A stretch of DNA of 64,000 nt, taken from positions 186,001 through 250,000 of the forward strand of contig JALIHJ010000033.1 of the NCBI GenBank assembly GCA_022984795.1, given 5' to 3'. Below are positions 1 through 64,000 of this stretch, one piece after another. The notes under the pieces were generated by a model that ran no database searches, had not been told where the DNA came from, and saw nothing but the letters and a program-made list of their open reading frames with translations. Source of the DNA: Fabrea salina. Taxonomy: Eukaryota > Ciliophora > Heterotrichea > Heterotrichida > Fabreidae. The position numbers were made by a program, and so were the translations under genes. The stretch's first letter is position 1. Each line of letters begins with the position of its first letter.

Positions 1-115
1 TGGCACGCGGTCTTGAAAGAGAAGTGCCTGAAAGCGCGGCTGATGGCAGTCCCCGACTTCCGTTGTTAGGTCGATTCACAGAAGAAGGAGGTCTTCTTTG
101 GCTGGATAAGAACAT
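1..115 (-). CDS. N-terminus of an unidentified gene cut by the left window edge
   Basis: An ATG at 115 on the minus strand opens a frame that stays open to base 1 (38 codons). It sits directly behind an AT-rich 'ataaattaa' stretch like the start context of most genes here. The visible peptide is rich in Ser, Arg, Pro and Gly, as in disordered N-termini of ciliary and cytoskeletal proteins; it faintly resembles the IFT74 head, but that is only a guess. The plus strand is also open over 3-119 in one frame, so the alternative is the tail of an upstream plus-strand gene. I prefer the minus reading because of the start context. Too short to name. Confidence 0.4.
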   Translation of the reverse strand, partial: MFLSSQRRPPSSVNRPNNGSRGLPSAALSGTSLSRPRA

Positions 116-355
116 TTAATTTATAAGTTATCAAATGTCAGCGTCTAGTAAGTTACTTATAATTCAAATAATGTCTGTTATTTGGAACCTGCGGCAAATT
201 GCTTAGGCTAGAGTTCTGTGGAGTTGCTACTGAGTCCAACGTCTTAACACGGGAAGGAGAAGAAGCTTAGTTTGTGTAAAACTAAAATGGAACAGAGACC
301 AAATTATCAGAAAGTTTTAACCATAAAGAATGTAAAATAACTAATACTTACTAAA
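116..355. other. longest intergenic stretch in the window (240 bp)
   Basis: This AT-rich gap lies between the left-edge minus-strand gene and the TLDc gene and would hold both divergent promoters. I see no tRNA box pattern, no repeat and no frame longer than about 17 codons that starts with ATG. It is much longer than the other divergent gaps here (7 to 44 bp apart from the 176 bp before eL38), so a small non-coding RNA is possible, but nothing in the sequence shows one. Confidence 0.4.
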
Positions 356-1582
356 ATGGGATGCAATTCTTCAAAAGAACTACCTAAAGACACCTTTTTC
401 TCTGAAAACCAAGTACACATTTTAAAGGAGCACTTCAGCAGGTTGTTTGAAAACTCCCAGTTTCCAGAGAAACTATTTGGAGTGAGGGGGGCAGAAGAAT
501 TCCACACACAAATGATGGGCTTTCTCAACAGAAGAATGAAAGACCAAACTGACTTTAAAGGCTTCTTAAAAGCTTTGGAGCTTTTAATCTACGGACACTG
601 CAAAGCAGGCAGCGAAACCCTTTTGGAACTAGAAAGACTCTCAATAGTAGAAGGAGCCACTGCCACAAGCTGCGATTTTGCTGAGACTCTAGGAAAGCTG
701 TCCTTAGCCATGGTGCAGGCAGACCCTTCGCTTTTGAGTCTATTGAAACCTAACGTCAGAACTCTAGCTCAACTCCAGGCTTTTTACCACTCCCAGTTCC
801 CTGTTCTAGAACATGCTTTTCCTAACTTTTTGAGGAAAAAGCTGTTTGGAGGCACTTTGCCAAACATGCCTGTTATAGAATACGCTGATAAACTTATATC
901 GCTTACTTTGCCTGCTTTATACATAAGTTGCCCTTCGATGGGGCAGGAGCTTCATTGCTTGTACTTGTCCACACAAGACGGGTTAAGTCTTAACAGACTT
1001 GTTTCAGGCATTTACGGCTATCCTGGACCTATGATATTGCTACTTAGACTAGCTGAAGACTCAATAATAGGGGCTTACATTGGAGACGAGCTCAGAGACA
1101 ATGCTGAGTACGGAGGAAGTATGGACACTTTTCTGTTTAGTTTCACAGAAACATTTAAGGCTTTCAGAGCTCAGGGCGAAGGAGGAGGGAACTTTGTTTA
1201 CTTAAATTCAAAAATCACTGGAAGCCAGAAGTACCCAGCTGGACTGGGGTTTGGAGGAAGAACTCCTAACAGAGCAAGACTCTGGCTAGACACTGAAATA
1301 GAGTCCAACTCTTACGTTTGCAGTCACGATAGCACATTCGAAGAGGGATTTTTGTGCAAGGACCGAAGGAGAATGGTCAACTTAAACATAATGAGCATAG
1401 AAATTTGGGGCTGCGGAGAAGAAAAAGCCCTTAAGTGCCAGAAAAAAGCCAGAATCATGGAGCAACAAAGAATCACCAACTTTAGGAAAGTAGATAAGTC
1501 AATGCTGGTAGACTCTGACTTTAACAAAGAGTACTTGATGGGAAAGACCTTCCAGAATAAAGAGTACAGAACTGAAAAATAA
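356..1582 (+). CDS. TLDc-domain protein, N-myristoylation motif (MEAK7/EAK-7-like)
   Basis: 408 residues, intronless, TAA stop. The protein starts MGCNSSKE, a good N-myristoylation signal (Gly2, Ser6), so membrane anchoring is likely. Residues about 190-355 carry a TLDc domain: the LYLSTQDGLSLNRL strand, then GFGGRTPNRARLWLD, the Cys/Thr-Phe segment CSHDSTFEEG and the closing IMSIEIWGCG. Myristoylated start plus C-terminal TLDc is the layout of metazoan MEAK7 (TLDC1) / worm EAK-7, lysosome-associated proteins tied to mTOR and V-ATPase. The family match is firm; orthology to MEAK7 is inferred from layout. Its stop is only 2 bp from the stop of the convergent CCT-motif gene. Confidence 0.8.
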   Translation: MGCNSSKELPKDTFFSENQVHILKEHFSRLFENSQFPEKLFGVRGAEEFHTQMMGFLNRRMKDQTDFKGFLKALELLIYGHCKAGSETLLELERLSIVEGATATSCDFAETLGKLSLAMVQADPSLLSLLKPNVRTLAQLQAFYHSQFPVLEHAFPNFLRKKLFGGTLPNMPVIEYADKLISLTLPALYISCPSMGQELHCLYLSTQDGLSLNRLVSGIYGYPGPMILLLRLAEDSIIGAYIGDELRDNAEYGGSMDTFLFSFTETFKAFRAQGEGGGNFVYLNSKITGSQKYPAGLGFGGRTPNRARLWLDTEIESNSYVCSHDSTFEEGFLCKDRRRMVNLNIMSIEIWGCGEEKALKCQKKARIMEQQRITNFRKVDKSMLVDSDFNKEYLMGKTFQNKEYRTEK

Positions 1583-1584
1583 CA

Positions 1585-1977
1585 TTAACTTAAATTACTC
1601 AGAAGTAAGTTTTCTTGGCTTTTGGAGACAAACCTTCCTTTAACTCTAATTCTTGAGTCAGCTAGTTTCTTTCTAGAGGAATAAGATATGCTTTTCTGGA
1701 ACTTCCTCCGTTTTCTTTTCTCTAGAAACCGCTGGATCTTAGCTTTCCTTTCTTCAGAGGAATACACAGGGCTTTTTTTATCTTTAAAAACATTTTCGAA
1801 AATTTCTGAAGGAGAACATCTTTCCAAAAAGCTCTCTTGTTCAATCATCTTTTCAAATAAAACTAGCTCTTTGAAGAACTGGTTTTGAGGAACAGGTCCT
1901 TCCAATTTAGGCTGACCAATCTCTTCCAAAAGGGTTTCAAAGTCCGGCAACAAGTCTTCGGGATTAATTCTGTCCAT
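1585..1977 (-). CDS. small CCT-motif protein
   Basis: 130 residues, TAA stop, ATG at 1977 behind an AT-rich 22-bp gap to APC2. Residues about 74-119 match the CCT motif (CONSTANS, CO-like, TOC1): an ERKAKIQRFLEKRKRRKF block, a basic SYSSRKKLADSR stretch and the closing RVKGRF. In plants this basic motif mediates nuclear import and DNA/NF-Y contacts; a nuclear regulator role here is inference. The N-terminal 70 residues are acidic and have no recognisable zinc finger or response-regulator domain, so this is a CCT-only protein. It is convergent with the TLDc gene. Confidence 0.7.
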   Translation of the reverse strand: MDRINPEDLLPDFETLLEEIGQPKLEGPVPQNQFFKELVLFEKMIEQESFLERCSPSEIFENVFKDKKSPVYSSEERKAKIQRFLEKRKRRKFQKSISYSSRKKLADSRIRVKGRFVSKSQENLLLSNLS

Positions 1978-1999
1978 TTATTAAACCTCATCCATAAAT

Positions 2000-3751
2000 T
2001 TAAGTGATAGTTTTCACGGCTGAGTACACTAACTTTTCACCTAACTTTTTTCTGGAAACCACTCCTCTGCTTTCCCAAAAAGACATTTCTTTGCGCACCT
2101 GGCCTTCTGATATTTCTAAGGACTCTGCAATCTCCTCGGCACTAAGCTCAGTTTCTCCTTCCAGCAAACTGATCATGACTGCATGGAGTGGTTTGACTCC
2201 TTGGAACTTTTTAGACCCGTTTTCAAACTCCAGAGTTAACTCCACACTTCCTAGTTGTTCGTGGAACTTCAAAGTCCGGGAAACCTTAGCTAGGGTGTAC
2301 CGGCGAGAGTACTCTTCAAAGGTAGGTGCGAGATGGGAAGGCATCTTAAAGTGGTAGTCTTCTTCTTCAATAGGCCAGAAGTAGCTAGAAATGATTAAGG
2401 AGTCCAAAACTTCTAGCCGCAGTTGGGTCTTTCGCCAAGGCTCTTCGTGAATGTAAGAGTTGATTCTTTTGGAGGTGTGGACGTCCTGAATCATCACTTC
2501 GCATTTGTGTACGTTTGCCTCTCCAAATCTTTTTTTAAGCATTTCTAAGTCTTTTATTTCGGAATTCACGTCAAAACTGGTGTTGTTAACTAGCTTTTTG
2601 GACAGGTGGGCCCTGTACTCTTCCATAAACTGTTCTTGTGACCCATAAATGTTGATAAGCATACTTACTATGTCACTTCTTTTGTTGAGAGCACTTAAGT
2701 TGGTTCTTAAGGCTGTGCGTGGAATGGGTTGCCACTCAGAAGCAGCTTTTTCGTCCTCATCACTAGAGAACTCGTCTTGTTCTTTGACGCTTTTTTGTTT
2801 GATGTCTAAAAGTTCGTAGAGTTCAGGGTCCTCAGCTATGGTGTTTATGATGCACTTAAAGGTGTTAGGCCGTTTGCGCAGTTCGTTTTTAAGAGGGTCA
2901 GAAACTGACTCTAGAAGTTCTATAGTAGAAAACAAGCACTTCATGACTTTTGTCAAGTTGATGTACAGAAACAGTATGCCTTCTGTGTCTTTGGAACAGT
3001 GAAGAATTCTTTTTTTAAGTACTTCTTTAAGGAAGGTTTCTAGTTCTGAGTTTAAGTTGTGGCGTGAAAGCGACTGTGATAGGTCTTCAAGTGCTGGCTT
3101 GGACACTGGGAACTCAATTACTAGGTCGAGGATTTGGTAGATTCTTGCTTTTCCTAGCAGCAAATAGCACTGGTTAAGCAAGTAACTTTCAAGAGACTGG
3201 GTGTCTTGAAGTGTGTTTTTTAGAAAAGGAACCAAGTACCTCTCTGACCACTCTAAAAGGTTTCCAAGCATGCAAGTGTCCAGGGATAAGTGTTTGTTGA
3301 TGTACTCTTGGATTTCACTGTTCAAAGCATTTTTAAGTGCTTCGTCAGCTTTTAGGCTCCAGTCGTAAGAACGCAGCACTGAAGTAAGTCCTCCGTCACT
3401 TCCTGTTTTAATAGAGTTTTTGTAAGCTTTTTGGAGTTCAAGTGAGAGTGAGTTTGAGAACTTTTGCAAAAGGTAAGTTTGGACGACTTTTTGGAGTTTG
3501 TGGTGCAAGTTCTTTTGCTGGGCTAAGTCTAGGATGCCTTGTAAGTTGGTGTAAAGTAAGCTGAGTTGAGAAGTTATGTTTTGGGAGTGAATGCTACTTA
3601 TTTGGGCTAAATTCCAAGACAAGGTCCAAATAGCGTGTTTAATAAGGAGTTCCAGTGCTCTAAAAGAAGACAAAGTTTCAAATTCCTCATTTAGAGGCTC
3701 AAGGGGTTGCTGCAAAGCTTTCTTTTCAAATTCCAAAATCGCGCTTTCCAT
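2000..3751 (-). CDS. ANAPC2: anaphase-promoting complex subunit 2 (cullin-like)
   Basis: 583 residues, intronless. APC2 is the cullin scaffold of the APC/C ubiquitin ligase. Diagnostic is the block from about residue 369 (YGSQEQFMEEYRAHL, then KRFGEANVHKCEVMIQD, then the SSYFWPI segment), which follows human APC2 closely and differs from canonical cullins. Residues about 500-583 form the winged-helix end (LEISEGQVRKEMSFWESRGV), which contacts the RING subunit APC11. The protein is shorter than human APC2 (about 820), mainly in the N-terminal cullin repeats. It is divergent from the C2/coiled-coil gene (47 bp between start codons). Firm identification. Confidence 0.9.
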   Translation of the reverse strand: MESAILEFEKKALQQPLEPLNEEFETLSSFRALELLIKHAIWTLSWNLAQISSIHSQNITSQLSLLYTNLQGILDLAQQKNLHHKLQKVVQTYLLQKFSNSLSLELQKAYKNSIKTGSDGGLTSVLRSYDWSLKADEALKNALNSEIQEYINKHLSLDTCMLGNLLEWSERYLVPFLKNTLQDTQSLESYLLNQCYLLLGKARIYQILDLVIEFPVSKPALEDLSQSLSRHNLNSELETFLKEVLKKRILHCSKDTEGILFLYINLTKVMKCLFSTIELLESVSDPLKNELRKRPNTFKCIINTIAEDPELYELLDIKQKSVKEQDEFSSDEDEKAASEWQPIPRTALRTNLSALNKRSDIVSMLINIYGSQEQFMEEYRAHLSKKLVNNTSFDVNSEIKDLEMLKKRFGEANVHKCEVMIQDVHTSKRINSYIHEEPWRKTQLRLEVLDSLIISSYFWPIEEEDYHFKMPSHLAPTFEEYSRRYTLAKVSRTLKFHEQLGSVELTLEFENGSKKFQGVKPLHAVMISLLEGETELSAEEIAESLEISEGQVRKEMSFWESRGVVSRKKLGEKLVYSAVKTIT

Positions 3752-3798
3752 TTATTGGGAAAAAGCTTAGTAAACCAACTTAGTAATTTCCGTTAAAA

Positions 3799-5784
3799 AT
3801 GAAGACTTTAATCGAACTGAACATCCAAGAAGCAGAAGGCATTCCAGAAGGAGACTACGGGTTTTATGTAACGGTAGACGGGAGACTCTACGACGTCTTA
3901 ACAAACGACCCATACTTCTGCAGTGAACTGCCTCAACAGGGAGAACTCCGAGTACTCCTAAAAGACATGAAGACCGACAACGTTGCTGGGTCTGTTTCTT
4001 TTGAGATCCAAAACTTGTGTGGGCAAGGCACTAAGTGGCTGCCTCTGTCCAAAGACGTAGAGAACGATTACTACCTAGACATAGAGCCTCACCTGCACAA
4101 CCCCAGAATAATGATAGAGCTAGGAGTTACAGAGTGTTTATCTCCAGTTCCTGAAGCTTTAGAAGACAACAGTTCTTTTCTAGAACCTAGTTTTATGGGT
4201 AAGTCCCAAGAGAAGATCAACACTACTTTTGAAAACTACCAAAGTTCTCTCCAGTGCACTTCTCAAAACTTAAACAACAAAAACAAAGCTTTGCGTGAAA
4301 AGATCATTCAGCTAGAGCAAAAAATCCAAAACATGGACTGGGCCAAGCAAAAAGAAATCCATCACATCGTTCACTCCCACCATGAAGAACAAAGCCAGTT
4401 TGCTATAATGCTTGAAAAACAAAAGTTCCAGTTCTCCCAGCTAAAAACTATCAAAGACGACTTAGAAAAGCAAGCTAAGTCTATGGAAAGCCTTTACAAG
4501 CAAGAAAAACTTTCAAGGGAACACTTGGAAAAACAAATTAACAAAATCACTCATGAGTTCGAAATGTACATTTCTAGCACTGAACAAAAAGAAACTCAAT
4601 ATAAAACTGAGTTTTCCCAAAAGGACTTAATGATTCAAAATTTGCAAAGCAAAATTAACGAATTAACCAACAACTTACGAAGCTTAGAACAAGACAAAAA
4701 AAACCTTCAGTCACAAGCACTGATTTCAAGCACCCAAAAACAACAAGTAGAAGACTTACACGAAAAACTCTCAAAAGCCTTAGATAGCTTAGAAGAGTCT
4801 GACTTCCAAAGAAAAATGCTCCACAGACAGTTAGAAGACTTAACTGCTCAACACGACCAGGAGCTCACAAGTTCTATAAGGAACCGCCACTCTGAAACCA
4901 ACAAAGAACTGGAAAACGTAGTTGAAAAACTCAATAAACAACTGCAAGAAGCACACCAAAAGTCAGCCCAACTAGAAAACCAACTTGAAGACAAAGAACT
5001 CGAACTCGCCACTAAAGCTTCAGGAGTCCAAAACGACTACAGTTCACAAATAAAAACCCTTAAAAAGAAACTTGAAGACAAAACCAGCGCCTTCAACCAA
5101 CTAAAACAAGAACACGAAAACCTAAACCTGAAGCTAACTCAGTCCCAAAAAGAAAGCCAAAGCCTGTCCCAAGCCAACCAAAAACTAAACGAAAAAATGG
5201 ACAAATACCAAAAACAGTGCACTGAATTAGGACTGAAACTCAAAGAAAAACTAGAAGAAAACCCCAAACTGCAGTCCCAGAACGCAGACGAAAGGTTCCA
5301 TGAGTACTTAAAGAACTACGGAGTAGAAGACAAGTTCGTCAGAGTAGCTGAAGGTGTTTATACCTTTGGAAGCAAAAAGGTAAGTGTATCCATTAAGAAC
5401 GGGTGCTTAGTGTGCAGAGTAGGAGGAGGCTACATGATGGTGGACCAGTTCATAAAACTGTTTATAATTCAAGGACTCAAACTTGAAGAAGACGAACACA
5501 AAAAGTTCAGAAAAGAAGAAACTCCCAAAAAACACAAAAGAACCAGCACTGTAGGAGTGTTTTTTGAAGAGTCCAGAACTGAAGCCACAGAGCAGGACTT
5601 AGAATTCGAGCCTAAAGAAAACGAAACTTCTAAAGTTACACCTACCAAACTAAGAGTTCCTAAAACTACTATAAAAGCAGTCCGCAACTCTTCGATGAGT
5701 AAACTTTCTAAAGACAAGTCTTTTACTCCTATCAGACAATACACCCGGAGAAGCCTAAGCAATATCAATGGGAAATTAATTTAA
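3799..5784 (+). CDS. C2-like / long coiled-coil / GAR-like cytoskeletal protein
   Basis: 661 residues. Residues 1-115 look like a C2-type beta sandwich. About 135-490 is almost unbroken coiled coil, very rich in Gln, Lys and Glu. About 519-552 resembles a GAS2-related (GAR) module, with YTFGSKKVSVSIKNG followed by VCRVGGGYMMVDQF; the GGG-plus-hydrophobic core is characteristic of the microtubule-binding GAR fold. The tail is basic and Ser/Thr-rich. A membrane- or basal-body-to-microtubule linker is inferred. I cannot name an orthologue. No intron is required for the frame. Confidence 0.6.
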   Translation: MKTLIELNIQEAEGIPEGDYGFYVTVDGRLYDVLTNDPYFCSELPQQGELRVLLKDMKTDNVAGSVSFEIQNLCGQGTKWLPLSKDVENDYYLDIEPHLHNPRIMIELGVTECLSPVPEALEDNSSFLEPSFMGKSQEKINTTFENYQSSLQCTSQNLNNKNKALREKIIQLEQKIQNMDWAKQKEIHHIVHSHHEEQSQFAIMLEKQKFQFSQLKTIKDDLEKQAKSMESLYKQEKLSREHLEKQINKITHEFEMYISSTEQKETQYKTEFSQKDLMIQNLQSKINELTNNLRSLEQDKKNLQSQALISSTQKQQVEDLHEKLSKALDSLEESDFQRKMLHRQLEDLTAQHDQELTSSIRNRHSETNKELENVVEKLNKQLQEAHQKSAQLENQLEDKELELATKASGVQNDYSSQIKTLKKKLEDKTSAFNQLKQEHENLNLKLTQSQKESQSLSQANQKLNEKMDKYQKQCTELGLKLKEKLEENPKLQSQNADERFHEYLKNYGVEDKFVRVAEGVYTFGSKKVSVSIKNGCLVCRVGGGYMMVDQFIKLFIIQGLKLEEDEHKKFRKEETPKKHKRTSTVGVFFEESRTEATEQDLEFEPKENETSKVTPTKLRVPKTTIKAVRNSSMSKLSKDKSFTPIRQYTRRSLSNINGKLI

Positions 5785-5830
5785 TATCTTAAGTTTTAAA
5801 AGATATGTATCTCAGTATCGTTATAATTAA

Positions 5831-6718
5831 ATGCAAATCGAACCAAGTATCGATGCAACTATCCAAGAGTGGAACGAACTCAACCTCAGGTGCTTGTCTT
5901 TGGACTCTCCAAGAACCATAATGGACGAAGTCTACACAAGCCTAAAGCAGAACGAAACTAGCTGCCAACCTTACAGGTGTTTAGAGTCCCACTCCATCAG
6001 CTCAGAGATGCGCAGCAAAATGGTAGACTGGATGATTGAAGTCCTTTCGCAGTTCGGAAGCACAGGCCACACTTTCTTTTTAGCTGTCAATATCATGGAC
6101 AGGTTCTTTGCTAAGGCTTCAGTGAGTCTCCCGCCTAGTCAGCTGCACGTAGTAGGAGTGACTTGTATCTTCATAGCTTCCAAGTTTGAGGACGTGCACC
6201 CTTTGAAACTAAAAGTTGTTTGGGAAAAAGTAGGCCACAGACGCCTTAGTGAGAAAGAAATCCGGAGAACTGAAAACTTCATAGTGAGCACTATTGACTA
6301 CAGCATAGGGGTTCCTTTGCTTTCTGAGGTTCTGGGCTACTTAGTAGAGAAACTAGACGTCCCTATTTCAATCAAAAGAAGTTCAGAGTTAATTCTCGTG
6401 CTTTCTCAAGTTTACTACAACAACTCATACACCCCTTCCCAAGGAGCTGCTTCTGCAGTGGTGTTAGCTTGTAGGTCACTTAAACAGTTAGATTTACTTC
6501 CTATAGTTTACAGGTGCACTGGGTACAGCGAGCCAGAACTAGAAGGGTTGGTAAGCAGGTTGTACGACCAAGTAGTTAATTACGAGTCAAGGTTCAAAAA
6601 CTTTAAGTCTGCAATGAAGTTTATGGGGTTCAGACTTGGAGGAAGGTATGGAGAGCTGTTTACTTTTACCAATTCAGAAATGCAGCAGGATCAAGAAAGA
6701 CTCCTTGCAGGTATTTAA
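5831..6718 (+). CDS. A/B-type mitotic cyclin
   Basis: 295 residues, TAA stop. The cyclin box starts near residue 58 with MRSKMVDWMIEVLSQFG, then FFLAVNIMDRFFA, the IASKFEDVHPL signature and a second cyclin fold from about residue 165. MRxxMVDWMIEV is the A/B-cyclin hallmark for CDK binding and activation. The region before the box is short (about 57 residues) and I see no RxxLxxxxN destruction box, so degradation by APC/C, whose APC2 subunit is encoded 2 kb away, is not supported from this sequence. The gene ends 6 bp before the next start codon. Confidence 0.85.
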   Translation: MQIEPSIDATIQEWNELNLRCLSLDSPRTIMDEVYTSLKQNETSCQPYRCLESHSISSEMRSKMVDWMIEVLSQFGSTGHTFFLAVNIMDRFFAKASVSLPPSQLHVVGVTCIFIASKFEDVHPLKLKVVWEKVGHRRLSEKEIRRTENFIVSTIDYSIGVPLLSEVLGYLVEKLDVPISIKRSSELILVLSQVYYNNSYTPSQGAASAVVLACRSLKQLDLLPIVYRCTGYSEPELEGLVSRLYDQVVNYESRFKNFKSAMKFMGFRLGGRYGELFTFTNSEMQQDQERLLAGI

Positions 6719-6724
6719 TTAAAT

Positions 6725-7516
6725 ATGCACCAAATGTATGAAAAAGTGCTTGAAAGTAAAAGAGTAAGTATTCTAAGTGAACCTTTGCTCCAAGCAATGG
6801 GAGCCCAAAATTACCTTTGTTGTGAGGAAGAAGTGTTAGTTTCTGACAAGTACGCTAACCAACTTTACTTTGAATGCTTTGGCAATATTAACAAAGGATG
6901 CATTTGGACTGACTTAGGAGTTATACTTAATGGCGAAGTGCATACTTTTTGGAACCGGAAGTTACAGTCAATGAACTCAGAAGACCCTTTTAAAGAAAAA
7001 AAGGTAAATGAACTTTCTATAAGACTCCACAGAAAAGCATCACCAGCTTGGCACTACAGAAAAGTGCTTTTCAGTCAGTATAATTTCAACTTAACTGAAG
7101 AACTAGAGTTCTTAAAAGAAGTTGCTGACTTGCAAAAGCAAAACTACTACTTGTGGGAGTACAAAAGGTGGCTCTGGACTCAGTTAGACTCAGAGCTCCA
7201 ACTTAAAGACTTCAAAAGTCACTTAAAGTACTGCAGCAGTCACATTTCTGACTCATCAAGTTTTCACTTTTTGTTTTTTGTATGCAAAGAACTAGGCAAG
7301 TTCCTTGAGTGTTACGAGTGGATTTGTAAGTTATGCCAAACTTACTATGGACCTAAAGGACTTTACACCGAAAAGGTCCCTGTAGGTTATGAAACACTTC
7401 ATTTGTTCAGAAGCAAAGTAAGAAGTCCTAACCAAATGCCTAATGAAATTGGCTACTTGAGAGAGCAAACTAGTTTAGGCAGGAGTCCCCAAATGTACTT
7501 TAATTATTATTATTAA
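6725..7516 (+). CDS. PTAR1-like protein prenyltransferase alpha-repeat protein (3' end uncertain)
   Basis: 263 residues. Two prenyltransferase alpha-subunit repeats are visible near residues 98-150: LHRKASPAWHYRKVLF and NYYLWEYKRWLW. The HRKxxxxWxxRR form resembles PTAR1, the alpha partner of RabGGTB in GGTase-III, more than FNTA or RABGGTA. It would help geranylgeranylate SNARE or Rab substrates. The last codons lie in the first copy of an 18-bp repeat that brackets a suspicious C/G block, so the C-terminus (MYFNYYY) may be wrong. Family assignment is moderate, subtype tentative. Confidence 0.65.
   Translation: MHQMYEKVLESKRVSILSEPLLQAMGAQNYLCCEEEVLVSDKYANQLYFECFGNINKGCIWTDLGVILNGEVHTFWNRKLQSMNSEDPFKEKKVNELSIRLHRKASPAWHYRKVLFSQYNFNLTEELEFLKEVADLQKQNYYLWEYKRWLWTQLDSELQLKDFKSHLKYCSSHISDSSSFHFLFFVCKELGKFLECYEWICKLCQTYYGPKGLYTEKVPVGYETLHLFRSKVRSPNQMPNEIGYLREQTSLGRSPQMYFNYYY
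7487..7504 (+). repeat. 18-bp direct repeat, copy 1
   Basis: The 18 bases ccccaaatgtactttaat recur exactly at 7680-7697. Copy 1 lies in the last codons of the PTAR1-like gene. The pair brackets the C/G-homopolymer block, as expected if the same locus was assembled twice across a poorly sequenced gap. Confidence 0.8.
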
Positions 7517-7679
7517 ATCTTGTTCCGTCGGAAGGTCGCTTCTTCCCCTCTCTCCAAACCCTTCGTCCCCTTGTCTTCCCCCCCCCCCATATATGGCCGC
7601 GGGGGGGGGGTTCCCCCCCCCCCCCCCTTCTAAGAAGGGATCCCCCCCCAAAAACCCCCCCCCCCCCCCCCTCCTCTCC
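7517..7679. repeat. C/G homopolymer low-complexity block, possible assembly artefact
   Basis: About 160 bp dominated by long runs of C and G, including runs of ten or more C, in a window that is otherwise AT-leaning and has no other such run. It lies between two exact 18-bp copies. No gene crosses it sensibly; the minus-strand open frame over it encodes only Gly-rich low complexity and I do not accept it. Either a consensus error filling a gap or a real simple-sequence spacer; I favour the former. Confidence 0.6.
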
Positions 7680-7697
7680 CCCCAAATGTACTTTAAT
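7680..7697 (+). repeat. 18-bp direct repeat, copy 2
   Basis: Exact second copy of ccccaaatgtactttaat. It ends 4 bp before the ATG of the chaperonin-like gene and so occupies that gene's promoter position. Confidence 0.8.
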
Positions 7698-7701
7698 AAT
7701 A

Positions 7702-8841
7702 ATGGAAATTAAAGAACTTTTGCCTATCACAAGAATTTGTGTGGACTTGTACCAAAACAGTGAACTAATTAAAGCAGTTCAAGTGAAGAGTGCGTATGTG
7801 CTTACTTCGGACTACCAGTTTATTTTAAAGCACTTGAACTTCCAAGACTCAAGAGCAGTGTTTTTGGTTAAGTCTTTAAGGGAAATACTTAAGTCAGCTG
7901 GACTGCACAGGAGATACATTGCTGCTTTGCTTCATTTTTTAATAGCTAACTTACCATTTGCAGACACAGAGTCACTTATCTCCACCTTAAAAAGAACTAA
8001 GTCCCAGATCGCAGTTCTTCTCAGCAGCTTTGCAGTGCCTTTGAAAAACGACTTTGAAGTATTAAGCTTCTACCCCTACTTCAAAAGCTTAGAGTGCTTC
8101 CAAAGGGGGTATATTGCTAAGCTAAAGCGGCCTGGAAGCGTTGGAGTCGAGCAAAAAGAAGCACTGTATGTTCTTTGCTCTGCTAGCAAAGGCAAAGCTG
8201 TTAAGTACTTTCTGAGCAGTTATATTTGTGACTCTCAACTAGACAAAAACACTTACTTGTACAAAGGGTACCTTTCCACAGAGTACCCCCAAAAGTTCCC
8301 TTGCATATACCTCTGCACAACTGAGCCAGAAGTAACTCCAGACAACACCTTGGTAATTCCCCAGGTTCCAAAGTCTTTACTCAACAAACTCAAGTCTGGC
8401 TTTTACTCCCAGCTGAGGATTGAGTTGTTTGAAACTAACTCTCCTTCCTCTGACTACCAATCTTCTGTTTCCTACGGCTTTGAGTGCATAGACGACTTAG
8501 ACGGACCAAGTGTGCTGAACATGTTGATTTACCTGCCTGGCTTCTACACCTTTTTGCTAAGGGCCCCTACAGACGCTCACTTAGCTTTTCTTTCAATGCA
8601 GTTGCAAAGAGCTTTGAGGAGGACCGAACTGCTTAACACACACAAACTAGCACTTCCTGGAGGAGGAACCACAGAAGCTATGCTTAGTTCTTGCCTTGAA
8701 GACTCCTTTATTTCAAAAAGCTTTTTAGATTTAAGTGCAGTCAGCTCAGGTGCCCAGATACTTGACGACTACCTCAGCAAGCAACACGCAATAAACCAGG
8801 CTTTAAACCTTTTAGCCGACCTGTTGTCTACCTATAACTAG
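7702..8841 (+). CDS. divergent chaperonin-like protein, possibly BBS6/10/12 type
   Basis: 379 residues, TAG stop. The clearest signal is ALRRTELLNTHKLALPGGGTTE near residues 305-330, matching the equatorial-domain segment of group II chaperonins (R-x6-V-x-PGGGATE). The rest is strongly diverged and the typical ATP-binding GDGT motif is not visible. That pattern, a degenerate CCT fold without obvious ATPase residues, fits MKKS/BBS6, BBS10 or BBS12, which assemble the BBSome with CCT. The protein is shorter than those (about 570-720). A divergent true CCT subunit is less likely. IFT22 at 28 kb shows the organism has the ciliary transport machinery. Confidence 0.45.
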   Translation: MEIKELLPITRICVDLYQNSELIKAVQVKSAYVLTSDYQFILKHLNFQDSRAVFLVKSLREILKSAGLHRRYIAALLHFLIANLPFADTESLISTLKRTKSQIAVLLSSFAVPLKNDFEVLSFYPYFKSLECFQRGYIAKLKRPGSVGVEQKEALYVLCSASKGKAVKYFLSSYICDSQLDKNTYLYKGYLSTEYPQKFPCIYLCTTEPEVTPDNTLVIPQVPKSLLNKLKSGFYSQLRIELFETNSPSSDYQSSVSYGFECIDDLDGPSVLNMLIYLPGFYTFLLRAPTDAHLAFLSMQLQRALRRTELLNTHKLALPGGGTTEAMLSSCLEDSFISKSFLDLSAVSSGAQILDDYLSKQHAINQALNLLADLLSTYN

Positions 8842-8870
8842 AGTAAGCACCAAAATATGACATATAAATT

Positions 8871-10256
8871 ATGAGTACGCCATATTCGTCCTCTCTAGCA
8901 AGTTCGGGGGACCCAGGACTTCCGCGTACAGTTTCTGCACCCCCCAGTTTGGACTACAGGATGCTATTTGCTTTTTCAAGCGAGTACGCACCAGTATTCT
9001 CCAAAACACCCTACCCAAACCCTCCAGAATCGTTAGTGAAGGCCCAGAGCACTCTTTCCGATAAGTCTTCTCCGCTCCAGGATTCCGATGAAGCCCAGCT
9101 CAAGTCCCACTCAACAAACGACCTTGTAAACCAAGTGGTCAACGATTGCATCAAGGACGACGACTCCCCAGTGCATACAGAAACAGGGTTTTTTCCTGGG
9201 TTTCCGATGTCAGTTAACGGGTACGAGTTCATGGAAAGTGGGTACTATCCCTACAGCCTTCAGTCCCACACCAGTATGTACACTCAAGCCCTTGAAATGG
9301 CAAAAGACCAAATGGGCTGCAGGCTCTTACAGAAAAAACTAGAGGAAAGGAACCCATTCACCATACAGACTATTTACGAACAAGTAGTTCCTAGTTTTGC
9401 GCAACTTATGGTAGATCCATTCGGTAACTACCTTTGCCAAAAGTTAATGGAAGTCTGCGAACCTGAATCACTAGAACAGATCCTAGAAAAAGTGTGTCCT
9501 ACAATCACTGCTATCTCACTCAACACTCACGGGACACGTGCTGTCCAGAAGTTGATTGAAGTAGTAGCTCCTCATCCAACTAAGATTCCCAAACTCGTTT
9601 CAGCTTTGAAGTCAGAAGTGATTTCTTTGATCAACGACTTGAACGGCAACCACGTTATCCAAAGGTGCCTCTACGCTTTAGGCGCGCCTCACGACCAGTT
9701 CATATACGAAACTGTCAGCAAAAACATTAAAAAAATAGCCACTCATAGACACGGTTGCTGTGTTTTGCAAAGGTGCATAGACGCAGCCTCAGCTTGGCAA
9801 CGCAGTGCTCTGGTAGACAAGGTAGTTGAGAACGCAGTTGAATTAGTACAAGACGCATTCGGGAACTACGTAGTTCAGTATGTTCTGGACTTAAACAACC
9901 AGGACACCAACTCTAGGTTAGCTTACATCTTTATTGATGGCATGGAAGAACTGTCCACTCAAAAGTTCTCCTCAAACGTTATAGAAAAGTGCCTGCAACA
10001 GAACTCCTTCGAAATACAACAAGCCATGATTAAAGAAATCGGCAAAAAAGAAAACGTCGCTAAGATGATTGGTGACCAGTACGCCAATTACGTAGTGCAG
10101 AGGGCTTTAAGTTTAGCTCCGAAAGCACTCCTGCACCAGCTGCTTAAAGAAGTCAAGGTTCACTTAGAAGAACTCAAGAAGTCCCAATGTGGGAAAAGGA
10201 TTTATTCCAAGCTGGTCAAGAAGTACCCCGAACTCTTGAAAAGAGATAATGTTTAA
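8871..10256 (+). CDS. Pumilio/PUF RNA-binding protein
   Basis: 461 residues, TAA stop. From about residue 135 to 450 there is a run of ~36-residue PUF repeats: QMGCRLLQKKLEE, PFGNYLCQKLMEV, THGTRAVQKLIEV, LNGNHVIQRCLYA, RHGCCVLQRCIDA, AFGNYVVQYVLD, KFSSNVIEKCLQ and QYANYVVQRALS, which makes eight. Recognition triplets such as N-Y-Q, R-Q, N-H-Q, C-R-Q and S-N-E follow the classical code, so it should bind a UGUA-type element in mRNA 3' ends. The first 130 residues are disordered, Ser/Pro-rich. Cytoplasmic Pumilio class rather than nucleolar NOP9/PUM3. Confidence 0.92.
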   Translation: MSTPYSSSLASSGDPGLPRTVSAPPSLDYRMLFAFSSEYAPVFSKTPYPNPPESLVKAQSTLSDKSSPLQDSDEAQLKSHSTNDLVNQVVNDCIKDDDSPVHTETGFFPGFPMSVNGYEFMESGYYPYSLQSHTSMYTQALEMAKDQMGCRLLQKKLEERNPFTIQTIYEQVVPSFAQLMVDPFGNYLCQKLMEVCEPESLEQILEKVCPTITAISLNTHGTRAVQKLIEVVAPHPTKIPKLVSALKSEVISLINDLNGNHVIQRCLYALGAPHDQFIYETVSKNIKKIATHRHGCCVLQRCIDAASAWQRSALVDKVVENAVELVQDAFGNYVVQYVLDLNNQDTNSRLAYIFIDGMEELSTQKFSSNVIEKCLQQNSFEIQQAMIKEIGKKENVAKMIGDQYANYVVQRALSLAPKALLHQLLKEVKVHLEELKKSQCGKRIYSKLVKKYPELLKRDNV

Positions 10257-10274
10257 TTATTTTATTAGCTAATA

Positions 10275-11762
10275 ATGGTAAAGAAAAGCCAAAACAATAA
10301 GTCCACAGAGGAGTTCGAGACTTACCAAGAGTTCATCCAAGAAGTCTCTAGTGAAGACGAAGTCGAAGAAGAAGACCAGCCCTCCACCACTCCTACCCTT
10401 GAAAAGTTAGCTGACGCCAAGTCCAAACTTGAAAGCAAGAACTACAAAGCTGGAGTCCGCAAGCTACTTAAAGTGTTCAAAGGCGTCGTTGACGGAAAAG
10501 AAGAACTCGAACTAGAAGTTTACGAACAAGTAGTGACCACAGCACTTACTGAACTCCCTAGAATATTCAGAAAAAAACTAGGCAAAAAGCTTGACAAAAG
10601 CAAAAGTTGGAAAGCACTAAAAAGGGAATTCAAAGCCTTTGTAGCCAAAGTTTTAAGTTTGATGAAACAGGTCAAAGAACCTAACTTGCTAGACTTGATT
10701 TTCAAGGCTTTGATTAAGATCATGAAACTCATGCAACTGGCCTCTGAGTACACAAGAAACATCATGAAGAACACTGCTAAACTTTGGGGCGAAGCCAGTC
10801 GTGCAACCAAACTAGTGTGTTTTAAGTTCTTAAGGAAGTGCCTTGTGAAGAACGCTTTCGACAAAATAGAAACCCTTAAAAGCATGTACCTAAGCTTCGC
10901 CAGGAACAGTCGGTTTATGTCTTGGGACAACTACGAAACCGTTGACTTGCTCAGAAACTGCTTCATAGACGCCTTAACTATTGACGAAAGTGCTTCTTAC
11001 CAAGTAGTTTTTACTTACTTAAGACAACTGTCTTTTTACCTTTCACAAGTCATAAAGCATCCTAACACTGAAAAGGTCAAAGCAGTTTACAACTGGACTT
11101 TTTTGAACTCTTTGTTGTTGTTGGGCCAATCTATACTCCACAACGCTTTTCTCAAAGAACTCATTTACCCGCTTGTGCAGATTTCTTTAGGTGTTCTCCA
11201 GGTCACCAACATGCCTAAGTTCTTTCCTTTGAAACTTCACTTGATAAGACTCTTGATATCTATTCAAGCTTCAACTGGAACTTACATTCCTGGAGTAACT
11301 CCGCACTTACTTGAAATGCTTGAGTCTCCTTTCATACTTAAAAGGTCCAAAACTCAGCGTTTAAAAGCTTACTCTTTCATAGTAAGTATCAAAGCTAGCA
11401 AAGAACAACTCTCAAGTGACGTTTACAAAGAAGGTCTTGTTCAGGAAGCCACTGACGCGCTTATAGAACACCTTGCTTCCCATGCCAAAAACCTGGCCTT
11501 TCCCGAAATCATTCTGCCTATCAGAATCACTTTGAAAAGACACTCTAAAAACATTAAGAACCCCACTATCAGGGGCAAAGTACTCCAGGCTTTAAAAGTC
11601 ATCCAGGAAAACGCTGACTGGCTAGAAAAAACCAGAAACAAGCTCCAGTCGACCCCAGTCAATCCTAAGCAAATCCAAGAAGAAGCACCTATAACCACAC
11701 ACAGTCAAAGAATACTACACCAAAGACAAGAAGTTATCAAAAGCTTTTTACACAGTTCTTAG
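10275..11762 (+). CDS. NOC2L: nucleolar complex protein 2 (NOC2)
   Basis: 495 residues, TAG stop. NOC2 pairs with NOC1 and NOC3 to carry pre-60S particles through the nucleolus and nucleoplasm. The conserved core spans about 230-460: AVYNWTFLNSLLLLGQSI, then IYPLVQISLGVLQV, KFFPLKLHLIRLLISIQASTGTYIP and PHLLEMLES, which match the Noc2 family order. The N-terminus is acidic with an EDEVEEEDQ stretch. Shorter than yeast Noc2 (710). Another ribosome-biogenesis gene (POL5-like) lies at 21 kb. Firm. Confidence 0.9.
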   Translation: MVKKSQNNKSTEEFETYQEFIQEVSSEDEVEEEDQPSTTPTLEKLADAKSKLESKNYKAGVRKLLKVFKGVVDGKEELELEVYEQVVTTALTELPRIFRKKLGKKLDKSKSWKALKREFKAFVAKVLSLMKQVKEPNLLDLIFKALIKIMKLMQLASEYTRNIMKNTAKLWGEASRATKLVCFKFLRKCLVKNAFDKIETLKSMYLSFARNSRFMSWDNYETVDLLRNCFIDALTIDESASYQVVFTYLRQLSFYLSQVIKHPNTEKVKAVYNWTFLNSLLLLGQSILHNAFLKELIYPLVQISLGVLQVTNMPKFFPLKLHLIRLLISIQASTGTYIPGVTPHLLEMLESPFILKRSKTQRLKAYSFIVSIKASKEQLSSDVYKEGLVQEATDALIEHLASHAKNLAFPEIILPIRITLKRHSKNIKNPTIRGKVLQALKVIQENADWLEKTRNKLQSTPVNPKQIQEEAPITTHSQRILHQRQEVIKSFLHSS

Positions 11763-11775
11763 TAACGTTATAAAA

Positions 11776-12630
11776 ATGAACGTCTTAACGGCCGTGCTTC
11801 TTTGCTTAGCAAGTGCAAGTGACTCTAGTAGCATTTACCAAACTCTAGAAGAGTTTTCAAACAGAGTGTCCACACAACTAGCCCAAGCTGAGCAGACTTT
11901 TACTCAGCAAATGCAAAAGTGCAAACTTGAGAACCAGTACAGAAGTGAACAACTTAAAGCAGCTAAGTTTGAACTTGAACTAGCAAAGGCAGAGTTCGAC
12001 TCCTGCGATTCGTCACTAAGTATAACCCAGCAGAAGCTTACTAAGTACAAAAGCCACTACAACTTTGCTATGGAAACTATAGCTAAGTTACAAAAGTTCA
12101 AGGCAATTGAAGTGAATGCTAAAGCTAAAACTAACGAGGTTTCTCAGTTGCTAAAAGAAGCCTTGTCTTATATTGAGGAAGACTCAAAAAACCTAGAAAC
12201 TAAGACTTTAGAACTCTTGCAAGACTCAGAAACCTTTGAATTACTCCAAGCAACTCAAAGCCCCAAAGAGTCAGGGACTGTTGAAGCCTTGCAAAGAAGT
12301 CTTGAGACAAAAGACTCAGTGAGTAGCTCTATCAACTCTTTGCTCCAAAAGTCGCTAAGTGTTGTAGAAGCTTTTAAAACCAGCCTGAGTAGTAATAAAA
12401 ACTACTTAGAAGACCACATGACCTACTTAAACCTGTGTAAAGAAACTCAGTATCAACTAATTTTTATTGCTACAGACAAAGAATTGAGGAACAAAAGTTT
12501 GTTTGGGCTGGGCATCAGTACTTGTGAGGACTGGAAACAAGAATTCCAAAGTCTTTCACAACTTTATAAGGAAGAGCTGGGTATCCTTAGCAGAGTACTT
12601 GAAATTTCTCAGGTTAGGTTTGGAATTTAA
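11776..12630 (+). CDS. small secreted or luminal coiled-coil protein, unknown
   Basis: 284 residues, TAA stop. The first 16 residues (MNVLTAVLLCLASASD) form a short signal peptide; the rest is helical, heptad-like and Glu/Lys/Ser-rich, with a few Cys (CDSS, NLCKET, STCEDW). No transmembrane helix follows. I recognise no family. Secreted, luminal or cortical-granule protein is possible. It precedes the PAS-protein pair by 69 bp. Confidence 0.55.
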   Translation: MNVLTAVLLCLASASDSSSIYQTLEEFSNRVSTQLAQAEQTFTQQMQKCKLENQYRSEQLKAAKFELELAKAEFDSCDSSLSITQQKLTKYKSHYNFAMETIAKLQKFKAIEVNAKAKTNEVSQLLKEALSYIEEDSKNLETKTLELLQDSETFELLQATQSPKESGTVEALQRSLETKDSVSSSINSLLQKSLSVVEAFKTSLSSNKNYLEDHMTYLNLCKETQYQLIFIATDKELRNKSLFGLGISTCEDWKQEFQSLSQLYKEELGILSRVLEISQVRFGI

Positions 12631-12699
12631 GTGTAGTTAATTTAAATTGGTAATTTCAGTGTGGATAATAAGTGTAAATATGAAAATGCTCTAGAAAAT

Positions 12700-15600
12700 A
12701 TGAGTTCTGATTTAATCACTGAAGATAAGAAAGGCCTTTTGACTTTTTCATTAGAATCTGCTTTCGAAGAAAAATTTTTTGTTCGGAAACTGACAGAACT
12801 TAAGCTTTACCTCTTCGAAACGTTCTATTATCTTTTTAAGTCAGAAAAGGAAACCTCAGGCTCCAAAAACTACCAAAAGTCCAAGTTCCTTTTTTTGAGG
12901 CTCTTGGTTCTTCTCCAGTGGCTCAGTTTTTTGTGGGTCTGGAACATGCAGCTCAGTTCCTGGGCTGACTACCGGGTTTTCTGGAGAGCCCTTAGTTACG
13001 CCCGCTTCGACACTCTTTGTGCTGAAAACAACATCCTCCACTTCTGCACCTACTTCAGTCTTTCTTTGGTGGTTCTGTGCTACTCAGGACTCTTGCTGGT
13101 GGGAGTGCTAATCTACTACGACCAGAAGATTCCCCAGGCACTGGGGTTTGTGCTGAAGGGCCTGCTGGAGTTCGTGTGCGAAGTGGGGTACGTGCCTATG
13201 GTGACACTCCTGTTGGTAGTGAGCAAGTACACTCTGGAAGGAGAGACGAAGGTGGAGGAGTACTTCGGAGAGCAGTTAGAAAGCATAGGGATGAGCAGAG
13301 GCTGGGGAGGAGCAGGGATTGGGGGATGCTTGATGCTGGGAGTGCTGAAGTACTTGTTTGTCAACTTAACTACCGAAACCAGACACTCCTACTCCCACCA
13401 CAACATCACCTCCAAGGTCAGTGCTAAGTTTCACCTTTACAAAGTAGTATTTGATCACTTTCTCATACTATCATACATAGTATTTTCACAAACGCACATT
13501 AACTATGTCCAAGTCTACTCTTTGTTAATAGGAGTAGTACTTTTCATTCAGTTAGTGTTTAAGATTCCATACTATAGCCCAACTGCCAACAAGCTAGAGG
13601 CATATTTCATTGCGCTCTTCATACTGCAAGTGGTTCTATTCCAGTTATGCAACTTAATAGACTCAGCTGGGGTACTGTTTGTATTGACGATATTTGTACC
13701 CATAGCTCTTATAGTCCCAATCTTTAACCTCATTGACTACAGATATAAACTGATTCAAGCAACCTGGAGCAATCTATACTTACTCGAAACAGTATACGAA
13801 CTAGAGTTAAGAATCCGGAGTTTCATGCTTGAAAAAGACCCACAAAAAGCTTTAGGGGAAGAACTTCTGCAAAGTCTGTGCGTGTGCTTTGACAAGTCAA
13901 TATTTAAAAGCCACAAAATGCTTTCGATTTGGACAGTCCACCTATGCAAGTACGTGCTTAAAGACAGAAAACTAGCATTGATCAAACTGTCACAGTCAAT
14001 ACCTTTAGAAGGCACTCTAGAGGACAGCTTCCAAGAATTCATCTGCAAAAAGTGCTTAAAAACAGTTGAAAAAGAATGCGAGTGCTTAGAGTTTTTATGC
14101 TTCATCATAAAAGTACAGCAAATAACCCAGAAAGACAAAGCTCTTTCTTTAAGCTTACTAGATTTCTGGAACGAAATCACTTCTGCTGCACCCACTGTTT
14201 CTTCGCTGGAATCCAAAATAAGCAAATTGTGCAAACAAATAAACAACTTAAAACTATGCTACACTGAACTCATAGAAAACTACTTTAAGTTCGAAGAAGC
14301 CTTCCAGATGTACGGGTCTTACCTTGAAAACCTTTTGTTCAACCCAGAAAAAGCTTTGGTTTACTACAGGAAAGCTGAAACTACTAGGAGTTCTAATGCA
14401 GCTGCTTTAAAGGACTCTACAGAACTTAAGTTTTATGACAAACGCAACGGAATTCTAATAGTTTCTGGTGTAAAAGAAACTATAGGCGAAATCATACACG
14501 TGAACAAAGTAGCTTGTGACATCCTAGGAGCAACACCAAATGACGTGCTAGGCACAGACTTTAGTAACTTAATTCCTCCTCCTTTTGACTTCAAGCACTT
14601 CACAAAACTAAAAAGGTTCCTGAAGTACGCTACTAGGTCGCAAGTTTCTTCGGGGTACGTGATCAAACTACCTGATGGCCACATTAAAGAAGTTGAAGTT
14701 GCTGTAGAACTTACTGCTTACGAAGGGTGTCCTGTTTACATAGTGATTTTCAAACCTAAAGAAGTCAATAGAGAAATTGCTTTAATAAGCGATTCTGGAG
14801 TACTTTACTCGCACACTTCTAGGTTTGCTGAGCTTTTAGGCCATCCAGGCGAAAAGCTCTTTTGGTGCTCAATAGAAAGCCTAGTGCCTGGGTTTAAAAT
14901 CTCTGAAGCTATACCTAATGAAATCTGGGAAACAACAGTCCAAGAAACAAGAATCGGAATTACTTACGGGTACAACACTATAGCTTCCACTACTCTTCAC
15001 TACCTTTGGCTGATAGACGACCCCAAACAGCTCAAAAAGATGCAAAAGTTCAAAACTCTAGACGTGCACACAAAGTCTTTCAACAAGTCAGAACTAGACG
15101 CTTCCTTCTGTGAAGATCAAAATTTCGGACTGTGGGAAGCCCAAAGAAACGAAGTGCAGTTTGACAACGAAACTAAATTTATAACTTATAACGGCCTTTC
15201 AGAAGAAGAAAACCCTCCTTTGAAAGCAGAAGGCAACGAAGAACTCCACTCTAACCAAGAAAGCAGCTCAAGTGCTAGGTCAATCAGAAACCGAAAAAAC
15301 CAAAGAATCTATGACCAGTCTATGAGGGCTATCAGGGTTTTCCAGTGGATTCTGTTTTTCTGCATCGTTGTGGTGCTTTTAACCAACTCAGTAATTTTGT
15401 TTTCACTCAACGAAGAAATCAACCACCAACTTGATAATGACTACATTCCTAAACTCAGTCAACTTAGGTCCTCAGTTTCCAGAATTGGTCAGTTAGCTAG
15501 GTCTTTGCACTTAAACTACTTGACGCAAAGTAAGGATTTAAACCCAGTTTATGAAAAGATCCAGCAATACTCTGAGTCAATAGACCAAATAGCTACTTTA

Positions 15601-16878
15601 GCCTATATAGAGCAATTTACTTTGTGTGACCAAAGCAACTCAAAAGACAAGCACTTTTCAATATGGGAAAACTACTTAGACTCAGAACTGAGCAAAACTA
15701 CTTTTTACAACTCACTCATGAAGTTCAACCAGCACTCCAAACAGCTTTTGAACTCAGTTTTAGGAAGTCCAGAGTTCCTTGAAGAGGTGTACTTCTTAAC
15801 AGTAAACGGACAAGGGCCCTACTACCAAGACCTAACTCAAGCTTTAAACAACTTGGCAGAGTGTGAAGTACAGAACGTAAAGCAACTAGACACTCGAATT
15901 ACTATTTTTATAGCGATAGGACTTAGTGTGTTGATTGTGTGCTTGATCATTCTAGTGCCTAATGCTTTTAAGATCACTGAAAGCGTCAGGGTGTTTTGGG
16001 AGAGTCTTAAAAACTTAAGTGAAACCAGTGCTATAGAACTCAAACAAGCATCCATCAACAGACTATCAGAACTACACGAAGTTAAAGATCTTGAACTAGA
16101 AGAAAAAACTCACGTTAACAGCAAAAAAATGGAGTTTAAAGGACTCAGGAAGTACTTAGTCAGATTTTGTTTACTAGCTTTGTTTTCTGTTTCTTACTAC
16201 TTAGTAAGCTACTTTGTTTTTTATAACCAAATAAAAATACTACTTGAGACCAAACCTAGTTACATCGAAACTATTGCTAACCAAAAAGACCTGCTTTCAG
16301 AACTCCAGTTTTGGTCAAGAGAAGCCTTGATACACTCAAGTCCTGAACTGAAGAAACTAAGTCTTTACTCAGTGTATTCATTTTTACCTTTTGGAACTTC
16401 TCTCCAAAGCTTTGATAGGGTGATTCAAAGCATTGACTCAGAAACAAAAAAGCTGTTTCTAAACCAAAACATCCATCAAATGGGGGACCAAACTAAGCAA
16501 CTGTTTTTCGATAAAAGTGACTCAGCTCAAAAAACTTTCCAGAAAGGAGTGTTCCAAGGGTACTTAGGCTTGGTAGAAGACTATAAAAACTTGATTGCAG
16601 AGAAACAAGGTTTAAATGAGTTAGAATACTATGAAGGAGCCAATGAAGAATTTCAGGAGATACTAATAGAGTTTTTGAACACAGCTAGCAGCGAGTCTTT
16701 GGAATACATCACTGAAAACGAGTCCTACTTGTTTGTAGTTACTATTTCTTACATATTCTTGACCTGGGTTTTATTTTGGTTTGCTTGCATTCCTCTCCTC
16801 AAAAAAGAAAAGAGGCACCTTGGGTATATAAAACAGATTGCTTCTTTCATTCCTTTTGGCAAGAATTTACGCAAGTAA
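12700..16878 (+). CDS. multipass PAS-domain membrane protein, TmcB-like (tandem copy 1)
   Basis: 1,392 residues from the ATG at 12700; the frame is open from 12661 but without an upstream ATG, and the start at 12700 aligns with the start of tandem copy 2 (MSSDLITEDKKG versus MLSDLYLGDKTG). Layout: an N-terminal multi-helix membrane module (residues about 34-370) containing TTETRHSYSHHNITSKVSA, a helical stretch, a PAS domain at about 585-690 (VNKVACDILGATPNDVLG; PPPFDFKHF), a second PAS-like segment, and single hydrophobic helices near 885, 1070, 1160 and 1350. Ciliates and other protists carry many such 'tiny macrocyst B-like' proteins of unknown ligand; sensory or mechanosensitive roles are inference. 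Bases 12800-13425 were homogenised with copy 2. Confidence 0.75.
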   Translation: MSSDLITEDKKGLLTFSLESAFEEKFFVRKLTELKLYLFETFYYLFKSEKETSGSKNYQKSKFLFLRLLVLLQWLSFLWVWNMQLSSWADYRVFWRALSYARFDTLCAENNILHFCTYFSLSLVVLCYSGLLLVGVLIYYDQKIPQALGFVLKGLLEFVCEVGYVPMVTLLLVVSKYTLEGETKVEEYFGEQLESIGMSRGWGGAGIGGCLMLGVLKYLFVNLTTETRHSYSHHNITSKVSAKFHLYKVVFDHFLILSYIVFSQTHINYVQVYSLLIGVVLFIQLVFKIPYYSPTANKLEAYFIALFILQVVLFQLCNLIDSAGVLFVLTIFVPIALIVPIFNLIDYRYKLIQATWSNLYLLETVYELELRIRSFMLEKDPQKALGEELLQSLCVCFDKSIFKSHKMLSIWTVHLCKYVLKDRKLALIKLSQSIPLEGTLEDSFQEFICKKCLKTVEKECECLEFLCFIIKVQQITQKDKALSLSLLDFWNEITSAAPTVSSLESKISKLCKQINNLKLCYTELIENYFKFEEAFQMYGSYLENLLFNPEKALVYYRKAETTRSSNAAALKDSTELKFYDKRNGILIVSGVKETIGEIIHVNKVACDILGATPNDVLGTDFSNLIPPPFDFKHFTKLKRFLKYATRSQVSSGYVIKLPDGHIKEVEVAVELTAYEGCPVYIVIFKPKEVNREIALISDSGVLYSHTSRFAELLGHPGEKLFWCSIESLVPGFKISEAIPNEIWETTVQETRIGITYGYNTIASTTLHYLWLIDDPKQLKKMQKFKTLDVHTKSFNKSELDASFCEDQNFGLWEAQRNEVQFDNETKFITYNGLSEEENPPLKAEGNEELHSNQESSSSARSIRNRKNQRIYDQSMRAIRVFQWILFFCIVVVLLTNSVILFSLNEEINHQLDNDYIPKLSQLRSSVSRIGQLARSLHLNYLTQSKDLNPVYEKIQQYSESIDQIATLAYIEQFTLCDQSNSKDKHFSIWENYLDSELSKTTFYNSLMKFNQHSKQLLNSVLGSPEFLEEVYFLTVNGQGPYYQDLTQALNNLAECEVQNVKQLDTRITIFIAIGLSVLIVCLIILVPNAFKITESVRVFWESLKNLSETSAIELKQASINRLSELHEVKDLELEEKTHVNSKKMEFKGLRKYLVRFCLLALFSVSYYLVSYFVFYNQIKILLETKPSYIETIANQKDLLSELQFWSREALIHSSPELKKLSLYSVYSFLPFGTSLQSFDRVIQSIDSETKKLFLNQNIHQMGDQTKQLFFDKSDSAQKTFQKGVFQGYLGLVEDYKNLIAEKQGLNELEYYEGANEEFQEILIEFLNTASSESLEYITENESYLFVVTISYIFLTWVLFWFACIPLLKKEKRHLGYIKQIASFIPFGKNLRK
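12800..13425 (+). repeat. gene-conversion tract, copy 1 (626 bp)
   Basis: Matches 17003-17628 at a constant offset of 4,203 with only two substitutions that I can see (13245 G versus 17448 A, 13254 G versus 17457 A). Similarity falls abruptly on both sides, where the proteins are only distantly alike. The tract encodes the N-terminal membrane module. Confidence 0.92.
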
Positions 16879-16902
16879 TACTATAAGTCATTTATAATAA
16901 AT

Positions 16903-19900
16903 ATGCTTTCAGACTTGTATCTGGGTGACAAAACTGGGTTCTTGAAAAAGACTATAGCTCCTGATTCAGATAGGTCTTTTTTAGTAAGAACTTTAAAAGC
17001 TTTTAAGCTTTACCTCTTCGAAACGTTCTATTATCTTTTTAAGTCAGAAAAGGAAACCTCAGGCTCCAAAAACTACCAAAAGTCCAAGTTCCTTTTTTTG
17101 AGGCTCTTGGTTCTTCTCCAGTGGCTCAGTTTTTTGTGGGTCTGGAACATGCAGCTCAGTTCCTGGGCTGACTACCGGGTTTTCTGGAGAGCCCTTAGTT
17201 ACGCCCGCTTCGACACTCTTTGTGCTGAAAACAACATCCTCCACTTCTGCACCTACTTCAGTCTTTCTTTGGTGGTTCTGTGCTACTCAGGACTCTTGCT
17301 GGTGGGAGTGCTAATCTACTACGACCAGAAGATTCCCCAGGCACTGGGGTTTGTGCTGAAGGGCCTGCTGGAGTTCGTGTGCGAAGTGGGGTACGTGCCT
17401 ATGGTGACACTCCTGTTGGTAGTGAGCAAGTACACTCTGGAAGGAGAAACGAAGGTAGAGGAGTACTTCGGAGAGCAGTTAGAAAGCATAGGGATGAGCA
17501 GAGGCTGGGGAGGAGCAGGGATTGGGGGATGCTTGATGCTGGGAGTGCTGAAGTACTTGTTTGTCAACTTAACTACCGAAACCAGACACTCCTACTCCCA
17601 CCACAACATCACCTCCAAGGTCAGTGCTCAAATTGTAGTCCTCTCTTACTTATTTGAAAACTTTCTTATAGTAATATACATTTTTGTGACCAAAGATCCA
17701 GCCTACCCACAACTTTACTCAACAATCCTAGGATCAGTGCTTTTCTTCCAAGTCCTTAAAAAGATTCCTTACTACCTCTCCGAAATGAACAAATTTGAAA
17801 CTATAGTATACGGAATCTTAATACTAGAATCCCTTCTTTTCCAAATAGCCCACATGACAAACTCAGCTTCAGTTTTATCCATACTGAGTATACTACTACC
17901 GCCGTTAGTGGTATTTCCAATAATAACTCTGGTGGACTACAGGTACTCACTTATAAAAATCCAAGAATGGGAGGACTTGCAGTACCTAAACAAAGTTCAG
18001 GACATTGAAAGACTCATCAGACCAGAGCTACTCAAACAAGAGATAAGTAAAGAACAAGGTGAACAAATTCTGAGGGCCCTTTCGTTGGCTTACGACCATC
18101 CCGACCTTAAGAAGGAAAAAATGCTTTCGATATTAATCACTCACTTGTGCATTTACAGCTTGAAAAGAAAAAGCCTTGCAGTTATAAGACTTTCTAACTC
18201 CTACTCTAAAGAAGGCAGTTTGGAATCCAACTTCCAAGAGTTTGTTTGCACCAAAGAAATCCAGAAAGTAATTCCAGAAATCGAAGCACTTGACTTTTTG
18301 AAGTTCAACTTGAAAATGCAAAGCATATATGAGCAAGATGAAGCCTTGTGCCGAGGATTGGTTAGGTTTTGGAATGAACTTGCCAAAAGCAACTCAAGCA
18401 TAGACTCTTTAGAGACTCAAATCAAACAACTAAGCCAGAAAATAAAGGAACTAAGGAGCCTTTACGAAGACGTTATTGAAAACCACAGCAAGTTCGAAGA
18501 CGGCCCTGCAACCTATGCATCCTTTATACAAGGTTTACTTTTTGACGAAGAAAAAGCACTTTACTACTTAAGGAAACTAGACGGAGTCAAAAACGCAAAT
18601 CAGAATTCTTTAAAAGACTCCAAAAAGCTAAGGTTCTTTGACAGCTCCAACGTTATTTTTATGGTTTCAGCAGCCAAAGGAAGCTTTGGAAAGGTTCTAT
18701 ATGCAAACCAAACTACAGCTGCTGCTTTTGGTTTAGGAATTGATGACATAGTAGGTTCGGAGTTCCAGATGTTCATTCCTCCTCCTTACGACTTCAAGCA
18801 TTACAGGAACCTAAGAAACTTCTTGCACTACAGCGCAAGTCCTATCATAGACACTCCTTTCATTGTGAAGATTCCTAGTGGCCATGTAATTGAAATAGAC
18901 TTGTTTCTAGAACTCACTGCTTATGAAAGGTACCCCGTGTTTATACTGGTAGCTAAACCCAGAGGCCTAAAAAGGGAGTTTGCGTTGATTAGTGAAACTG
19001 GAACTATTTACAGTCACACTCCTGAGTTTGCTAATTGCATTGGATACGAAAACGACAGTTTGTTTTGGGCAAACATTGAAGAACTAGTGCCTGAATTCAA
19101 ACTTTCCGAACAAACTCCTTTTAAGATGCAGGAGTTCAAAGACTTTGCTTTGTGTTACGGCTACATTCCTATCAACAAAACCCGGCTAAACATGGTTTGG
19201 GCTATCAAGGACGAAAAACAAATTCGGAGAATGAGAACTCGCAAAACTTTTGACCCACAAATACTTTCATTGAACAACGCGAAAAAAGACCAGTCCAGCA
19301 GAGAAGCTTCTTACAGAAATGGAGTTAAGTTCGACGATGAAGCAATGGTGCAAAGCTTCAGCTTCTCAGAAGCTTCTGAAAAAGACAAGTCCAAAAAGAG
19401 CGGCTCAGGAGCTTCGTCTCAAGGACAAGATAGCAGCTCGTCTAACTTTGCCAAAAGCAAAGCAAGTAAAATTCTGTTCAGACAGTCAATCAGAGCTATT
19501 AAGTTCTTCCAGTGGATACTTTTAGTAACTATGATGATAGTGCTGGCTACCAATATTATGATTCAAGTCTACATCAACGATGCAGTTACTAGTCAAAGAG
19601 AAGCTGGACTTATTTCAGAAGTAAGTGAGTTAAAGTTATCGCTTTCAAAAATATCATACTTAACTCGGACTCTACACGTTAAAAACTCCAAAAATCAGGA
19701 CGCAAGCTCATACTACAGTGAACTTTCAAGTGAAATTGAAAACCTAGACAGCCTTGCTAAACTTTCTTTTGTAAGGGAGATTAGTTCGTGCACTGGTAGA
19801 GACCTAGGCAGCTTTACAGTGCTTGAAAACTACTACAACCCAACTTTGAAAAAAATTAAGCTGTACAACGCTTTGAAGTACTTTACTCAGTTCGCCAGGA

Positions 19901-21030
19901 ACCTACAGTTCGAGACTCCAGGCACCTTTGAGTACGAAAATGACGCTTATTTCTTGATAATCAACGGAATAGGGATGTTTCACTCTGAACTAGACACAGT
20001 TCTGTCAGACGTGGTTAACTGCAAAACTGAAGCAATTTTAGAACTAGACAGAAACGTTTCTGTGTTTATCATGGTGGGTTCAGGAGTATTGATTCTTTGC
20101 TTGCTGTTTTTAGTGCCCAACGCAATCAGCATTACTAGGAACTTTAGGATGGTTTGGGAAAAGATCAAAAAGCTCTCTATAGACAACTTTACAGAGTTAA
20201 AGCAAGCTTGTCATTCTAGACTTACTGAGTTCCACAACAAGTCAGACATTTGTCTCAGCGAGAACCAAAGTTCAAAATCCACAAACTACGAAATAAAGTA
20301 CAAAGGGTTCAGAAAGTACTTTGTAAGACTGAGTATCTTCGGTTTGCTTTCTCTGAGCTACTACTTAGTTAGTTACTTTGTGTTTTACCAAAGGTGCAAA
20401 GTACTGCTAGAAAACAAACCCGGTTACATTTCTATGCTAGAAAAACAAAGAATACTCATTAGCGAAATCCAGTTCTGGACTAAAGAAGTTATATACGAAA
20501 AAGACCCTGATTACCAAAACTTTAAGTTCCAGTTTTACTTGAACCAAACCTACCCTTTTGAAACTCCTTCTGAAAAGCACCAACAGGTCCTTGACAGTAT
20601 CAATGACCTAATCAGCTGCTACTTCAAAGAAGACAACGAAAAAGAAATGGGTTCTGAAACTAAGAAAATTCTGTTCAGTGATTTCTCAGGTTCACAAGGA
20701 GTCTTTCAAAAAGGCATTTTCCACTTCTACCAAAAAATAATTGAAGACTACACCTACATCAGAAGCTTGAAAACCAACATTTTAGAAACCAACGACCAAC
20801 TAACACAAAACAGCGAAAAGATGACTGAAGGCTTAAAGGAAATGAAAGAAGTGGCTATTTCAGAGTCAGCGCAGTTCATAGAAAACAACAAAACTTCACT
20901 GCTGGTGCTTGCTGTAATTTACATTATCCTTACTATGCTGCTTTACTTCTTTGTGTACTTGCCTTTCTTGAAAAGCCAAAAAAACGAACTAGACAACATG
21001 AAGCAAATATGCAAGTTCATCCCTGGTTAA
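16903..21030 (+). CDS. multipass PAS-domain membrane protein, TmcB-like (tandem copy 2)
   Basis: 1,375 residues, ATG at 16903, TAA stop, 24 bp after copy 1. Same domain order: membrane module at about 34-370, PAS at about 583-686 (YANQTTAAAFGLGIDDIVG; PPPYDFKHY), a disordered Ser-rich linker, then hydrophobic helices near 870, 1060, 1150 and 1340. Outside the shared 626-bp tract the two proteins are clearly homologous throughout but diverged, so the duplication is old and only the N-terminal module was recently homogenised. Ligand or cofactor for the PAS domain cannot be read from the sequence. Confidence 0.75.
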   Translation: MLSDLYLGDKTGFLKKTIAPDSDRSFLVRTLKAFKLYLFETFYYLFKSEKETSGSKNYQKSKFLFLRLLVLLQWLSFLWVWNMQLSSWADYRVFWRALSYARFDTLCAENNILHFCTYFSLSLVVLCYSGLLLVGVLIYYDQKIPQALGFVLKGLLEFVCEVGYVPMVTLLLVVSKYTLEGETKVEEYFGEQLESIGMSRGWGGAGIGGCLMLGVLKYLFVNLTTETRHSYSHHNITSKVSAQIVVLSYLFENFLIVIYIFVTKDPAYPQLYSTILGSVLFFQVLKKIPYYLSEMNKFETIVYGILILESLLFQIAHMTNSASVLSILSILLPPLVVFPIITLVDYRYSLIKIQEWEDLQYLNKVQDIERLIRPELLKQEISKEQGEQILRALSLAYDHPDLKKEKMLSILITHLCIYSLKRKSLAVIRLSNSYSKEGSLESNFQEFVCTKEIQKVIPEIEALDFLKFNLKMQSIYEQDEALCRGLVRFWNELAKSNSSIDSLETQIKQLSQKIKELRSLYEDVIENHSKFEDGPATYASFIQGLLFDEEKALYYLRKLDGVKNANQNSLKDSKKLRFFDSSNVIFMVSAAKGSFGKVLYANQTTAAAFGLGIDDIVGSEFQMFIPPPYDFKHYRNLRNFLHYSASPIIDTPFIVKIPSGHVIEIDLFLELTAYERYPVFILVAKPRGLKREFALISETGTIYSHTPEFANCIGYENDSLFWANIEELVPEFKLSEQTPFKMQEFKDFALCYGYIPINKTRLNMVWAIKDEKQIRRMRTRKTFDPQILSLNNAKKDQSSREASYRNGVKFDDEAMVQSFSFSEASEKDKSKKSGSGASSQGQDSSSSNFAKSKASKILFRQSIRAIKFFQWILLVTMMIVLATNIMIQVYINDAVTSQREAGLISEVSELKLSLSKISYLTRTLHVKNSKNQDASSYYSELSSEIENLDSLAKLSFVREISSCTGRDLGSFTVLENYYNPTLKKIKLYNALKYFTQFARNLQFETPGTFEYENDAYFLIINGIGMFHSELDTVLSDVVNCKTEAILELDRNVSVFIMVGSGVLILCLLFLVPNAISITRNFRMVWEKIKKLSIDNFTELKQACHSRLTEFHNKSDICLSENQSSKSTNYEIKYKGFRKYFVRLSIFGLLSLSYYLVSYFVFYQRCKVLLENKPGYISMLEKQRILISEIQFWTKEVIYEKDPDYQNFKFQFYLNQTYPFETPSEKHQQVLDSINDLISCYFKEDNEKEMGSETKKILFSDFSGSQGVFQKGIFHFYQKIIEDYTYIRSLKTNILETNDQLTQNSEKMTEGLKEMKEVAISESAQFIENNKTSLLVLAVIYIILTMLLYFFVYLPFLKSQKNELDNMKQICKFIPG
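17003..17628 (+). repeat. gene-conversion tract, copy 2 (626 bp)
   Basis: Partner of 12800-13425; no indels between the two and two substitutions, both G to A relative to copy 1. The edges fall inside coding sequence without any terminal repeat or target duplication, so this is not a mobile element. Confidence 0.92.
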
Positions 21031-21040
21031 TAACTTATAA

Positions 21041-23557
21041 ATGGAGTTTCCAAGGCTCTCAAACATTATTGCTAAGCTTTCAACCACACAGTACAAAGAA
21101 GCTTCGCAAGAACTAGTTAAAGAACTTGAGTCAAGTGAACACGGTGAGGTCTCAGAAACACAGCTAGGGTCCCTTCCTAAAGATCTCAAGTACACACTTG
21201 ACAGACTCCTCAAAGGCCTCCAAGGAACTGCTCCTTCCAAAAAGGGTTTTTCTTACTGCCTCAGTCAGGTTTTTGCTCGCTTCTCAGAAATCCAAACACA
21301 AAACGTTCTTAGCTACCACTTCCAACTCGACCACTCGTTGATCTCTAAAAAAGAGATCCTGCACGGAAAGATCCTTGCTTTCACAGCTGTGCTCGAAGCC
21401 AAAAAACAAGTTACTGAAGCTTCGGCTATGGAAATAATAGAAGTCTTCAAGACAAAAGAAAACCTCAGACAAGAAGCTGCAGAAGCCCTTGCACAACTTC
21501 CTAACCTCAAAAAGCTGTACAAGAAAATTCCTAACACGGGAGATGCTAATTACTTTATGGTTTCTTGTTCTTTAAGCCCTAACCCTGAATCAGTGGTTGT
21601 GCAGGCAGTGCAGTCCAAAAACCAGATTTTGCAAACAGTGTACAAGTCACTTCCACAACTCCACCCTGTGTGTGGCATGATGATCGAAGCTGCAAAGGCT
21701 TCTAACAAAACCTCTTATCTGTGGCACCACTTAGTCGACAAACAACTTTCTGAAAGCAAAAAGACTAAACCCTACCAGTTCGCTTTTGAGTTCATGAAAG
21801 CACTCCTTGCTAAGGGTGAGGTTTCAGCTTTTTTGACTCAAGAATTTATAAACCTGTGGCACGAGAACCTTTATACCAAAGGGCTTTCACTGAATCAGTC
21901 AGCCTTAGAAGCTAAAAAGGTTTACTTAGAAAAACTGGACCAAGTGCAAGACTTCACTGAAGTTGCAAAGCAGGTGCTTGAGCTAGTGCCTAGTCTTAAG
22001 TCTTTGGACTTAGTTAAACTCACCCTAGAAAAAGCCATCCAGAAAGGAAGTGCTATCAACTTAATACTTGACAAAACAAAAAAGTTCAAGCAAGGAAAAC
22101 CAGCTAACTTAGCTATTCTGTGTCTGCACCAGATTGCTTTGAGCGAGAACGCACCTGTTAAGTCAATTGAAAGACTCCTTGGTTACTGCTCAGACCCCCA
22201 GTTAGCAGACTTAGCTAAGGTCAAAGTTCTACAAGCGTGCTCAACTCAAAGCATTTCCTTTTTGAAACAACTTAAACTCGACTCTTTTGAGTTGTCTCCA
22301 CAGTTCAAAAAACTCCAAAAAAAGCTTCTGAAGAAAACCCAGACTCAAGAAACCCAAGAAAAACTAGGCAAAAGAAAAGCCGGAGAGCTTAAGTTACTAA
22401 CTGACTCTCAGTTGCAAGCCCTAACTCACCTTAACTTGGTTCTAGCAGTAGAAGGTTTGCTTTTTGGGAACCTGGAAGACGCAACTCAACTTTACAAGTT
22501 ACTGAAGTCTTTAGTTTCCAAGAAAGATTGCATCCAAGAAGTGTTTTTGTTTCTGCTGCACCAGTGCACCAAACCAGCTTCTTACATAAGGAAGTGCCTT
22601 AAAAAAACCTTCAAAGCTATTGTAGACCTAGTTCCTGAAGAGTTTGTTCAGAAAATCACAGAAATGATTAAAACCGGCAAAGTAGAACTCGAAATACAAG
22701 AACCAGAGGAACAAGTAGAAACCTCAGAAGACCTTTCAGAAATCCTAAACCAGCCCAAAGAAGACCTCAAGAAACAAATCTCCACCATGAAGTCCCACTT
22801 CATCATAAGGGCTTCTGACTTCCTAGAAGTTTTAATCAACAACACCAAGTCTTATAAAGACTGGGTAAAGGTTTACAAAGCCATTTACATTGCTTACAAA
22901 AAGAACCAAAAAACCAAAGATCTAGCTTCTAAGTGCTTGAAACTCCTCCAAAAACTCAAAAAAACAGACTTAGACCTTACATGCGCTAACCCAGAAGAAG
23001 TCCAAGAATTAATAGGGTTCATTAGTGGAGCTATTTTGAAACAAAAACAGTTAGGACTGTCCAAGAACTTTATTACACTCTGCAAGATTTCCCAAAGCAT
23101 CAAACCTGGAACCGACACTGAGTGGACTAACCACATGGTCCGCAAGTACTTCACCAACCACAACTGCAAAGTACCTATTGGCACTCTCAAAGAAGTCCTT
23201 AACAACTTAACTACCGACCAAACCACAGCCAGCCTACTAGTGGAGTACTCACAAAACGCCAGAAACACCACTGTCAAACTTGACGCCATAGAACTCCTTA
23301 AGTCGCTCTGCAAAAAGCACCAGGAAAAAGACCAACTCTGGAAACAAGTCATCAAAGTACTTAACAAAACAACTAAAGAAGACTTAAAACCAAACCTCAA
23401 AAACAAGTTACTCAGGAACTTGTTAGCTTGTTTACTGATCCTTAGAAAAGACTCCAACACAGGCAAGAAAAGCCAAGTTGAAAAACTAAGCAAAAAACTC
23501 CAAGAAATCAAGACACTCAGAGGAGTCCTTACACAACTCACAGGTACTTTTAATTAA
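21041..23557 (+). CDS. POL5 / MYBBP1A-like ribosome biogenesis protein
   Basis: 838 residues, TAA stop. Near residue 50 the YTLDRLLKGLQGTAPSKKGFSYCL segment matches the DNA polymerase V (POL5)/MYBBP1A signature (tLxRLikGLxSxRxxARxGFsxxL), followed by the 'LHGKILAFTAVLEA' equivalent of the family's LFG block. The remainder is HEAT-like helical repeats with a basic C-terminus and an acidic patch near 550. Despite the name, family members are nucleolar rRNA-transcription and processing factors, not polymerases. Its stop lies 1 bp from the stop of the convergent kinesin gene. Confidence 0.75.
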   Translation: MEFPRLSNIIAKLSTTQYKEASQELVKELESSEHGEVSETQLGSLPKDLKYTLDRLLKGLQGTAPSKKGFSYCLSQVFARFSEIQTQNVLSYHFQLDHSLISKKEILHGKILAFTAVLEAKKQVTEASAMEIIEVFKTKENLRQEAAEALAQLPNLKKLYKKIPNTGDANYFMVSCSLSPNPESVVVQAVQSKNQILQTVYKSLPQLHPVCGMMIEAAKASNKTSYLWHHLVDKQLSESKKTKPYQFAFEFMKALLAKGEVSAFLTQEFINLWHENLYTKGLSLNQSALEAKKVYLEKLDQVQDFTEVAKQVLELVPSLKSLDLVKLTLEKAIQKGSAINLILDKTKKFKQGKPANLAILCLHQIALSENAPVKSIERLLGYCSDPQLADLAKVKVLQACSTQSISFLKQLKLDSFELSPQFKKLQKKLLKKTQTQETQEKLGKRKAGELKLLTDSQLQALTHLNLVLAVEGLLFGNLEDATQLYKLLKSLVSKKDCIQEVFLFLLHQCTKPASYIRKCLKKTFKAIVDLVPEEFVQKITEMIKTGKVELEIQEPEEQVETSEDLSEILNQPKEDLKKQISTMKSHFIIRASDFLEVLINNTKSYKDWVKVYKAIYIAYKKNQKTKDLASKCLKLLQKLKKTDLDLTCANPEEVQELIGFISGAILKQKQLGLSKNFITLCKISQSIKPGTDTEWTNHMVRKYFTNHNCKVPIGTLKEVLNNLTTDQTTASLLVEYSQNARNTTVKLDAIELLKSLCKKHQEKDQLWKQVIKVLNKTTKEDLKPNLKNKLLRNLLACLLILRKDSNTGKKSQVEKLSKKLQEIKTLRGVLTQLTGTFN

Positions 23558-23558
23558 C

Positions 23559-25217
23559 CTACTTTGTTTTGGCATGCGAAATAGTGCAAGAATTCACCTT
23601 TTGAGCAAACCTAAGCGAACAAAGAGTTTCGTTTAAGTCTTCTTCAAGCGGCGAAATGTTCACAAACATCAAAGTTTTGCCTTCTCCACCTAAACAATGC
23701 TTCAGTAAGTAGGTAAGTTTGCTGTTTCGGTAAGGAATGTGCTTTTCACGCTGTAGCAAAGCTTGAATCACGTCTCCTAAAGCGCTTAGTGACTTGTTAA
23801 TTGACTTGGTTTCCTCTAAACGTTCTCCAGAAGCTTGGGACTTTTTGAGTCTTTCTGAGCCTGCTAAGTCAATCATGTTGAGTACTCCTTCTATAGTTTC
23901 TTGGGACTTTTCGCCCAGTATTCTGAGTTGGAACAGTGAGTGTGACCTAGAAGAGTAGGTGTTGCACATAGTTTGGGCTTCTTTGCGCTGAGCTCTTGCT
24001 AGGTCCAGCAAAGGACTTAAGTCTGCATAGGAGTGGACTTCGACTTCTCTTCTGTTCAAACTAGTGTCGAAACCTTTGAGTTTCTTAGACTCTTCCAGGA
24101 GGTCCCTAACTTCTTCGTTGTAAATTTCTAAAAACGAAGCAAAGAACCTAAAGTTCCAGCCTAGTTGTTTGTGCTTTTCTGAAGAAACAAACAACTGCTC
24201 TACCGACCTTTGAACTAAACCTTTTTCTGTGCAATCTTCTTCTGAAAGGTTCTGGGCCCCTCTAGGTCCTTCCATGGTGTAGGTTTTTCCTGAGCCAGTT
24301 TGCCCGTAAGCAAATATGCAGACTTTGTAGCCGTCCAGTGCGCTTTGAATCAGTTGAGAAACTTCTTCAAAGACTTGGTCTTGAGTTGAGTTGCTTCCAA
24401 AGACTCTGTCGAAGGAAAAGGTTAGGGGACTTTCTGGTTTGTTAAGTGTGATCAAAACGTCCTCAATGTTTAAGTCAGCTACAGGTTTGCTTGCTAAGAC
24501 TGGTCTGACCTTGCAAAAAACCCTTATGTTGCCTTTGAGGCTTTGCAACTTGTTATTGAGTTTTTTGAGTTCAGAGTATAGTTGGAGTCTTGAGTCGTTG
24601 TAGGTTTGGAGCTGTTTGGTGTATTCTTCTTTGATGCTTAATAGGTCTTGGTGCTTTGACTCTAAGTTTTTTTTAGAGTTGAGTAAACTTGAGTTTTGGG
24701 TTTTGAGGCTTTCTACTTGGGAGTCCAGAGTGCTTAAGTGGTTTGAGAGTTGTAGTGCTTTTTTGTTGAGTGCAAAAGACTCTTCTTGCGAAGCCTGCAC
24801 TTTAGGGTGTAAGTCAGCAAGCATTGCTTTTTCTTGTTCAATTTGGTTTTTCAAGGTGTTAATTTTAGCAAAGGCAACTTTATTGTTGTTTAGGATCTCT
24901 TCTTCTGTGGTTTCTAAGCCAGTAGCTTTGTTGTGGATTTCTTGGTTTATGAGTTTTAGGTTTGTTTGAAGAGTTTCAAAGTCGCTGGTTTTTTTGTGGA
25001 AGTACTTGGTTTGGAAGTTACTGAGTCTTTGTGAAGTTTCTATTAAGTACTTGACTTCGCTTTCCAGTGTAGTTTTAGGTGGCTTAGGTTTTCTTTGGGA
25101 CTTCGGCTTAAAAGAGTAGTAGTGACTTGGAGTGCTGTTTAAAACTTGGCCTTTAGTAAGGGGTTGGTTTCTATTTTGAACTGTAAAAACAGGCGCGTTA
25201 GGCTTCTCTTGACTCAT
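23559..25217 (-). CDS. kinesin-14 (C-terminal motor)
   Basis: 552 residues, TAG stop. Residues about 60-225 are coiled coil; the neck LKGNIRVFCKVRP at about 225 leads straight into a C-terminal motor domain, which is the kinesin-14 order. Motor motifs: P-loop GQTGSGKT near 306, NTYSSRSHS (switch I), IDLAGSERL (switch II) and NKSLSALGDVI. The N-terminal tail is basic and Pro-rich, suited to microtubule cross-linking. Kinesin-14s are minus-end directed and act in spindle organisation (Kar3/Ncd/KIFC1). The start codon is 11 bp from that of the divergent PTPA gene. Confidence 0.92.
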   Translation of the reverse strand: MSQEKPNAPVFTVQNRNQPLTKGQVLNSTPSHYYSFKPKSQRKPKPPKTTLESEVKYLIETSQRLSNFQTKYFHKKTSDFETLQTNLKLINQEIHNKATGLETTEEEILNNNKVAFAKINTLKNQIEQEKAMLADLHPKVQASQEESFALNKKALQLSNHLSTLDSQVESLKTQNSSLLNSKKNLESKHQDLLSIKEEYTKQLQTYNDSRLQLYSELKKLNNKLQSLKGNIRVFCKVRPVLASKPVADLNIEDVLITLNKPESPLTFSFDRVFGSNSTQDQVFEEVSQLIQSALDGYKVCIFAYGQTGSGKTYTMEGPRGAQNLSEEDCTEKGLVQRSVEQLFVSSEKHKQLGWNFRFFASFLEIYNEEVRDLLEESKKLKGFDTSLNRREVEVHSYADLSPLLDLARAQRKEAQTMCNTYSSRSHSLFQLRILGEKSQETIEGVLNMIDLAGSERLKKSQASGERLEETKSINKSLSALGDVIQALLQREKHIPYRNSKLTYLLKHCLGGEGKTLMFVNISPLEEDLNETLCSLRFAQKVNSCTISHAKTK

Positions 25218-25228
25218 TTGAATATAAA
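25218..25228. promoter_or_regulatory. 11-bp divergent intergenic gap (kinesin-14 / PTPA)
   Basis: Only tgaatataaaa-like AT-rich bases separate the two start codons. Any promoter must be bidirectional and must extend into coding sequence, and the 5' UTRs must be a few nucleotides or overlap. No consensus element can be identified from one example. Confidence 0.5.
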
Positions 25229-26164
25229 ATGGAGGAAAGCTTAGAAAATCACCAGTTTGTAGTGCCTGAAAAACTAATTAACTCTGAACCTGAACTTGCA
25301 CGGTTCCAAACTAGTGAGTGCAAAAAGAATATTGAGGGTTTAATTCTAGCTTTGCAAGAAAGTGTTAAAAGAAAAACTAAGTCTTCTACTGAAATCACAC
25401 AGAATGCCCAGGACTTCGTGCCTATTTTGGACGCAGTGTACTCTTGGATAGACGAAATCCCTCCTTTAGAACAGCCCCAAAGGTTCGGCAATAGAGCTTT
25501 CAGCACCCTGCAGTCCAGAATCCAAGAACAGGGCAGAGAGCTCATCAGAACTTACTTGAGAACCAAACCTGCAGGTGAAGGCCTTATTGAAAAGGAGTGC
25601 GACTCTGAAATACTGGGGTACTTGTCACAGTCCTTTGGAGACCCTTCTAGAATCGACTACGGAACAGGCCACGAGTTGAACTTTTTCTGTGTGCTGATGG
25701 TTTTGTTTTGTTTAGGGTACTTTGAAGACCAGGACAGGTCTAGTGTAGTACACCACATTTTTTGGAAGTACGTGAGAGTCATGAGGAAGATACAAGACAC
25801 TTACAGACTCGAACCTGCAGGCTCCCACGGAGTTTGGGGACTGGACGACTACCACTTTCTTCCGTTTATTTTTGGGTCAAGTGAACTCGTAGACCACCCT
25901 GAGTACACGCCTAACTCAATCCACGACGAAGGCATTCTTAGGAGGGAAAGTGACGAGTACATGTACTTTCACTGCATTAAGTACATCAAAGACTCCAAAA
26001 CTGGGCACTTTGGAGAGCACTCTCCAATGCTGAACGACATCAGCGGTGTGGTGAGTTGGAACAAGGTGTCACAAGGCCTTGTAAAGATGTACAAGGTAGA
26101 AGTCCTTAACAAGTTCCCAGTGATGAAGCACTTTTTGTTTGGGTCAGTGATAACTTTTAAGTAA
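25229..26164 (+). CDS. PTPA: PP2A activator PTPA (PPP2R4)
   Basis: 311 residues, TAA stop. PTPA is a peptidyl-prolyl isomerase-like ATP-dependent activator of the PP2A catalytic subunit. Conserved blocks in order: YGTGHELNFFCVLMVL, EPAGSHGVWGLDDYHFLPF, IFGSSEL, PNSIHDEGIL, FGEHSPMLNDISGV, and the closing EVLNKFPVMKHFLFGSVI. Length is normal for the family (about 320). The stop is followed after just 2 bp by the seryl-tRNA synthetase ATG. Confidence 0.93.
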   Translation: MEESLENHQFVVPEKLINSEPELARFQTSECKKNIEGLILALQESVKRKTKSSTEITQNAQDFVPILDAVYSWIDEIPPLEQPQRFGNRAFSTLQSRIQEQGRELIRTYLRTKPAGEGLIEKECDSEILGYLSQSFGDPSRIDYGTGHELNFFCVLMVLFCLGYFEDQDRSSVVHHIFWKYVRVMRKIQDTYRLEPAGSHGVWGLDDYHFLPFIFGSSELVDHPEYTPNSIHDEGILRRESDEYMYFHCIKYIKDSKTGHFGEHSPMLNDISGVVSWNKVSQGLVKMYKVEVLNKFPVMKHFLFGSVITFK

Positions 26165-26166
26165 AA

Positions 26167-27447
26167 ATGAAAAGAATCCCTAAGTTCAGTCAAGTCCGCT
26201 TTGACTTTAAGTCACTTAAAGAGAACTTGCCTCTGCACATCCAAAACGCCAGAAACAGACAAGTCAAAGCCAACCCCCAAAAAACAGTGCAGCTCTACGA
26301 AGAGTACAAAAAACACTTGTATGAGATCGAAATGATGCGCAAAAGAAAAAACCAACATGCAGAAACGTAACAACTAGTTAGAACACCTACTGAAGATAGT
26401 AGTGAACAGCACAGAAAGCACGGAAAGTACCTTAAACAAGCCATTGCCCAGCAACAAAAAGACCTAGACAAAGTTGAAGCCCAGATGATGAGTGAAGCCC
26501 TAATGATACCTAACCTCACCCACCCGGAAGTTCCTATAGGCCATGAACCTAAAGTCCTCGCCCAAAAAGGAACCATTCCCTCTGAGGAGCCCAAAGACCA
26601 CCTTGAAATAGGAAGACTCCACGACTTGTTTGACTTTGAAGGCGGAAGTAAAATCACAGGGTCCAAGTTCGTGTTTCTAAAGAACGAAGCAGTGTTTTTG
26701 GAACTAGGACTGGTTTACTGGGCTTTAGACAGGGTTAGGAAAAAGGGTTACCAGCTCAAAACCACTCCTGACTTAGCCAGAACAGACATTGCAGCAGGCT
26801 GTGGTTTCCAGCCCAGAGACCCCTCAGGCCAAATGTACTCTGTGGAGGAAGACTTGTGCTTGGTAGGAACTAGCGAAATCACCCTGGCAGGACTCCACAG
26901 CGAGGAAGTGCTGGACCCCTTCACGCTGCCTCTTAAGTACGGAGGGTTCAGTCACTGCTTCAGAAAAGAAGCAGGCAAAGGAGCTTCAGCCAAAGGCCTG
27001 TACCGACTGCACCAGTTTTCAAAAGTAGAGATGTTTGCATTTTGCAACCAGTCCACTTCAGAAGAACTCCACCATGAAATGCTAGGGATTCAAACTGAAC
27101 TTATGGAGGAGCTAGAACTGCCTTACAGAGTTTTGGACATGCCAACCACAGACTTAGGCAACAGTGCTTTTAGGAAGTTCGACATAGAAGTTTACTTGCC
27201 CTCTAAAAAAGATTATGGAGAAGTCACTAGCACTTCAAACTGCTTGAACTACCAGTCAGTAAGGCTTAACGCTTACTACCAAGAAGGCAGTGTTAAAAAG
27301 CACCTCCATACAGTCAACGGAACAGCTTTGGCAGTTCCCAGAATTATGATGGCGCTTCTTGAGTTGGGCCAAAAGTCTGACGGCAGTGTTGAGTTTCCCA
27401 AGGCACTGCATAGTTTTTTGCCATTCACACAATTAAGTCCTAAATAA
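26167..27447 (+). CDS. SARS1: cytosolic seryl-tRNA synthetase (one 15-nt intron)
   Basis: CDS join(26167..26366, 26382..27447), 421 residues. The intron at 26367-26381 reads GTAACAACTAGTTAG and sits in phase 2; unspliced, it brings an immediate stop. Exon 1 and early exon 2 encode the N-terminal tRNA-binding helical arm. The class II core follows: YSVEEDLCLVGTSEI (TXE substrate loop), motif 2 FSHCFRKEAGKGASAKGLYRLHQF and motif 3 GTALAVPRIMMALLE. NYQSVRLNAYY is also typical. It charges tRNA-Ser with serine. Length is slightly under other eukaryotic enzymes because the C-terminal extension is missing. Firm. Confidence 0.95.
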
Positions 27448-27451
27448 CAAA

Positions 27452-27952
27452 ATGACTCAAATTAACAAAAACCACTCCAGTTTAAGCGACCTACTTAAAA
27501 GGAAGCACTCTGGACTCCTGAGTTACGACAACTACATTGAGAAGAAGTACAGCAGAAAAGCCTCTGGGGAGTTCTCCATGCCTAAGGTTAACATTAACTT
27601 TGGTGAGGAAAGAAAACTATTCAGAGTGGTTTCTCACTCTAGAATAAGGGACTCCAGTTTGAACTCAAGTCCTTTTAGGTCATTATTTCGGAGCGGTTCT
27701 TATTTAGCTGAGCATAGCAAGTTTATAAACGAAGCAAAAGACTTCAACAACCTTTACTCAAATAATAGAACAAAACGTGCTATTATGACCAGGTCCAACA
27801 TTAAAAAGCCTAAAAAACCTAGAGTGCACCTCTGCAACCCCCCTTCACTCATAATTATAAACAAAAACTCCAACTTGGGCTACTCCAAAAACCCAGAAGT
27901 TCCCAAAAGAAAACCTGCATTTGGAAACTCTTCCCCAAAACTAAGGTTTTAA
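27452..27952 (+). CDS. small basic low-complexity protein, unknown
   Basis: 166 residues, TAA stop, 4 bp after the SerRS stop. Strongly basic with Ser, Asn, Lys and Arg-rich patches (KKPKKPRVH near residue 130) and no predicted membrane helix or known domain. Probably disordered. It could be a basal-body, cortical or nuclear protein. Its good ATG context (aaaATG), conserved spacing and uninterrupted frame are the evidence that it is a gene. Confidence 0.5.
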   Translation: MTQINKNHSSLSDLLKRKHSGLLSYDNYIEKKYSRKASGEFSMPKVNINFGEERKLFRVVSHSRIRDSSLNSSPFRSLFRSGSYLAEHSKFINEAKDFNNLYSNNRTKRAIMTRSNIKKPKKPRVHLCNPPSLIIINKNSNLGYSKNPEVPKRKPAFGNSSPKLRF

Positions 27953-27963
27953 TTTAAATATAA

Positions 27964-28524
27964 ATGCAGAGCAGAATGAAAGTGCTAGTGGTTGGGCCTT
28001 CAAGTGCAGGCAAAACCACTTTGGCCAACGTGGTAGCAGGGCACTCTGACACTCCTTCAGTTGTTTACCACCCAACATCTGGAGTCCGAATACTCGAAAT
28101 TGAAAAAGAACCTCCCCGCGCTAACAGACGTGCCGGAGAATCCTCTATCCAAATAGAGCTTTGGGACTGCTCAGGAGACCCCCGCTACGAAAAATGCTGG
28201 AGTGCCTACCGCAAAGGCACTCACGGAGTTATTTTTGTGTTTGACGCTAGCGAAGTCAACCCGGACATGGAAGAGTGGGTGCGCAACTTCCCCCAAAAAA
28301 TAGGAATCCAGCCTTCCCAGTGCATTGCACTCGCACACTACAAGTCAGGCAAACCCAAAGGAAGCTTAAGGGCTCCTAGAGGCCTTGAAAGGGTTTCTAT
28401 ACACGAAACGAGTTTGGACAACACTTCCAACATCCACCTTGCGTTTGATAAGCTCTACGGAATCATTTACGGAGCCATGGCTGAAAGCCAGGAAAAGGCT
28501 GAAAAAGAAATTATGAATGCTTAG
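27964..28524 (+). CDS. IFT22: IFT22 / RABL5 intraflagellar transport GTPase-like protein
   Basis: 186 residues, TAG stop. P-loop GPSSAGKT at residues 11-18, then GVRILEIE, the switch-II equivalent ELWDCSGDPRYEKCW, VFDASEVNPDMEEWV, and the closing KGSLRAPRGL and IHLAFDKLYGIIYGAMAESQ. The WDCxGDxxxExCWPAxxxxxHGV pattern is specific to RABL5. It lacks prenylation cysteines, as expected. It is a peripheral IFT-B subunit that regulates the pool of IFT particles. Upstream gene spacing 11 bp. Confidence 0.93.
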   Translation: MQSRMKVLVVGPSSAGKTTLANVVAGHSDTPSVVYHPTSGVRILEIEKEPPRANRRAGESSIQIELWDCSGDPRYEKCWSAYRKGTHGVIFVFDASEVNPDMEEWVRNFPQKIGIQPSQCIALAHYKSGKPKGSLRAPRGLERVSIHETSLDNTSNIHLAFDKLYGIIYGAMAESQEKAEKEIMNA

Positions 28525-28542
28525 TTTTTGAATAATAGTTAC

Positions 28543-30180
28543 TTAAGTTCTGGACTTCTCTAGAGTTTCAAATTCGCTAGGCTTGCAAATAGTGCCTTTG
28601 GTTATTACTTGGTTTGCAATTTTGTTCCAGGGAGCGAATTGGGGTCCTTTCAGTTGTTTCTTGAGTTCTATGTAGTTTTCAGGAAGAAGGCGGGGGTTTT
28701 CCCCAGTTTTCCAGTTCTCTATCCAGTTGTACTCTTTGAACCCGTTCATAAAGTTCCTTATATCCTTAATGGACTTGGAAAACTTGCTGGGGTCTGGGTT
28801 GTAAGTTCTTTTTTGAGTCTTGATTTCTGAAATTGCACTTTCGAACCTTGGAATAAATACTTGGTAAGCATCATCTCTAAGTCTGTCTATGAATGAGGCA
28901 ATTCTGGACTCCAACTGAATGATGAGTCTGTTTTTTGGCTCTACAAAGTACACACAGGACCGTAAAAACTCTAGTGATTCTAGAGTATCTGCTAAGTTTT
29001 CTTGGTCAAGGTAAGCACTGATTCGAGTAGTGATCATGAGTAGCATTACGAAGTAAGCTTCCTTTATGTCACTTCCAGTCATTAATTTCTTGGGACAACT
29101 TTTGTACTGGAGGTACAGCAGGTCGAAGGCGTTTTTGAGGTCCCACTTTTTAAGGAACTCTAAAAAGTTCACATAAGTCACACACTCAAAGTAAGTATCT
29201 CTGAAGTTAGCTCTAAGCTTAAAAAGTGCTTTGCGGTCGTTTTCTTTCAGTAACTTTTGAACTTTTAAGTTGCTTTCAACCAGTTTCAAAAAGGGGTCTT
29301 CATCTTCAAGGCCAGGTAAGGATTTGTGCTGGGGATGGTGGTTTTTGAGTGTAATATCAAGAGTGTACCACTTGCACAGGTCTTCTCTGCCTTTCAACTT
29401 CAAGAAAAGTCCAAAGTTTGCAATTAAAAAGTTAATGGGCCTTTTCTTTTTGGACTTATACAAAGTGTGCACTTGTTCTAGTGATTTGAGTCTTTCTCTG
29501 TACAGTGTTTCGACTTTTTGGAATGAACGAATGCAGTCTTTAGAAGGCATAGGAGTTTCGGCTTCGACTTTTTGCCAGGAGTTAGTTAAGGAGTCCAGAT
29601 CAATTGTTTTGGAGTTTTTGTCTTCTTGGATAGTGACTTTCTTAAACATTTCATTCACAAAGAAAGCACCAGAACTCGAAGTCAAAAAGTAATTGGGCGT
29701 TTTGAAGTGCTTACGGAGTGAATTCGTTATGCAATCCCTCAGTTTTTGCATTCCTTGGTTGAACTTAGGACACACCCAGTACTTAGCTCTTTCAAAAAAG
29801 TTTTCTTGTATCAAGCTAGCTAGTTCCTCGCTGTTCCTTAGTTTGTTGTAGTCTGAACTATAAAGGTGTTCTAGTAACTTGTCACAGTCATCAGCCCACT
29901 TGTTTGTCCTTTCAATGACTTTAGAGAGTTCTTTTTCGATGAGTTGTGTGAGTTCAAACCACTTCTCAATAGCTTGGGCTTTAGTCTGCAGAGCTTCGTC
30001 TTTGAGCTGCTTGACTGACTCTATAGCGTTCTGGCGGAACGTGTCGCTGATAGAGTGCATGCCTCCTATTGCTATGTGAGCTTGCATGTGCTCCTGACAA
30101 AGGTTTACTTCTTGGGGAAGGCACCCGCACTTCATGTATCCGAACTTTTCGCACTCTTTTATACTGCAGAACTTAGACAT
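28543..30180 (-). CDS. B-box-like zinc-binding protein with coiled coil, ciliate type
   Basis: 545 residues, TAA stop. The first ~45 residues (CSIKECEKFGYMKCGC, then NLCQEHMQAH) have Cys and His spaced like a B-box/zinc ribbon. Residues 60-110 are coiled coil, and the remainder is helical, perhaps TPR-like (NFRDTYFECVTYVNFLEFLKKW). Many ciliate genomes hold families of proteins with this architecture; no function is known to me. Convergent with IFT22 (18 bp between stops). Confidence 0.55.
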   Translation of the reverse strand: MSKFCSIKECEKFGYMKCGCLPQEVNLCQEHMQAHIAIGGMHSISDTFRQNAIESVKQLKDEALQTKAQAIEKWFELTQLIEKELSKVIERTNKWADDCDKLLEHLYSSDYNKLRNSEELASLIQENFFERAKYWVCPKFNQGMQKLRDCITNSLRKHFKTPNYFLTSSSGAFFVNEMFKKVTIQEDKNSKTIDLDSLTNSWQKVEAETPMPSKDCIRSFQKVETLYRERLKSLEQVHTLYKSKKKRPINFLIANFGLFLKLKGREDLCKWYTLDITLKNHHPQHKSLPGLEDEDPFLKLVESNLKVQKLLKENDRKALFKLRANFRDTYFECVTYVNFLEFLKKWDLKNAFDLLYLQYKSCPKKLMTGSDIKEAYFVMLLMITTRISAYLDQENLADTLESLEFLRSCVYFVEPKNRLIIQLESRIASFIDRLRDDAYQVFIPRFESAISEIKTQKRTYNPDPSKFSKSIKDIRNFMNGFKEYNWIENWKTGENPRLLPENYIELKKQLKGPQFAPWNKIANQVITKGTICKPSEFETLEKSRT

Positions 30181-30200
30181 TATTAACTATTGACTAATTC

Positions 30201-30815
30201 TCATAAATTAACTATGAACCAATATTCTACACAGAAGTGTTGGATCTCACAGGTCTTTTTCTGAGAGACTTGGAATGCTTCCAAGTAAACACAGGACAAG
30301 GAGTTCTTGAGTACAAGTGTGTATGTTTGAAGGCTCAAAGAGCCAATTAAGGGCTTCTGGAGTAGACAGTGTTGGGTTTTGCAGGGCTTGAAGGAATAAT
30401 TCTGTACAAGGTTTTTCTCAAGGAAGGATTCTACTTCTGAAAACAAAAGTTCCTCCCCAAAGACTTCGGTAAGATCCTTTCTGCTCTTGAAGCTGTAAGA
30501 AACCATTGTGAGTCTACTTGACTTTCTTAAAAAGGATTTTAAAAGCACTCTGCAGGTGTCAAACGTGTTCGAGGAGTAGCAGTTAAGCAGAGAAGCCAAC
30601 TCAGGGCTGAAGTAGTAGTAGTTCTTTTCAAGTTTAGCTTGCTTGTAGGGCTTCTCTGTAGTAGATTCTGCTCCACAAGGTACTTCTTCTAAAAGGTTTT
30701 CGTAGTCAACGTTTATTGCTACCTTCTTGATTGCAACCTTTCTGGTGGGTAGTCCTGGTTTAGAGTGTCCAAATAACTTTTGAACTATCAATCGCCAATC
30801 AATGTTCGGCTCCAT
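30201..30815 (-). CDS. SWIB/MDM2-like domain ORF, possibly degenerate
   Basis: 204 residues. Residues about 70-140 resemble a SWIB domain: YYYFSPELASLLN, a helix at LLKSFLRKSSRLTM, a basic FKSRKDLTEVFGEE stretch and FSEVESFLEKNL. That order (Spe-L-a, then a 'working' helix, then D-x-L-x-x-hF, then the final helix) follows SMARCD/BAF60 and TRIP4-like SWIB proteins of chromatin remodelers. The C-terminal 65 residues match nothing and the ORF ends in TGA, the only TGA stop among accepted genes in the window. It neighbours a broken PCNA-like sequence. A decaying SMARCD-type copy or a fast-evolving gene are both possible. Confidence 0.4.
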   Translation of the reverse strand: MEPNIDWRLIVQKLFGHSKPGLPTRKVAIKKVAINVDYENLLEEVPCGAESTTEKPYKQAKLEKNYYYFSPELASLLNCYSSNTFDTCRVLLKSFLRKSSRLTMVSYSFKSRKDLTEVFGEELLFSEVESFLEKNLVQNYSFKPCKTQHCLLQKPLIGSLSLQTYTLVLKNSLSCVYLEAFQVSQKKTCEIQHFCVEYWFIVNL

Positions 30816-30846
30816 TGTTAAGGGGGGATTTTTATTTAGTAAAATT

Positions 30847-31265
30847 ATGGTAAAGGTTTTAGCGGCCTAATTGCCAGTTCAAATTTTCGAGAAATTTGTG
30901 TTGGCAGTTAGGCTGCTAATAGAAAGGGTAAAGGCAGGTTTACACATTGCTTTCCAAGGTTACTACTTAACTCAGAGCATGTGCATAGACTTCTGTCTAA
31001 CTGGCCAGCATGATCGGAGCATGTGGCCAGTCCCTTTTGAATTCCACCTAAGTCTAGAAGAAGCTCTTCTGGGATTGTGCACAGCTAGCACAGCTCAATT
31101 CCAGTTCTTGTAGATTTCTACTTAGACCAGAACCTAAGAGGCTTCATTGGTGCAAACGAAAAGGAATACTGCTTACGGAAGACTTTGCTTAAATGCGAGT
31201 CCTTTCTACCCTTTGTACAGCTCAAGAAGGGAATTCACCGGACCTGGGGGTTTCGGGAGAATTGA
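30847..31265 (+). pseudogene. probable PCNA-like sliding-clamp pseudogene
   Basis: ATG at 30847 opens a frame with a TAA after seven codons; the same frame then continues for about 80 codons. That piece, IFEKFVLAVRLLIE, a YLTQSMCIDFCL block and FEFHLSLEEALLGL, follows the PCNA N-terminal domain in order (ILKKVLEALKDLI, LQSMDSSHV, and the D-x-N-x-x-G-I-x-L-x-x-L-x-K-I-L region). A shifted frame next gives YLDQNLRGFIGANEKEYCLRK, resembling PCNA's LMDLDVEQLGIPEQEYSC, but about 30 residues of the intervening clamp and the whole second domain are missing. A possible 16-nt intron (GTAGATTTCTACTTAG, 31110-31125) does not restore the good frame. A broken duplicate is most likely; PCNA identity is moderate. 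Confidence 0.4.
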
Positions 31266-31308
31266 AGTAACAATACACTCTAAAGTGTTAATTAAATAAT
31301 AAAACTTT

Positions 31309-32269
31309 CTAAGAATGGTTAACTAAGTTAAAGTAGTCTTGGATAAACAACTCAAGGTCCTGGGGGTTGTTTAAGAAGTGCTCTGTTGCAATAGGCCCCT
31401 TGTATTTAGTTTCTTGAGGAACGAATGACTGAATTAGGGTCTGGACACCTCTAGACTGGGTTCTAGACCTTCTAACTAGTTCTTGGAAGCACTCGCCAGG
31501 CTGCATTCTAAGTTTTTCTTCACTGAGTTCCAAAATAAAGTTAAGGGCTATTTTAAGACTGGTAAAAGTGTACCTGAACTCAACAGGGTCTTTGTAGTCC
31601 CTTCTAGGCAAGTACCTGAAGTACTTTATGTAGTAGTAGTTGCTGAACAACTTCTCCGTTTTGGACTTCAACACTACATAAGTGAACAAAGGAAGTGACT
31701 CGTCTGCTCCATGAATCTTGGCTGTGTTCGAAAGTATTGCTGAGTAAAGCTTACTGTTGATAATACGAAAACAGTTTGAAATGCAAATGAGTTTGTCTCT
31801 AGGCGAAGTGTAAGTGTTAATTTTTTGAAGTTCTAACTGACTATGAGTTACCAGACACTGCTACCTGCAGAAGGTGCTCAGAAATGCCTTCGGTTTGGAT
31901 TTCTAAGTGGTCAGGCCTTATGAACTGGAACTTTTGGTAAGCCAAAGCAAGTTGCTCGTCTTTTTGCTTGTCAAGAGGCTCAGTTCCGAACAAAAGACTG
32001 AACTTTTCTTTGGTGATTAAGTACTCAAAAGCTTCAGAGGACTCTTCTAAGGAGTCTTGCCAGCAAGGCAAGTTGGGCAGTCTTTCTTCAACTTGTGAAA
32101 TGAAGTTTTGGAGTCTCGAAGACTTAGCAGCTCTGGAAATTCCGGGTCTCAACTGGTTTTCTAAGAAGCTGTGTAAGTGTTACTTGAGAAGCAAAGACTT
32201 TAACTTAGCTGAAGATGGGTCTTGGAGTCGCTTTTTGAACTTTTTGATGTTCAAAGTCTGGAATTCCAT
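31309..32269 (-). CDS. VPS9-domain protein, Rabex-5-like Rab5 GEF (two introns)
   Basis: CDS complement(join(31309..31840, 31857..32168, 32184..32269)), 309 residues, TAG stop. Intron 1 is GTAACACTTACACAG (15 nt) near the start; intron 2 is best read as GTCTGGTAACTCATAG (16 nt), which joins the two halves of one VPS9 domain without a gap. Diagnostic: ELQKINTYTSPRDKLICISNC, then GADESLPLFTYVVLKS and LFSNYYYIKYF, the core of the domain that exchanges GDP on Rab5-class GTPases, preceded by the helical bundle around KFQFIRPDHLEI. No ubiquitin-binding zinc finger is visible. Start codon is 7 bp from the UGGT start. Confidence 0.85.
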
Positions 32270-32276
32270 TTAATAA
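32270..32276. promoter_or_regulatory. 7-bp divergent intergenic gap (VPS9 / UGGT)
   Basis: The seven AT-only bases ttaataa separate the two divergent ATGs. This is the tightest divergent spacing in the window. Both transcripts must start at or inside each other's coding sequence, or be initiated at the ATG itself. Confidence 0.5.
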
Positions 32277-35200
32277 ATGATTTGGTTTGTGTTCGTGAGT
32301 GCTCAGGTTGTACTCGACATGCAAACTAACTGGGAGGCTCCTTCTCAGTGTTCTTTGTTGCAAGAAGTAAGTGAGTACTACTCCAACTTAGGCTTGTTTT
32401 GGGAATTCCTAAGTAGGCTTTCAGAAAGTTCTAGTATATGGGAAGTGGGCAGGTCGCAAAGCGAAAAAAAATTGATCGAAGCAAGCCTGTACAACCGAGA
32501 GTTCTCGCCGAAACTAGAGTTTTTGGCAGCTTTAGAAAGAACTGACAGAGCTGGTCTCACTCAAGACTGCAATGAGTTTTACGTGGTGAACGGCAAAAGC
32601 ACTTGTGTGCTTGATAAACAACTTTTAGGCACACCAATCCAGAACTACTTAGAGTCTGACCATGTTTTCAATCCCTCTGAAAACACTTTAATAGCCTACT
32701 TAAACATATCTTCCCCAAACTTCCAAGAAACTAATTTGGCCCTGAAAGAGTTTGCTCTAGAAAACAACTGTTCTTATGTTTTAAGGCACTTGAACTGCAG
32801 AGCCCAAGGAAAAGACACAGTAAGTGGTTTCGGAGGTTCTTTGTTGATCAAAGACATGGAGTACAAGCCCCTTGAGGACGTTAACGTTCAAATTACTTCA
32901 GATTCAGGCAACTGGAACCTTGAAAACTTGCCTCTGAAAGCAGTTGAAGCAACTAAGTCACTTTTACCAGACTGGAAAGCAATGACTGATATGATGCTCA
33001 ACTACCCTGACTACTTAGAAACCCTTTCAACCACAGAAGTTCCTTCTCAAGTAGCAACTGACTCTATGAACAACGCTCTTTCTCACTTTGAAACTATAGG
33101 CTCCAACCGTTTAGTAGTTAACGAACACTTAGTGCCTATTGAGTTTTTCAGTGTTTTAGACTTAGTTAGAAACCAAGTTGGCACCTTGGATAGAGTCACT
33201 CAACTAGGGATTCCAAGCTACAAAGCACTTAGCATCCTCCAAAGCATTAATTCTGCTATGCACTTGCACGACACCCAACCTGGAGTTCTGAGCACTCAAA
33301 AAAACACTGGGCGAGTCTACTTAAACGATTTAGAGAAAGGCAAAAGGTATTCAAAATGGCCCAACAGAATAGAGTACTTGGTGTTTTCCTCAAGCATGCA
33401 ACTTGAAAAAATAGCTTCTAACACTTTTAACCTTATTCTGGTAGCAGACATTACTTCTCAGACAGGAATAGAAGCAATCAAAAACTTAGTAGAAGTCTAT
33501 AAAGAAGACTGGCCCGTGCACTTAGGAGTTATACTTCAAGGAGAGCAACAATTAGTTAACCTAGTTCTGCAAGCAATCAAGAACCTTTACAAACTAGACG
33601 AGACTTACCCAACTCAGTTCCTCAGCCAACTTTCACCTGAGATTTCCTTTGAAGAAGCTTTGAGTCTCTACAACACCTTTTGCAAAGAATGCACTTACGA
33701 TGAAGAGTACCTGCAGCCCTACGAAAGGTGCAAACACTTCTGCGAAGTTACAGGACTGTGTGGACCCTCACAGTGGATTCTTAATGGAAAAGTTCTGAGT
33801 ATAGACGGCGAGTTCATGACTCAACTTTACACACAACTGGTTATGGAAAAAAGGTACGTGCAAGTTTTAGCCATGAAAGGAGTTTTAAGTGCTCCTTTCA
33901 GCAGTTTCTTTGAAAAAGCTCAGCACGAAAAAGTCGTAACAAGGATTAACGCCAAAATTACTTCTCAGGAAAGCAACCAAGTAACCCTTGTAGAGCCCTC
34001 TGAAGGAGTTATTTTTGAGTTAAGTGAGGCTCCAAAGTTGGCTACAATTACTGTGTACAAAAAACACCCAGGCGACCACTTAGTTAAAATGGCCTTTGAA
34101 ACTCTCCAAAGGTTTTCGCACTTGCCTATAAGATTGAGATTCTTGATAGAAGAATTTGACGAACCCGAAGTGTGTTTGCTTTACACAGCACTTGAAACTG
34201 GAACTATTGAGGAAGAATGCAAGTACGGAGCACACACCCTTTTCGAGTACTACAAAACAATCCAGTCTAAGACTCCAGTAGAAAACGGAGTTGCTGTGAA
34301 TTCTAGGTTTGTTCACTCAGAGTCCTTGTTGTCATTCAGGGACGTTCATTTGTTGTATGAAACTGAAGTTAAGAGACTCAACATGAGCAGTGTGCTTTCA
34401 GAACTAGAAACTCTAGAAACTCCAAATACTTCGGACATTCTGGAGAAAATAAGCTTTATTGGACTGTCAAGTATCCAACACTTAAGTGACTTTAAAAGCT
34501 ATGACTCAAAACCTATTCCTGAAAGTATGTGGAAAGAGTCACTTTCTAGAGAACTTGGGGAGCCTGAAACTTTTGTAGCTAAAGTTCTGTTGAACCCAAT
34601 GAGTGAAGAGGGCCAGAAACTCGCCTCTTTGGTGCAGTGGCTTTTGAGTGTAGGTGCACAAGTAAAAGTAGTGTTCAACCCAGACATTAAGTTAACTGAA
34701 AAAGTACTGCCTATACACAGGTACTACCAGTTATGGATTAGACAAAGCTTTGAAGAGCCCATGCAAATAAACGGAAAAGCAAACCACGTGTTTACTTTGA
34801 GTCTGGACTCTCCTGAGAGTTGGTTTACTTTGCAAGGAGAAAACACCTACGACCTAGACAACTTGATTCTAGAAGGAAATACTCCAGTTAACTACAAACT
34901 CCAAAGTCTCATGATAAAAGGGCAGTGCGCACAGGAGTTCAAAGGGTTCGAAATAGAGCCCCCCAACGGACTGCAACTTCAGTTAAAGCAAAACAGTTCT
35001 TTTGTGTCAGACACTATAGTTATGAAGAACTTTGGGTACTTCCAGTTTAAGGCAAACCCAGGCCTATACAGTATATCCCTAGCTTCTGGAAGGAGCTCTG
35101 AACTGTTCCACATAGAAAGTTCTTCTTTGGTGGCTGTGGAGGACATCAAAGGCCCCACTGTGTTTTTAAAGGCTGCCAAAAACAAAGGCTTTGAAGAAGA

Positions 35201-36104
35201 AGAACTCCTAGACTCCCACTCAGTAGAGGAACTAGGAGACACCATCCACGTGTTTTCTTTAGCTTCTGGGAAACTCTACGAAAGACTACTTAGAATCATG
35301 GTAACTTCTGTTGTGGCCAACACCAAGAACCCAGTTAAGTTTTGGCTTCTAGAAGACTTTTTCACCCAAGAATTCAAAGACTCTCTTTTCTACCTGTCTA
35401 GAGCTCTTAACTTCCAGTACGAGTTTGTGTCGTACAAGTGGCCTTCTTGGCTTTACAGACAAAAAGAAAAACAAAGAATCATCTGGGCTTACAAAATCCT
35501 CTTTTTAGACGTGCTGTTTCCTCTAGAAGTCCCTAAAGTCATCTACATAGACGCAGACCAAGTAGTGAGGTCTGACATCAAAGAACTCTGGGAAATGAAC
35601 CTTCAGGGAGCTCCTTACGCCTACACTCCATTTTGCGACTCAAATCCCGACACTGAAGGTTTTCGTTTTTGGAAGCATGGGTACTGGAAGAACCACCTAG
35701 GACAAAAACCCTACCACATCAGCGCTTTGTACGTAGTAGACCTAGTGAAGTTCAGAAGTATGGGTGCAGGAGACACTTTAAGAGTGCTTTACGAAAACAT
35801 GGCTCCTAACCCAGACTCCTTAGCCAACCTAGACCAAGACTTGCCTAACTTTGCTCAGGTGCAAATTCCTATTTTCTCTTTGCCTCAGGAGTGGCTGTGG
35901 TGTGCTACTTGGTGTTCTGAAGAGTCTAAAAAGCACGCCAAGACTATTGACCTGTGCAACAACCCACTTACCAAAGAACCCAAAATAGAAGCTGCTAAAA
36001 GAATAATTCCAGAGTGGACAGACTACGACACGCAACTTAAAGACTTCGAAAAGAACCCCCAAGGTTTCAAGTTCAACTTCAAAAAGTACAGAGAAGACCT
36101 TTAA
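32277..36104 (+). CDS. UGGT: UDP-glucose:glycoprotein glucosyltransferase (ER folding sensor)
   Basis: 1,275 residues, TAA stop, no intron needed. A short hydrophobic leader (MIWFVFVSAQVVL) targets it to the ER. The N-terminal ~950 residues are the thioredoxin-like sensor repeats; residues about 988-1250 are the GT24 catalytic domain, with IHVFSLASGKLYERLLRIM, KFWLLEDF, the DxD-type metal site in KVIYIDADQVVRSD near 1092, YHISALYVVDL and LDQDLPN. It ends in REDL, close to the REEL retrieval signal of human UGGT1. It reglucosylates misfolded N-glycoproteins for calnexin/calreticulin. Shorter than the usual ~1,500 residues, so some sensor loops are reduced. Confidence 0.93.
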   Translation: MIWFVFVSAQVVLDMQTNWEAPSQCSLLQEVSEYYSNLGLFWEFLSRLSESSSIWEVGRSQSEKKLIEASLYNREFSPKLEFLAALERTDRAGLTQDCNEFYVVNGKSTCVLDKQLLGTPIQNYLESDHVFNPSENTLIAYLNISSPNFQETNLALKEFALENNCSYVLRHLNCRAQGKDTVSGFGGSLLIKDMEYKPLEDVNVQITSDSGNWNLENLPLKAVEATKSLLPDWKAMTDMMLNYPDYLETLSTTEVPSQVATDSMNNALSHFETIGSNRLVVNEHLVPIEFFSVLDLVRNQVGTLDRVTQLGIPSYKALSILQSINSAMHLHDTQPGVLSTQKNTGRVYLNDLEKGKRYSKWPNRIEYLVFSSSMQLEKIASNTFNLILVADITSQTGIEAIKNLVEVYKEDWPVHLGVILQGEQQLVNLVLQAIKNLYKLDETYPTQFLSQLSPEISFEEALSLYNTFCKECTYDEEYLQPYERCKHFCEVTGLCGPSQWILNGKVLSIDGEFMTQLYTQLVMEKRYVQVLAMKGVLSAPFSSFFEKAQHEKVVTRINAKITSQESNQVTLVEPSEGVIFELSEAPKLATITVYKKHPGDHLVKMAFETLQRFSHLPIRLRFLIEEFDEPEVCLLYTALETGTIEEECKYGAHTLFEYYKTIQSKTPVENGVAVNSRFVHSESLLSFRDVHLLYETEVKRLNMSSVLSELETLETPNTSDILEKISFIGLSSIQHLSDFKSYDSKPIPESMWKESLSRELGEPETFVAKVLLNPMSEEGQKLASLVQWLLSVGAQVKVVFNPDIKLTEKVLPIHRYYQLWIRQSFEEPMQINGKANHVFTLSLDSPESWFTLQGENTYDLDNLILEGNTPVNYKLQSLMIKGQCAQEFKGFEIEPPNGLQLQLKQNSSFVSDTIVMKNFGYFQFKANPGLYSISLASGRSSELFHIESSSLVAVEDIKGPTVFLKAAKNKGFEEEELLDSHSVEELGDTIHVFSLASGKLYERLLRIMVTSVVANTKNPVKFWLLEDFFTQEFKDSLFYLSRALNFQYEFVSYKWPSWLYRQKEKQRIIWAYKILFLDVLFPLEVPKVIYIDADQVVRSDIKELWEMNLQGAPYAYTPFCDSNPDTEGFRFWKHGYWKNHLGQKPYHISALYVVDLVKFRSMGAGDTLRVLYENMAPNPDSLANLDQDLPNFAQVQIPIFSLPQEWLWCATWCSEESKKHAKTIDLCNNPLTKEPKIEAAKRIIPEWTDYDTQLKDFEKNPQGFKFNFKKYREDL

Positions 36105-36119
36105 ATATAATTAAAAGCC

Positions 36120-36824
36120 ATGTCGTTATTTGAAGAGTACGAAGAAATCGAGTTCAGTGACGACTCCACAATTGAGTTGCCAGAAACCAAAAAACCTAAA
36201 AAAACCAGTCACTCAAAAGACAGTCCTTTTGGAAACATCAAAGCCAACCCCTATACATACGACTTAGACTGTCTGATTAAGCAAGTGCCTTCTAAGTTTC
36301 TCAAGAAAGTATCCAGCGACAAACAGTTTTCCACCCCCAAAAAAAACACCAACGAAGTAGTTGAAAGACTGTACTTCAAAAAACAACTATCTGAAAACAG
36401 ACTTAGGTTCAAGCGCCAAGAACAAGAACTAGAAATTAAAAAAGAATGCACTTTTTCGCCTAAAATTTCCCGACCGTCTCCTAAACGGCCCTTCAAAGAC
36501 TTTATTCAAGGCCAAAAAAACTTTGAACTCAGGAAAAAGTCGAGTCTTGAAAAACTAAGAATCAACAAAAAACGCGAAGAAGAAAACACTCGGCACTTGA
36601 AACTAGAACTAAGTCCTAGGTCCAAAAAACTCCTTTCGAGAAGAAAAGGGTCCAAAGACATTAACTTGCGACTAAACGCCAACACAAGTTTCAAACCTGA
36701 CTCAGAAATGAGTTCCCAGTTAAGCACTAGCCAGAACGTTTCTGACCGACTTTACTACGACGCCAAACTAAGAGCTAGAAAAGCTTGTTCCCCTGGAAAG
36801 CCCCCTCTACATAACTTCAAGTAA
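36120..36824 (+). CDS. basic RLYxDA / TFSPKIS-motif protein, unknown
   Basis: 234 residues, TAA stop. Charged and largely helical. It contains ERLYFKKQL ... CTFSPKIS and later DRLYYDAKLRARK, a motif pair (R-L-Y-x-x-A..., C-T-F-x-P-K-I) that recurs in many uncharacterised ciliate, trypanosomatid and apicomplexan proteins, often near microtubules. Function unknown; cytoskeletal role is inference. It follows UGGT by 15 bp. Confidence 0.55.
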   Translation: MSLFEEYEEIEFSDDSTIELPETKKPKKTSHSKDSPFGNIKANPYTYDLDCLIKQVPSKFLKKVSSDKQFSTPKKNTNEVVERLYFKKQLSENRLRFKRQEQELEIKKECTFSPKISRPSPKRPFKDFIQGQKNFELRKKSSLEKLRINKKREEENTRHLKLELSPRSKKLLSRRKGSKDINLRLNANTSFKPDSEMSSQLSTSQNVSDRLYYDAKLRARKACSPGKPPLHNFK

Positions 36825-36836
36825 TAACTTATGTAA

Positions 36837-37559
36837 CTAAGACTGGTTTAAATCATGGAACCCAGAAGCAAGTGCGTTTTCTAAGTCTTCGTAAGCAGAC
36901 TTCTGGAGCATTTGGGTGTTTTGGAGTCGCTGGATGAGTTCGAGTTCTTCCTGTTCCATTTGCTGGATCATTCTTTCTTTTTGGAGGCGGACTTCAGTTT
37001 CTTGTTTGGCTCGTTTTTCCATGTCAGCTTTAGCTCTTACTTTGCGTTCGATTTCAGCCCGTCTTTTGCGTTCTTCAGCTTCTTGGTGTTGTTTGCGGAC
37101 GATTTCTTTGGCTTTTTGGTTTTGTATTTCTTGTTTGCGTTTTTGTTCTTCAAGGAGTTCTTTGCGTTTGGCTTTTTCTTGGCGGAGAGCTTCGGCTTCG
37201 TAGCGGTTTCTGACCATAATGCCTTGTTTCTGTTGGGACTTAATTTTGCTTTGTTGGAGTTTTTTCTGTTTGTACTCTTCTTTGCGGGTTTTTTCTTCTT
37301 CAGCTTTGAGGCGGGCGGCTTCTTCGCGTCTTTTTTTTTCTTCTAGGTTTCTTTGGCGAGTTTCTTCGATTTCTTTGGCTCGTTTCCGGGTTTCTTCGAT
37401 CTTCTTCCAGGCTTTAGCTTCTTCCTGTTTCAAAAGAGCTATTCTGTTGGAGAGGAGTTTGGCGTCCTCTTCAGCTCTTCTTCTGAGTTGTTTTGCCTCG
37501 CTTAACTCGTTCCACTCGTCGGAGTCTACTGTGTTAATTGATTCTTTTTTTCTATCCAT
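36837..37559 (-). CDS. charged single-helix / coiled-coil protein, unknown
   Basis: 240 residues, TAG stop. Between about residues 30 and 215 it is almost only Lys, Glu, Arg, Gln and Ala, with i/i+4 salt-bridge patterning such as RREEAARLKAEEEKTRKEE, suggesting a stable single alpha helix or long coiled coil. No other domain. Similar sequences occur in structural, caldesmon-like and axonemal proteins. It is divergent from the EF-hand coiled-coil gene (44 bp between start codons). The antisense frames over it are mirror images of the Lys/Glu codons and are not genes. Confidence 0.55.
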   Translation of the reverse strand: MDRKKESINTVDSDEWNELSEAKQLRRRAEEDAKLLSNRIALLKQEEAKAWKKIEETRKRAKEIEETRQRNLEEKKRREEAARLKAEEEKTRKEEYKQKKLQQSKIKSQQKQGIMVRNRYEAEALRQEKAKRKELLEEQKRKQEIQNQKAKEIVRKQHQEAEERKRRAEIERKVRAKADMEKRAKQETEVRLQKERMIQQMEQEELELIQRLQNTQMLQKSAYEDLENALASGFHDLNQS

Positions 37560-37603
37560 ACTTAACTGTCAAAATAAGAATGCATTTCAGTTGACTTGTA
37601 TAA

Positions 37604-39511
37604 ATGGACGACCAAATAACTAAGCTCGAAGAAACCCTTGCCCAAATAAGAGAAATTCATTTAACTGAAAACATCCCTTTTGACGAAGCTGTTTTGAAAG
37701 ACTTCGAAGAAACCAAAAACTTCATCCAGCAAAATCTAAGTGAAGACTCCCAAATAGAAAGGCGGGACTTCTTGCTGAACGAACTGTGGATTTACTGTGG
37801 AGAAACAATAGCCAACTACTTAGAAACTTCTAACCCCAAAGTCACTGTGGTCCTGCAAGAAATCTTCAAAAACATTTCCAGCAACACTGACAAACTCCAC
37901 GAGTACAAAAACGAAGCCAAGTCCAACTTCGACGAAAAACTCGCTAAGGTCAAAGAAGAACTTGACAACTTAGTCAACAAAGAGTCCTTAGACACCCAAG
38001 AAGTAACTACTACTTGTGAGAAGATCCTCGAAACCCTTGACTCTCTAGAACACTTAAAAGTCCAAAACGAAGTACTTGGCAACGACCTTGAGTCCAAAAA
38101 AAACGAAATCTTCAAGAAAGAAAAAGAAATCCAGAAACTCAAGGAAGAAAACAAAAAGTTCAAAGAAAGCCAAGCAGAACTAGAAACCTTCACCAAACAA
38201 GTTTCTTCAATCGAAGACCAACTTGAGTCACAAGAAGCCCTTATTAAGGAGTACCAAGAACAAATACAAACCATCACCAAAGAAAAAGAAGAACTCCAAC
38301 ACTCCCAAAGCACTCAGGAGTCCCAAAGAGTTTCTGAACTCAAAACAGAAAACTCCAACCTCCTAACTGAAATCGAAAACTACAAACAAAAACTAGAAAA
38401 CCAATCCAAAAAGAACTCCCACTTAGAAGAAAGAATCAACGAACTCTCCCAAAGAAAACCTGACGCCGAACTCCTAAACCAAATAGAGTCTCTTCAGGAA
38501 GAAAACAGAACTTACCTCAAAAAAATAGTTTCACTCTCCAAAGAAGCAGCTGACCAGTCAGTAGCCCCAACTTACACTGAAAAACTCAAAAGTCAGTCTA
38601 GAAAAACTCTGAAACGAAGCAAGTCCATGAGGGAACTTTCCCTCAAACAACTAAAAGAAATCATTGAAGACATCTACTCAAGCAAATTGAAGTTTGACGA
38701 GAAGTGCTACGAGTCCAAACAACCCAGAGAAACTATGGAACAGTACCTCTACACTTACTTAAACCACAAGTACGGACTCAAAAGCTTAATTCAAGACTGG
38801 GCTGCTTCAATCACCAACAGCATCCAAAAGTACGAAGAAACTGACGCTGAAGTGGCCTTTTTTGCACGGGTAATGCGGAACGAACTAGACGAAGACTTTA
38901 AACAAGTAATCACTAGAATCAAAGAGTCAACTAGACAGTTGCTGCGGTCTTACATCCAGTCCAAATACCCACTAATGCGGGGTTCAGAGTTAAAAATTAC
39001 TCTTAAGGACAAACTAGAAGGCAGTTTGTTGCAAGACGAGTGGTGCGCTATTGTAGATGCTATTTTCTCTGAAGAAGAATCTGACTACATCAAGCAACAA
39101 ATCGGTGAAATCATTGAAAAGAAAACTGGGAAACCCTTTTCGAACTCCCGCAACAAATCTTCCAAACAAAAAACAGCAGCAACTTACTGCGAAGTACTTG
39201 ATGTGATAATTAGTTACGACATGCTTACACACGAAAGTCTGCTAAGACCTTTTAGGGAAAAGTTCAGTTCAATTGACGAAGACAGCGATGGAGTCTTGAA
39301 CGAAAAAGAGTTTAAAGAACTGTGTGCTTCCATTGAACTGCTGGAACTCGGAGACTTGTTTTTGGAGAAAGTAGACCCTTTCAGTTCTGGAGTGATTACC
39401 TTTGGAGACTGCGTAAAGGTCTTCAATGAGCATTGCTACCCACACACTGAAGAAACGATAATTCACCACTTGTTTAACCAACACCACGACCAAACTTTTA
39501 CAGAGGACTAA
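37604..39511 (+). CDS. long coiled-coil protein with C-terminal EF hand
   Basis: 635 residues, TAA stop. About 85-310 is Glu/Lys/Gln-rich coiled coil; 320-520 is a helical domain; and near 560-625 a calcium-binding EF-hand pair is visible, with a canonical loop DEDSDGVLNEKE followed by a weaker second loop (DPFSSGVITFGD) of the hidden type. The Ca2+ ligands of the first loop are complete. Function unknown; a contractile, cortical or axonemal calcium-sensing protein is plausible. No named orthologue recognised. Confidence 0.6.
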   Translation: MDDQITKLEETLAQIREIHLTENIPFDEAVLKDFEETKNFIQQNLSEDSQIERRDFLLNELWIYCGETIANYLETSNPKVTVVLQEIFKNISSNTDKLHEYKNEAKSNFDEKLAKVKEELDNLVNKESLDTQEVTTTCEKILETLDSLEHLKVQNEVLGNDLESKKNEIFKKEKEIQKLKEENKKFKESQAELETFTKQVSSIEDQLESQEALIKEYQEQIQTITKEKEELQHSQSTQESQRVSELKTENSNLLTEIENYKQKLENQSKKNSHLEERINELSQRKPDAELLNQIESLQEENRTYLKKIVSLSKEAADQSVAPTYTEKLKSQSRKTLKRSKSMRELSLKQLKEIIEDIYSSKLKFDEKCYESKQPRETMEQYLYTYLNHKYGLKSLIQDWAASITNSIQKYEETDAEVAFFARVMRNELDEDFKQVITRIKESTRQLLRSYIQSKYPLMRGSELKITLKDKLEGSLLQDEWCAIVDAIFSEEESDYIKQQIGEIIEKKTGKPFSNSRNKSSKQKTAATYCEVLDVIISYDMLTHESLLRPFREKFSSIDEDSDGVLNEKEFKELCASIELLELGDLFLEKVDPFSSGVITFGDCVKVFNEHCYPHTEETIIHHLFNQHHDQTFTED

Positions 39512-39524
39512 GTAACACTTATAA

Positions 39525-40793
39525 ATGGAAAGCAAAACAGTGTTTGTGATGATTGACGGACTGGCAGACGCAGCTTACTCCAGTTTAGGCAACAAAACAT
39601 ACTTACAGAAGGCCCAAATCCCTAACCTAGACAGACTAGCAAGTTCTGGCCTGACAGGACTGCTAGACCCTGTGGAAACTGGACTAGCTTGTGGAAGCGA
39701 CACTGCACACATGTCTATTTTTGGGTACGACCCTTTTACTAACTACCAGGGAAGAGGGTCCTTCGAAACTATGGGGGCGGGACTTCCCCTTACTTACCAG
39801 GACATTGCTTTTAAATGCAACTTTGCTTCGCTAGACACAGAATCGGGGCTAGTTGTCAGGAGAAGAGTAAGTAGAAAGTTCTACAGGTGGGGACTTCCTC
39901 TGATTGAAGCTATTGACAACAAACCTATTCCTGGCTACGAAAACTACACTGTGCATGTGCTGCATGCTACTGAGCACAGGTGCGGACTGAAGGTAAGTGG
40001 ACCTGGACTAAGTCACAAAATTGAAGGCACTGACCCCCTCAAAGACAACCTTCCTTTACTTGTTCCTAAAGCCCTCGAAGACTCAGACCCCCAAGCAGTT
40101 TTCACAGCAAAACTTCTCCAGAACTTGTCTAACTGGATCAAAGACCAACTCCAAAACCACCCTATTAACACTGAAAGGGTGAAAAACGGAAAGTTTCCTG
40201 CAAACACTTTGCTTCTCCGGGGCTGTGGAGTTAGACTCAAAGTTCCGAGTTTTGCAGAGAAGTACAACTTGAAGTCTTTTGTAATAGCTCCCACAGCCAT
40301 CATCAAAGGAATTGGTATGACTTTTGACATGGACGTGCATGACGTCCCTGGAGCAACTGGGGATATTTACAGCAACCACAAAGCCAAGTTCGATAAAGCT
40401 TCAGAACTCATTACTCAGAACTACCAGTTTGGTTTTGTCCACATCAAAGCAATAGACGATTTAGGTCATGACAAAAACATGGAGGGCCGCATCGAAATGA
40501 TTCAAAAACTAGACAGCATAATTGGCTCCTTCGTAAAGCAACTTGCAGAAAGCAACTACAAAGGCTGGATTGTGGTAACAGGAGATCACACTACACACCT
40601 CCACTCAGGAGACCACAGTTATGAATCAGTGCCTTTCCTTGCAACCAACTTTTATGAGCTTGAAAAAGAGGAAAGTAACTTTAGGGATAGAGTCAACAGT
40701 TTTGATGAAATATCTTGTTCAAGGGGTTCTCTTGGCAGATTCCCAGGGAGTGAAGTGATGCCTTTGATAAGATCCTTAATGAACATAGAATAA
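39525..40793 (+). CDS. apgM: archaeal-type cofactor-independent phosphoglycerate mutase
   Basis: 422 residues, TAA stop. It interconverts 3- and 2-phosphoglycerate in glycolysis. Alkaline-phosphatase superfamily motifs: metal Asp11 in VFVMIDGLAD, catalytic Ser64 in GSDTAHMSIFGYDP, the GRGSFETMGAGL block, the HIKAIDDLGHDKN metal site and the final VVTGDHTTHLHSGDHS. LNDNRxAG-type alternatives are not present; this is the ApgM branch (aPGAM, archaeal) and not the bacterial/plant iPGM or the dPGM enzyme. Length is normal for ApgM (about 410). No intron. Convergent with the mitochondrial carrier (6 bp). Confidence 0.9.
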   Translation: MESKTVFVMIDGLADAAYSSLGNKTYLQKAQIPNLDRLASSGLTGLLDPVETGLACGSDTAHMSIFGYDPFTNYQGRGSFETMGAGLPLTYQDIAFKCNFASLDTESGLVVRRRVSRKFYRWGLPLIEAIDNKPIPGYENYTVHVLHATEHRCGLKVSGPGLSHKIEGTDPLKDNLPLLVPKALEDSDPQAVFTAKLLQNLSNWIKDQLQNHPINTERVKNGKFPANTLLLRGCGVRLKVPSFAEKYNLKSFVIAPTAIIKGIGMTFDMDVHDVPGATGDIYSNHKAKFDKASELITQNYQFGFVHIKAIDDLGHDKNMEGRIEMIQKLDSIIGSFVKQLAESNYKGWIVVTGDHTTHLHSGDHSYESVPFLATNFYELEKEESNFRDRVNSFDEISCSRGSLGRFPGSEVMPLIRSLMNIE

Positions 40794-40799
40794 TATTAG

Positions 40800-41844
40800 T
40801 TACCCTAATCTGAGGAGTTCCTGGATTTCGGACCTTGCTGAGTCTTCATAACGCAACCAGAAGAACTGGGTCATAGTAGGCATAGCTAGCACCCAAATAC
40901 TTGCCCCTACTGAGTAAACTGCTAAGCCTCTGTAAAGAGCTGAGATTCCTTCGGTCCTGACTATGTTTAACAAAGCCATTGAGACACTTCTGTGCTGGAT
41001 ACCTGGCATGCCTATGCAGTTGGCTTGGGCTGCAACTCTTCTTTGAGCTGTGAGGACTGGGTAAAGCAGCAAGTAACCACCTATTCCTAAACAGATTTCC
41101 TTGATTATAACACTAAAACTTGAAGCATCTGTAGTTCCCAGTGCTTCGTCAGTTATAAAGTCCAAGTAAGAAATGTTAGCGTTCCAAAGAGTCAAAAAGG
41201 CCTGCTTGGGAAGAATGGCTCCCCAGCCCAAGTACATGTTCTTAGTTCCGCTTTTTTTCCACATTTGGAGTATGTCTTGGTAGACTCTGAAATTCTTGAC
41301 TCTGCTTTGTTGGATGTACTTAGTTTGAGCAACAAACAAAGGGTGCAGAACCAATTCACTCAAAGAAGCTATTCCTGTCTCTGTGCTAGAAGTTACCTGT
41401 GGCCATGATTTGGTACTTGCCCAAGGAGCCAGGGTCTATGTAGTTCGAAGTAAAAGAAGTAGCTAAGGCCCTTCCAACGTTACTTAAGTAAAAGTGCGAA
41501 GTTCCGCACAGAAGCCCTCTGTAGAAACCTAAAGGTCCTTGTAAGGAACTGTGCATGAGTGCCCCTGTGTAAGAGTGGAACTGGGAAGGTCTGAAGGGCC
41601 TATTGGCTGGGTTTGGAGTGTGAATGAAGGAGTAAAGTTTTTGGTTAAAGGTTTTTCCTGTGTAGTTGGGAGTTTGTGGAAAGGGGGAAAGCTGCAGTTG
41701 AACAGAAGTTTGGAACATAGGGTACACTAAAAGGTTAATTCCAAAGTTAACTCCACCTATGACGTGTGCCCCGTATTTCTGCATTCTCTCTTATTAGCTC
41801 TCACTTTCGTTTTCTTTCAACTTTTCGAAAAGGTGCTCTTCCAT
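40800..41844 (-). CDS. divergent mitochondrial carrier family protein (two introns)
   Basis: CDS complement(join(40800..41380, 41397..41789, 41805..41844)), 337 residues. Intron 1 is GTGAGAGCTAATAAG (15 nt) behind a 13-codon first exon; intron 2 is GTAACTTCTAGCACAG (16 nt). Three carrier repeats can be traced: GGVNFGINLLVYPMFQTSVQLQL with GFYRGLLCGTSHFYLSN; LHPLFVAQTKYIQQ with MYLGWGAILPKQ; and GGYLLLYPVLTAQRRVAAQ with GISALYRGLAVYSVG. The PxD/ExxK motifs are degraded to P-x-F/V forms, so the substrate cannot be predicted; MTCH-like insertase/carrier remnants are similar. Inner- or outer-membrane location uncertain. Confidence 0.75.
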
Positions 41845-41874
41845 TTATCTATCTCACTGGCAACTTAAGTTAGC

Positions 41875-42474
41875 TTAGCAGCACCACTTCTTCTTGACTG
41901 GTTTGGAGTCGCCTATTCTGGTTGTCTCAGTTGTGTTTGAGGGTTGCTTTGAAGGAGCACTGCTGTAGATGTCCCTTGCAATCTGGTAAAAAGCTTCTTT
42001 TATGCCTTCTGAGGTTTTAGCTGAGGTTTCAGTGTAGCTCATTCCTAGCTTTTCTGCTAGCTCTTCGGCGTTTTCTTTGGGGACAGTTCTTTCAGAAGAC
42101 AAGTCTGACTTGTTGCCTACCAGCAACTTAGGCACAGAACCCGGCAAGTAAGTTTCGATTTCCTTAACCCACCTTTCTAAGTTCTTAAACGACTCTTCGT
42201 TAGTGATGTCGTACATAACGATTATTCCCTGCGCACCCCTGTAGTAAGAAGCCACGATGTTGCGGAACCTGTCCTGCCCGGCAGTGTCCCACAGCTGCAG
42301 CTTAACTACTTTGCCTTCAAGTTCCAAAGTCGATATTTTGAAGTCCACGCCTATGGTAGTTTGAAACTCCGGGTTGAAAAACCCGTCGACATACCTTAAC
42401 AGTACTGAAGTTTTGCCTACAGAGCTGTCGCCTATAAGTAAAATTTTATACAAAAAGTCATAGTCCAGTTCCAT
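41875..42474 (-). CDS. Rab GTPase, Rab1/8/35-like
   Basis: 199 residues, TAA stop. All G motifs are complete: P-loop GDSSVGKT (15-22), switch I TTIGVDFK, WDTAGQDRFR, GNKSD and ETSAK. The effector loop and the WDTAGQDRFRNIVASYYRGAQGIIVMYD block are those of secretory Rabs of the Rab1/8 type. The C-terminus KKKWCC provides two cysteines for geranylgeranylation, the sort of substrate that Rab geranylgeranyltransferases (compare the PTAR1-like protein at 6.7 kb) modify. Assignment to one Rab subfamily is not secure. Confidence 0.9.
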   Translation of the reverse strand: MELDYDFLYKILLIGDSSVGKTSVLLRYVDGFFNPEFQTTIGVDFKISTLELEGKVVKLQLWDTAGQDRFRNIVASYYRGAQGIIVMYDITNEESFKNLERWVKEIETYLPGSVPKLLVGNKSDLSSERTVPKENAEELAEKLGMSYTETSAKTSEGIKEAFYQIARDIYSSAPSKQPSNTTETTRIGDSKPVKKKWCC

Positions 42475-42488
42475 TTCACAGAATTATC

Positions 42489-43352
42489 TTAAACCTTATA
42501 GTAAAACTTCAGGTACTCCAAAGCCCAACTAGGAAACACGTCTATTCCAACGTCTTCGTGTTCTTGGTAAGTTCCTTCTTGGGGAATTCCTATTTCTTCT
42601 CTGAGTGCCCTGAACATGTCTTCTTCAGTAAAGTCTTCAAATTCATCTGCTTGTGGTTTTATAGCAGACATCATGTCTTCTTGGGACTTCACAACTTCAG
42701 TGGGCTTTTCGCGGAACTCCCACTTCCTTTTTTCACTGCTAAAACCTACTTGGGCGGGAGTGTCAGCCTTGATGGGAGTGGCTTCCATAACTGCAGGGGT
42801 TTCTGGAATCTCAGACATTGGCTGAGAAAACTGTTCTTGGGTAGGCTGGAGTACTTTTTGTATGTTGGAACTAAACAGTGCAGAGTTAGCACTGGATTGA
42901 GATGAGATTTCTTGCTGGTCAGGGTACTCAACTATTCGTTTATAGCGAATATTATGCAGTAATGGAGCCAAAAGGGGACTAGTTTCTACCCTGCATAAAG
43001 CAGACTCTTCAGGAGTGAAGATAGTGGAAACTACGTTGGCCTTGATAATTGTGATTGAAAGTTCTGGTGACTCCAAGTCAACTGTCCAGAAAAGAACATC
43101 TACCAAGCAGTGACTAGGAATCTGCAAAGAAGGGTCCAGAAATACATTTACTAGGTAAAACCCGTCGTTAAACTTATCCCCCTGCAGACGGCCTCTGAAT
43201 GGAATAGTGCAAGGGTCGTCTTCTGCGAGTTGAGTGCCTAGCAGGGGGTTTTTTTCTGGCTCAAAAGGAAGAGTGTCAGGTCTTTGTCCTAAGCTCTTGA
43301 CTTTGATAAATCTGGCAATAAGGGCAGGCAATTTCGGAATTGGCGGTAACAT
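42489..43352 (-). CDS. conserved-looking protein of unknown function
   Basis: 287 residues, TAA stop, ATG at 43352. Residues 1-150 look like a folded beta-rich domain (FIKVKSLGQRPD, GRLQGDKFNDGFYLVNVFLD, LVDVLFWTVDLESPE); 150-235 is Ser/Gln/Pro-rich and disordered; the last 50 residues are acidic and helical (FEDFTEEDMFRALREEIG) ending in SWALEYLKFYYKV. I do not recognise a family. An adaptor with an N-terminal beta domain and short acidic helix motifs is possible. Confidence 0.45.
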   Translation of the reverse strand: MLPPIPKLPALIARFIKVKSLGQRPDTLPFEPEKNPLLGTQLAEDDPCTIPFRGRLQGDKFNDGFYLVNVFLDPSLQIPSHCLVDVLFWTVDLESPELSITIIKANVVSTIFTPEESALCRVETSPLLAPLLHNIRYKRIVEYPDQQEISSQSSANSALFSSNIQKVLQPTQEQFSQPMSEIPETPAVMEATPIKADTPAQVGFSSEKRKWEFREKPTEVVKSQEDMMSAIKPQADEFEDFTEEDMFRALREEIGIPQEGTYQEHEDVGIDVFPSWALEYLKFYYKV

Positions 43353-43403
43353 TTATACTATTATAGCGAAGCACCTGCAGAAGTGACCAACTAACTATTA
43401 ACT

Positions 43404-43496
43404 ATGTCAAGACATTTAAAGTTTTTGCAAGAAGTTCTGTCTACTGGAAGCAACCCCAAGAAACCCACCATAAAAAGAAAAGTTAGACTGAGGTAA
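43404..43496 (+). CDS. possible 30-codon micro-ORF
   Basis: ATG at 43404 in a good AT-rich context opens a 30-residue, very basic frame (ends PTIKRKVRLR) with a TAA stop, lying in the 176-bp gap before eL38. It is the right size and charge for a small ribosomal-type or antimicrobial-like peptide but matches nothing I know (not eL41). Chance is a serious alternative; the gap would otherwise hold only a divergent promoter. Confidence 0.2.
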   Translation: MSRHLKFLQEVLSTGSNPKKPTIKRKVRLR

Positions 43497-43528
43497 ATTA
43501 TACGCCATTTAATAAACTATTTTGACAG

Positions 43529-43771
43529 ATGGTAAGACCTACTTAGCCTAAGGAAATAAAAGACATAAGGATGTTTTTGCAGAAGTGCAGACCTGTAGGA
43601 AACCAAAAGGCACAAGCCAAGGCAGTCACAATCAAGAGAGCTGGCAAAGTCACCAAATTTAAGCTTAGATGCCCCAGATACCTATACACTATGGTTGTGG
43701 ACGACCCCAAAAAGGCACAAAAGATCAAGGAGTCTCTGCCACCTAGCCTTAACAAAAAGGAAATTAGTTAA
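43529..43771 (+). CDS. RPL38: ribosomal protein eL38 (intron directly after ATG)
   Basis: CDS join(43529..43531, 43547..43771), 75 residues. The ATG is its own exon: the 15-nt intron GTAAGACCTACTTAG follows immediately (43532-43546) and ends in an in-frame TAG if not removed. Spliced, the protein starts MPKEIKDIRMFLQKCR and keeps eL38 hallmarks: VTIKRAGKVTKFKLRCPRYLYTMVV, DDPKKAQKIKESLPPSL. It is a component of the 60S subunit. The start at MFLQKC, used if the intron is missed, would delete the conserved MPxxIxxI N-terminus. Confidence 0.93.
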
Positions 43772-43797
43772 ACATCTAAGTTCTCTTCGCTAAGTAA

Positions 43798-44517
43798 ATG
43801 TCAAAGGTGTACCAGATAGACACTTGCATCCTGGACTCTATGTACCAAAACTATATTTCGGAGCAACTCTTAAGAGCACTTCCCAACAAGCACTGGGTGG
43901 ACTTCTGCGTAAGGGCAGGGGTCCTAACTGCTCACTTAGCTGGTACCATATGGAAGGGCAAAAACACCCCAGGAGCAGAAGTCTTTAACATGAAATGGGT
44001 GGCCTCTACCAAACCCCTGACCTGTCTCCACTACTTACTGGAGTTGTTTGACCTTTTAGTTAAAAAGGCCGAAAACAAACTAGGAGTGCTGTCGAAGGCT
44101 TGGAAAGTTGCTGTGTTTGTGAACTGGGTGTGGTTCTTATTGCAAGGAAAGTACCCCTTCCTAACCCAGAGACTCGGCCAACTCCGCATGGTAGACTTTA
44201 CTTAGGAAACCAAAAACCCCAAAGCTAAATTAGGAGTGAACTACACCTACACAACAAGAGTGTTTGTGCTGGAACAAGTGACTGGAACTCTAAAAGCAGT
44301 GATTCCAGTTTTGAAACTAGAGTCTATTCTCAAACTGTTTTTGGGAGAAATAGAAATGGCCACGTAAAACTTATTTAGAGGAGAGGGGTCTTTCTGCGTT
44401 ATTTGTGGAGAAGAGGAAGTAGTGACTCCTTTTAAGTTCGGAAACTGCAACCACCAAGCTTGCTACGTGTGTTGGGAGTCTTCACAACAGCAAGTTTGTC
44501 CTAAGTGTAAGCATTAA
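43798..44517 (+). CDS. PEX2: peroxin PEX2, RING peroxisomal E3 (two introns)
   Basis: CDS join(43798..44190, 44206..44363, 44379..44517), 229 residues. Introns GTAGACTTTACTTAG and GTAAAACTTATTTAG, both 15 nt. The N-terminal Pex2/Pex12 region holds ILDSMYQNYISEQLLRAL, then FLLQGKYPFLTQRLGQLRM joined to NYTYTTRVFVLEQVTGTLKAVIPVL, as in PEX2. Exon 3 is a RING: CVICGEEE, then CNHQACYVCW and CPKCKH at the extreme C-terminus. PEX2 with PEX10 and PEX12 ubiquitinates PEX5 in the peroxisomal membrane. PEX10 is less likely because of the Pex2-type core and short length. Confidence 0.85.
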
Positions 44518-44523
44518 TAAAAT

Positions 44524-44982
44524 ATGGCAAACCTATTGGGCAGGGGAAGAAACAACATTACTTGCAAACCTGCAGAGATATTTGTGTTCAACAGACTCAC
44601 TAACTCTGAAAGTCTGCCAGACGCTAGAATGAAACTGCTTGTGGCTTACAGAGACGCCTGCAGAAGAATTCCTTACATCATGAGAGGCAACGGACTGTAC
44701 GAACTGGTGCACCCTGTAAAAGCAAGAATGAACTTAGGCAACTACCTAAGAAGGACTCAGTACGTGCGCAACAAAAGCACTATGGACTTGCTGACTTCAG
44801 AACTGTACGAGTGGCTCTATGACAGTGTTTGGATGTACAATCACTACCATAACTTCGCGGCAATACTTTTAGACCCTTCTTGTGACCATACTGCTTACTC
44901 TTACCTGGACGAAACTAAGTACGCTGGAAACAGCAACTTCTTGAAGGACTTTTACCAAGGCAGTGGTAAGCCTAATTTCTAA
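44524..44982 (+). CDS. NDUFA6-like LYR-family subunit of complex I
   Basis: 152 residues, TAA stop, 6 bp after PEX2. The LLVAYRDACRRIPYIM segment occupies the place of the LYR-type tyrosine-arginine helix; downstream ARMNLGNYLRRTQYVRN, MDLLTSELYEWLYDSVWMYNHYHNF follow NDUFA6/B14 (R-x-x-F-x-x-N-x-x-V, then D-x-L-x-x-x-G-x-x-x-L-x-x-x-x-x-W-x-x-x-x-H). NDUFA6 binds acyl carrier protein at the quinone-site end of the complex I peripheral arm. Longer C-terminus than animals. Moderate confidence; another LYR protein is the alternative. Confidence 0.6.
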   Translation: MANLLGRGRNNITCKPAEIFVFNRLTNSESLPDARMKLLVAYRDACRRIPYIMRGNGLYELVHPVKARMNLGNYLRRTQYVRNKSTMDLLTSELYEWLYDSVWMYNHYHNFAAILLDPSCDHTAYSYLDETKYAGNSNFLKDFYQGSGKPNF

Positions 44983-45058
44983 ATGGCTTTTAGTTAATAG
45001 AATGTAATTAGTGAACATTGACATTTACGGCCATAAAATAGGGATGCAAAGGCTTGGA

Positions 45059-45307
45059 ATGCACAATGACGAAAAGAAGGTAGTGGACCTCTATATTCCC
45101 AAGAAATGCTCAGCTACCAATAAGCTCCTAGGACCCAGAGATCACACTTCTGTCCAAATCAGCATTGCAGATGTTGACGAAAACGGAAAGGCTGTTGGAT
45201 CTAACCAGACTTTTAACATCTCAGGAAAAGTAAGAGCTAAGGGCCAAAGTGACGCCTGCCTCAACAGGCTCTTCAATGAAAAAGGATTTCTAAGCTTCGC
45301 TAAGTAA
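45059..45307 (+). CDS. RPS21: ribosomal protein eS21
   Basis: 82 residues from ATG 45059. The protein starts MHNDEKKVVDLYIPKKCSATN, matching the eS21 start M-Q-N-D-x-x-x-x-V-D-L-Y-x-P-R-K-C-S-x-(S/T)-N residue for residue in spacing, followed by DHTSVQISIADVD, ISGKVRAKGQSDACLNRL. An in-frame ATG 15 bp upstream (45044) would add MQRLG; family length favours 45059. Component of the 40S subunit near the mRNA entry/head. Convergent with the MMTAG2-like gene (5 bp between stops). Confidence 0.9.
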   Translation: MHNDEKKVVDLYIPKKCSATNKLLGPRDHTSVQISIADVDENGKAVGSNQTFNISGKVRAKGQSDACLNRLFNEKGFLSFAK

Positions 45308-45312
45308 CACAT

Positions 45313-45789
45313 TTAATCAAACTTAGGTTTTTTAAAAGGTTTCTTCTTTTGGCGTTTGTGTTTCTTTACAGTGGGTTTGGGCGACTCCTTTTTTGTCGGC
45401 AAACGACTTTCGAACCCCAGTCCTGTGACTTTGTGGCCTTGTTCTTCCAAAGCAGTTCCTTCTTCTTTGCGCTTCAACATGCTTTTGAACTCACTTTCTG
45501 ACAACTTGTCTTTTTTCTTAGACTTCGACTTAGAAATCCCCAGGGCTTCTTTGATGCTTTGCAGGTCTTCGTTTTGGACCTGTTTGATTTCTTCTTGGTC
45601 TGGTTGTCCGAGTTCTCGTTTTTTAGTCCACCAGTCCTTTTTGCGCCACCTACCTCCTTTGTCTAAGAACCCTAGGGCAAGAGTACTACCTAAGTAGCAC
45701 TCTCGGTCTTTGTAAGACATAGTTCTGACTTCTTCCCAAGAAAAAAGTCCCCTTCCTCCTCTGTTGCCTTCTCTGATAGGAGTGTACAT
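45313..45789 (-). CDS. MMTAG2 / C1orf35-like protein
   Basis: 158 residues, TAA stop. N-terminal 55 residues carry the family block NRGGRGLFSWEEVRTMSYKDRECYLGSTL followed by a GRWRKKDWW segment, matching the MMTAG2 (multiple-myeloma tumour-associated 2, 'kinase phosphorylation' domain) signature R-G-G-x-x-x-F-x-W-(E/D)-x-V-x-x-x-x-x-R-E-x-Y-L-G. The C-terminal two-thirds is Lys-rich and contains ALGISKSKSKKK. Nuclear localisation is inferred; function of the family is poorly known. Start codon 17 bp from the NHE gene. Confidence 0.75.
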   Translation of the reverse strand: MYTPIREGNRGGRGLFSWEEVRTMSYKDRECYLGSTLALGFLDKGGRWRKKDWWTKKRELGQPDQEEIKQVQNEDLQSIKEALGISKSKSKKKDKLSESEFKSMLKRKEEGTALEEQGHKVTGLGFESRLPTKKESPKPTVKKHKRQKKKPFKKPKFD

Positions 45790-45806
45790 TTAATTTACAA
45801 TTAAAT

Positions 45807-47315
45807 ATGAGTGATTCTGGAATTATGAGCAATGCTGTGCTGTGTTTGTTGCTTTTGTTGGTGCTGAGTCTTTTGCTGGGACACATACTTAAGCAAAAGG
45901 AGTCTCGCTGGCTGCAAGTTTCGGGAGTTGCAACTATCTTAGGGGCTTTGTTTGGCTTGATTCTAACTTTGGTTGGAGAACAAACAAATTTCAAGCCCAT
46001 AACTGCCCTGAATGCAGAGTTTTTGTTTTTGTTTTTGTTGCCTCCTATCATCTTTGAAAGTGGCTACAACATGGACAAGGTAAACTTTACTTAGCACACC
46101 TTTTTTGAGCAGTTCGGCGGAGTTTTGTTATTTGCCTTTTTGGGAACTTTTGTGTCTGCCTTGTCTGTCGGGGGTCTTTTGTACGCTTTTGCAAGTGGCA
46201 GTGGCAACTCATCACTAAGCTTCATAGAGTGTCTGGCTTTTGGAAGCTTGATTTCAGCAACTGACCCTGTGAGTGTGCTCGGCATCATGAAAGACATCAG
46301 TGCCGACAGTAAACTCTACAACCTTATTTTCGGGGAAAGTATTTTTAACGACGCAGTAGCTATAGTGCTTTACCAAACTGTTTTGAGAGTCCACGAAAAC
46401 GGAGAAAGTGCTGGAGAAATCCTGGGCTCTATAGGGTTGTTCTTTTTGATATTTTTGGGGTCTTGCTTCATTGGGAACTTTACTGGGATGCTTATTTCTT
46501 ACATACTTAAAACTGTCCAACTCAAGCAGAAACTCAACTTTGAGGTGAGTACTGTGATTTTTGGACCTTGGATATCTTACTTGCTTTCTGAAGCCCTGCA
46601 CCTTTCAGGCATAGTGAGTATTTTGTTTTGTGGGATTGCAATGGCCCGCTACACCTACCCTAACTTGTCTGAGATTTCAAGACTCTCTGTGGGCAAAGCT
46701 TACAGTGCAGTGGCTGAAGCTTTTGAAGTTTTGGTGTTTATCTTCTTAGGCATGGGGTTGTTTAGCTTTAACTTGCCCTACTCCAAAATGGGAGCTGGTT
46801 TGTTTTTAATGGCTTGTTTCTTTATTTTGCTTGTGAGGGCCTTTATGGTTCCTTTGTTTTCAGCTCTTTTGAATCCCTGGCGCAAAAGGAAACTAACTTG
46901 CAAACACCAGTTCTTCATGTGGTTTGCAGGCTTCAGAGGAGCTATTGCGTTTGCTTTAGCGATCCAAGCTGACAATGACTTTGAAAACGGAGACTTAATT
47001 CTAGCAATTACTTTGTTGTTTGCAATCATATCAGTGGTTGGAGGGGGGAGCTTAGTAACTCCGTTACTTTACAAACTCAATCTCATTGAAAGGCACTCCG
47101 AACCCTTTGCCAGGAACCAACCTCCTTCTCCTACAAGGCAAACTCCTTGTTCTAGGATCAAAAAGTTCGTTTTGTTTTTAGACGAAACCTACATCTACCC
47201 CTTGCTGGTGAGAAAGGACTTCTCTGTTGAAACCAAAAGCCCTGAAGAGCCTGTTTTCGAAAACGAAATTGAACTTGGTGTTCCTGGAGAAGAAAACAGT
47301 AAAGAACAAGAATAA
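45807..47315 (+). CDS. Na+/H+ exchanger (SLC9/NHE family), one intron
   Basis: CDS join(45807..46079, 46095..47315), 497 residues. Intron GTAAACTTTACTTAG (15 nt, phase 0, in-frame TAG). About 12 hydrophobic segments. Diagnostic CPA1 motifs: FLLPPIIFESGYNM, ATDPVSVLGIM, FGESIFNDAVAIVLYQT (ion-binding Asp), and the WFAGFRGAIAFALAI segment near residue 380 (the Arg/Gly-rich TM11). Electroneutral Na+ or K+/H+ exchange in endomembranes (NHE6/7/9-like) fits the short cytosolic tail of about 90 residues. Subfamily uncertain. Confidence 0.9.
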
Positions 47316-47339
47316 TTAGTGAATAATTATAATAATTAA

Positions 47340-48695
47340 ATGGGAAATTGCAGTTCCAAAAAAAGCACGACCGTTAGCGATACTGAAGTGCAACAACACG
47401 AGCAACAACATTTTGTGTTTCCAGAGCAGTATTATCTGCCTCGGAAAAAAGGTGTCCTCCTGAAATTGGACAGGTTTGGTATCGAGAGATTCAAGTTCCA
47501 AAAAGACGTAAAAATCAGAAAAAGTTCAGCAGTATGTATTCTAGATGGGAGCTTTTATATTGCAGGGGGAGAGGACAGTGCTTGTTGCTTGACCAAACTG
47601 TTTTTGAAAATAGACCCAGTCTCCAAGAGCACAACCACACTGAGTTCCCTGCCTGTTCCTACTAAGGGAGGACACTTGCACAAGTACAATAACTGGATCT
47701 ACTTAGTAGGCGCCAAAAACGACGACGCTGACGAGGAAGGTGCATTGGCCAACCAACCAGCCCCTCTTATGCGATACGACATCCAAAATAACCGATGGCA
47801 GATGTTTAGTACTTTCAAGCGAGAGCACACCAAAAACAAAGTCATGATGTTCATCAACCACGGTGTTACGGAGAGACACGAAGAAGAACAACAAAAAGTT
47901 TCCAATGTCAAAGGCTTTTGTTTGAGGGACTTGGTGTCTCCAGGTTCGTTCATCCTAGGATCCAAAATCTACCTCGTGGGTGGCTATCGTGTAAACTCAA
48001 AAGGCCAACTGAGGTGCACCAAAAGAGTGTACTCGCTTGACATCTCCAACGACAATGACATCAGGTTCGACTGCGAAGAGCAACTGAGACTCCCATTCAA
48101 AGTAGCCAAACCTCACTGTTTTGCAGGAACTGAAACTGTAATAGTGATGGGTGGAAAACTGGGCAAGTCCAAAACATTCAACTACTGTGCATGTCAACTG
48201 CGTCCTAGAGAAAAACAACCAGAGAAACTCGTGAGGATGCTTGACCCTATTCCAGTTCCTATGCCTGGGAACTACCCTCCTACGAAAATTGATGAATATG
48301 TTGGATTTTTCAGCTTCCCCAACATTCTGCTGATCACCAAAAGATCTACCTGGATCCAATACTCTTTAAAATCAGAAAAGCACCGGCATTTTCTAGACAG
48401 CGACATCATGGGGTTCAAGCCTGCAGAAAGCGATGACCACGCCCTGAGATTCGTTCCTGGAAAAGAAACTAAACCTGAAGAAGTTCCGGTTTCCTTAGCC
48501 ACTAAGTACCCAAGTTTGCATGAGAAAAAGGCCCAAAACTCCAACGTTGAAGTAGATGTAGTTGAGGCCAAAGACCAGTCTGTTGGCAGTTCGTCTCCTT
48601 CCAGTCAAAAAAAGTCCAAACAAAAGAAATTGCCTCCTGTGAAGAACCCCTCTTCGTTCAAAGAAAAGCAAAGCAAAAGTCCAAGGGTTCAATAA
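47340..48695 (+). CDS. kelch-like protein with N-myristoylation motif
   Basis: 451 residues, TAA stop. The start MGNCSSKKS is a strong N-myristoylation signal with an adjacent palmitoylation candidate Cys4, so the protein should sit on a membrane. Kelch-type blades are visible at about 65-330: CILDGSFYIAGGEDSA, LHKYNNWIYLVGAKN, FILGSKIYLVGGYRVNS and CFAGTETVIVMGGKLG. The C-terminal 80 residues are basic and Ser-rich. No BTB or other partner domain. A peripheral-membrane scaffold is plausible. Confidence 0.6.
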   Translation: MGNCSSKKSTTVSDTEVQQHEQQHFVFPEQYYLPRKKGVLLKLDRFGIERFKFQKDVKIRKSSAVCILDGSFYIAGGEDSACCLTKLFLKIDPVSKSTTTLSSLPVPTKGGHLHKYNNWIYLVGAKNDDADEEGALANQPAPLMRYDIQNNRWQMFSTFKREHTKNKVMMFINHGVTERHEEEQQKVSNVKGFCLRDLVSPGSFILGSKIYLVGGYRVNSKGQLRCTKRVYSLDISNDNDIRFDCEEQLRLPFKVAKPHCFAGTETVIVMGGKLGKSKTFNYCACQLRPREKQPEKLVRMLDPIPVPMPGNYPPTKIDEYVGFFSFPNILLITKRSTWIQYSLKSEKHRHFLDSDIMGFKPAESDDHALRFVPGKETKPEEVPVSLATKYPSLHEKKAQNSNVEVDVVEAKDQSVGSSSPSSQKKSKQKKLPPVKNPSSFKEKQSKSPRVQ

Positions 48696-48704
48696 CCTAA
48701 CAAA

Positions 48705-51302
48705 TTAATCAATAATTAAATCAATAGAACTAATGTTCCAGGAACCCTTTATTTCCAGGGCTCCTCCGAACACTCCCCAAGTGTCCACACCTTTCCCAGT
48801 CACTCCTATAATTCCAGGTCTGCGACCCAGCACTGTGATTTGGGATACCTCTTTGAAGTCTCCTGAGTATCCTCTAACTAACTCTTCAGTGGTTAACTTT
48901 GTTCCTTCTTCAACTTCCACCACTATTTTTGAGTACAGTTTGTTGTTTATTGTGTTTAAAGAAACCCCATCGTCTAAGTAAACTTCCCCTTTGGCGTTTT
49001 GTCTTGAGTCAAGTGCAACTAGAAGTTGGACTGACCGACTTCGCATGCTAGTTATTGTCATGGCTTCTGAAGAGTCTTGCAAGGGGACCACAAAACCACC
49101 TCTAACAAACAAGTTGACTTTGTCCAAAGGAGTGTAAATAGTTTCCCAGCCCTTTATTTTCAAGTTGCCTGTAAAAAAGTCATACCAGATTCCATCAGGA
49201 AAGTAAACTTCCAACTCGAACTTGCCTTCGTGAACCACTGGAGCCACCATCAAAGCCTCCCCAACCATGAACTGGAACTCTATTTGGTAAGTTTCTGAGT
49301 CTTCTGGAAAGGGAAAAAACAGTGGCTTTATCACAGTGTTTCCCAACAAAGAAGCTGAAAACAAACACGAGTACAGGTACAGGGAAAGCGAGTACCTAAG
49401 TCTTATCATGCTTCTGCCTATTGTCATAACTTCTTCGCCCAAAGCATACAACTCCTGGGACTTGGACCCTATGTCGTTGTGGTTGCGGAAAAAGGGGTAG
49501 AAAGCCCCTACTTGCAGCCACCTAGAACACAGCTCAGGGGTAGTGTTGTTGTGGAACCCGCAAACGTCAGCACCAACTAAAGGAATTCCAAACAGTTGGA
49601 AGTTCAGCACTCCAGGAATGGAGTACCTGAGTTGACTCCATTTCGAGTAGTTATCTCCCAGCCAGTGGTACCCGTACTTTCCGTGACCTGCTCTTGTGCT
49701 CCGCGACAGTATAAAAGGCCGAGTCTCCAACTTCTTAGTAAGGTACCTGTAAGTGAGTTTGGTTTCCATAGTTCCCCAAAGGGAATGGACATTGTATTCC
49801 TTGATTCCGTTGTAGTGGTAAGCTGAAAGCGGCAACACCTGATCTTCTAAAGAATGGTTTCCAGGCACGTACAGGAGCTCAGGTCTAATTTCTTTGCTTT
49901 CATAGTACTGAGGGCACTCTCCGTCACAAAAACTAGAAGCTTCGTTCATGTCTAGCCACAACCCGTCGAACTCTACGTCTGTATATAGTTGGTCCAGCAT
50001 TTCTTCCCAGTACTTACTTGCATTAGGGTGGAAAAAGTCCACAAACACTGACTTGCCTGGCCAAACTTGTCCGAAAAAAGGCTTTGAGGAGTTTTTGTTC
50101 CTCTTGATGAACACATCCAGTTCTTTCCCTCTGTTGTAAGCAAAGTAGTCGTGAGCTGCCACTCCAGCATCCAAAATAGGAACAAAGTACCTGTTGGAAC
50201 TATGCAGTTGTTCGATGAAGGCTTTGAAGTTGTTAAGAGGGTACCTTGAGTAGTCAAGAGTGAAGTCCCTGAAGTACTCCATGTAGTCAATGTCTACCCA
50301 CATCACATCTAGGGGAATCTCCAGCTTGTCGTGGTAAAACACCACTTCAGACAACTGACTTAGGGTTTCATAGCCCCACCTGCACTGGTGGTACCCCAGA
50401 GCCCAGTAAGGAGGAAGAGCAGGCTTCCCTATTACACTCAGGTAGTCCCTTACTACTTGTTCTGGCTGGGGGCCTGTAAACAAGTACAAGTCCATCAAGC
50501 CTCCTATGCTTCTGATGTCTAAACTTTCGTTTCTGAAAATAAAGTCCATAGCATTGAAGTTGTGGAAGTATAGTCCGTGGGCTTTGCCCTCCTTCATAGC
50601 AAGCACGAAGGGGTGGTGTCCGTACATGTTCTTGCCCCTAGCTCCCTGGCCTGTGTCAAAGGGTGTGTCCTGGGCTAGAGTCCAGAGAGTGTACCTTGTG
50701 TTGTTGGTGTTGATTCTGAAAGAAGACGTTCTTTCCCCCAAACCGTAAACGTTTGAGTCGTGGGACAAGATGCTTCCTATTTCTAAGTAACGATCAGCAA
50801 AGTAAAACCCACCCCACTTTGAGTTGGTGTCAAACAGAACTCTGTTGTCACTCTTCCTTTTGACGCTGAAGCCAAAAGGGTAGGCAGTGAGTTCAAACAA
50901 GTACTCGTTGAAGAAGTAAAACTGGGTGTTGTTGTAGTCTTCAGGTTCCCACCTTTCTTCAAACACGTCAGATATTTTGATGCGCAGAGTTCTAGAGTCT
51001 TCGTAAAACACTTTCAACTGCAGCAATTCCAAACTTTCACCTGCGTTGTAAGAACCTTCGGACTCAAGTTTAAGGTGTGCTTCAAGTGTAGTTTCTGCAC
51101 TGGTTATTTTGGTAGCTCTGTAGAGTGGGTAAGTCCGGTCTTCTTTTATTTGTTGTTGGGGAGTTTTATAGGAAATAAAACCCTCTTCAGAAGCATCAGA
51201 GTACTCCCAGTAAAGCTTAGAACCCCACACCAAGTAAAACACCACAATTGGGACTGTCAAACTCAGAGATACAAAAGCCCTTCTAACATAAAGTGGTCTC
51301 AT
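48705..51302 (-). CDS. GH31 alpha-glucosidase (acid maltase-like), signal-anchored
   Basis: 865 residues, TAA stop. A basic then hydrophobic N-terminus (residues 7-28) acts as a signal anchor. The GH31 core holds GLWLDMNEAS near residue 450 (catalytic nucleophile Asp) and HWLGDNYSKW near 549 (acid/base Asp), plus GADVCGF and RWLQVGAFYPFFRNH. The DMNE nucleophile motif identifies lysosomal-type alpha-1,4-glucosidases (GAA, maltase-glucoamylase) rather than glucosidase II. No trefoil domain is visible. Role in digesting starch or glycogen in food vacuoles or lysosomes is inferred. Convergent with the kelch gene (9 bp). Confidence 0.92.
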   Translation of the reverse strand: MRPLYVRRAFVSLSLTVPIVVFYLVWGSKLYWEYSDASEEGFISYKTPQQQIKEDRTYPLYRATKITSAETTLEAHLKLESEGSYNAGESLELLQLKVFYEDSRTLRIKISDVFEERWEPEDYNNTQFYFFNEYLFELTAYPFGFSVKRKSDNRVLFDTNSKWGGFYFADRYLEIGSILSHDSNVYGLGERTSSFRINTNNTRYTLWTLAQDTPFDTGQGARGKNMYGHHPFVLAMKEGKAHGLYFHNFNAMDFIFRNESLDIRSIGGLMDLYLFTGPQPEQVVRDYLSVIGKPALPPYWALGYHQCRWGYETLSQLSEVVFYHDKLEIPLDVMWVDIDYMEYFRDFTLDYSRYPLNNFKAFIEQLHSSNRYFVPILDAGVAAHDYFAYNRGKELDVFIKRNKNSSKPFFGQVWPGKSVFVDFFHPNASKYWEEMLDQLYTDVEFDGLWLDMNEASSFCDGECPQYYESKEIRPELLYVPGNHSLEDQVLPLSAYHYNGIKEYNVHSLWGTMETKLTYRYLTKKLETRPFILSRSTRAGHGKYGYHWLGDNYSKWSQLRYSIPGVLNFQLFGIPLVGADVCGFHNNTTPELCSRWLQVGAFYPFFRNHNDIGSKSQELYALGEEVMTIGRSMIRLRYSLSLYLYSCLFSASLLGNTVIKPLFFPFPEDSETYQIEFQFMVGEALMVAPVVHEGKFELEVYFPDGIWYDFFTGNLKIKGWETIYTPLDKVNLFVRGGFVVPLQDSSEAMTITSMRSRSVQLLVALDSRQNAKGEVYLDDGVSLNTINNKLYSKIVVEVEEGTKLTTEELVRGYSGDFKEVSQITVLGRRPGIIGVTGKGVDTWGVFGGALEIKGSWNISSIDLIID

Positions 51303-51310
51303 ATTATCAA

Positions 51311-51829
51311 TTACTTAAGATGATAGTTTTCTAGCTCCAACACAAACTGGATGTCTTTGGCCTTCACTGAGTCCTTAAAAGACTCAGTAGGCTGCAAGTC
51401 TTCACTTACATTGGTTTTTCTTTTTTTGGATTCTTTTTGCAAAGCACTTTTGATGTCTTCTATGTCAGCAAAGGTGCCTTCTTCTTTTTCTCGCTTCCTT
51501 TTAGCCCGTTTGCCTTCTTGGTTTTCCTTAGCAGCTCTTTCTTTGTCCTCTTGGTCAGCAACTCTCCAAGCAGTTAACTCTTCTCGAGTTCTTCCGTAGT
51601 CTATAGTTTTAAGGTTCAGTTGCTTTTTAGAGAGTCTTCCTGAGGTAATGCTAAACACTTTATCAAGGATTCTTGAAGTAAACTCTTGACAAGCACACCC
51701 TAGCAGTTCGTACACCTTCGAGTTACTGCACTTCGAAAGCTCAAAAGTGTCTGTGAGTTTCTGAATGTGTTTTTCAGCCACTTCCTTGCTTATAAAGCTC
51801 TCTGTAGCCCTTCTTCTGCTTCCTTCCAT
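51311..51829 (-). CDS. TAF4-like TFIID subunit, minimal C-terminal domain
   Basis: 172 residues, TAA stop. Residues 10-75 look like a histone-fold region (KEVAEKHIQKLTDTFELSKCSN, KVYELLGCACQEFTSRILDKVFSITSGR), followed by a highly charged helix (DQEDKERAAKENQEGKRAKRKREKEE). This matches the C-terminal TAF4 domain order: histone-fold helices with A-x-Q-E-(R/F)-x-x-x-(L/I)-x-x-K, then the charged region that precedes the final VELENYHL-like helix. Far shorter than animal TAF4, as in protists. The alternative is another histone-fold protein. Confidence 0.55.
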   Translation of the reverse strand: MEGSRRRATESFISKEVAEKHIQKLTDTFELSKCSNSKVYELLGCACQEFTSRILDKVFSITSGRLSKKQLNLKTIDYGRTREELTAWRVADQEDKERAAKENQEGKRAKRKREKEEGTFADIEDIKSALQKESKKRKTNVSEDLQPTESFKDSVKAKDIQFVLELENYHLK

Positions 51830-51844
51830 TTATTAACTAACATC

Positions 51845-53689
51845 TTACTGAAGTAAAGCACGCCTTAAGTCTTCTCTGAGTTTGCTTTCTCCAACTTGCC
51901 TCCAGGCACTCATTAAGTTGTTTTTGATGTGGCTATTGGGACTTAGTAAAGCTCGTTCAGTAAGTAAATTAAGGTCTTCGTGGTTCTGGTCTTGCACTGC
52001 CTTTTCAATTTGCAAAATCAAAGAATTTTCTTCCACTGCTGGCAAAATTTGTTCGTCTTCACTTCCAGGCAGCTCTTGTTGGAAACTTTCTTCCTTGGAA
52101 GTCGGTTTGAAGTTTTCGAAGTCACTCAATCCTAGCCTTCTTTTGCCTTCACCCAGTCCTACAAAGTTAGTTTCCTCTCCAGTGTTAAAAGGCAATGTCC
52201 TTCTGTTTCCAATAAACATTTTGAGCAAAGTCAGTTTGAGAAGTATGCGTCTTTTCAGAGGGTTCATCAAAATCTGCTCTCGGTAACGCCTGTTAACTAC
52301 TTTAAGCAGAAGAGGGTAGTCCCTTTCAAGCTTCTCACAAGGCAGTAGAGTTGCAGAAGCCACTTTCTTCCTGAGAAAATCTAGTATGTCGACTTGCTCC
52401 AACACAGTGTACTGCAGAGGGTGATTTTCTTTGTAAAGGAGTTCGTAGTGGTTCTGCAAAATGTCTATCATCTTTTCTATAGGCTCTACTTTTACAAACT
52501 GGTAGTTGGTGGTTGACCTTAGTATCAGTATCATCCTCTGAGCACTCCTTAAGTCCGTAAGTAAGAACCTGAAACCCAAAGCAAGTTTCTTTACAGTGTC
52601 AGAGTTCACAGGCCACTTAAGTTTGAAAGCCAAAAACAAAGCAAACAAGAAAAACAACAACAACAACCCACACAAGTTTATAACTGCCAAAAGAGCTGTG
52701 AAGTTAGACCCAACTAGTGTTTGGGAGTCATAGTCAACAACTTTTAAATAAGCCACAAAGTAGTTAGCAGCAAGCACCCAACTCAGCTCCATAAGTAACA
52801 TACTTGAACTGAAGCACCTATAAACAGGGAAAATTGTAACATAAGCTGAAAAAGCTGTTATCTGGATAGTAAGAATCAGCATTTTCACCCCAAAGTCTTC
52901 TACAAACACAGAGTGGACAGTCACCATACTAAGCACAAAGAGTTGGTAAAGTGGCCTGTGGTAAATTCTCAGCTTGTCTAGTTTGAAACTGCTGATCAGG
53001 TAAATCTTTTCAGTCAACCAAGAATGCGAAATCTGCAAAACCATTTCCATTTCCCTAAGTTGGATGAACTGTTCGTGGTCTTCGGGGTCCGGAGTAAGAA
53101 TTTGTTTCTTAGCGTGAATTAGCAAGTAAATAGGCATTCCCACCAGAAATGTTCCAACTCCAATATAGCCCAGCATTGAAAACAAAGTTTGCCAAAACTC
53201 AAACTCCCAGCACCCGTCGTACCGACAGATACTGTAAGGAAGCAGTCCCAAAGCAATTGGCAAGTACAGCAGGTGTGCTATTTTGAAGTAGTGCCTGTAG
53301 AACTTTACTTTGGCAACAACTGAACAGATAAAAAAAAACCTTCCAACTATGTAGAGTGCAATCATCCCCATGCACACAAAAACCCAAATGGCTAAGTAAA
53401 CCGTTCTTCCGGAAGAGTCCTCCACAATGGTGTCGTGCAAAAGACTAGAAAGGTCCAAATTAACCACAGTCACCCAGTCTATGATGCCTCTCCACTCCTC
53501 CGTCCAGTAGTCGTAATTCACTGCATAACACAAAGCAAACAGTTGGAAGAACTGTATAAGTAGGGTCAGTTTTTCAGACCAGAAAAAAGACACTGAGAGT
53601 GATTTCCACCAACTCTTCTTCTCCCCGAAGTCAAACAGCAGTTTAAATACTTTCAGTGACTCAGAATCCCCTGCACTAAAATCAGCCAT
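51845..53689 (-). CDS. multipass membrane protein of unknown function
   Basis: 614 residues, TAA stop. About eight strongly hydrophobic segments are visible between residues 40 and 365 (LTLLIQFFQLFALCY, AIWVFVCMGMIALYIVG, YLPIALGLLPY, YIGVGTFLVGMPIYLLIHA, LYQLFVLSMVTVH, ILTIQITAFSAYVTIF, LLLLFFLFALFLAFK), leaving a long helical, cytosolic C-terminus. The layout resembles the transmembrane end of large GCC2/GCC3-type protist surface proteins, but here it stands alone. No channel pore or transporter motif is recognisable. Divergent from GSTZ1 with 31 bp between start codons. Confidence 0.5.
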   Translation of the reverse strand: MADFSAGDSESLKVFKLLFDFGEKKSWWKSLSVSFFWSEKLTLLIQFFQLFALCYAVNYDYWTEEWRGIIDWVTVVNLDLSSLLHDTIVEDSSGRTVYLAIWVFVCMGMIALYIVGRFFFICSVVAKVKFYRHYFKIAHLLYLPIALGLLPYSICRYDGCWEFEFWQTLFSMLGYIGVGTFLVGMPIYLLIHAKKQILTPDPEDHEQFIQLREMEMVLQISHSWLTEKIYLISSFKLDKLRIYHRPLYQLFVLSMVTVHSVFVEDFGVKMLILTIQITAFSAYVTIFPVYRCFSSSMLLMELSWVLAANYFVAYLKVVDYDSQTLVGSNFTALLAVINLCGLLLLFFLFALFLAFKLKWPVNSDTVKKLALGFRFLLTDLRSAQRMILILRSTTNYQFVKVEPIEKMIDILQNHYELLYKENHPLQYTVLEQVDILDFLRKKVASATLLPCEKLERDYPLLLKVVNRRYREQILMNPLKRRILLKLTLLKMFIGNRRTLPFNTGEETNFVGLGEGKRRLGLSDFENFKPTSKEESFQQELPGSEDEQILPAVEENSLILQIEKAVQDQNHEDLNLLTERALLSPNSHIKNNLMSAWRQVGESKLREDLRRALLQ

Positions 53690-53720
53690 TGTTTATCAAT
53701 TGAGTTGCTGGTACTCAAAA

Positions 53721-54356
53721 ATGGAATACAGGTTGTATGCTTACTGGAGGAGTTCCTGTTCGTGGCGTGTTAGGATCGTACTCAGCATTAAGCACATCCA
53801 GTACTCAGTTGAACCAGTCAACCTTTTAGAAGGCAAACAAAGAGAGTCAGAGTACTCCCAAAAAAACTCTATGCGCCAAGTCCCTACTCTCATGGTAGGT
53901 GAAGACTTTTCCCTCACCCAAAGCTTAGCTATCATGAGGTACCTTGAAAGCCAACACCCAGAACCAAGCATGCTCCCCAGTGACCCGTTTGTGCTTGCTA
54001 AAATGTGGGAAGTTTGTGAAGTAATTAACTCCGGAACTCAGCCACTCCAAAATGTTTCTGTAATAAAAAGAATAAACGACATAGGGGGCGATGGCAAACA
54101 GTGGGCAAAAGAGTACATTGAAAAAGGACTGAGTTCAGTTGAGAATATAATTTCCAACTACAGCAAAACCTACTCCTTTGAAGACTACCCTACTTTGGCA
54201 GACGCATGCATTCTGCCGCAAGTCTACAACGCTAGACGTTTTGAAATAGACATGAACTTGTTCCCCAGGTGCCAAGAAATAGCAGAGAGACTCATGCAAA
54301 TTCCGGAAGTAGTGGAGTCTTCCCCCGATCAGCAACCCGATAAACCTTCCTCCTAA
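53721..54356 (+). CDS. GSTZ1: maleylacetoacetate isomerase / GST zeta
   Basis: 211 residues from ATG 53721, TAA stop. The zeta-class catalytic motif SSCSWRVRI is at residues 11-19, with the invariant Ser-Ser-Cys. Next come PVNLLEGKQ, QVPTLMVGEDFSLTQSLAIMRYLE (cis-Pro and glutathione-binding E/S), and the C-terminal all-helical domain with YPTLADACILPQVYNARRF. It isomerises maleylacetoacetate to fumarylacetoacetate in tyrosine/phenylalanine breakdown, using glutathione. Length is the family's usual 215. The frame is open upstream to 53700, but there is no earlier ATG. Confidence 0.92.
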   Translation: MEYRLYAYWRSSCSWRVRIVLSIKHIQYSVEPVNLLEGKQRESEYSQKNSMRQVPTLMVGEDFSLTQSLAIMRYLESQHPEPSMLPSDPFVLAKMWEVCEVINSGTQPLQNVSVIKRINDIGGDGKQWAKEYIEKGLSSVENIISNYSKTYSFEDYPTLADACILPQVYNARRFEIDMNLFPRCQEIAERLMQIPEVVESSPDQQPDKPSS

Positions 54357-54366
54357 ATAACAAAAA

Positions 54367-55791
54367 ATGGAGCACGGCAGACTTGCGCATACACTAAACA
54401 ACGAGTTAGACAAAATTGGATGGGGCAAATTCCAATATTACATATTCCTAGTCTGCGGAACGGCTTGGGCAGCAGATATGCTGTGGGTTGAAGTTGTAGC
54501 TATTTTAATGGCAAGTGCGGGTGATCAGTGGAACTTAAATGACTCTCAGAGAGGAGTGATCAGCACGACGTTTATGTTTGGGATGTTTCTAGGTTCTTAC
54601 GCCTGGGGATACTTGGGAGACAGGTACGGAAGAATGTTTGCTTTCAAGAAAACTGTTTTGGTGGCAGCAATTGGCAGTGTCATGCTGATTTTTGCCTGGA
54701 ACTTAGGGAGTCTGATCATGATAGGGATCTTTATTGGGTTTGGAATAGGGGGTGAAATAGCTTTGGGAGGAACTGTATTTTCGGAGTTTTGTCCTCCTAG
54801 CAAAGCCTGGACTTTGACTTTACTAGCTACCACTTGGTGCATGGGTGGGACTTTGGCTGCTGCCTTTGCTCTCATTATCGAGTGGATAGGAACTGGTCCT
54901 TTGGTGTTGTGGAGGTGGATTGCCATATGTGCTTGTGTAACTGAACTAATTGCCTTTTTCCTGAGACTCAAGATGCCCGAAACTCCCCATTACTTATTAG
55001 CTAACGGACACTTAGAACAGGTTGAAGAGTGCTTGAGAAGGATTGCAAAGCACAACGACCCCAGACTACTAGAGCCCGACGTAAGGGAAATCAAGCTTAC
55101 TACAGGTGCTTCGCGCGGCCAAAACGAGTCTGCTGAAAAAGCAATTAGGGACAAGGCTCCTTTGATTGAAGAGAAAAAGTCCCAGTTGATGCTGAAACTT
55201 TTTGGAGCGAAGTACATAAGAGTGACTATTTTGATGTCACTTGTGTACTTTTTCGGAATAGGGGCTTTTATAGCTTTGACTGACTTCATGCCAATTCTGC
55301 TTGAAAAAACAGGAGAAGAGTCCATGGAAAGTGGTTTGTGGATGTACTTGACAGTCATGATGCAGCAAGGATTTGCTTTGCCAGGAATTCTTTTTGCAAC
55401 TTGGTTGGTAGAGACGCCTTTAGGCAGGAAGTGGACTTTGGCTTTGCCCTTTGTCGTGAGTGGAGTGTTTGCTTATGCCTTTATTTTGGCAAACAGCTAT
55501 ACAACAATAGTGGTCTTCACTACCCTGACAAACATTTTTTCGATGATGGCGTTTTCAGCACTCTACACAATAACTCCAGAAAGCTACGGAACAGACGTTA
55601 GGAACTCAGGCGTGGGTTGGGCCAACGCTTTGGGCAAACTAGGAGGAATCATAGCACCTAGTATTTTTGGCATAATGCTGGACCTCAAGCACGGAACTGA
55701 AATGACAATAGTGTCTATTTCTTTGATCCTTATTTCAGTTGGAGCTATTTCAGTCTTGCTACGCGAAACACGCAATAAGCCCTTGGAATAA
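54367..55791 (+). CDS. MFS transporter, SVOP/sugar-porter-like (tandem copy 1)
   Basis: 474 residues, TAA stop, no intron needed. Twelve transmembrane segments are expected. Characteristic loops: FGMFLGSYAWGYLGDRYGRMFAFKK (MFS signature with DRYGR), the GFGIGGEIALGG segment, RLKMPETPHYLL and, in the second half, ESYGTDVRNSGVGWANALGKLGG. The PETPHY and R-N-x-G-x-G-W-x-N motifs are typical of the SV2-related SVOP/organic-solute group. Substrate unknown (carboxylates, sugars and organic cations are all used in this group). It follows GSTZ1 by 10 bp and is paralogous to the next gene. Confidence 0.88.
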   Translation: MEHGRLAHTLNNELDKIGWGKFQYYIFLVCGTAWAADMLWVEVVAILMASAGDQWNLNDSQRGVISTTFMFGMFLGSYAWGYLGDRYGRMFAFKKTVLVAAIGSVMLIFAWNLGSLIMIGIFIGFGIGGEIALGGTVFSEFCPPSKAWTLTLLATTWCMGGTLAAAFALIIEWIGTGPLVLWRWIAICACVTELIAFFLRLKMPETPHYLLANGHLEQVEECLRRIAKHNDPRLLEPDVREIKLTTGASRGQNESAEKAIRDKAPLIEEKKSQLMLKLFGAKYIRVTILMSLVYFFGIGAFIALTDFMPILLEKTGEESMESGLWMYLTVMMQQGFALPGILFATWLVETPLGRKWTLALPFVVSGVFAYAFILANSYTTIVVFTTLTNIFSMMAFSALYTITPESYGTDVRNSGVGWANALGKLGGIIAPSIFGIMLDLKHGTEMTIVSISLILISVGAISVLLRETRNKPLE

Positions 55792-55838
55792 CACATATGC
55801 TTAAATTTATGTTAATTTCAGTAGGTTTGGTAAGTAAA

Positions 55839-57209
55839 ATGGAAAACAAGGACGAAGTAGTGGGGGAGGTGTTTGAAAAAATAGGCTTTGGGTGGTACAA
55901 CAAGTGGGTTTTCTTGGTTTGCGGACTGGTGAGTTTTACTTAGGCTTGGGTAAGCGACATGACTTGGACTATAAACACATCTATAATCATGCAAGGTGTT
56001 TCGAAACTCTGGGTTCTTTCTGAATTTCAAGTAAGCCTCATAAGTCTCAACTTTGTGGTCGGGATGTTTTTGGGGTCTTACTTCTGGGGGATCTTGGCAG
56101 ACATCTATGGAAGAATGTTTTCTTTCAAAAAAACAGTAATTTTCGCACTGTTAGGCGGGATCGGGCTTACGGTCAGCCCAAGTGTGGAGTGGGTGTACAT
56201 AAGCAACCTGGTCACAGGTTTCGGAGTAGGTGGAGAAATTGCTTTGGGTGGAACTGTTTTGGCTGAGTTCACTCCTCCTTCACGCAACTGGCTCATAGGC
56301 TTGCTTTGCATGTTCTGGAGTCTAGGAGGGGCTATTTCTGCACTGTTGGCTTTAATGTTCCAGTTCACAGGAGAAGCTGTGATGTGGAGGTGGGTGTGTG
56401 GGATTTGTGCAGGGACTGAGTTCCTTTTTCTGTTTCTGAGGTGGAACATGCCTGAAACTCCCTTTTGGCTCTACAACCAAGAAAGGTACACTGAAGCCCA
56501 CTCAGTCATGAAAAAAGTTCAAAAGAAAAACCAAACTGACCACTTCGACTTAAACTACTTTTCTTTTGACTCCTTTATTTCAGGCACTGGTTTCCAAGAA
56601 AACAAGTCAAGCATCATTTTAAAGATTTTTGGGAAAGTCCACATAAGAACTACCCTCATTATGTCTCTGATCTACTTCTTGGGCAACTTTGCATTTGCAG
56701 CACTAGTTTACTTCATGCCTATGCTTATAAAGCAGTCTAGTTCTGAAGAGTCCACAACTTTCGTGTGGGTCATAATACTGATCCAGCAAGCAGCAGGAAT
56801 CCCAGGCAACTTCCTAGCAGCTTGGTTAATGGAGTCGAGTTTGGGCAGGAAGTGGTTGTTAGTTGTAGCTTCGCTAGTGACATCTGTGCTGACTTTCCTG
56901 TTTTTGATGGCAAACGGAGTAGGAACCACTCTTTTGTTCAGTTCTTTGATGATGATGTGTTCTTACTTGACTTGGAGTGTAGCTTACACAGTTACTCCAG
57001 AGTCCTACCCTACAGAAATCAGGAACTCTGGTGTAGGTTGGGCCAACACTTGTGCAAAGTTTGGAGGCATTGTAGCTCCTCCTTTGATGGGAGTGCTTAT
57101 GGAACTAGAAAGTGGCTTTGTGGTGAGTTTGGTGGGGATCTCAGGAGTCTTTGTTGCAATAGGTCTTCTTTGCTCACTGATTAAAGAAAAACGAGTAATG
57201 AAGGAATAA
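55839..57209 (+). CDS. MFS transporter, SVOP/sugar-porter-like (tandem copy 2, one intron)
   Basis: CDS join(55839..55928, 55944..57209), 451 residues. The intron GTGAGTTTTACTTAG lies after codon 30, within the sequence for the first transmembrane helix (VFLVCGL joined to AWVSDMTW), which aligns with copy 1's FLVCGTAWAADMLW. Same landmark motifs as copy 1: DIYGRMFSFKK, GFGVGGEIALGGTV, RWNMPETPFWL and ESYPTEIRNSGVGWANTCAKFGG. Diverged along the whole length, so an older duplication; the intron is absent from copy 1. Substrate unknown. Confidence 0.88.
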
Positions 57210-57241
57210 TCAAATTTAATTTTGGGTCCATGTTAGTTATC

Positions 57242-58786
57242 TTACCTAGTTAATCCTGAAGTCTGCTTCAAAAACTTAGGAACCAAATAGAAGTATTTGT
57301 AAATCTTTTCACAAATTTCCATGAAAACCATAACTTGGCCGTATACTTGGCAGAAATCCAAAATGTATGTTTCTTCGTACTTGTGGATATTGACTTGGAA
57401 CTTCACGTGTCTTTCCAGAAGACTAGGGTTTGTTTTGACTTGCGACTTGACTTTTTTAGCCTGGTCCACAAACCCCAGGGTTCTAGCCCGCACACTGAAG
57501 TTGGACAAAAGTCTCCACTCCAGTCCAGACTGCCTCAAAGCATCAAATAAGTTGATCATTAAATTGCAAGAATCTACACAGCACCTGAACCCGTAAACCC
57601 AGTTATTTGGAACCAACACTGTTTTTTCAAAGGAGTTTTTAGAGTCCCTTTCAACCTCTGGAGGCATCAAAGACCTAAACACAGGGTTCACTTTCATGTG
57701 GGTGCTGTCTAGCAAGTTCCTTTTCATTTTCATTTTGGTGTCCCTCAGTAGTTCATAACTCACGTTAACCAAGTTCACCTTTTGGCTTTTTAAACTATCT
57801 ATAATAGAGCTTTTTTCGTACATTCCTTTGAACTCAGGAAGTTCCATTAGTTCCTGGACAATTTCATCATCTAAGTCCAGCCCAGACTTTTCAGCCCTGA
57901 TTTCAGAAATAGAGTTAACATCTTTGTAGTGGTCCACTATAGTGGGAGTGTACCTTAAGTGCAGAGGAAGGTGCATTTTATACCAGGGGTGTTCTTGGAT
58001 TTGCTTTGCCGTGATCCTTGCCACTGGGTCAGCTGCTAACATTCTGGAAATCAAGTCCTTTGCCAGTGGAGAGATATGGTGGGGCATTTCATAACTTGCA
58101 GACTTAATTTTTGAAAACAAAGCTGGGATGTTGCCTTCGTCAAAGGGAAGGTACCCTGCCAACAAAGCATACAGCACCACGCCGATGCTCCAAATGTCCA
58201 CTTCAGGCCCGCAGTAAGCACTTCCGGATATCAGCTCTGGCGCTGCATAATTAGGGGACCCACAAGCAGTCTTTAGAAACTCACCGTCTCTAAGCATGCT
58301 GGAAAGACCAAAGTCACTAATTTTGATGTTGGTGTCTTCGTCAAGCAAAATGTTTTCAGGCTTGATGTCTCGGTGCACAACTTTGTGCAAGTGGCAGTAG
58401 TGCACAGCTGAAAGGATTTCCTGAAAGAACTTGCGCGCTTCTGGTTCAGGCATTCTGCCTTGGCGTTCAATTAAGTTGTAGAGTTCGCCTCCAGGGACAT
58501 ACTCCATGACCAGCACTATATCGTTGGGTGTTTCAAACACTTCGTAGCTAAGTGGGCCTTACAGTCTTATAATGTGTGGATGATGAAACAACCGCAGAAT
58601 CCTCACTTCCCGACCGACTTTCCTGCCCAAGTGCTGTTCTCTTATAAAAGAGCGTTTAATAACTTTAATAGCTACGAGCTCTTTCGTGATTTTGTGTTCA
58701 GCAACTACTTATGGGTTACGTTTAACTTTTCCGAAACTCCCTCCTCCCAAGGACCGAATTATTCTGTAGTTTTCTAGCGAAGACAT
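57242..58786 (-). CDS. AMPK alpha / SNF1-type protein kinase (two introns)
   Basis: CDS complement(join(57242..58547, 58563..58704, 58720..58786)), 504 residues, TAA stop. Introns are GTAACCCATAAGTAG (near codon 22) and GTAAGGCCCACTTAG (near codon 70). Spliced, the N-terminus is MSSLENYRIIRSLGGGSFGKVKLAEH with catalytic Lys in VAIKVIK. Later: HRDIKPENILL, DFG, and the T-loop FLKTACGSPNYAAPE with the activating Thr near 162. A UBA-like auto-inhibitory helix (DDEIVQELMELPEFKG) and a C-terminal KA1-type domain (NNWVYGFRCC to the end) complete the AMPK/SNF1 layout. Energy-sensing kinase; beta and gamma partners are not in this window. Confidence 0.93.
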
Positions 58787-58859
58787 TATGATTATTACTC
58801 ATTTTACTAAGCTTTGCAAAATAGATTAGAGTTTCCATCTTGGTCAGATATAAATAGTG

Positions 58860-61800
58860 ATGTCTTCACAAGCAATAGTTAGCTACGGGTACCAAGGAAA
58901 CTTTCGTTACGACACGAACGACAAACAGGAGTTCGTTGGTCTTTCAAACCAAGGAGCCACTTGTTACATGAACTCTTTGCTACAGACTCTGTTCTTGACT
59001 CCAGAGTTCCGCAGAGAAATCTACCGCTGGAGGTACGACAGTGAAAAGCATGGAGAGCAAGAAGATTGCATACCCCTCCAACTGCAGTTGCTGTTCGGAA
59101 AATTGCAGCTTTCAGACTCGCTCTACATAGAAACAACTGGACTCACTAAAAGCTTCCAGTGGGACATCCGGGATAGTTTCCAGCAACACGACGTGCAGGA
59201 GTTCTGCAGGGTCCTCTTCGACGCTATTGAACAAAGCGTAGAGGGCACTGAACAAGCCAACATGATCAAGCAACTCTACGAAGGAACTTACGTGGATTAT
59301 GTCAAGTGCATGAATTGCTCGCACGAAAGTTCCAGAGAAGACAAGTTCTTGGATCTTAGCTTGACTGTCAAAAACATGTTTGACAAGATCTACAACGACT
59401 CAGTAGAAAAAGCCCTAGAAAGCTACATAAGGCCTGAAGAACTTACAGGCGACAACCAGTACTTCTGTGAAAAGTGCAACAGCAAACAAGACGCTTTGAA
59501 GGGTCTTAAGTTCAAGGAACTTCCCTACATCATGGCTCTCCAACTCAAAAGGTTCGACTTGGACTTGCAGACCTTTTCCCGAATTAAACTCAACGACGAA
59601 GTTAGGTTCCCCCAAATCCTCAACATGAACTCCTACCTAAAAGGAACACTGCAAACAGCAATGGACTCGGACAAGCCAGGCTCTAGTTCTGACGAAGAAG
59701 AGTCCCCAATAGCTGACTTGTCTCCAACAGACATAGACAACTGCGACTTCCAACTAGCCAAGTTTAGTTCATACGACACCATAATGGACGACGACGAAAA
59801 GAAGCCCCTGAAACTAGACCCAATAGCAAAGAAAAAACAAATTGAAAGAAGAGCTGAAATCCAGAAACAAGAAAGAGCAAAACTCATAGAAGAGTACAGA
59901 GAGGACGGAGAAAATGTTTATGAGTTGTTTTCTGTGATGATTCACTCAGGCTCGGCCTTGGGAGGGCACTACTACGCCTACATTAAGTCCTTTGAAAACG
60001 AAAGGTGGTACAACTTCAACGACAGCATAGTTAAAGAAATTGACGAAAAAGACATTGAAAAGGTGTTTGGAGGGACGAGTAAGAGTCTGGGGTACTGGGG
60101 TTCTTCTTACTCGTCAAATGCATACTTGCTGATGTACAGGAAAGTAGACGAGTCCAAAAACATTTCGAGAATAGAGAGTTCAGAAGTGCCTGAGTACATT
60201 TTGGAAGTCCTTGAAAAAGAAAAAGAAAAGGAAGAAGAAGAAGCCCGCGAAAGAGCTGAAAAACTCAAAAAGATGAAACTGCGGGTCTTCTACAAAGGCA
60301 AAGAAAAACAAATCGAAATGAACAAAGACGCCCTCCTCAAAGAACTCAAAAAGAAAGCCTTGGAAGAATTCGAAATTCAAGAGATTTCAAACGAAAACGT
60401 AAGGGTGAGGGGCTACTCCCAGTACTACGACATCTTCCAAGAAGTCTTCAACGAAGAAAAAAGTCTTGAAAACCTAGGCTTGTACAGCCACAGACTCATT
60501 GCTCTCGAAACCAAGAAGCCTTCCGAAGAGTTCGAAGAGTACGACCCCCTCAAAGTCACTATCAAAGTCAACGTCTGGGACGAAGAAACCTGCAGTGACC
60601 CCGAACTTCCTTTTGAACAAAAAACTTCCAACCCCTCCAAGTTCCAAGTCGAGAAAAGAGAAACTGTCAGGAAACTCATGCAGTTCCTGGAAGAAAAGTT
60701 CAAAGTTCCCTTTGCAAAACAAAAACTACTCAAAAAGGGATTTGCTAGTTTTTCACAAACTCCAGAAGTGATTTCAGCAAGACACAACTTAGACCAGTCC
60801 ATCAGTATGGTCAGGATCTACGAAGGCTGCGTTTTGTACCTAGAAAGTGTTGAAGACCACCAAGCTAAGTCCAAGTGGCAGAAGTTGCTTGAAGAAGAGG
60901 CCAACAAAATAACCATCAAATTCAACCACCCCGACCAAAAGCCCAACGTCCACGGACAACTTGACTTCAAAGAAAGTGTAGTCATCCAAAACAAAAAGAC
61001 TCTCCAAGACCTCAAAAAAGAAATAGCTTCCAAAATCAACTTAGAAGTCGACGAGTTCATCATGAAGAGGGGCAGCAGGTACGGAGCTGAAACCAAAGAC
61101 ATGAGTCTGAAGTTAAGTCAAGCCAACATAGTCAACAACAACCTTTTCTTCATTGAAAGAGGCACTCCTTCCAGACCTGACGAGTTAAGACTTATTTTCC
61201 ACTTAGCACTTCCTGCCAAACCCACTGACTGCGACGGAGCTTCCTTTTCCTTTACAGAACTCTTCCAACTGCCTGTCCACCTAGAGTCCAGAATCAAGCA
61301 AGTCAAAGAAAAAGTGGCTGAAAGACTCAAAGAAATGTACCCTTCCATGGAAGTGGACCCTGAGAAAATGCGCTTAAGAGAAAAGTACAACGAAAAAATG
61401 AACAAGGTGCTGAAGGACCAAGAAATGATAAGGCAGTACCACATGTTTGACAAGAAAAACATCGGAGTGCAGTTGCTTGAGGAACCCGACAAAAAGCTAG
61501 AGTACTCAGAGATAATAGTCATAGTTAGGAAGTGGTCTCCCTCCACTTGGGAACTCACTTCTCCTAAAGAAATAATCATCAACAAGCACTGGAGACTCCA
61601 CGAGTTCGGAGAAAACCTAAGTAAGATCTTCGAAATACCAGTAAGTTCTACTTAGCACGAAAACTTAGGAGTCCACAGAGTAAGTTACTCTTACAACTTC
61701 ATGAGGGGCGAACTGAAGTCTGAAAAGTTCATAAAAACCCAGGGCAACTACCACTACCTGTCAAGCCAGCCCTGGTACTTGAGTGTGGATGGAATGCTTT

Positions 61801-62009
61801 TTATGTAAGTTTTACTCAGAATCAAAGATAACACCGAAGAACTCCGCGAAATGACTTCTGAAGAGAAAAAGAAGTACTCTGCTAAATCTTTTTACGGGTT
61901 TTCAAGTGTCACTAACTTCAGTTACGAGTCCAGAGAAAAAAGCATGAAAATCACAGTCAAAAAGAAAAAGAAGGAAGACCCCGACTCCCAAGAAAAAGAA
62001 GATAATTAA
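58860..62009 (+). CDS. USP47: USP47-like ubiquitin-specific protease (two introns near 3' end)
   Basis: CDS join(58860..61640, 61656..61804, 61820..62009), 1,039 residues. Introns are GTAAGTTCTACTTAG and GTAAGTTTTACTCAG, both in the last 400 bp. Cys box GLSNQGATCYMNSLLQTLF near residue 30-50 (active Cys ~35); QQHDVQEFCRVLFDAIEQ; zinc ribbon CMNCSHESS and CEKCNSKQ; His box GGHYYAYIKS near 370. FKELPYIMALQLKRFDLDLQTFSRIKLND is USP47-specific. After the catalytic domain come ubiquitin-like repeats. The MATH domain of USP7 is absent. It removes ubiquitin, for example from DNA polymerase beta in animals; the ciliate target is unknown. Confidence 0.9.
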
Positions 62010-62031
62010 ATACGGCTTAGACCTGTAACTG

Positions 62032-64000
62032 CTACAGAGTTTCTATAAATATTTGGGGGGGTTTTTCTTTTGGCTCTTGGTGTTCTGGTGGTTCTGATGA
62101 TTTCTCTAAAAGTGACAGAATGTAATCAATCTTTTTGCTGACTTGGCGAACTTCGTCCTTCAGTTTAGCAATCTCGTCTTCTTGACTTTCAAAGAAGTTG
62201 CCTGAGTGGTTCTCGGAGTACTTAGTGGAAGGCAACTTTTGGGGAAGACTTATAGGTTGAATCTTTTCCTTTTTAATCTTTTTTTGCCCAACGAGGTCCT
62301 TGAAGTCGCACTCCCTTCTGATTTCTACTTTGTCCAGAACTTCAATGGTGTCTTTAAGTGCCTTGGAGTTGCACTTGCGTCTTTTCTCAGCTATTTCCTT
62401 TATTTCTGAGGCTACGTAGGAGTAGTTGTCTAAAACACTGTTGAACAAACTCTTACTCATGCACAGCAGTTTGCACTTGCCCTCTGCCATTGTTGAGAAC
62501 TTCCTTGGTTGGTTCTTGAGGATTTCTATTTCCCCGAAGTAAGACCCCTTCACTATGCTTTTGAAAACAAAGTTGTAAATTCCAAACACGTAATTTACTC
62601 TGCCTTCAACCAAAAAGTACATAAACTCCGCTGAGTCTCCTTTTTCGTAAATCTTTTCGTTGTTGGAGAACTCTTGGTAAGACAGCAAAGGAAGGACGTA
62701 GCATACAAAATTCGGTTCGTGTTTGGCTAAAAAGGGAATTTCGTAAGCGGCTCCTCCATACATATTCATGCAAGTTTTGTACCTAAGTTTTTTAGGCATC
62801 ATTTTGACTATTCCTACCCTTTTGCTTTCCTCCATTTCGTCACCTACATTCTTCTTTTTCACAAACTTTTTCATTTGCTTCAAAACGTCTGCAGATACAT
62901 CAAACTCCTTGCAGAACCTTTCGATTTGAGTGACCTTTTCGTTAATTTTAGACTGTTTTGCATCAATTGACGATAGCACTGAAGTCAAGTTGCTTATTAA
63001 ATACGAATACACTACTATTCCAAAAAGCATCCACAGTATACAAATAATCATTTCTGAAGTGGTGTAAGCGTGGATGTCTCCAAACCCAACTGTAGTAAGG
63101 ATGGTGAACGCCCAGTAAAAGCCTGCCATGTAAAGAGTAAACTTGTCCGAGTCTTCGAACCCATGTCTGAAAACCCAAGTGTTGTAGTTAAGTCCGTCGA
63201 GTTTTGCCGTGTAGTACCACATGCAAGCTGTAAAGTGGGCCATCAGCAAAATGATGTAGGTTGCACTTACGATCCGAGTTATTCCGTCGTAAGTCCTAAC
63301 TAGCTCTATAAGTCTTTGCATTCTCCGGGAGCTGGACATGCTTTTCATTATGCCCAGTATCTTGGAAGCCCTAAACACCCTTGTGATCTTAGAAATCCTC
63401 AAAAACCTTATTAGGGCATTTGAACGCGCAGTTTGGCTCCCTACAAAGAACTGGAAAGGAAGTATAGCCAATATGTCTACCAAAAGCATGCCTTTTAAGT
63501 ATTTGGAAAAAATTCTCCTTCGGGACTGCACTAGGGCACCGTCTCTATCGTAGTAAGCGGTGTTCAAAGTAATTATTATGTCGCAAAAAAACAAAAAGTC
63601 AACAGTCAACTCCACAAAAAACAATGCACTCAAGGGCTGGACTTCTTCAAAAGCAACTACCCAAGGAGTAACTGTAAACACGTAAAGCAAAAGCATCATA
63701 ACCAATAAGTTCCAAGTACTCTTGAATTTCGAATTAGGGTGGAAAAGAGTTTTACTGTAGGTTGTTTGCTTAATAATAGGTTTTTCTAGAATTCTAGTTT
63801 TGGATTTAATCACGTGGTTGATGTTTTCTCGGTAGTTCTCAAACGCATCGAACAAATGAGACCCTGTTCCGAAGGTTTGTATTTCATCCCTGATTTTGTT
63901 CCAAAGTAAAACCCCTCTTAACTTAGCTCTTGCTTTTAAGAAGTAACTCTGGGCCTTTTTGCTCTGTATTGGGTGTGAAAGGGTGTACTTTTTTCTGCGC
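62032..64000 (-). CDS. cNMP-binding voltage-gated-type K+ channel (partial, runs off right edge)
   Basis: At least 656 residues, TAG stop; the frame continues open past 64000, so the N-terminus and start lie outside the window. Six transmembrane segments with a pore loop TILTTVGFGDIHA (the TTVGFGD selectivity filter, K+-selective). S4 is short of the usual arginine count but RFLRISKITRVFRASKIL carries several basic residues. A C-linker leads to a cyclic-nucleotide-binding fold: IYEKGDSAEFMYFLVEGRVNYVFG, KGSYFGEIEILKN, PRKFSTMAEGKC. EAG/HCN/CNG superfamily, K+-selective as in Paramecium and Stentor excitable membranes. Confidence 0.9.
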   Translation of the reverse strand, partial: RRKKYTLSHPIQSKKAQSYFLKARAKLRGVLLWNKIRDEIQTFGTGSHLFDAFENYRENINHVIKSKTRILEKPIIKQTTYSKTLFHPNSKFKSTWNLLVMMLLLYVFTVTPWVVAFEEVQPLSALFFVELTVDFLFFCDIIITLNTAYYDRDGALVQSRRRIFSKYLKGMLLVDILAILPFQFFVGSQTARSNALIRFLRISKITRVFRASKILGIMKSMSSSRRMQRLIELVRTYDGITRIVSATYIILLMAHFTACMWYYTAKLDGLNYNTWVFRHGFEDSDKFTLYMAGFYWAFTILTTVGFGDIHAYTTSEMIICILWMLFGIVVYSYLISNLTSVLSSIDAKQSKINEKVTQIERFCKEFDVSADVLKQMKKFVKKKNVGDEMEESKRVGIVKMMPKKLRYKTCMNMYGGAAYEIPFLAKHEPNFVCYVLPLLSYQEFSNNEKIYEKGDSAEFMYFLVEGRVNYVFGIYNFVFKSIVKGSYFGEIEILKNQPRKFSTMAEGKCKLLCMSKSLFNSVLDNYSYVASEIKEIAEKRRKCNSKALKDTIEVLDKVEIRRECDFKDLVGQKKIKKEKIQPISLPQKLPSTKYSENHSGNFFESQEDEIAKLKDEVRQVSKKIDYILSLLEKSSEPPEHQEPKEKPPQIFIETL

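Follow-up and report, generated by a model that had tools for sequence, protein, structure and literature searches.

Known short introns of heterotrichs and the Fabrea window

Introns of 15 nt with a conserved A at position 10 (A10) are an already described type in heterotrich ciliates. Of 8806 Stentor introns, 8173 have this length and 8005 carry A10 (PMC9505925). The compact macronuclear genome of the heterotrich Blepharisma stoltei likewise contains mostly introns of 15 and 16 bp (PMC9942806). In the karyorelict Loxodes magnus, introns are also very short, but their modal length is 17 bp and those below 16 bp are reported as negligible (PMC11441545). According to a 2026 paper, a conserved branch A near the intron 3′ end had previously been reported in Stentor and Fabrea (PMC13344042).

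The introns considered here come from Fabrea salina, in a stretch of 64,000 nt (the window; contig JALIHJ010000033.1, positions 186,001–250,000). They resemble those of Stentor coeruleus in the dominance of the 15-nt length, the GT–AG ends, A10 and its 5-nt tail, and the conserved GUAGUA box of U2 and ACAGAGA box of U6; they differ in a 3′ half that is TACTTAG-like in Fabrea, whereas the commonest Stentor intron is GUAAUUUUUAUAUAG (PMC9505925). UGA encodes Trp in Blepharisma, whereas long frames of the Fabrea window are open when read with the standard code, and a canonical genetic code is reported for F. salina (PMC10553269). The original prediction for this DNA regarded introns of this size as a heterotrich trait, in agreement with what is reported in PMC9505925, PMC9942806 and PMC11441545. 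As the literature already treats the size in this way, the window introns are of a known kind and no surprise.

Predicted introns and their genes

In the window, support for eleven predicted 15-nt introns, distributed over eight genes, comes from an internal in-frame stop together with open flanking frames, and for most of them also from homology near or across the junction. All eleven have GT..AG ends and A10. Scores on the 15-mer weight matrix range from 13.8 to 21.1 for the ten window introns that served as training examples. The supported introns are as follows.

26367–26381, plus strand: GTAACAACTAGTTAG, seryl-tRNA synthetase gene; phase 2, in-frame TAA, open frames joined across the stop
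32169–32183, minus strand: GTAACACTTACACAG, Rab GEF gene with a VPS9 domain, at its 5′ end; join across a stop, weight matrix 13.5
43532–43546, plus strand: GTAAGACCTACTTAG, ribosomal protein eL38 gene, immediately 3′ of the ATG; phase 0, in-frame TAG
44191–44205, plus strand: GTAGACTTTACTTAG, PEX2/PEX12-like RING protein gene; join across a stop
44364–44378, plus strand: GTAAAACTTATTTAG, same PEX2/PEX12-like gene, directly before the RING-like finger; join across a stop
46080–46094, plus strand: GTAAACTTTACTTAG, Na+/H+ exchanger gene; join across a stop
55929–55943, plus strand: GTGAGTTTTACTTAG, MFS transporter gene; join across a stop, MFS_1 match starting at residue 49, at the junction
58548–58562, minus strand: GTAAGGCCCACTTAG, SNF1/AMPK-like kinase gene; spliced product ..HIIRLYEVFETP.. 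gapless against an SNF1-like kinase
58705–58719, minus strand: GTAACCCATAAGTAG, same kinase gene; spliced product ..GSFGKVKLAEH.. gapless
61641–61655, plus strand: GTAAGTTCTACTTAG, USP47-like deubiquitinase gene; join across a stop, weight matrix 21.1
61805–61819, plus strand: GTAAGTTTTACTCAG, same USP47-like gene; join across a stop, weight matrix 19.7

Several junctions can be placed within protein alignments. In the seryl-tRNA synthetase, the junction falls within a Seryl_tRNA_N match (15–114; 29.5 bits, cut-off 28.2) and is crossed by a PDB alignment (63–418). Without its intron, eL38 begins MPKEIKDI..., aligns from residue 1 of eL38 and scores 91.2 bits for Ribosomal_L38e. The first junction of the PEX2/PEX12-like gene lies inside a Pex2_Pex12 match (89–169; 26.2 bits, cut-off 25.1), and the second is followed by a RING match (188–228) of 22.4 bits, under the cut-off of 27. 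The exchanger junction is aligned without gaps to a PDB chain of sodium/hydrogen exchanger 9. In the USP47-like protein, the 61641 junction falls outside the PDB-matched part; the word GTAAGTTTTACTCAG of the second intron has 11 exact copies in the genome, and its reversed word has none.

Four further stretches are of less certain status.

31833–31851, minus strand: GTAACTCATAGTCAGTTAG, probable 19-nt intron of the VPS9-domain gene, with a GTAA donor
31740–31754, minus strand: GTAAGCTTTACTCAG, stop-free 15-nt candidate of the same gene; phase 1, weight matrix 19.9
41381–41396 (16-nt form), minus strand: mitochondrial-carrier-like gene; intron length either 16 nt (GTAACTTCTAGCACAG) or 22 nt, at a frame shift between two coding frames
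41790–41804, minus strand: GTGAGAGCTAATAAG, same carrier gene, 5′ end; doubtful as a 15-nt intron, weight matrix 6.9

The original prediction counted fourteen introns, twelve of 15 nt and two of 16 nt, and gave 13 positions, at each of which the described stretch is present. The unlisted fourteenth is most likely 32169–32183: joining the 5′ exon through this intron extends the match to a VPS9a chain from residues 50–256 to 11–256, with a gain in score from 100.3 to 105.6 bits. With this intron included, eleven of the twelve 15-nt introns are supported, all with A10, and the one at 41790 is doubtful, as it sits upstream of a possible start codon and is without homology support; the carrier protein may simply begin downstream of it. 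Neither 16-nt intron stands as described. The 19-nt intron at 31833–31851 overlaps and replaces the 16-nt call at 31841–31856, which would require a GTC donor and adds one residue. Removal of the 19 nt gives the junction VSELQKIN without a gap against plant VPS9a, and the VPS9 domain scores 76.4 bits, compared with 74.8 if 16 nt are removed and 74.3 if 22 nt are, a small difference. A 15-nt consensus match (GTAACTCATAGTCAG, 31837–31851; weight matrix 15.1) is nested within this intron. At 41381, the Mito_carr score is 35.9 bits for 16 nt and 37.3 for 22 nt, and a PDB search is too weak to choose between the two lengths.

It was also proposed that these introns are needed to restore the reading frame, which is true of the introns of other lengths and not of the 15-nt ones: an insert of 15 nt leaves the frame intact, and only an internal stop betrays it. 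The stop-free candidate at 31740, overlooked in the original prediction, is ambiguous as an intron, with contradictory homology: splicing raises the VPS9 domain score from 76.2 to 79.6 and the Rabex-5 score from 48.2 to 51.5, but lowers that of VPS9a from 105.6 to 98.7.

Length and position 10 across the genome

The genome searched comprises 18,328,466 bp in 103 contigs. The pattern GTAAGN{1,8}TACTTAG occurs 310 times and its reverse 6 times, an excess of ∼50-fold. Among the 100 of these 310 that are listed, 82 are 15 nt long and 3 are 16 nt long, so that the motif has few 16-nt forms in Fabrea, whereas Stentor is described with 15/16-nt introns. The fixed A expected in the original prediction is borne out genome-wide, since C, G or T at position 10 of the motif gives just 11 matches, close to the ∼8 per length extrapolated from wrong-length matches. 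A coding scan of 234 kb (the window plus 17 loci), in which position 10 was not used, yields 17 GT–AG gaps of 15 nt that join coding frames, whereas seven control dinucleotide pairs yield 1–7 each. A10 is present in 15 of these 17 matches and absent from two; it occurs in 3 of 27 control matches. Gaps of 16 nt show no excess in the same scan (12 against 8–14 in controls), and no spike at 15 nt (4 matches) appears when ORFs are joined in a crude scan limited to the window.

The test of joining frames is informative when a stop is crossed. Frame-joining alone was dropped as evidence after a control in which 1959 of 4000 random 15-nt excisions passed too, and joins across a stop were used instead. 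Such joins are found at 27 of 42 motif-chosen 15-nt sites (the 42 drawn from the 82 listed), compared with 533 among 20,000 excisions placed at random and 352 among 8,569 stop-matched 15-mers. The frame-join test was failed by 6 of the 42, and 9 of the 36 joined introns have no in-frame stop; phase-1 introns of 15 nt hold none.

Introns of 13–14 nt, introns of 17–19 nt and a separate 16-nt class with A10 were considered and found no support. Of seven listed exact-motif matches of 13–14 nt, the frame-join test is passed by L032 alone, whose upstream score is negative at wider scoring. Of eight listed matches of 17–19 nt, two (L040 and L046) pass this weak test, and the frame of L046 also continues through when left unspliced. 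The 16-nt class with A10, to which the two 16-mers in the window had pointed, has 37 matches genome-wide, against 25 in the control. With A at position 11 the 16-nt pattern has 84 matches, against 13, but many of them end in CTACAAAG, possibly a repeated sequence; neither 16-mer of the window (31841 and 41381) has A at this position.

Proposed branch adenosine, machinery and rival explanations

The 15-mers are very probably U2-type spliceosomal introns of the heterotrich type in a compact macronuclear genome, with A10 as branch nucleophile; here the sequence supports the original prediction. We infer removal by splicing with this nucleophile from the sequences, their length class, the near-invariance of A10, junction homology and the machinery encoded. 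U1, U2 and U6 snRNA matches in the genome exceed the Rfam cut-offs. Matches to SF1, Slu7 and Prp18 are above cut-off, that of Prp18 over 62 of 143 positions only; U2AF-like matches fall short of the cut-off for their family, and such matches also occur in 2 of 14 control genomes. Loss of the second-step factors Slu7 and Prp18 owing to the 5-nt distance between branch and 3′ end was considered and rejected, as both are detectable, whereas the BLAST survey of Stentor gives both as not found (PMC9505925). In the proposed mechanism, the spliceosome would excise 15 nt: GTAAG at the 5′ end would be read by U1 and later by U6, the 2′-OH of A10 would attack G1 to form a 10-nt loop, and the AG at positions 14–15, 5 bases past the branch, would serve as 3′ splice site.

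The view that the fixed A leaves almost no room for normal U2/branch geometry holds in part. The U2 GUAGUA and U6 ACAGAGA boxes are canonical, but pairing of the introns with U2 in the register that bulges A10 is no better than in shuffled sequences (2.79 pairs per intron against 3.20, sd 0.27), and position 9 pairs in none of the 19 introns; short degenerate branch sites need not show pairing. These 19 were picked by eye, and two of ten 15-nt scan matches outside the window, both without A10, were omitted. For Stentor, U–U and U–G pairs have been invoked (PMC9505925). It is conceivable, and rather improbable, that A10 is invariant through pairing with U2 (intron UACU with U2 AGUA) instead of acting as a bulged nucleophile, the branch being elsewhere or chosen by distance. 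In the register that pairs A10, introns average 3.58 pairs and their shuffles 3.22 (sd 0.22), the canonical register lies below its own shuffles, and the branch point of Stentor was itself deduced from sequence (PMC9505925). This excess is just ∼1.6 sd in a set chosen by eye that excludes the two matches without A10, and the neighbours vary (T9 in 15, C11 in 12 and T12 in 15 of the 19) far more than position 10 (A in 15 of 17 in the unselected scan), as expected of a nucleophile and not of a paired base.

An artefact, with sequencing or assembly errors or coding repeats posing as introns, is very unlikely as the origin of the 15-nt class. The high rate of random frame-joining speaks for it, and the frame repairs of other lengths at 31841 and 41381 could conceal indel errors; against this stand the 50-fold genome-wide excess of a motif with one length and a fixed A, and junctions that restore conserved residues. 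Hardly credible is a reading in which the 15-mers are read through or skipped during translation with no splicing: such inserts preserve the frame and those in phase 1 are stop-free, but at 27 of the 42 motif-chosen sites an internal TAA or TAG lies between the coding frames that are joined, and a splice-site consensus and snRNA genes are present.

With spliceosomal removal of the 15-mers as the preferred reading, A10 is conspicuous among variable neighbours in the compact genome of Fabrea, and the failure of U2 complementarity to account for it is a testable point. About one-quarter of the introns would escape both stop-based gene prediction and the decay of unspliced messages. To our knowledge, heterotrich 15-nt introns are the shortest spliceosomal introns known, and they probe the minimum sequence needed by the spliceosome. 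Since the U2 box is canonical and the introns do not match it, it is tempting, albeit speculative and on balance unlikely, to propose that a ruler picks the branch A (10 nt from the 5′ splice site and 5 nt from the 3′ end) in place of the canonical U2 bulge helix. On this reading, as the introns amount to five codons and about one-quarter lack an in-frame stop, nonsense-mediated decay could not police their splicing, and rare longer introns would be frame-changing alternative splice sites. The probable 19-nt VPS9 intron with its nested 15-nt consensus match would be such a site.

Introns of 15 nt in the window

Nine window genes were rebuilt to see which putative intron stretches are required. 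Standard-code open frames in the window are long, reaching 1410 codons. The original prediction placed 12 introns of 15 nt and two of 16 nt in these genes, and the corresponding stretches are present at all 13 positions that it gave. Eleven 15-nt GT..AG introns, spread over eight genes, are supported. An adenine at position 10 (A10), claimed for the 15-nt class, is found in all eleven.

Supported 15-nt introns in the window
26367 (+), 15 nt, SerRS gene: fair homology at the junction
32169 (-), 15 nt, VPS9-domain protein gene: alignment longer once the 5′ exon is added
43532 (+), 15 nt, eL38 gene: strong homology across the junction, MPKEI.. aligned from residue 1
44191 (+), 15 nt, PEX2/12-like RING protein gene, first intron: fair junction homology
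44364 (+), same gene, second intron: RING match past the junction, below cut-off
46080 (+), 15 nt, Na+/H+ exchanger gene: strong homology across the junction
55929 (+), 15 nt, MFS transporter gene: domain begins at the junction
58548 and 58705 (-), SNF1/AMPK-like kinase gene: strong homology, GKVKLAEH and IIRLYEVFETP restored gaplessly
61641 and 61805 (+), USP47-like protease gene: stops, open frames and motif only

A 15-nt insert leaves the frame unshifted, so that the original argument from restoring frame fits just the two 16-nt claims. One of these, at 31841-31856 (-) in the VPS9 gene, has a GTC donor, and an overlapping 19-mer with a GTAA start, GTAACTCATAGTCAGTTAG at 31833-31851 (-), fits slightly better: VSELQKIN is gapless against plant VPS9a at the junction and the domain score gains slightly (76.4 bits versus 74.8 and 74.3 for cuts of 16 and 22 nt). 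Nested in this 19-mer is a good 15-nt match, GTAACTCATAGTCAG (weight-matrix score 15.1), but splicing there would throw the gene out of frame; the two possible tandem 3′ splice sites, CAG and TTAG, lie 4 nt apart in different frames. At 41381 (-), an intron of either 16 or 22 nt fits. The motif of the 15-nt candidate at 41790 (-) scores poorly (6.9), and the stretch may not be translated at all. Absent from the original prediction is a near-perfect 15-nt motif without an in-frame stop at 31740-31754 (-) in the VPS9 gene (score 19.9), where homology is split: the spliced protein is better against Rabex-5, the unspliced one against plant VPS9a. The weight matrix, partly trained on the window's own introns, finds at threshold 7.5 29 sites in the window versus 10 in the reversed window. 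Its scan gives no well-supported 15-nt intron in positions 1-26366 versus eleven in the remainder.

Excess over chance and frame tests

A crude scan of the window alone gives no spike at 15 nt. A coding-score scan for intron joins, ignoring position 10, covered 234 kb (window plus 17 loci). At 15 nt it yields 17 GT-AG joins, while the seven dinucleotide pairs used as controls yield 5, 7, 3, 5, 1, 2 and 4; A10 is present in 15 of the 17 versus 3 of 27 control hits. At 16 nt, GT-AG joins number 12 versus 8-14 in controls. Throughout the genome (18,328,466 bp in 103 contigs, window included), GTAAGN{1,8}TACTTAG, with frames unused, has 310 matches versus 6 for its reverse. Among 100 listed matches, 82 are of 15 nt, the others being of 13 (2), 14 (5), 16 (3), 17 (1), 18 (5) and 19 nt (2). 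Extrapolation (82% of 310) gives about 250 matches with A10, versus 11 of the 15-nt motif that carry C, G or T there (reversed control, 2); thus, A10 is close to invariant in the motif set. Certain words recur elsewhere in the genome. The 18-nt GTAAGAAGTGTTACTTAG lies near contig ends at C9:313160 and C12:1591 (loci L043 and L044) with near-identical immediate flanks, and is perhaps a subtelomeric repeat; GTAAGAGACTACAAAG and close variants (e.g. at C31:3500, C34:248649, C58:154516, C60:8000 and C100:753) are perhaps repeated sequence and not introns.

Frame tests addressed 42 of the 82 listed 15-nt sites (38 taken for this test and four in other loci), which were picked without regard to frame. 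The frame joins at 36 (32/38 and 4/4), but joining alone is weak evidence because 1959 of 4000 random excisions also pass, and cuts of 18 or 21 nt at the same 38 sites give 31 passes each. All 18 listed matches of other lengths give five passes (16 nt, 2/3; 14 nt, 1/5; 17 nt, 1/1; 19 nt, 1/2; 13 nt, 0/2; 18 nt, 0/5). Joining across a stop, unlike joining alone, is strong evidence: it occurs at 27 of 42 motif sites versus 533 of 20,000 random excisions and 352 of 8,569 stop-matched 15-mers.

The consensus GTAAGTTTTACTTAG contains TAA in phase 2, TAG in phase 0 and no stop in phase 1. The 27 joining sites in phases 0 (20 sites) and 2 (seven) all carry an in-frame stop, and none of the nine in phase 1 does. 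Coding sequence that fits the motif by chance is an unlikely source of these nine stop-free cases (9/36), since phase 1 extrapolates, from motif counts and frame tests, to some 50-60 matches genome-wide versus about 8 per wrong length. In other ciliates, 3n introns are reported as mostly under-represented and stop-enriched, Tetrahymena introns of 22-44 bp being an exception (PMC5014332), and as relatively depleted in Loxodes (PMC11441545). A literature search, mostly at listing level, returned no paper evidently about stop-free heterotrich introns; novelty is not claimed.

Spliceosome, putative branch point and known heterotrich introns

U2, U6 and U1 each have one match above the Rfam cut-off, with recognition boxes GUGUAGUAUC in U2 and AUACAGAGA in U6. 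SF1-HH, Slu7 and part of Prp18 also exceed cut-off; Slu7 (L028, C47:15246-15821) and part of Prp18 (L029, C31:183310-183495) are clear here, whereas a BLAST survey of Stentor found neither. For U2AF-like proteins the best score, 224.5 bits, falls short of the 310.3 required by the family cut-off, and matches also occur in 2 of 14 control genomes. A10 is the putative branch point because it is the sole near-invariant base between the splice sites; the Stentor branch A was likewise deduced from sequence (PMC9505925). With A10 bulged, pairing to U2 is possible for position 11 in 13 of 19 introns, for position 8 in 9 and for position 7 in 18, but for position 9 in none, and total pairing does not exceed that of shuffled sequences. 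The UACU/AGUA register, which has no bulge, gives a slightly better fit (3.58 pairs per intron versus 3.22 shuffled).

The Stentor annotation is reported to hold 8806 introns: 8173 of 15 nt, 8005 of them with A10, and 633 of 16 nt, 442 of them with A11 (PMC9505925). Lengths of 15 and 16 bp predominate in Blepharisma (PMC9942806), and heterotrich introns are given as 15 bp in about 95% of cases, the rest being 16 bp (PMC11441545). According to a 2026 paper (PMC13344042), earlier work on Stentor and on Fabrea salina had described a conserved branch-point A close to the intron's 3′ end. The finding of 15-nt A10 introns in the window is thus real and of a kind already known, probably for this very genome.
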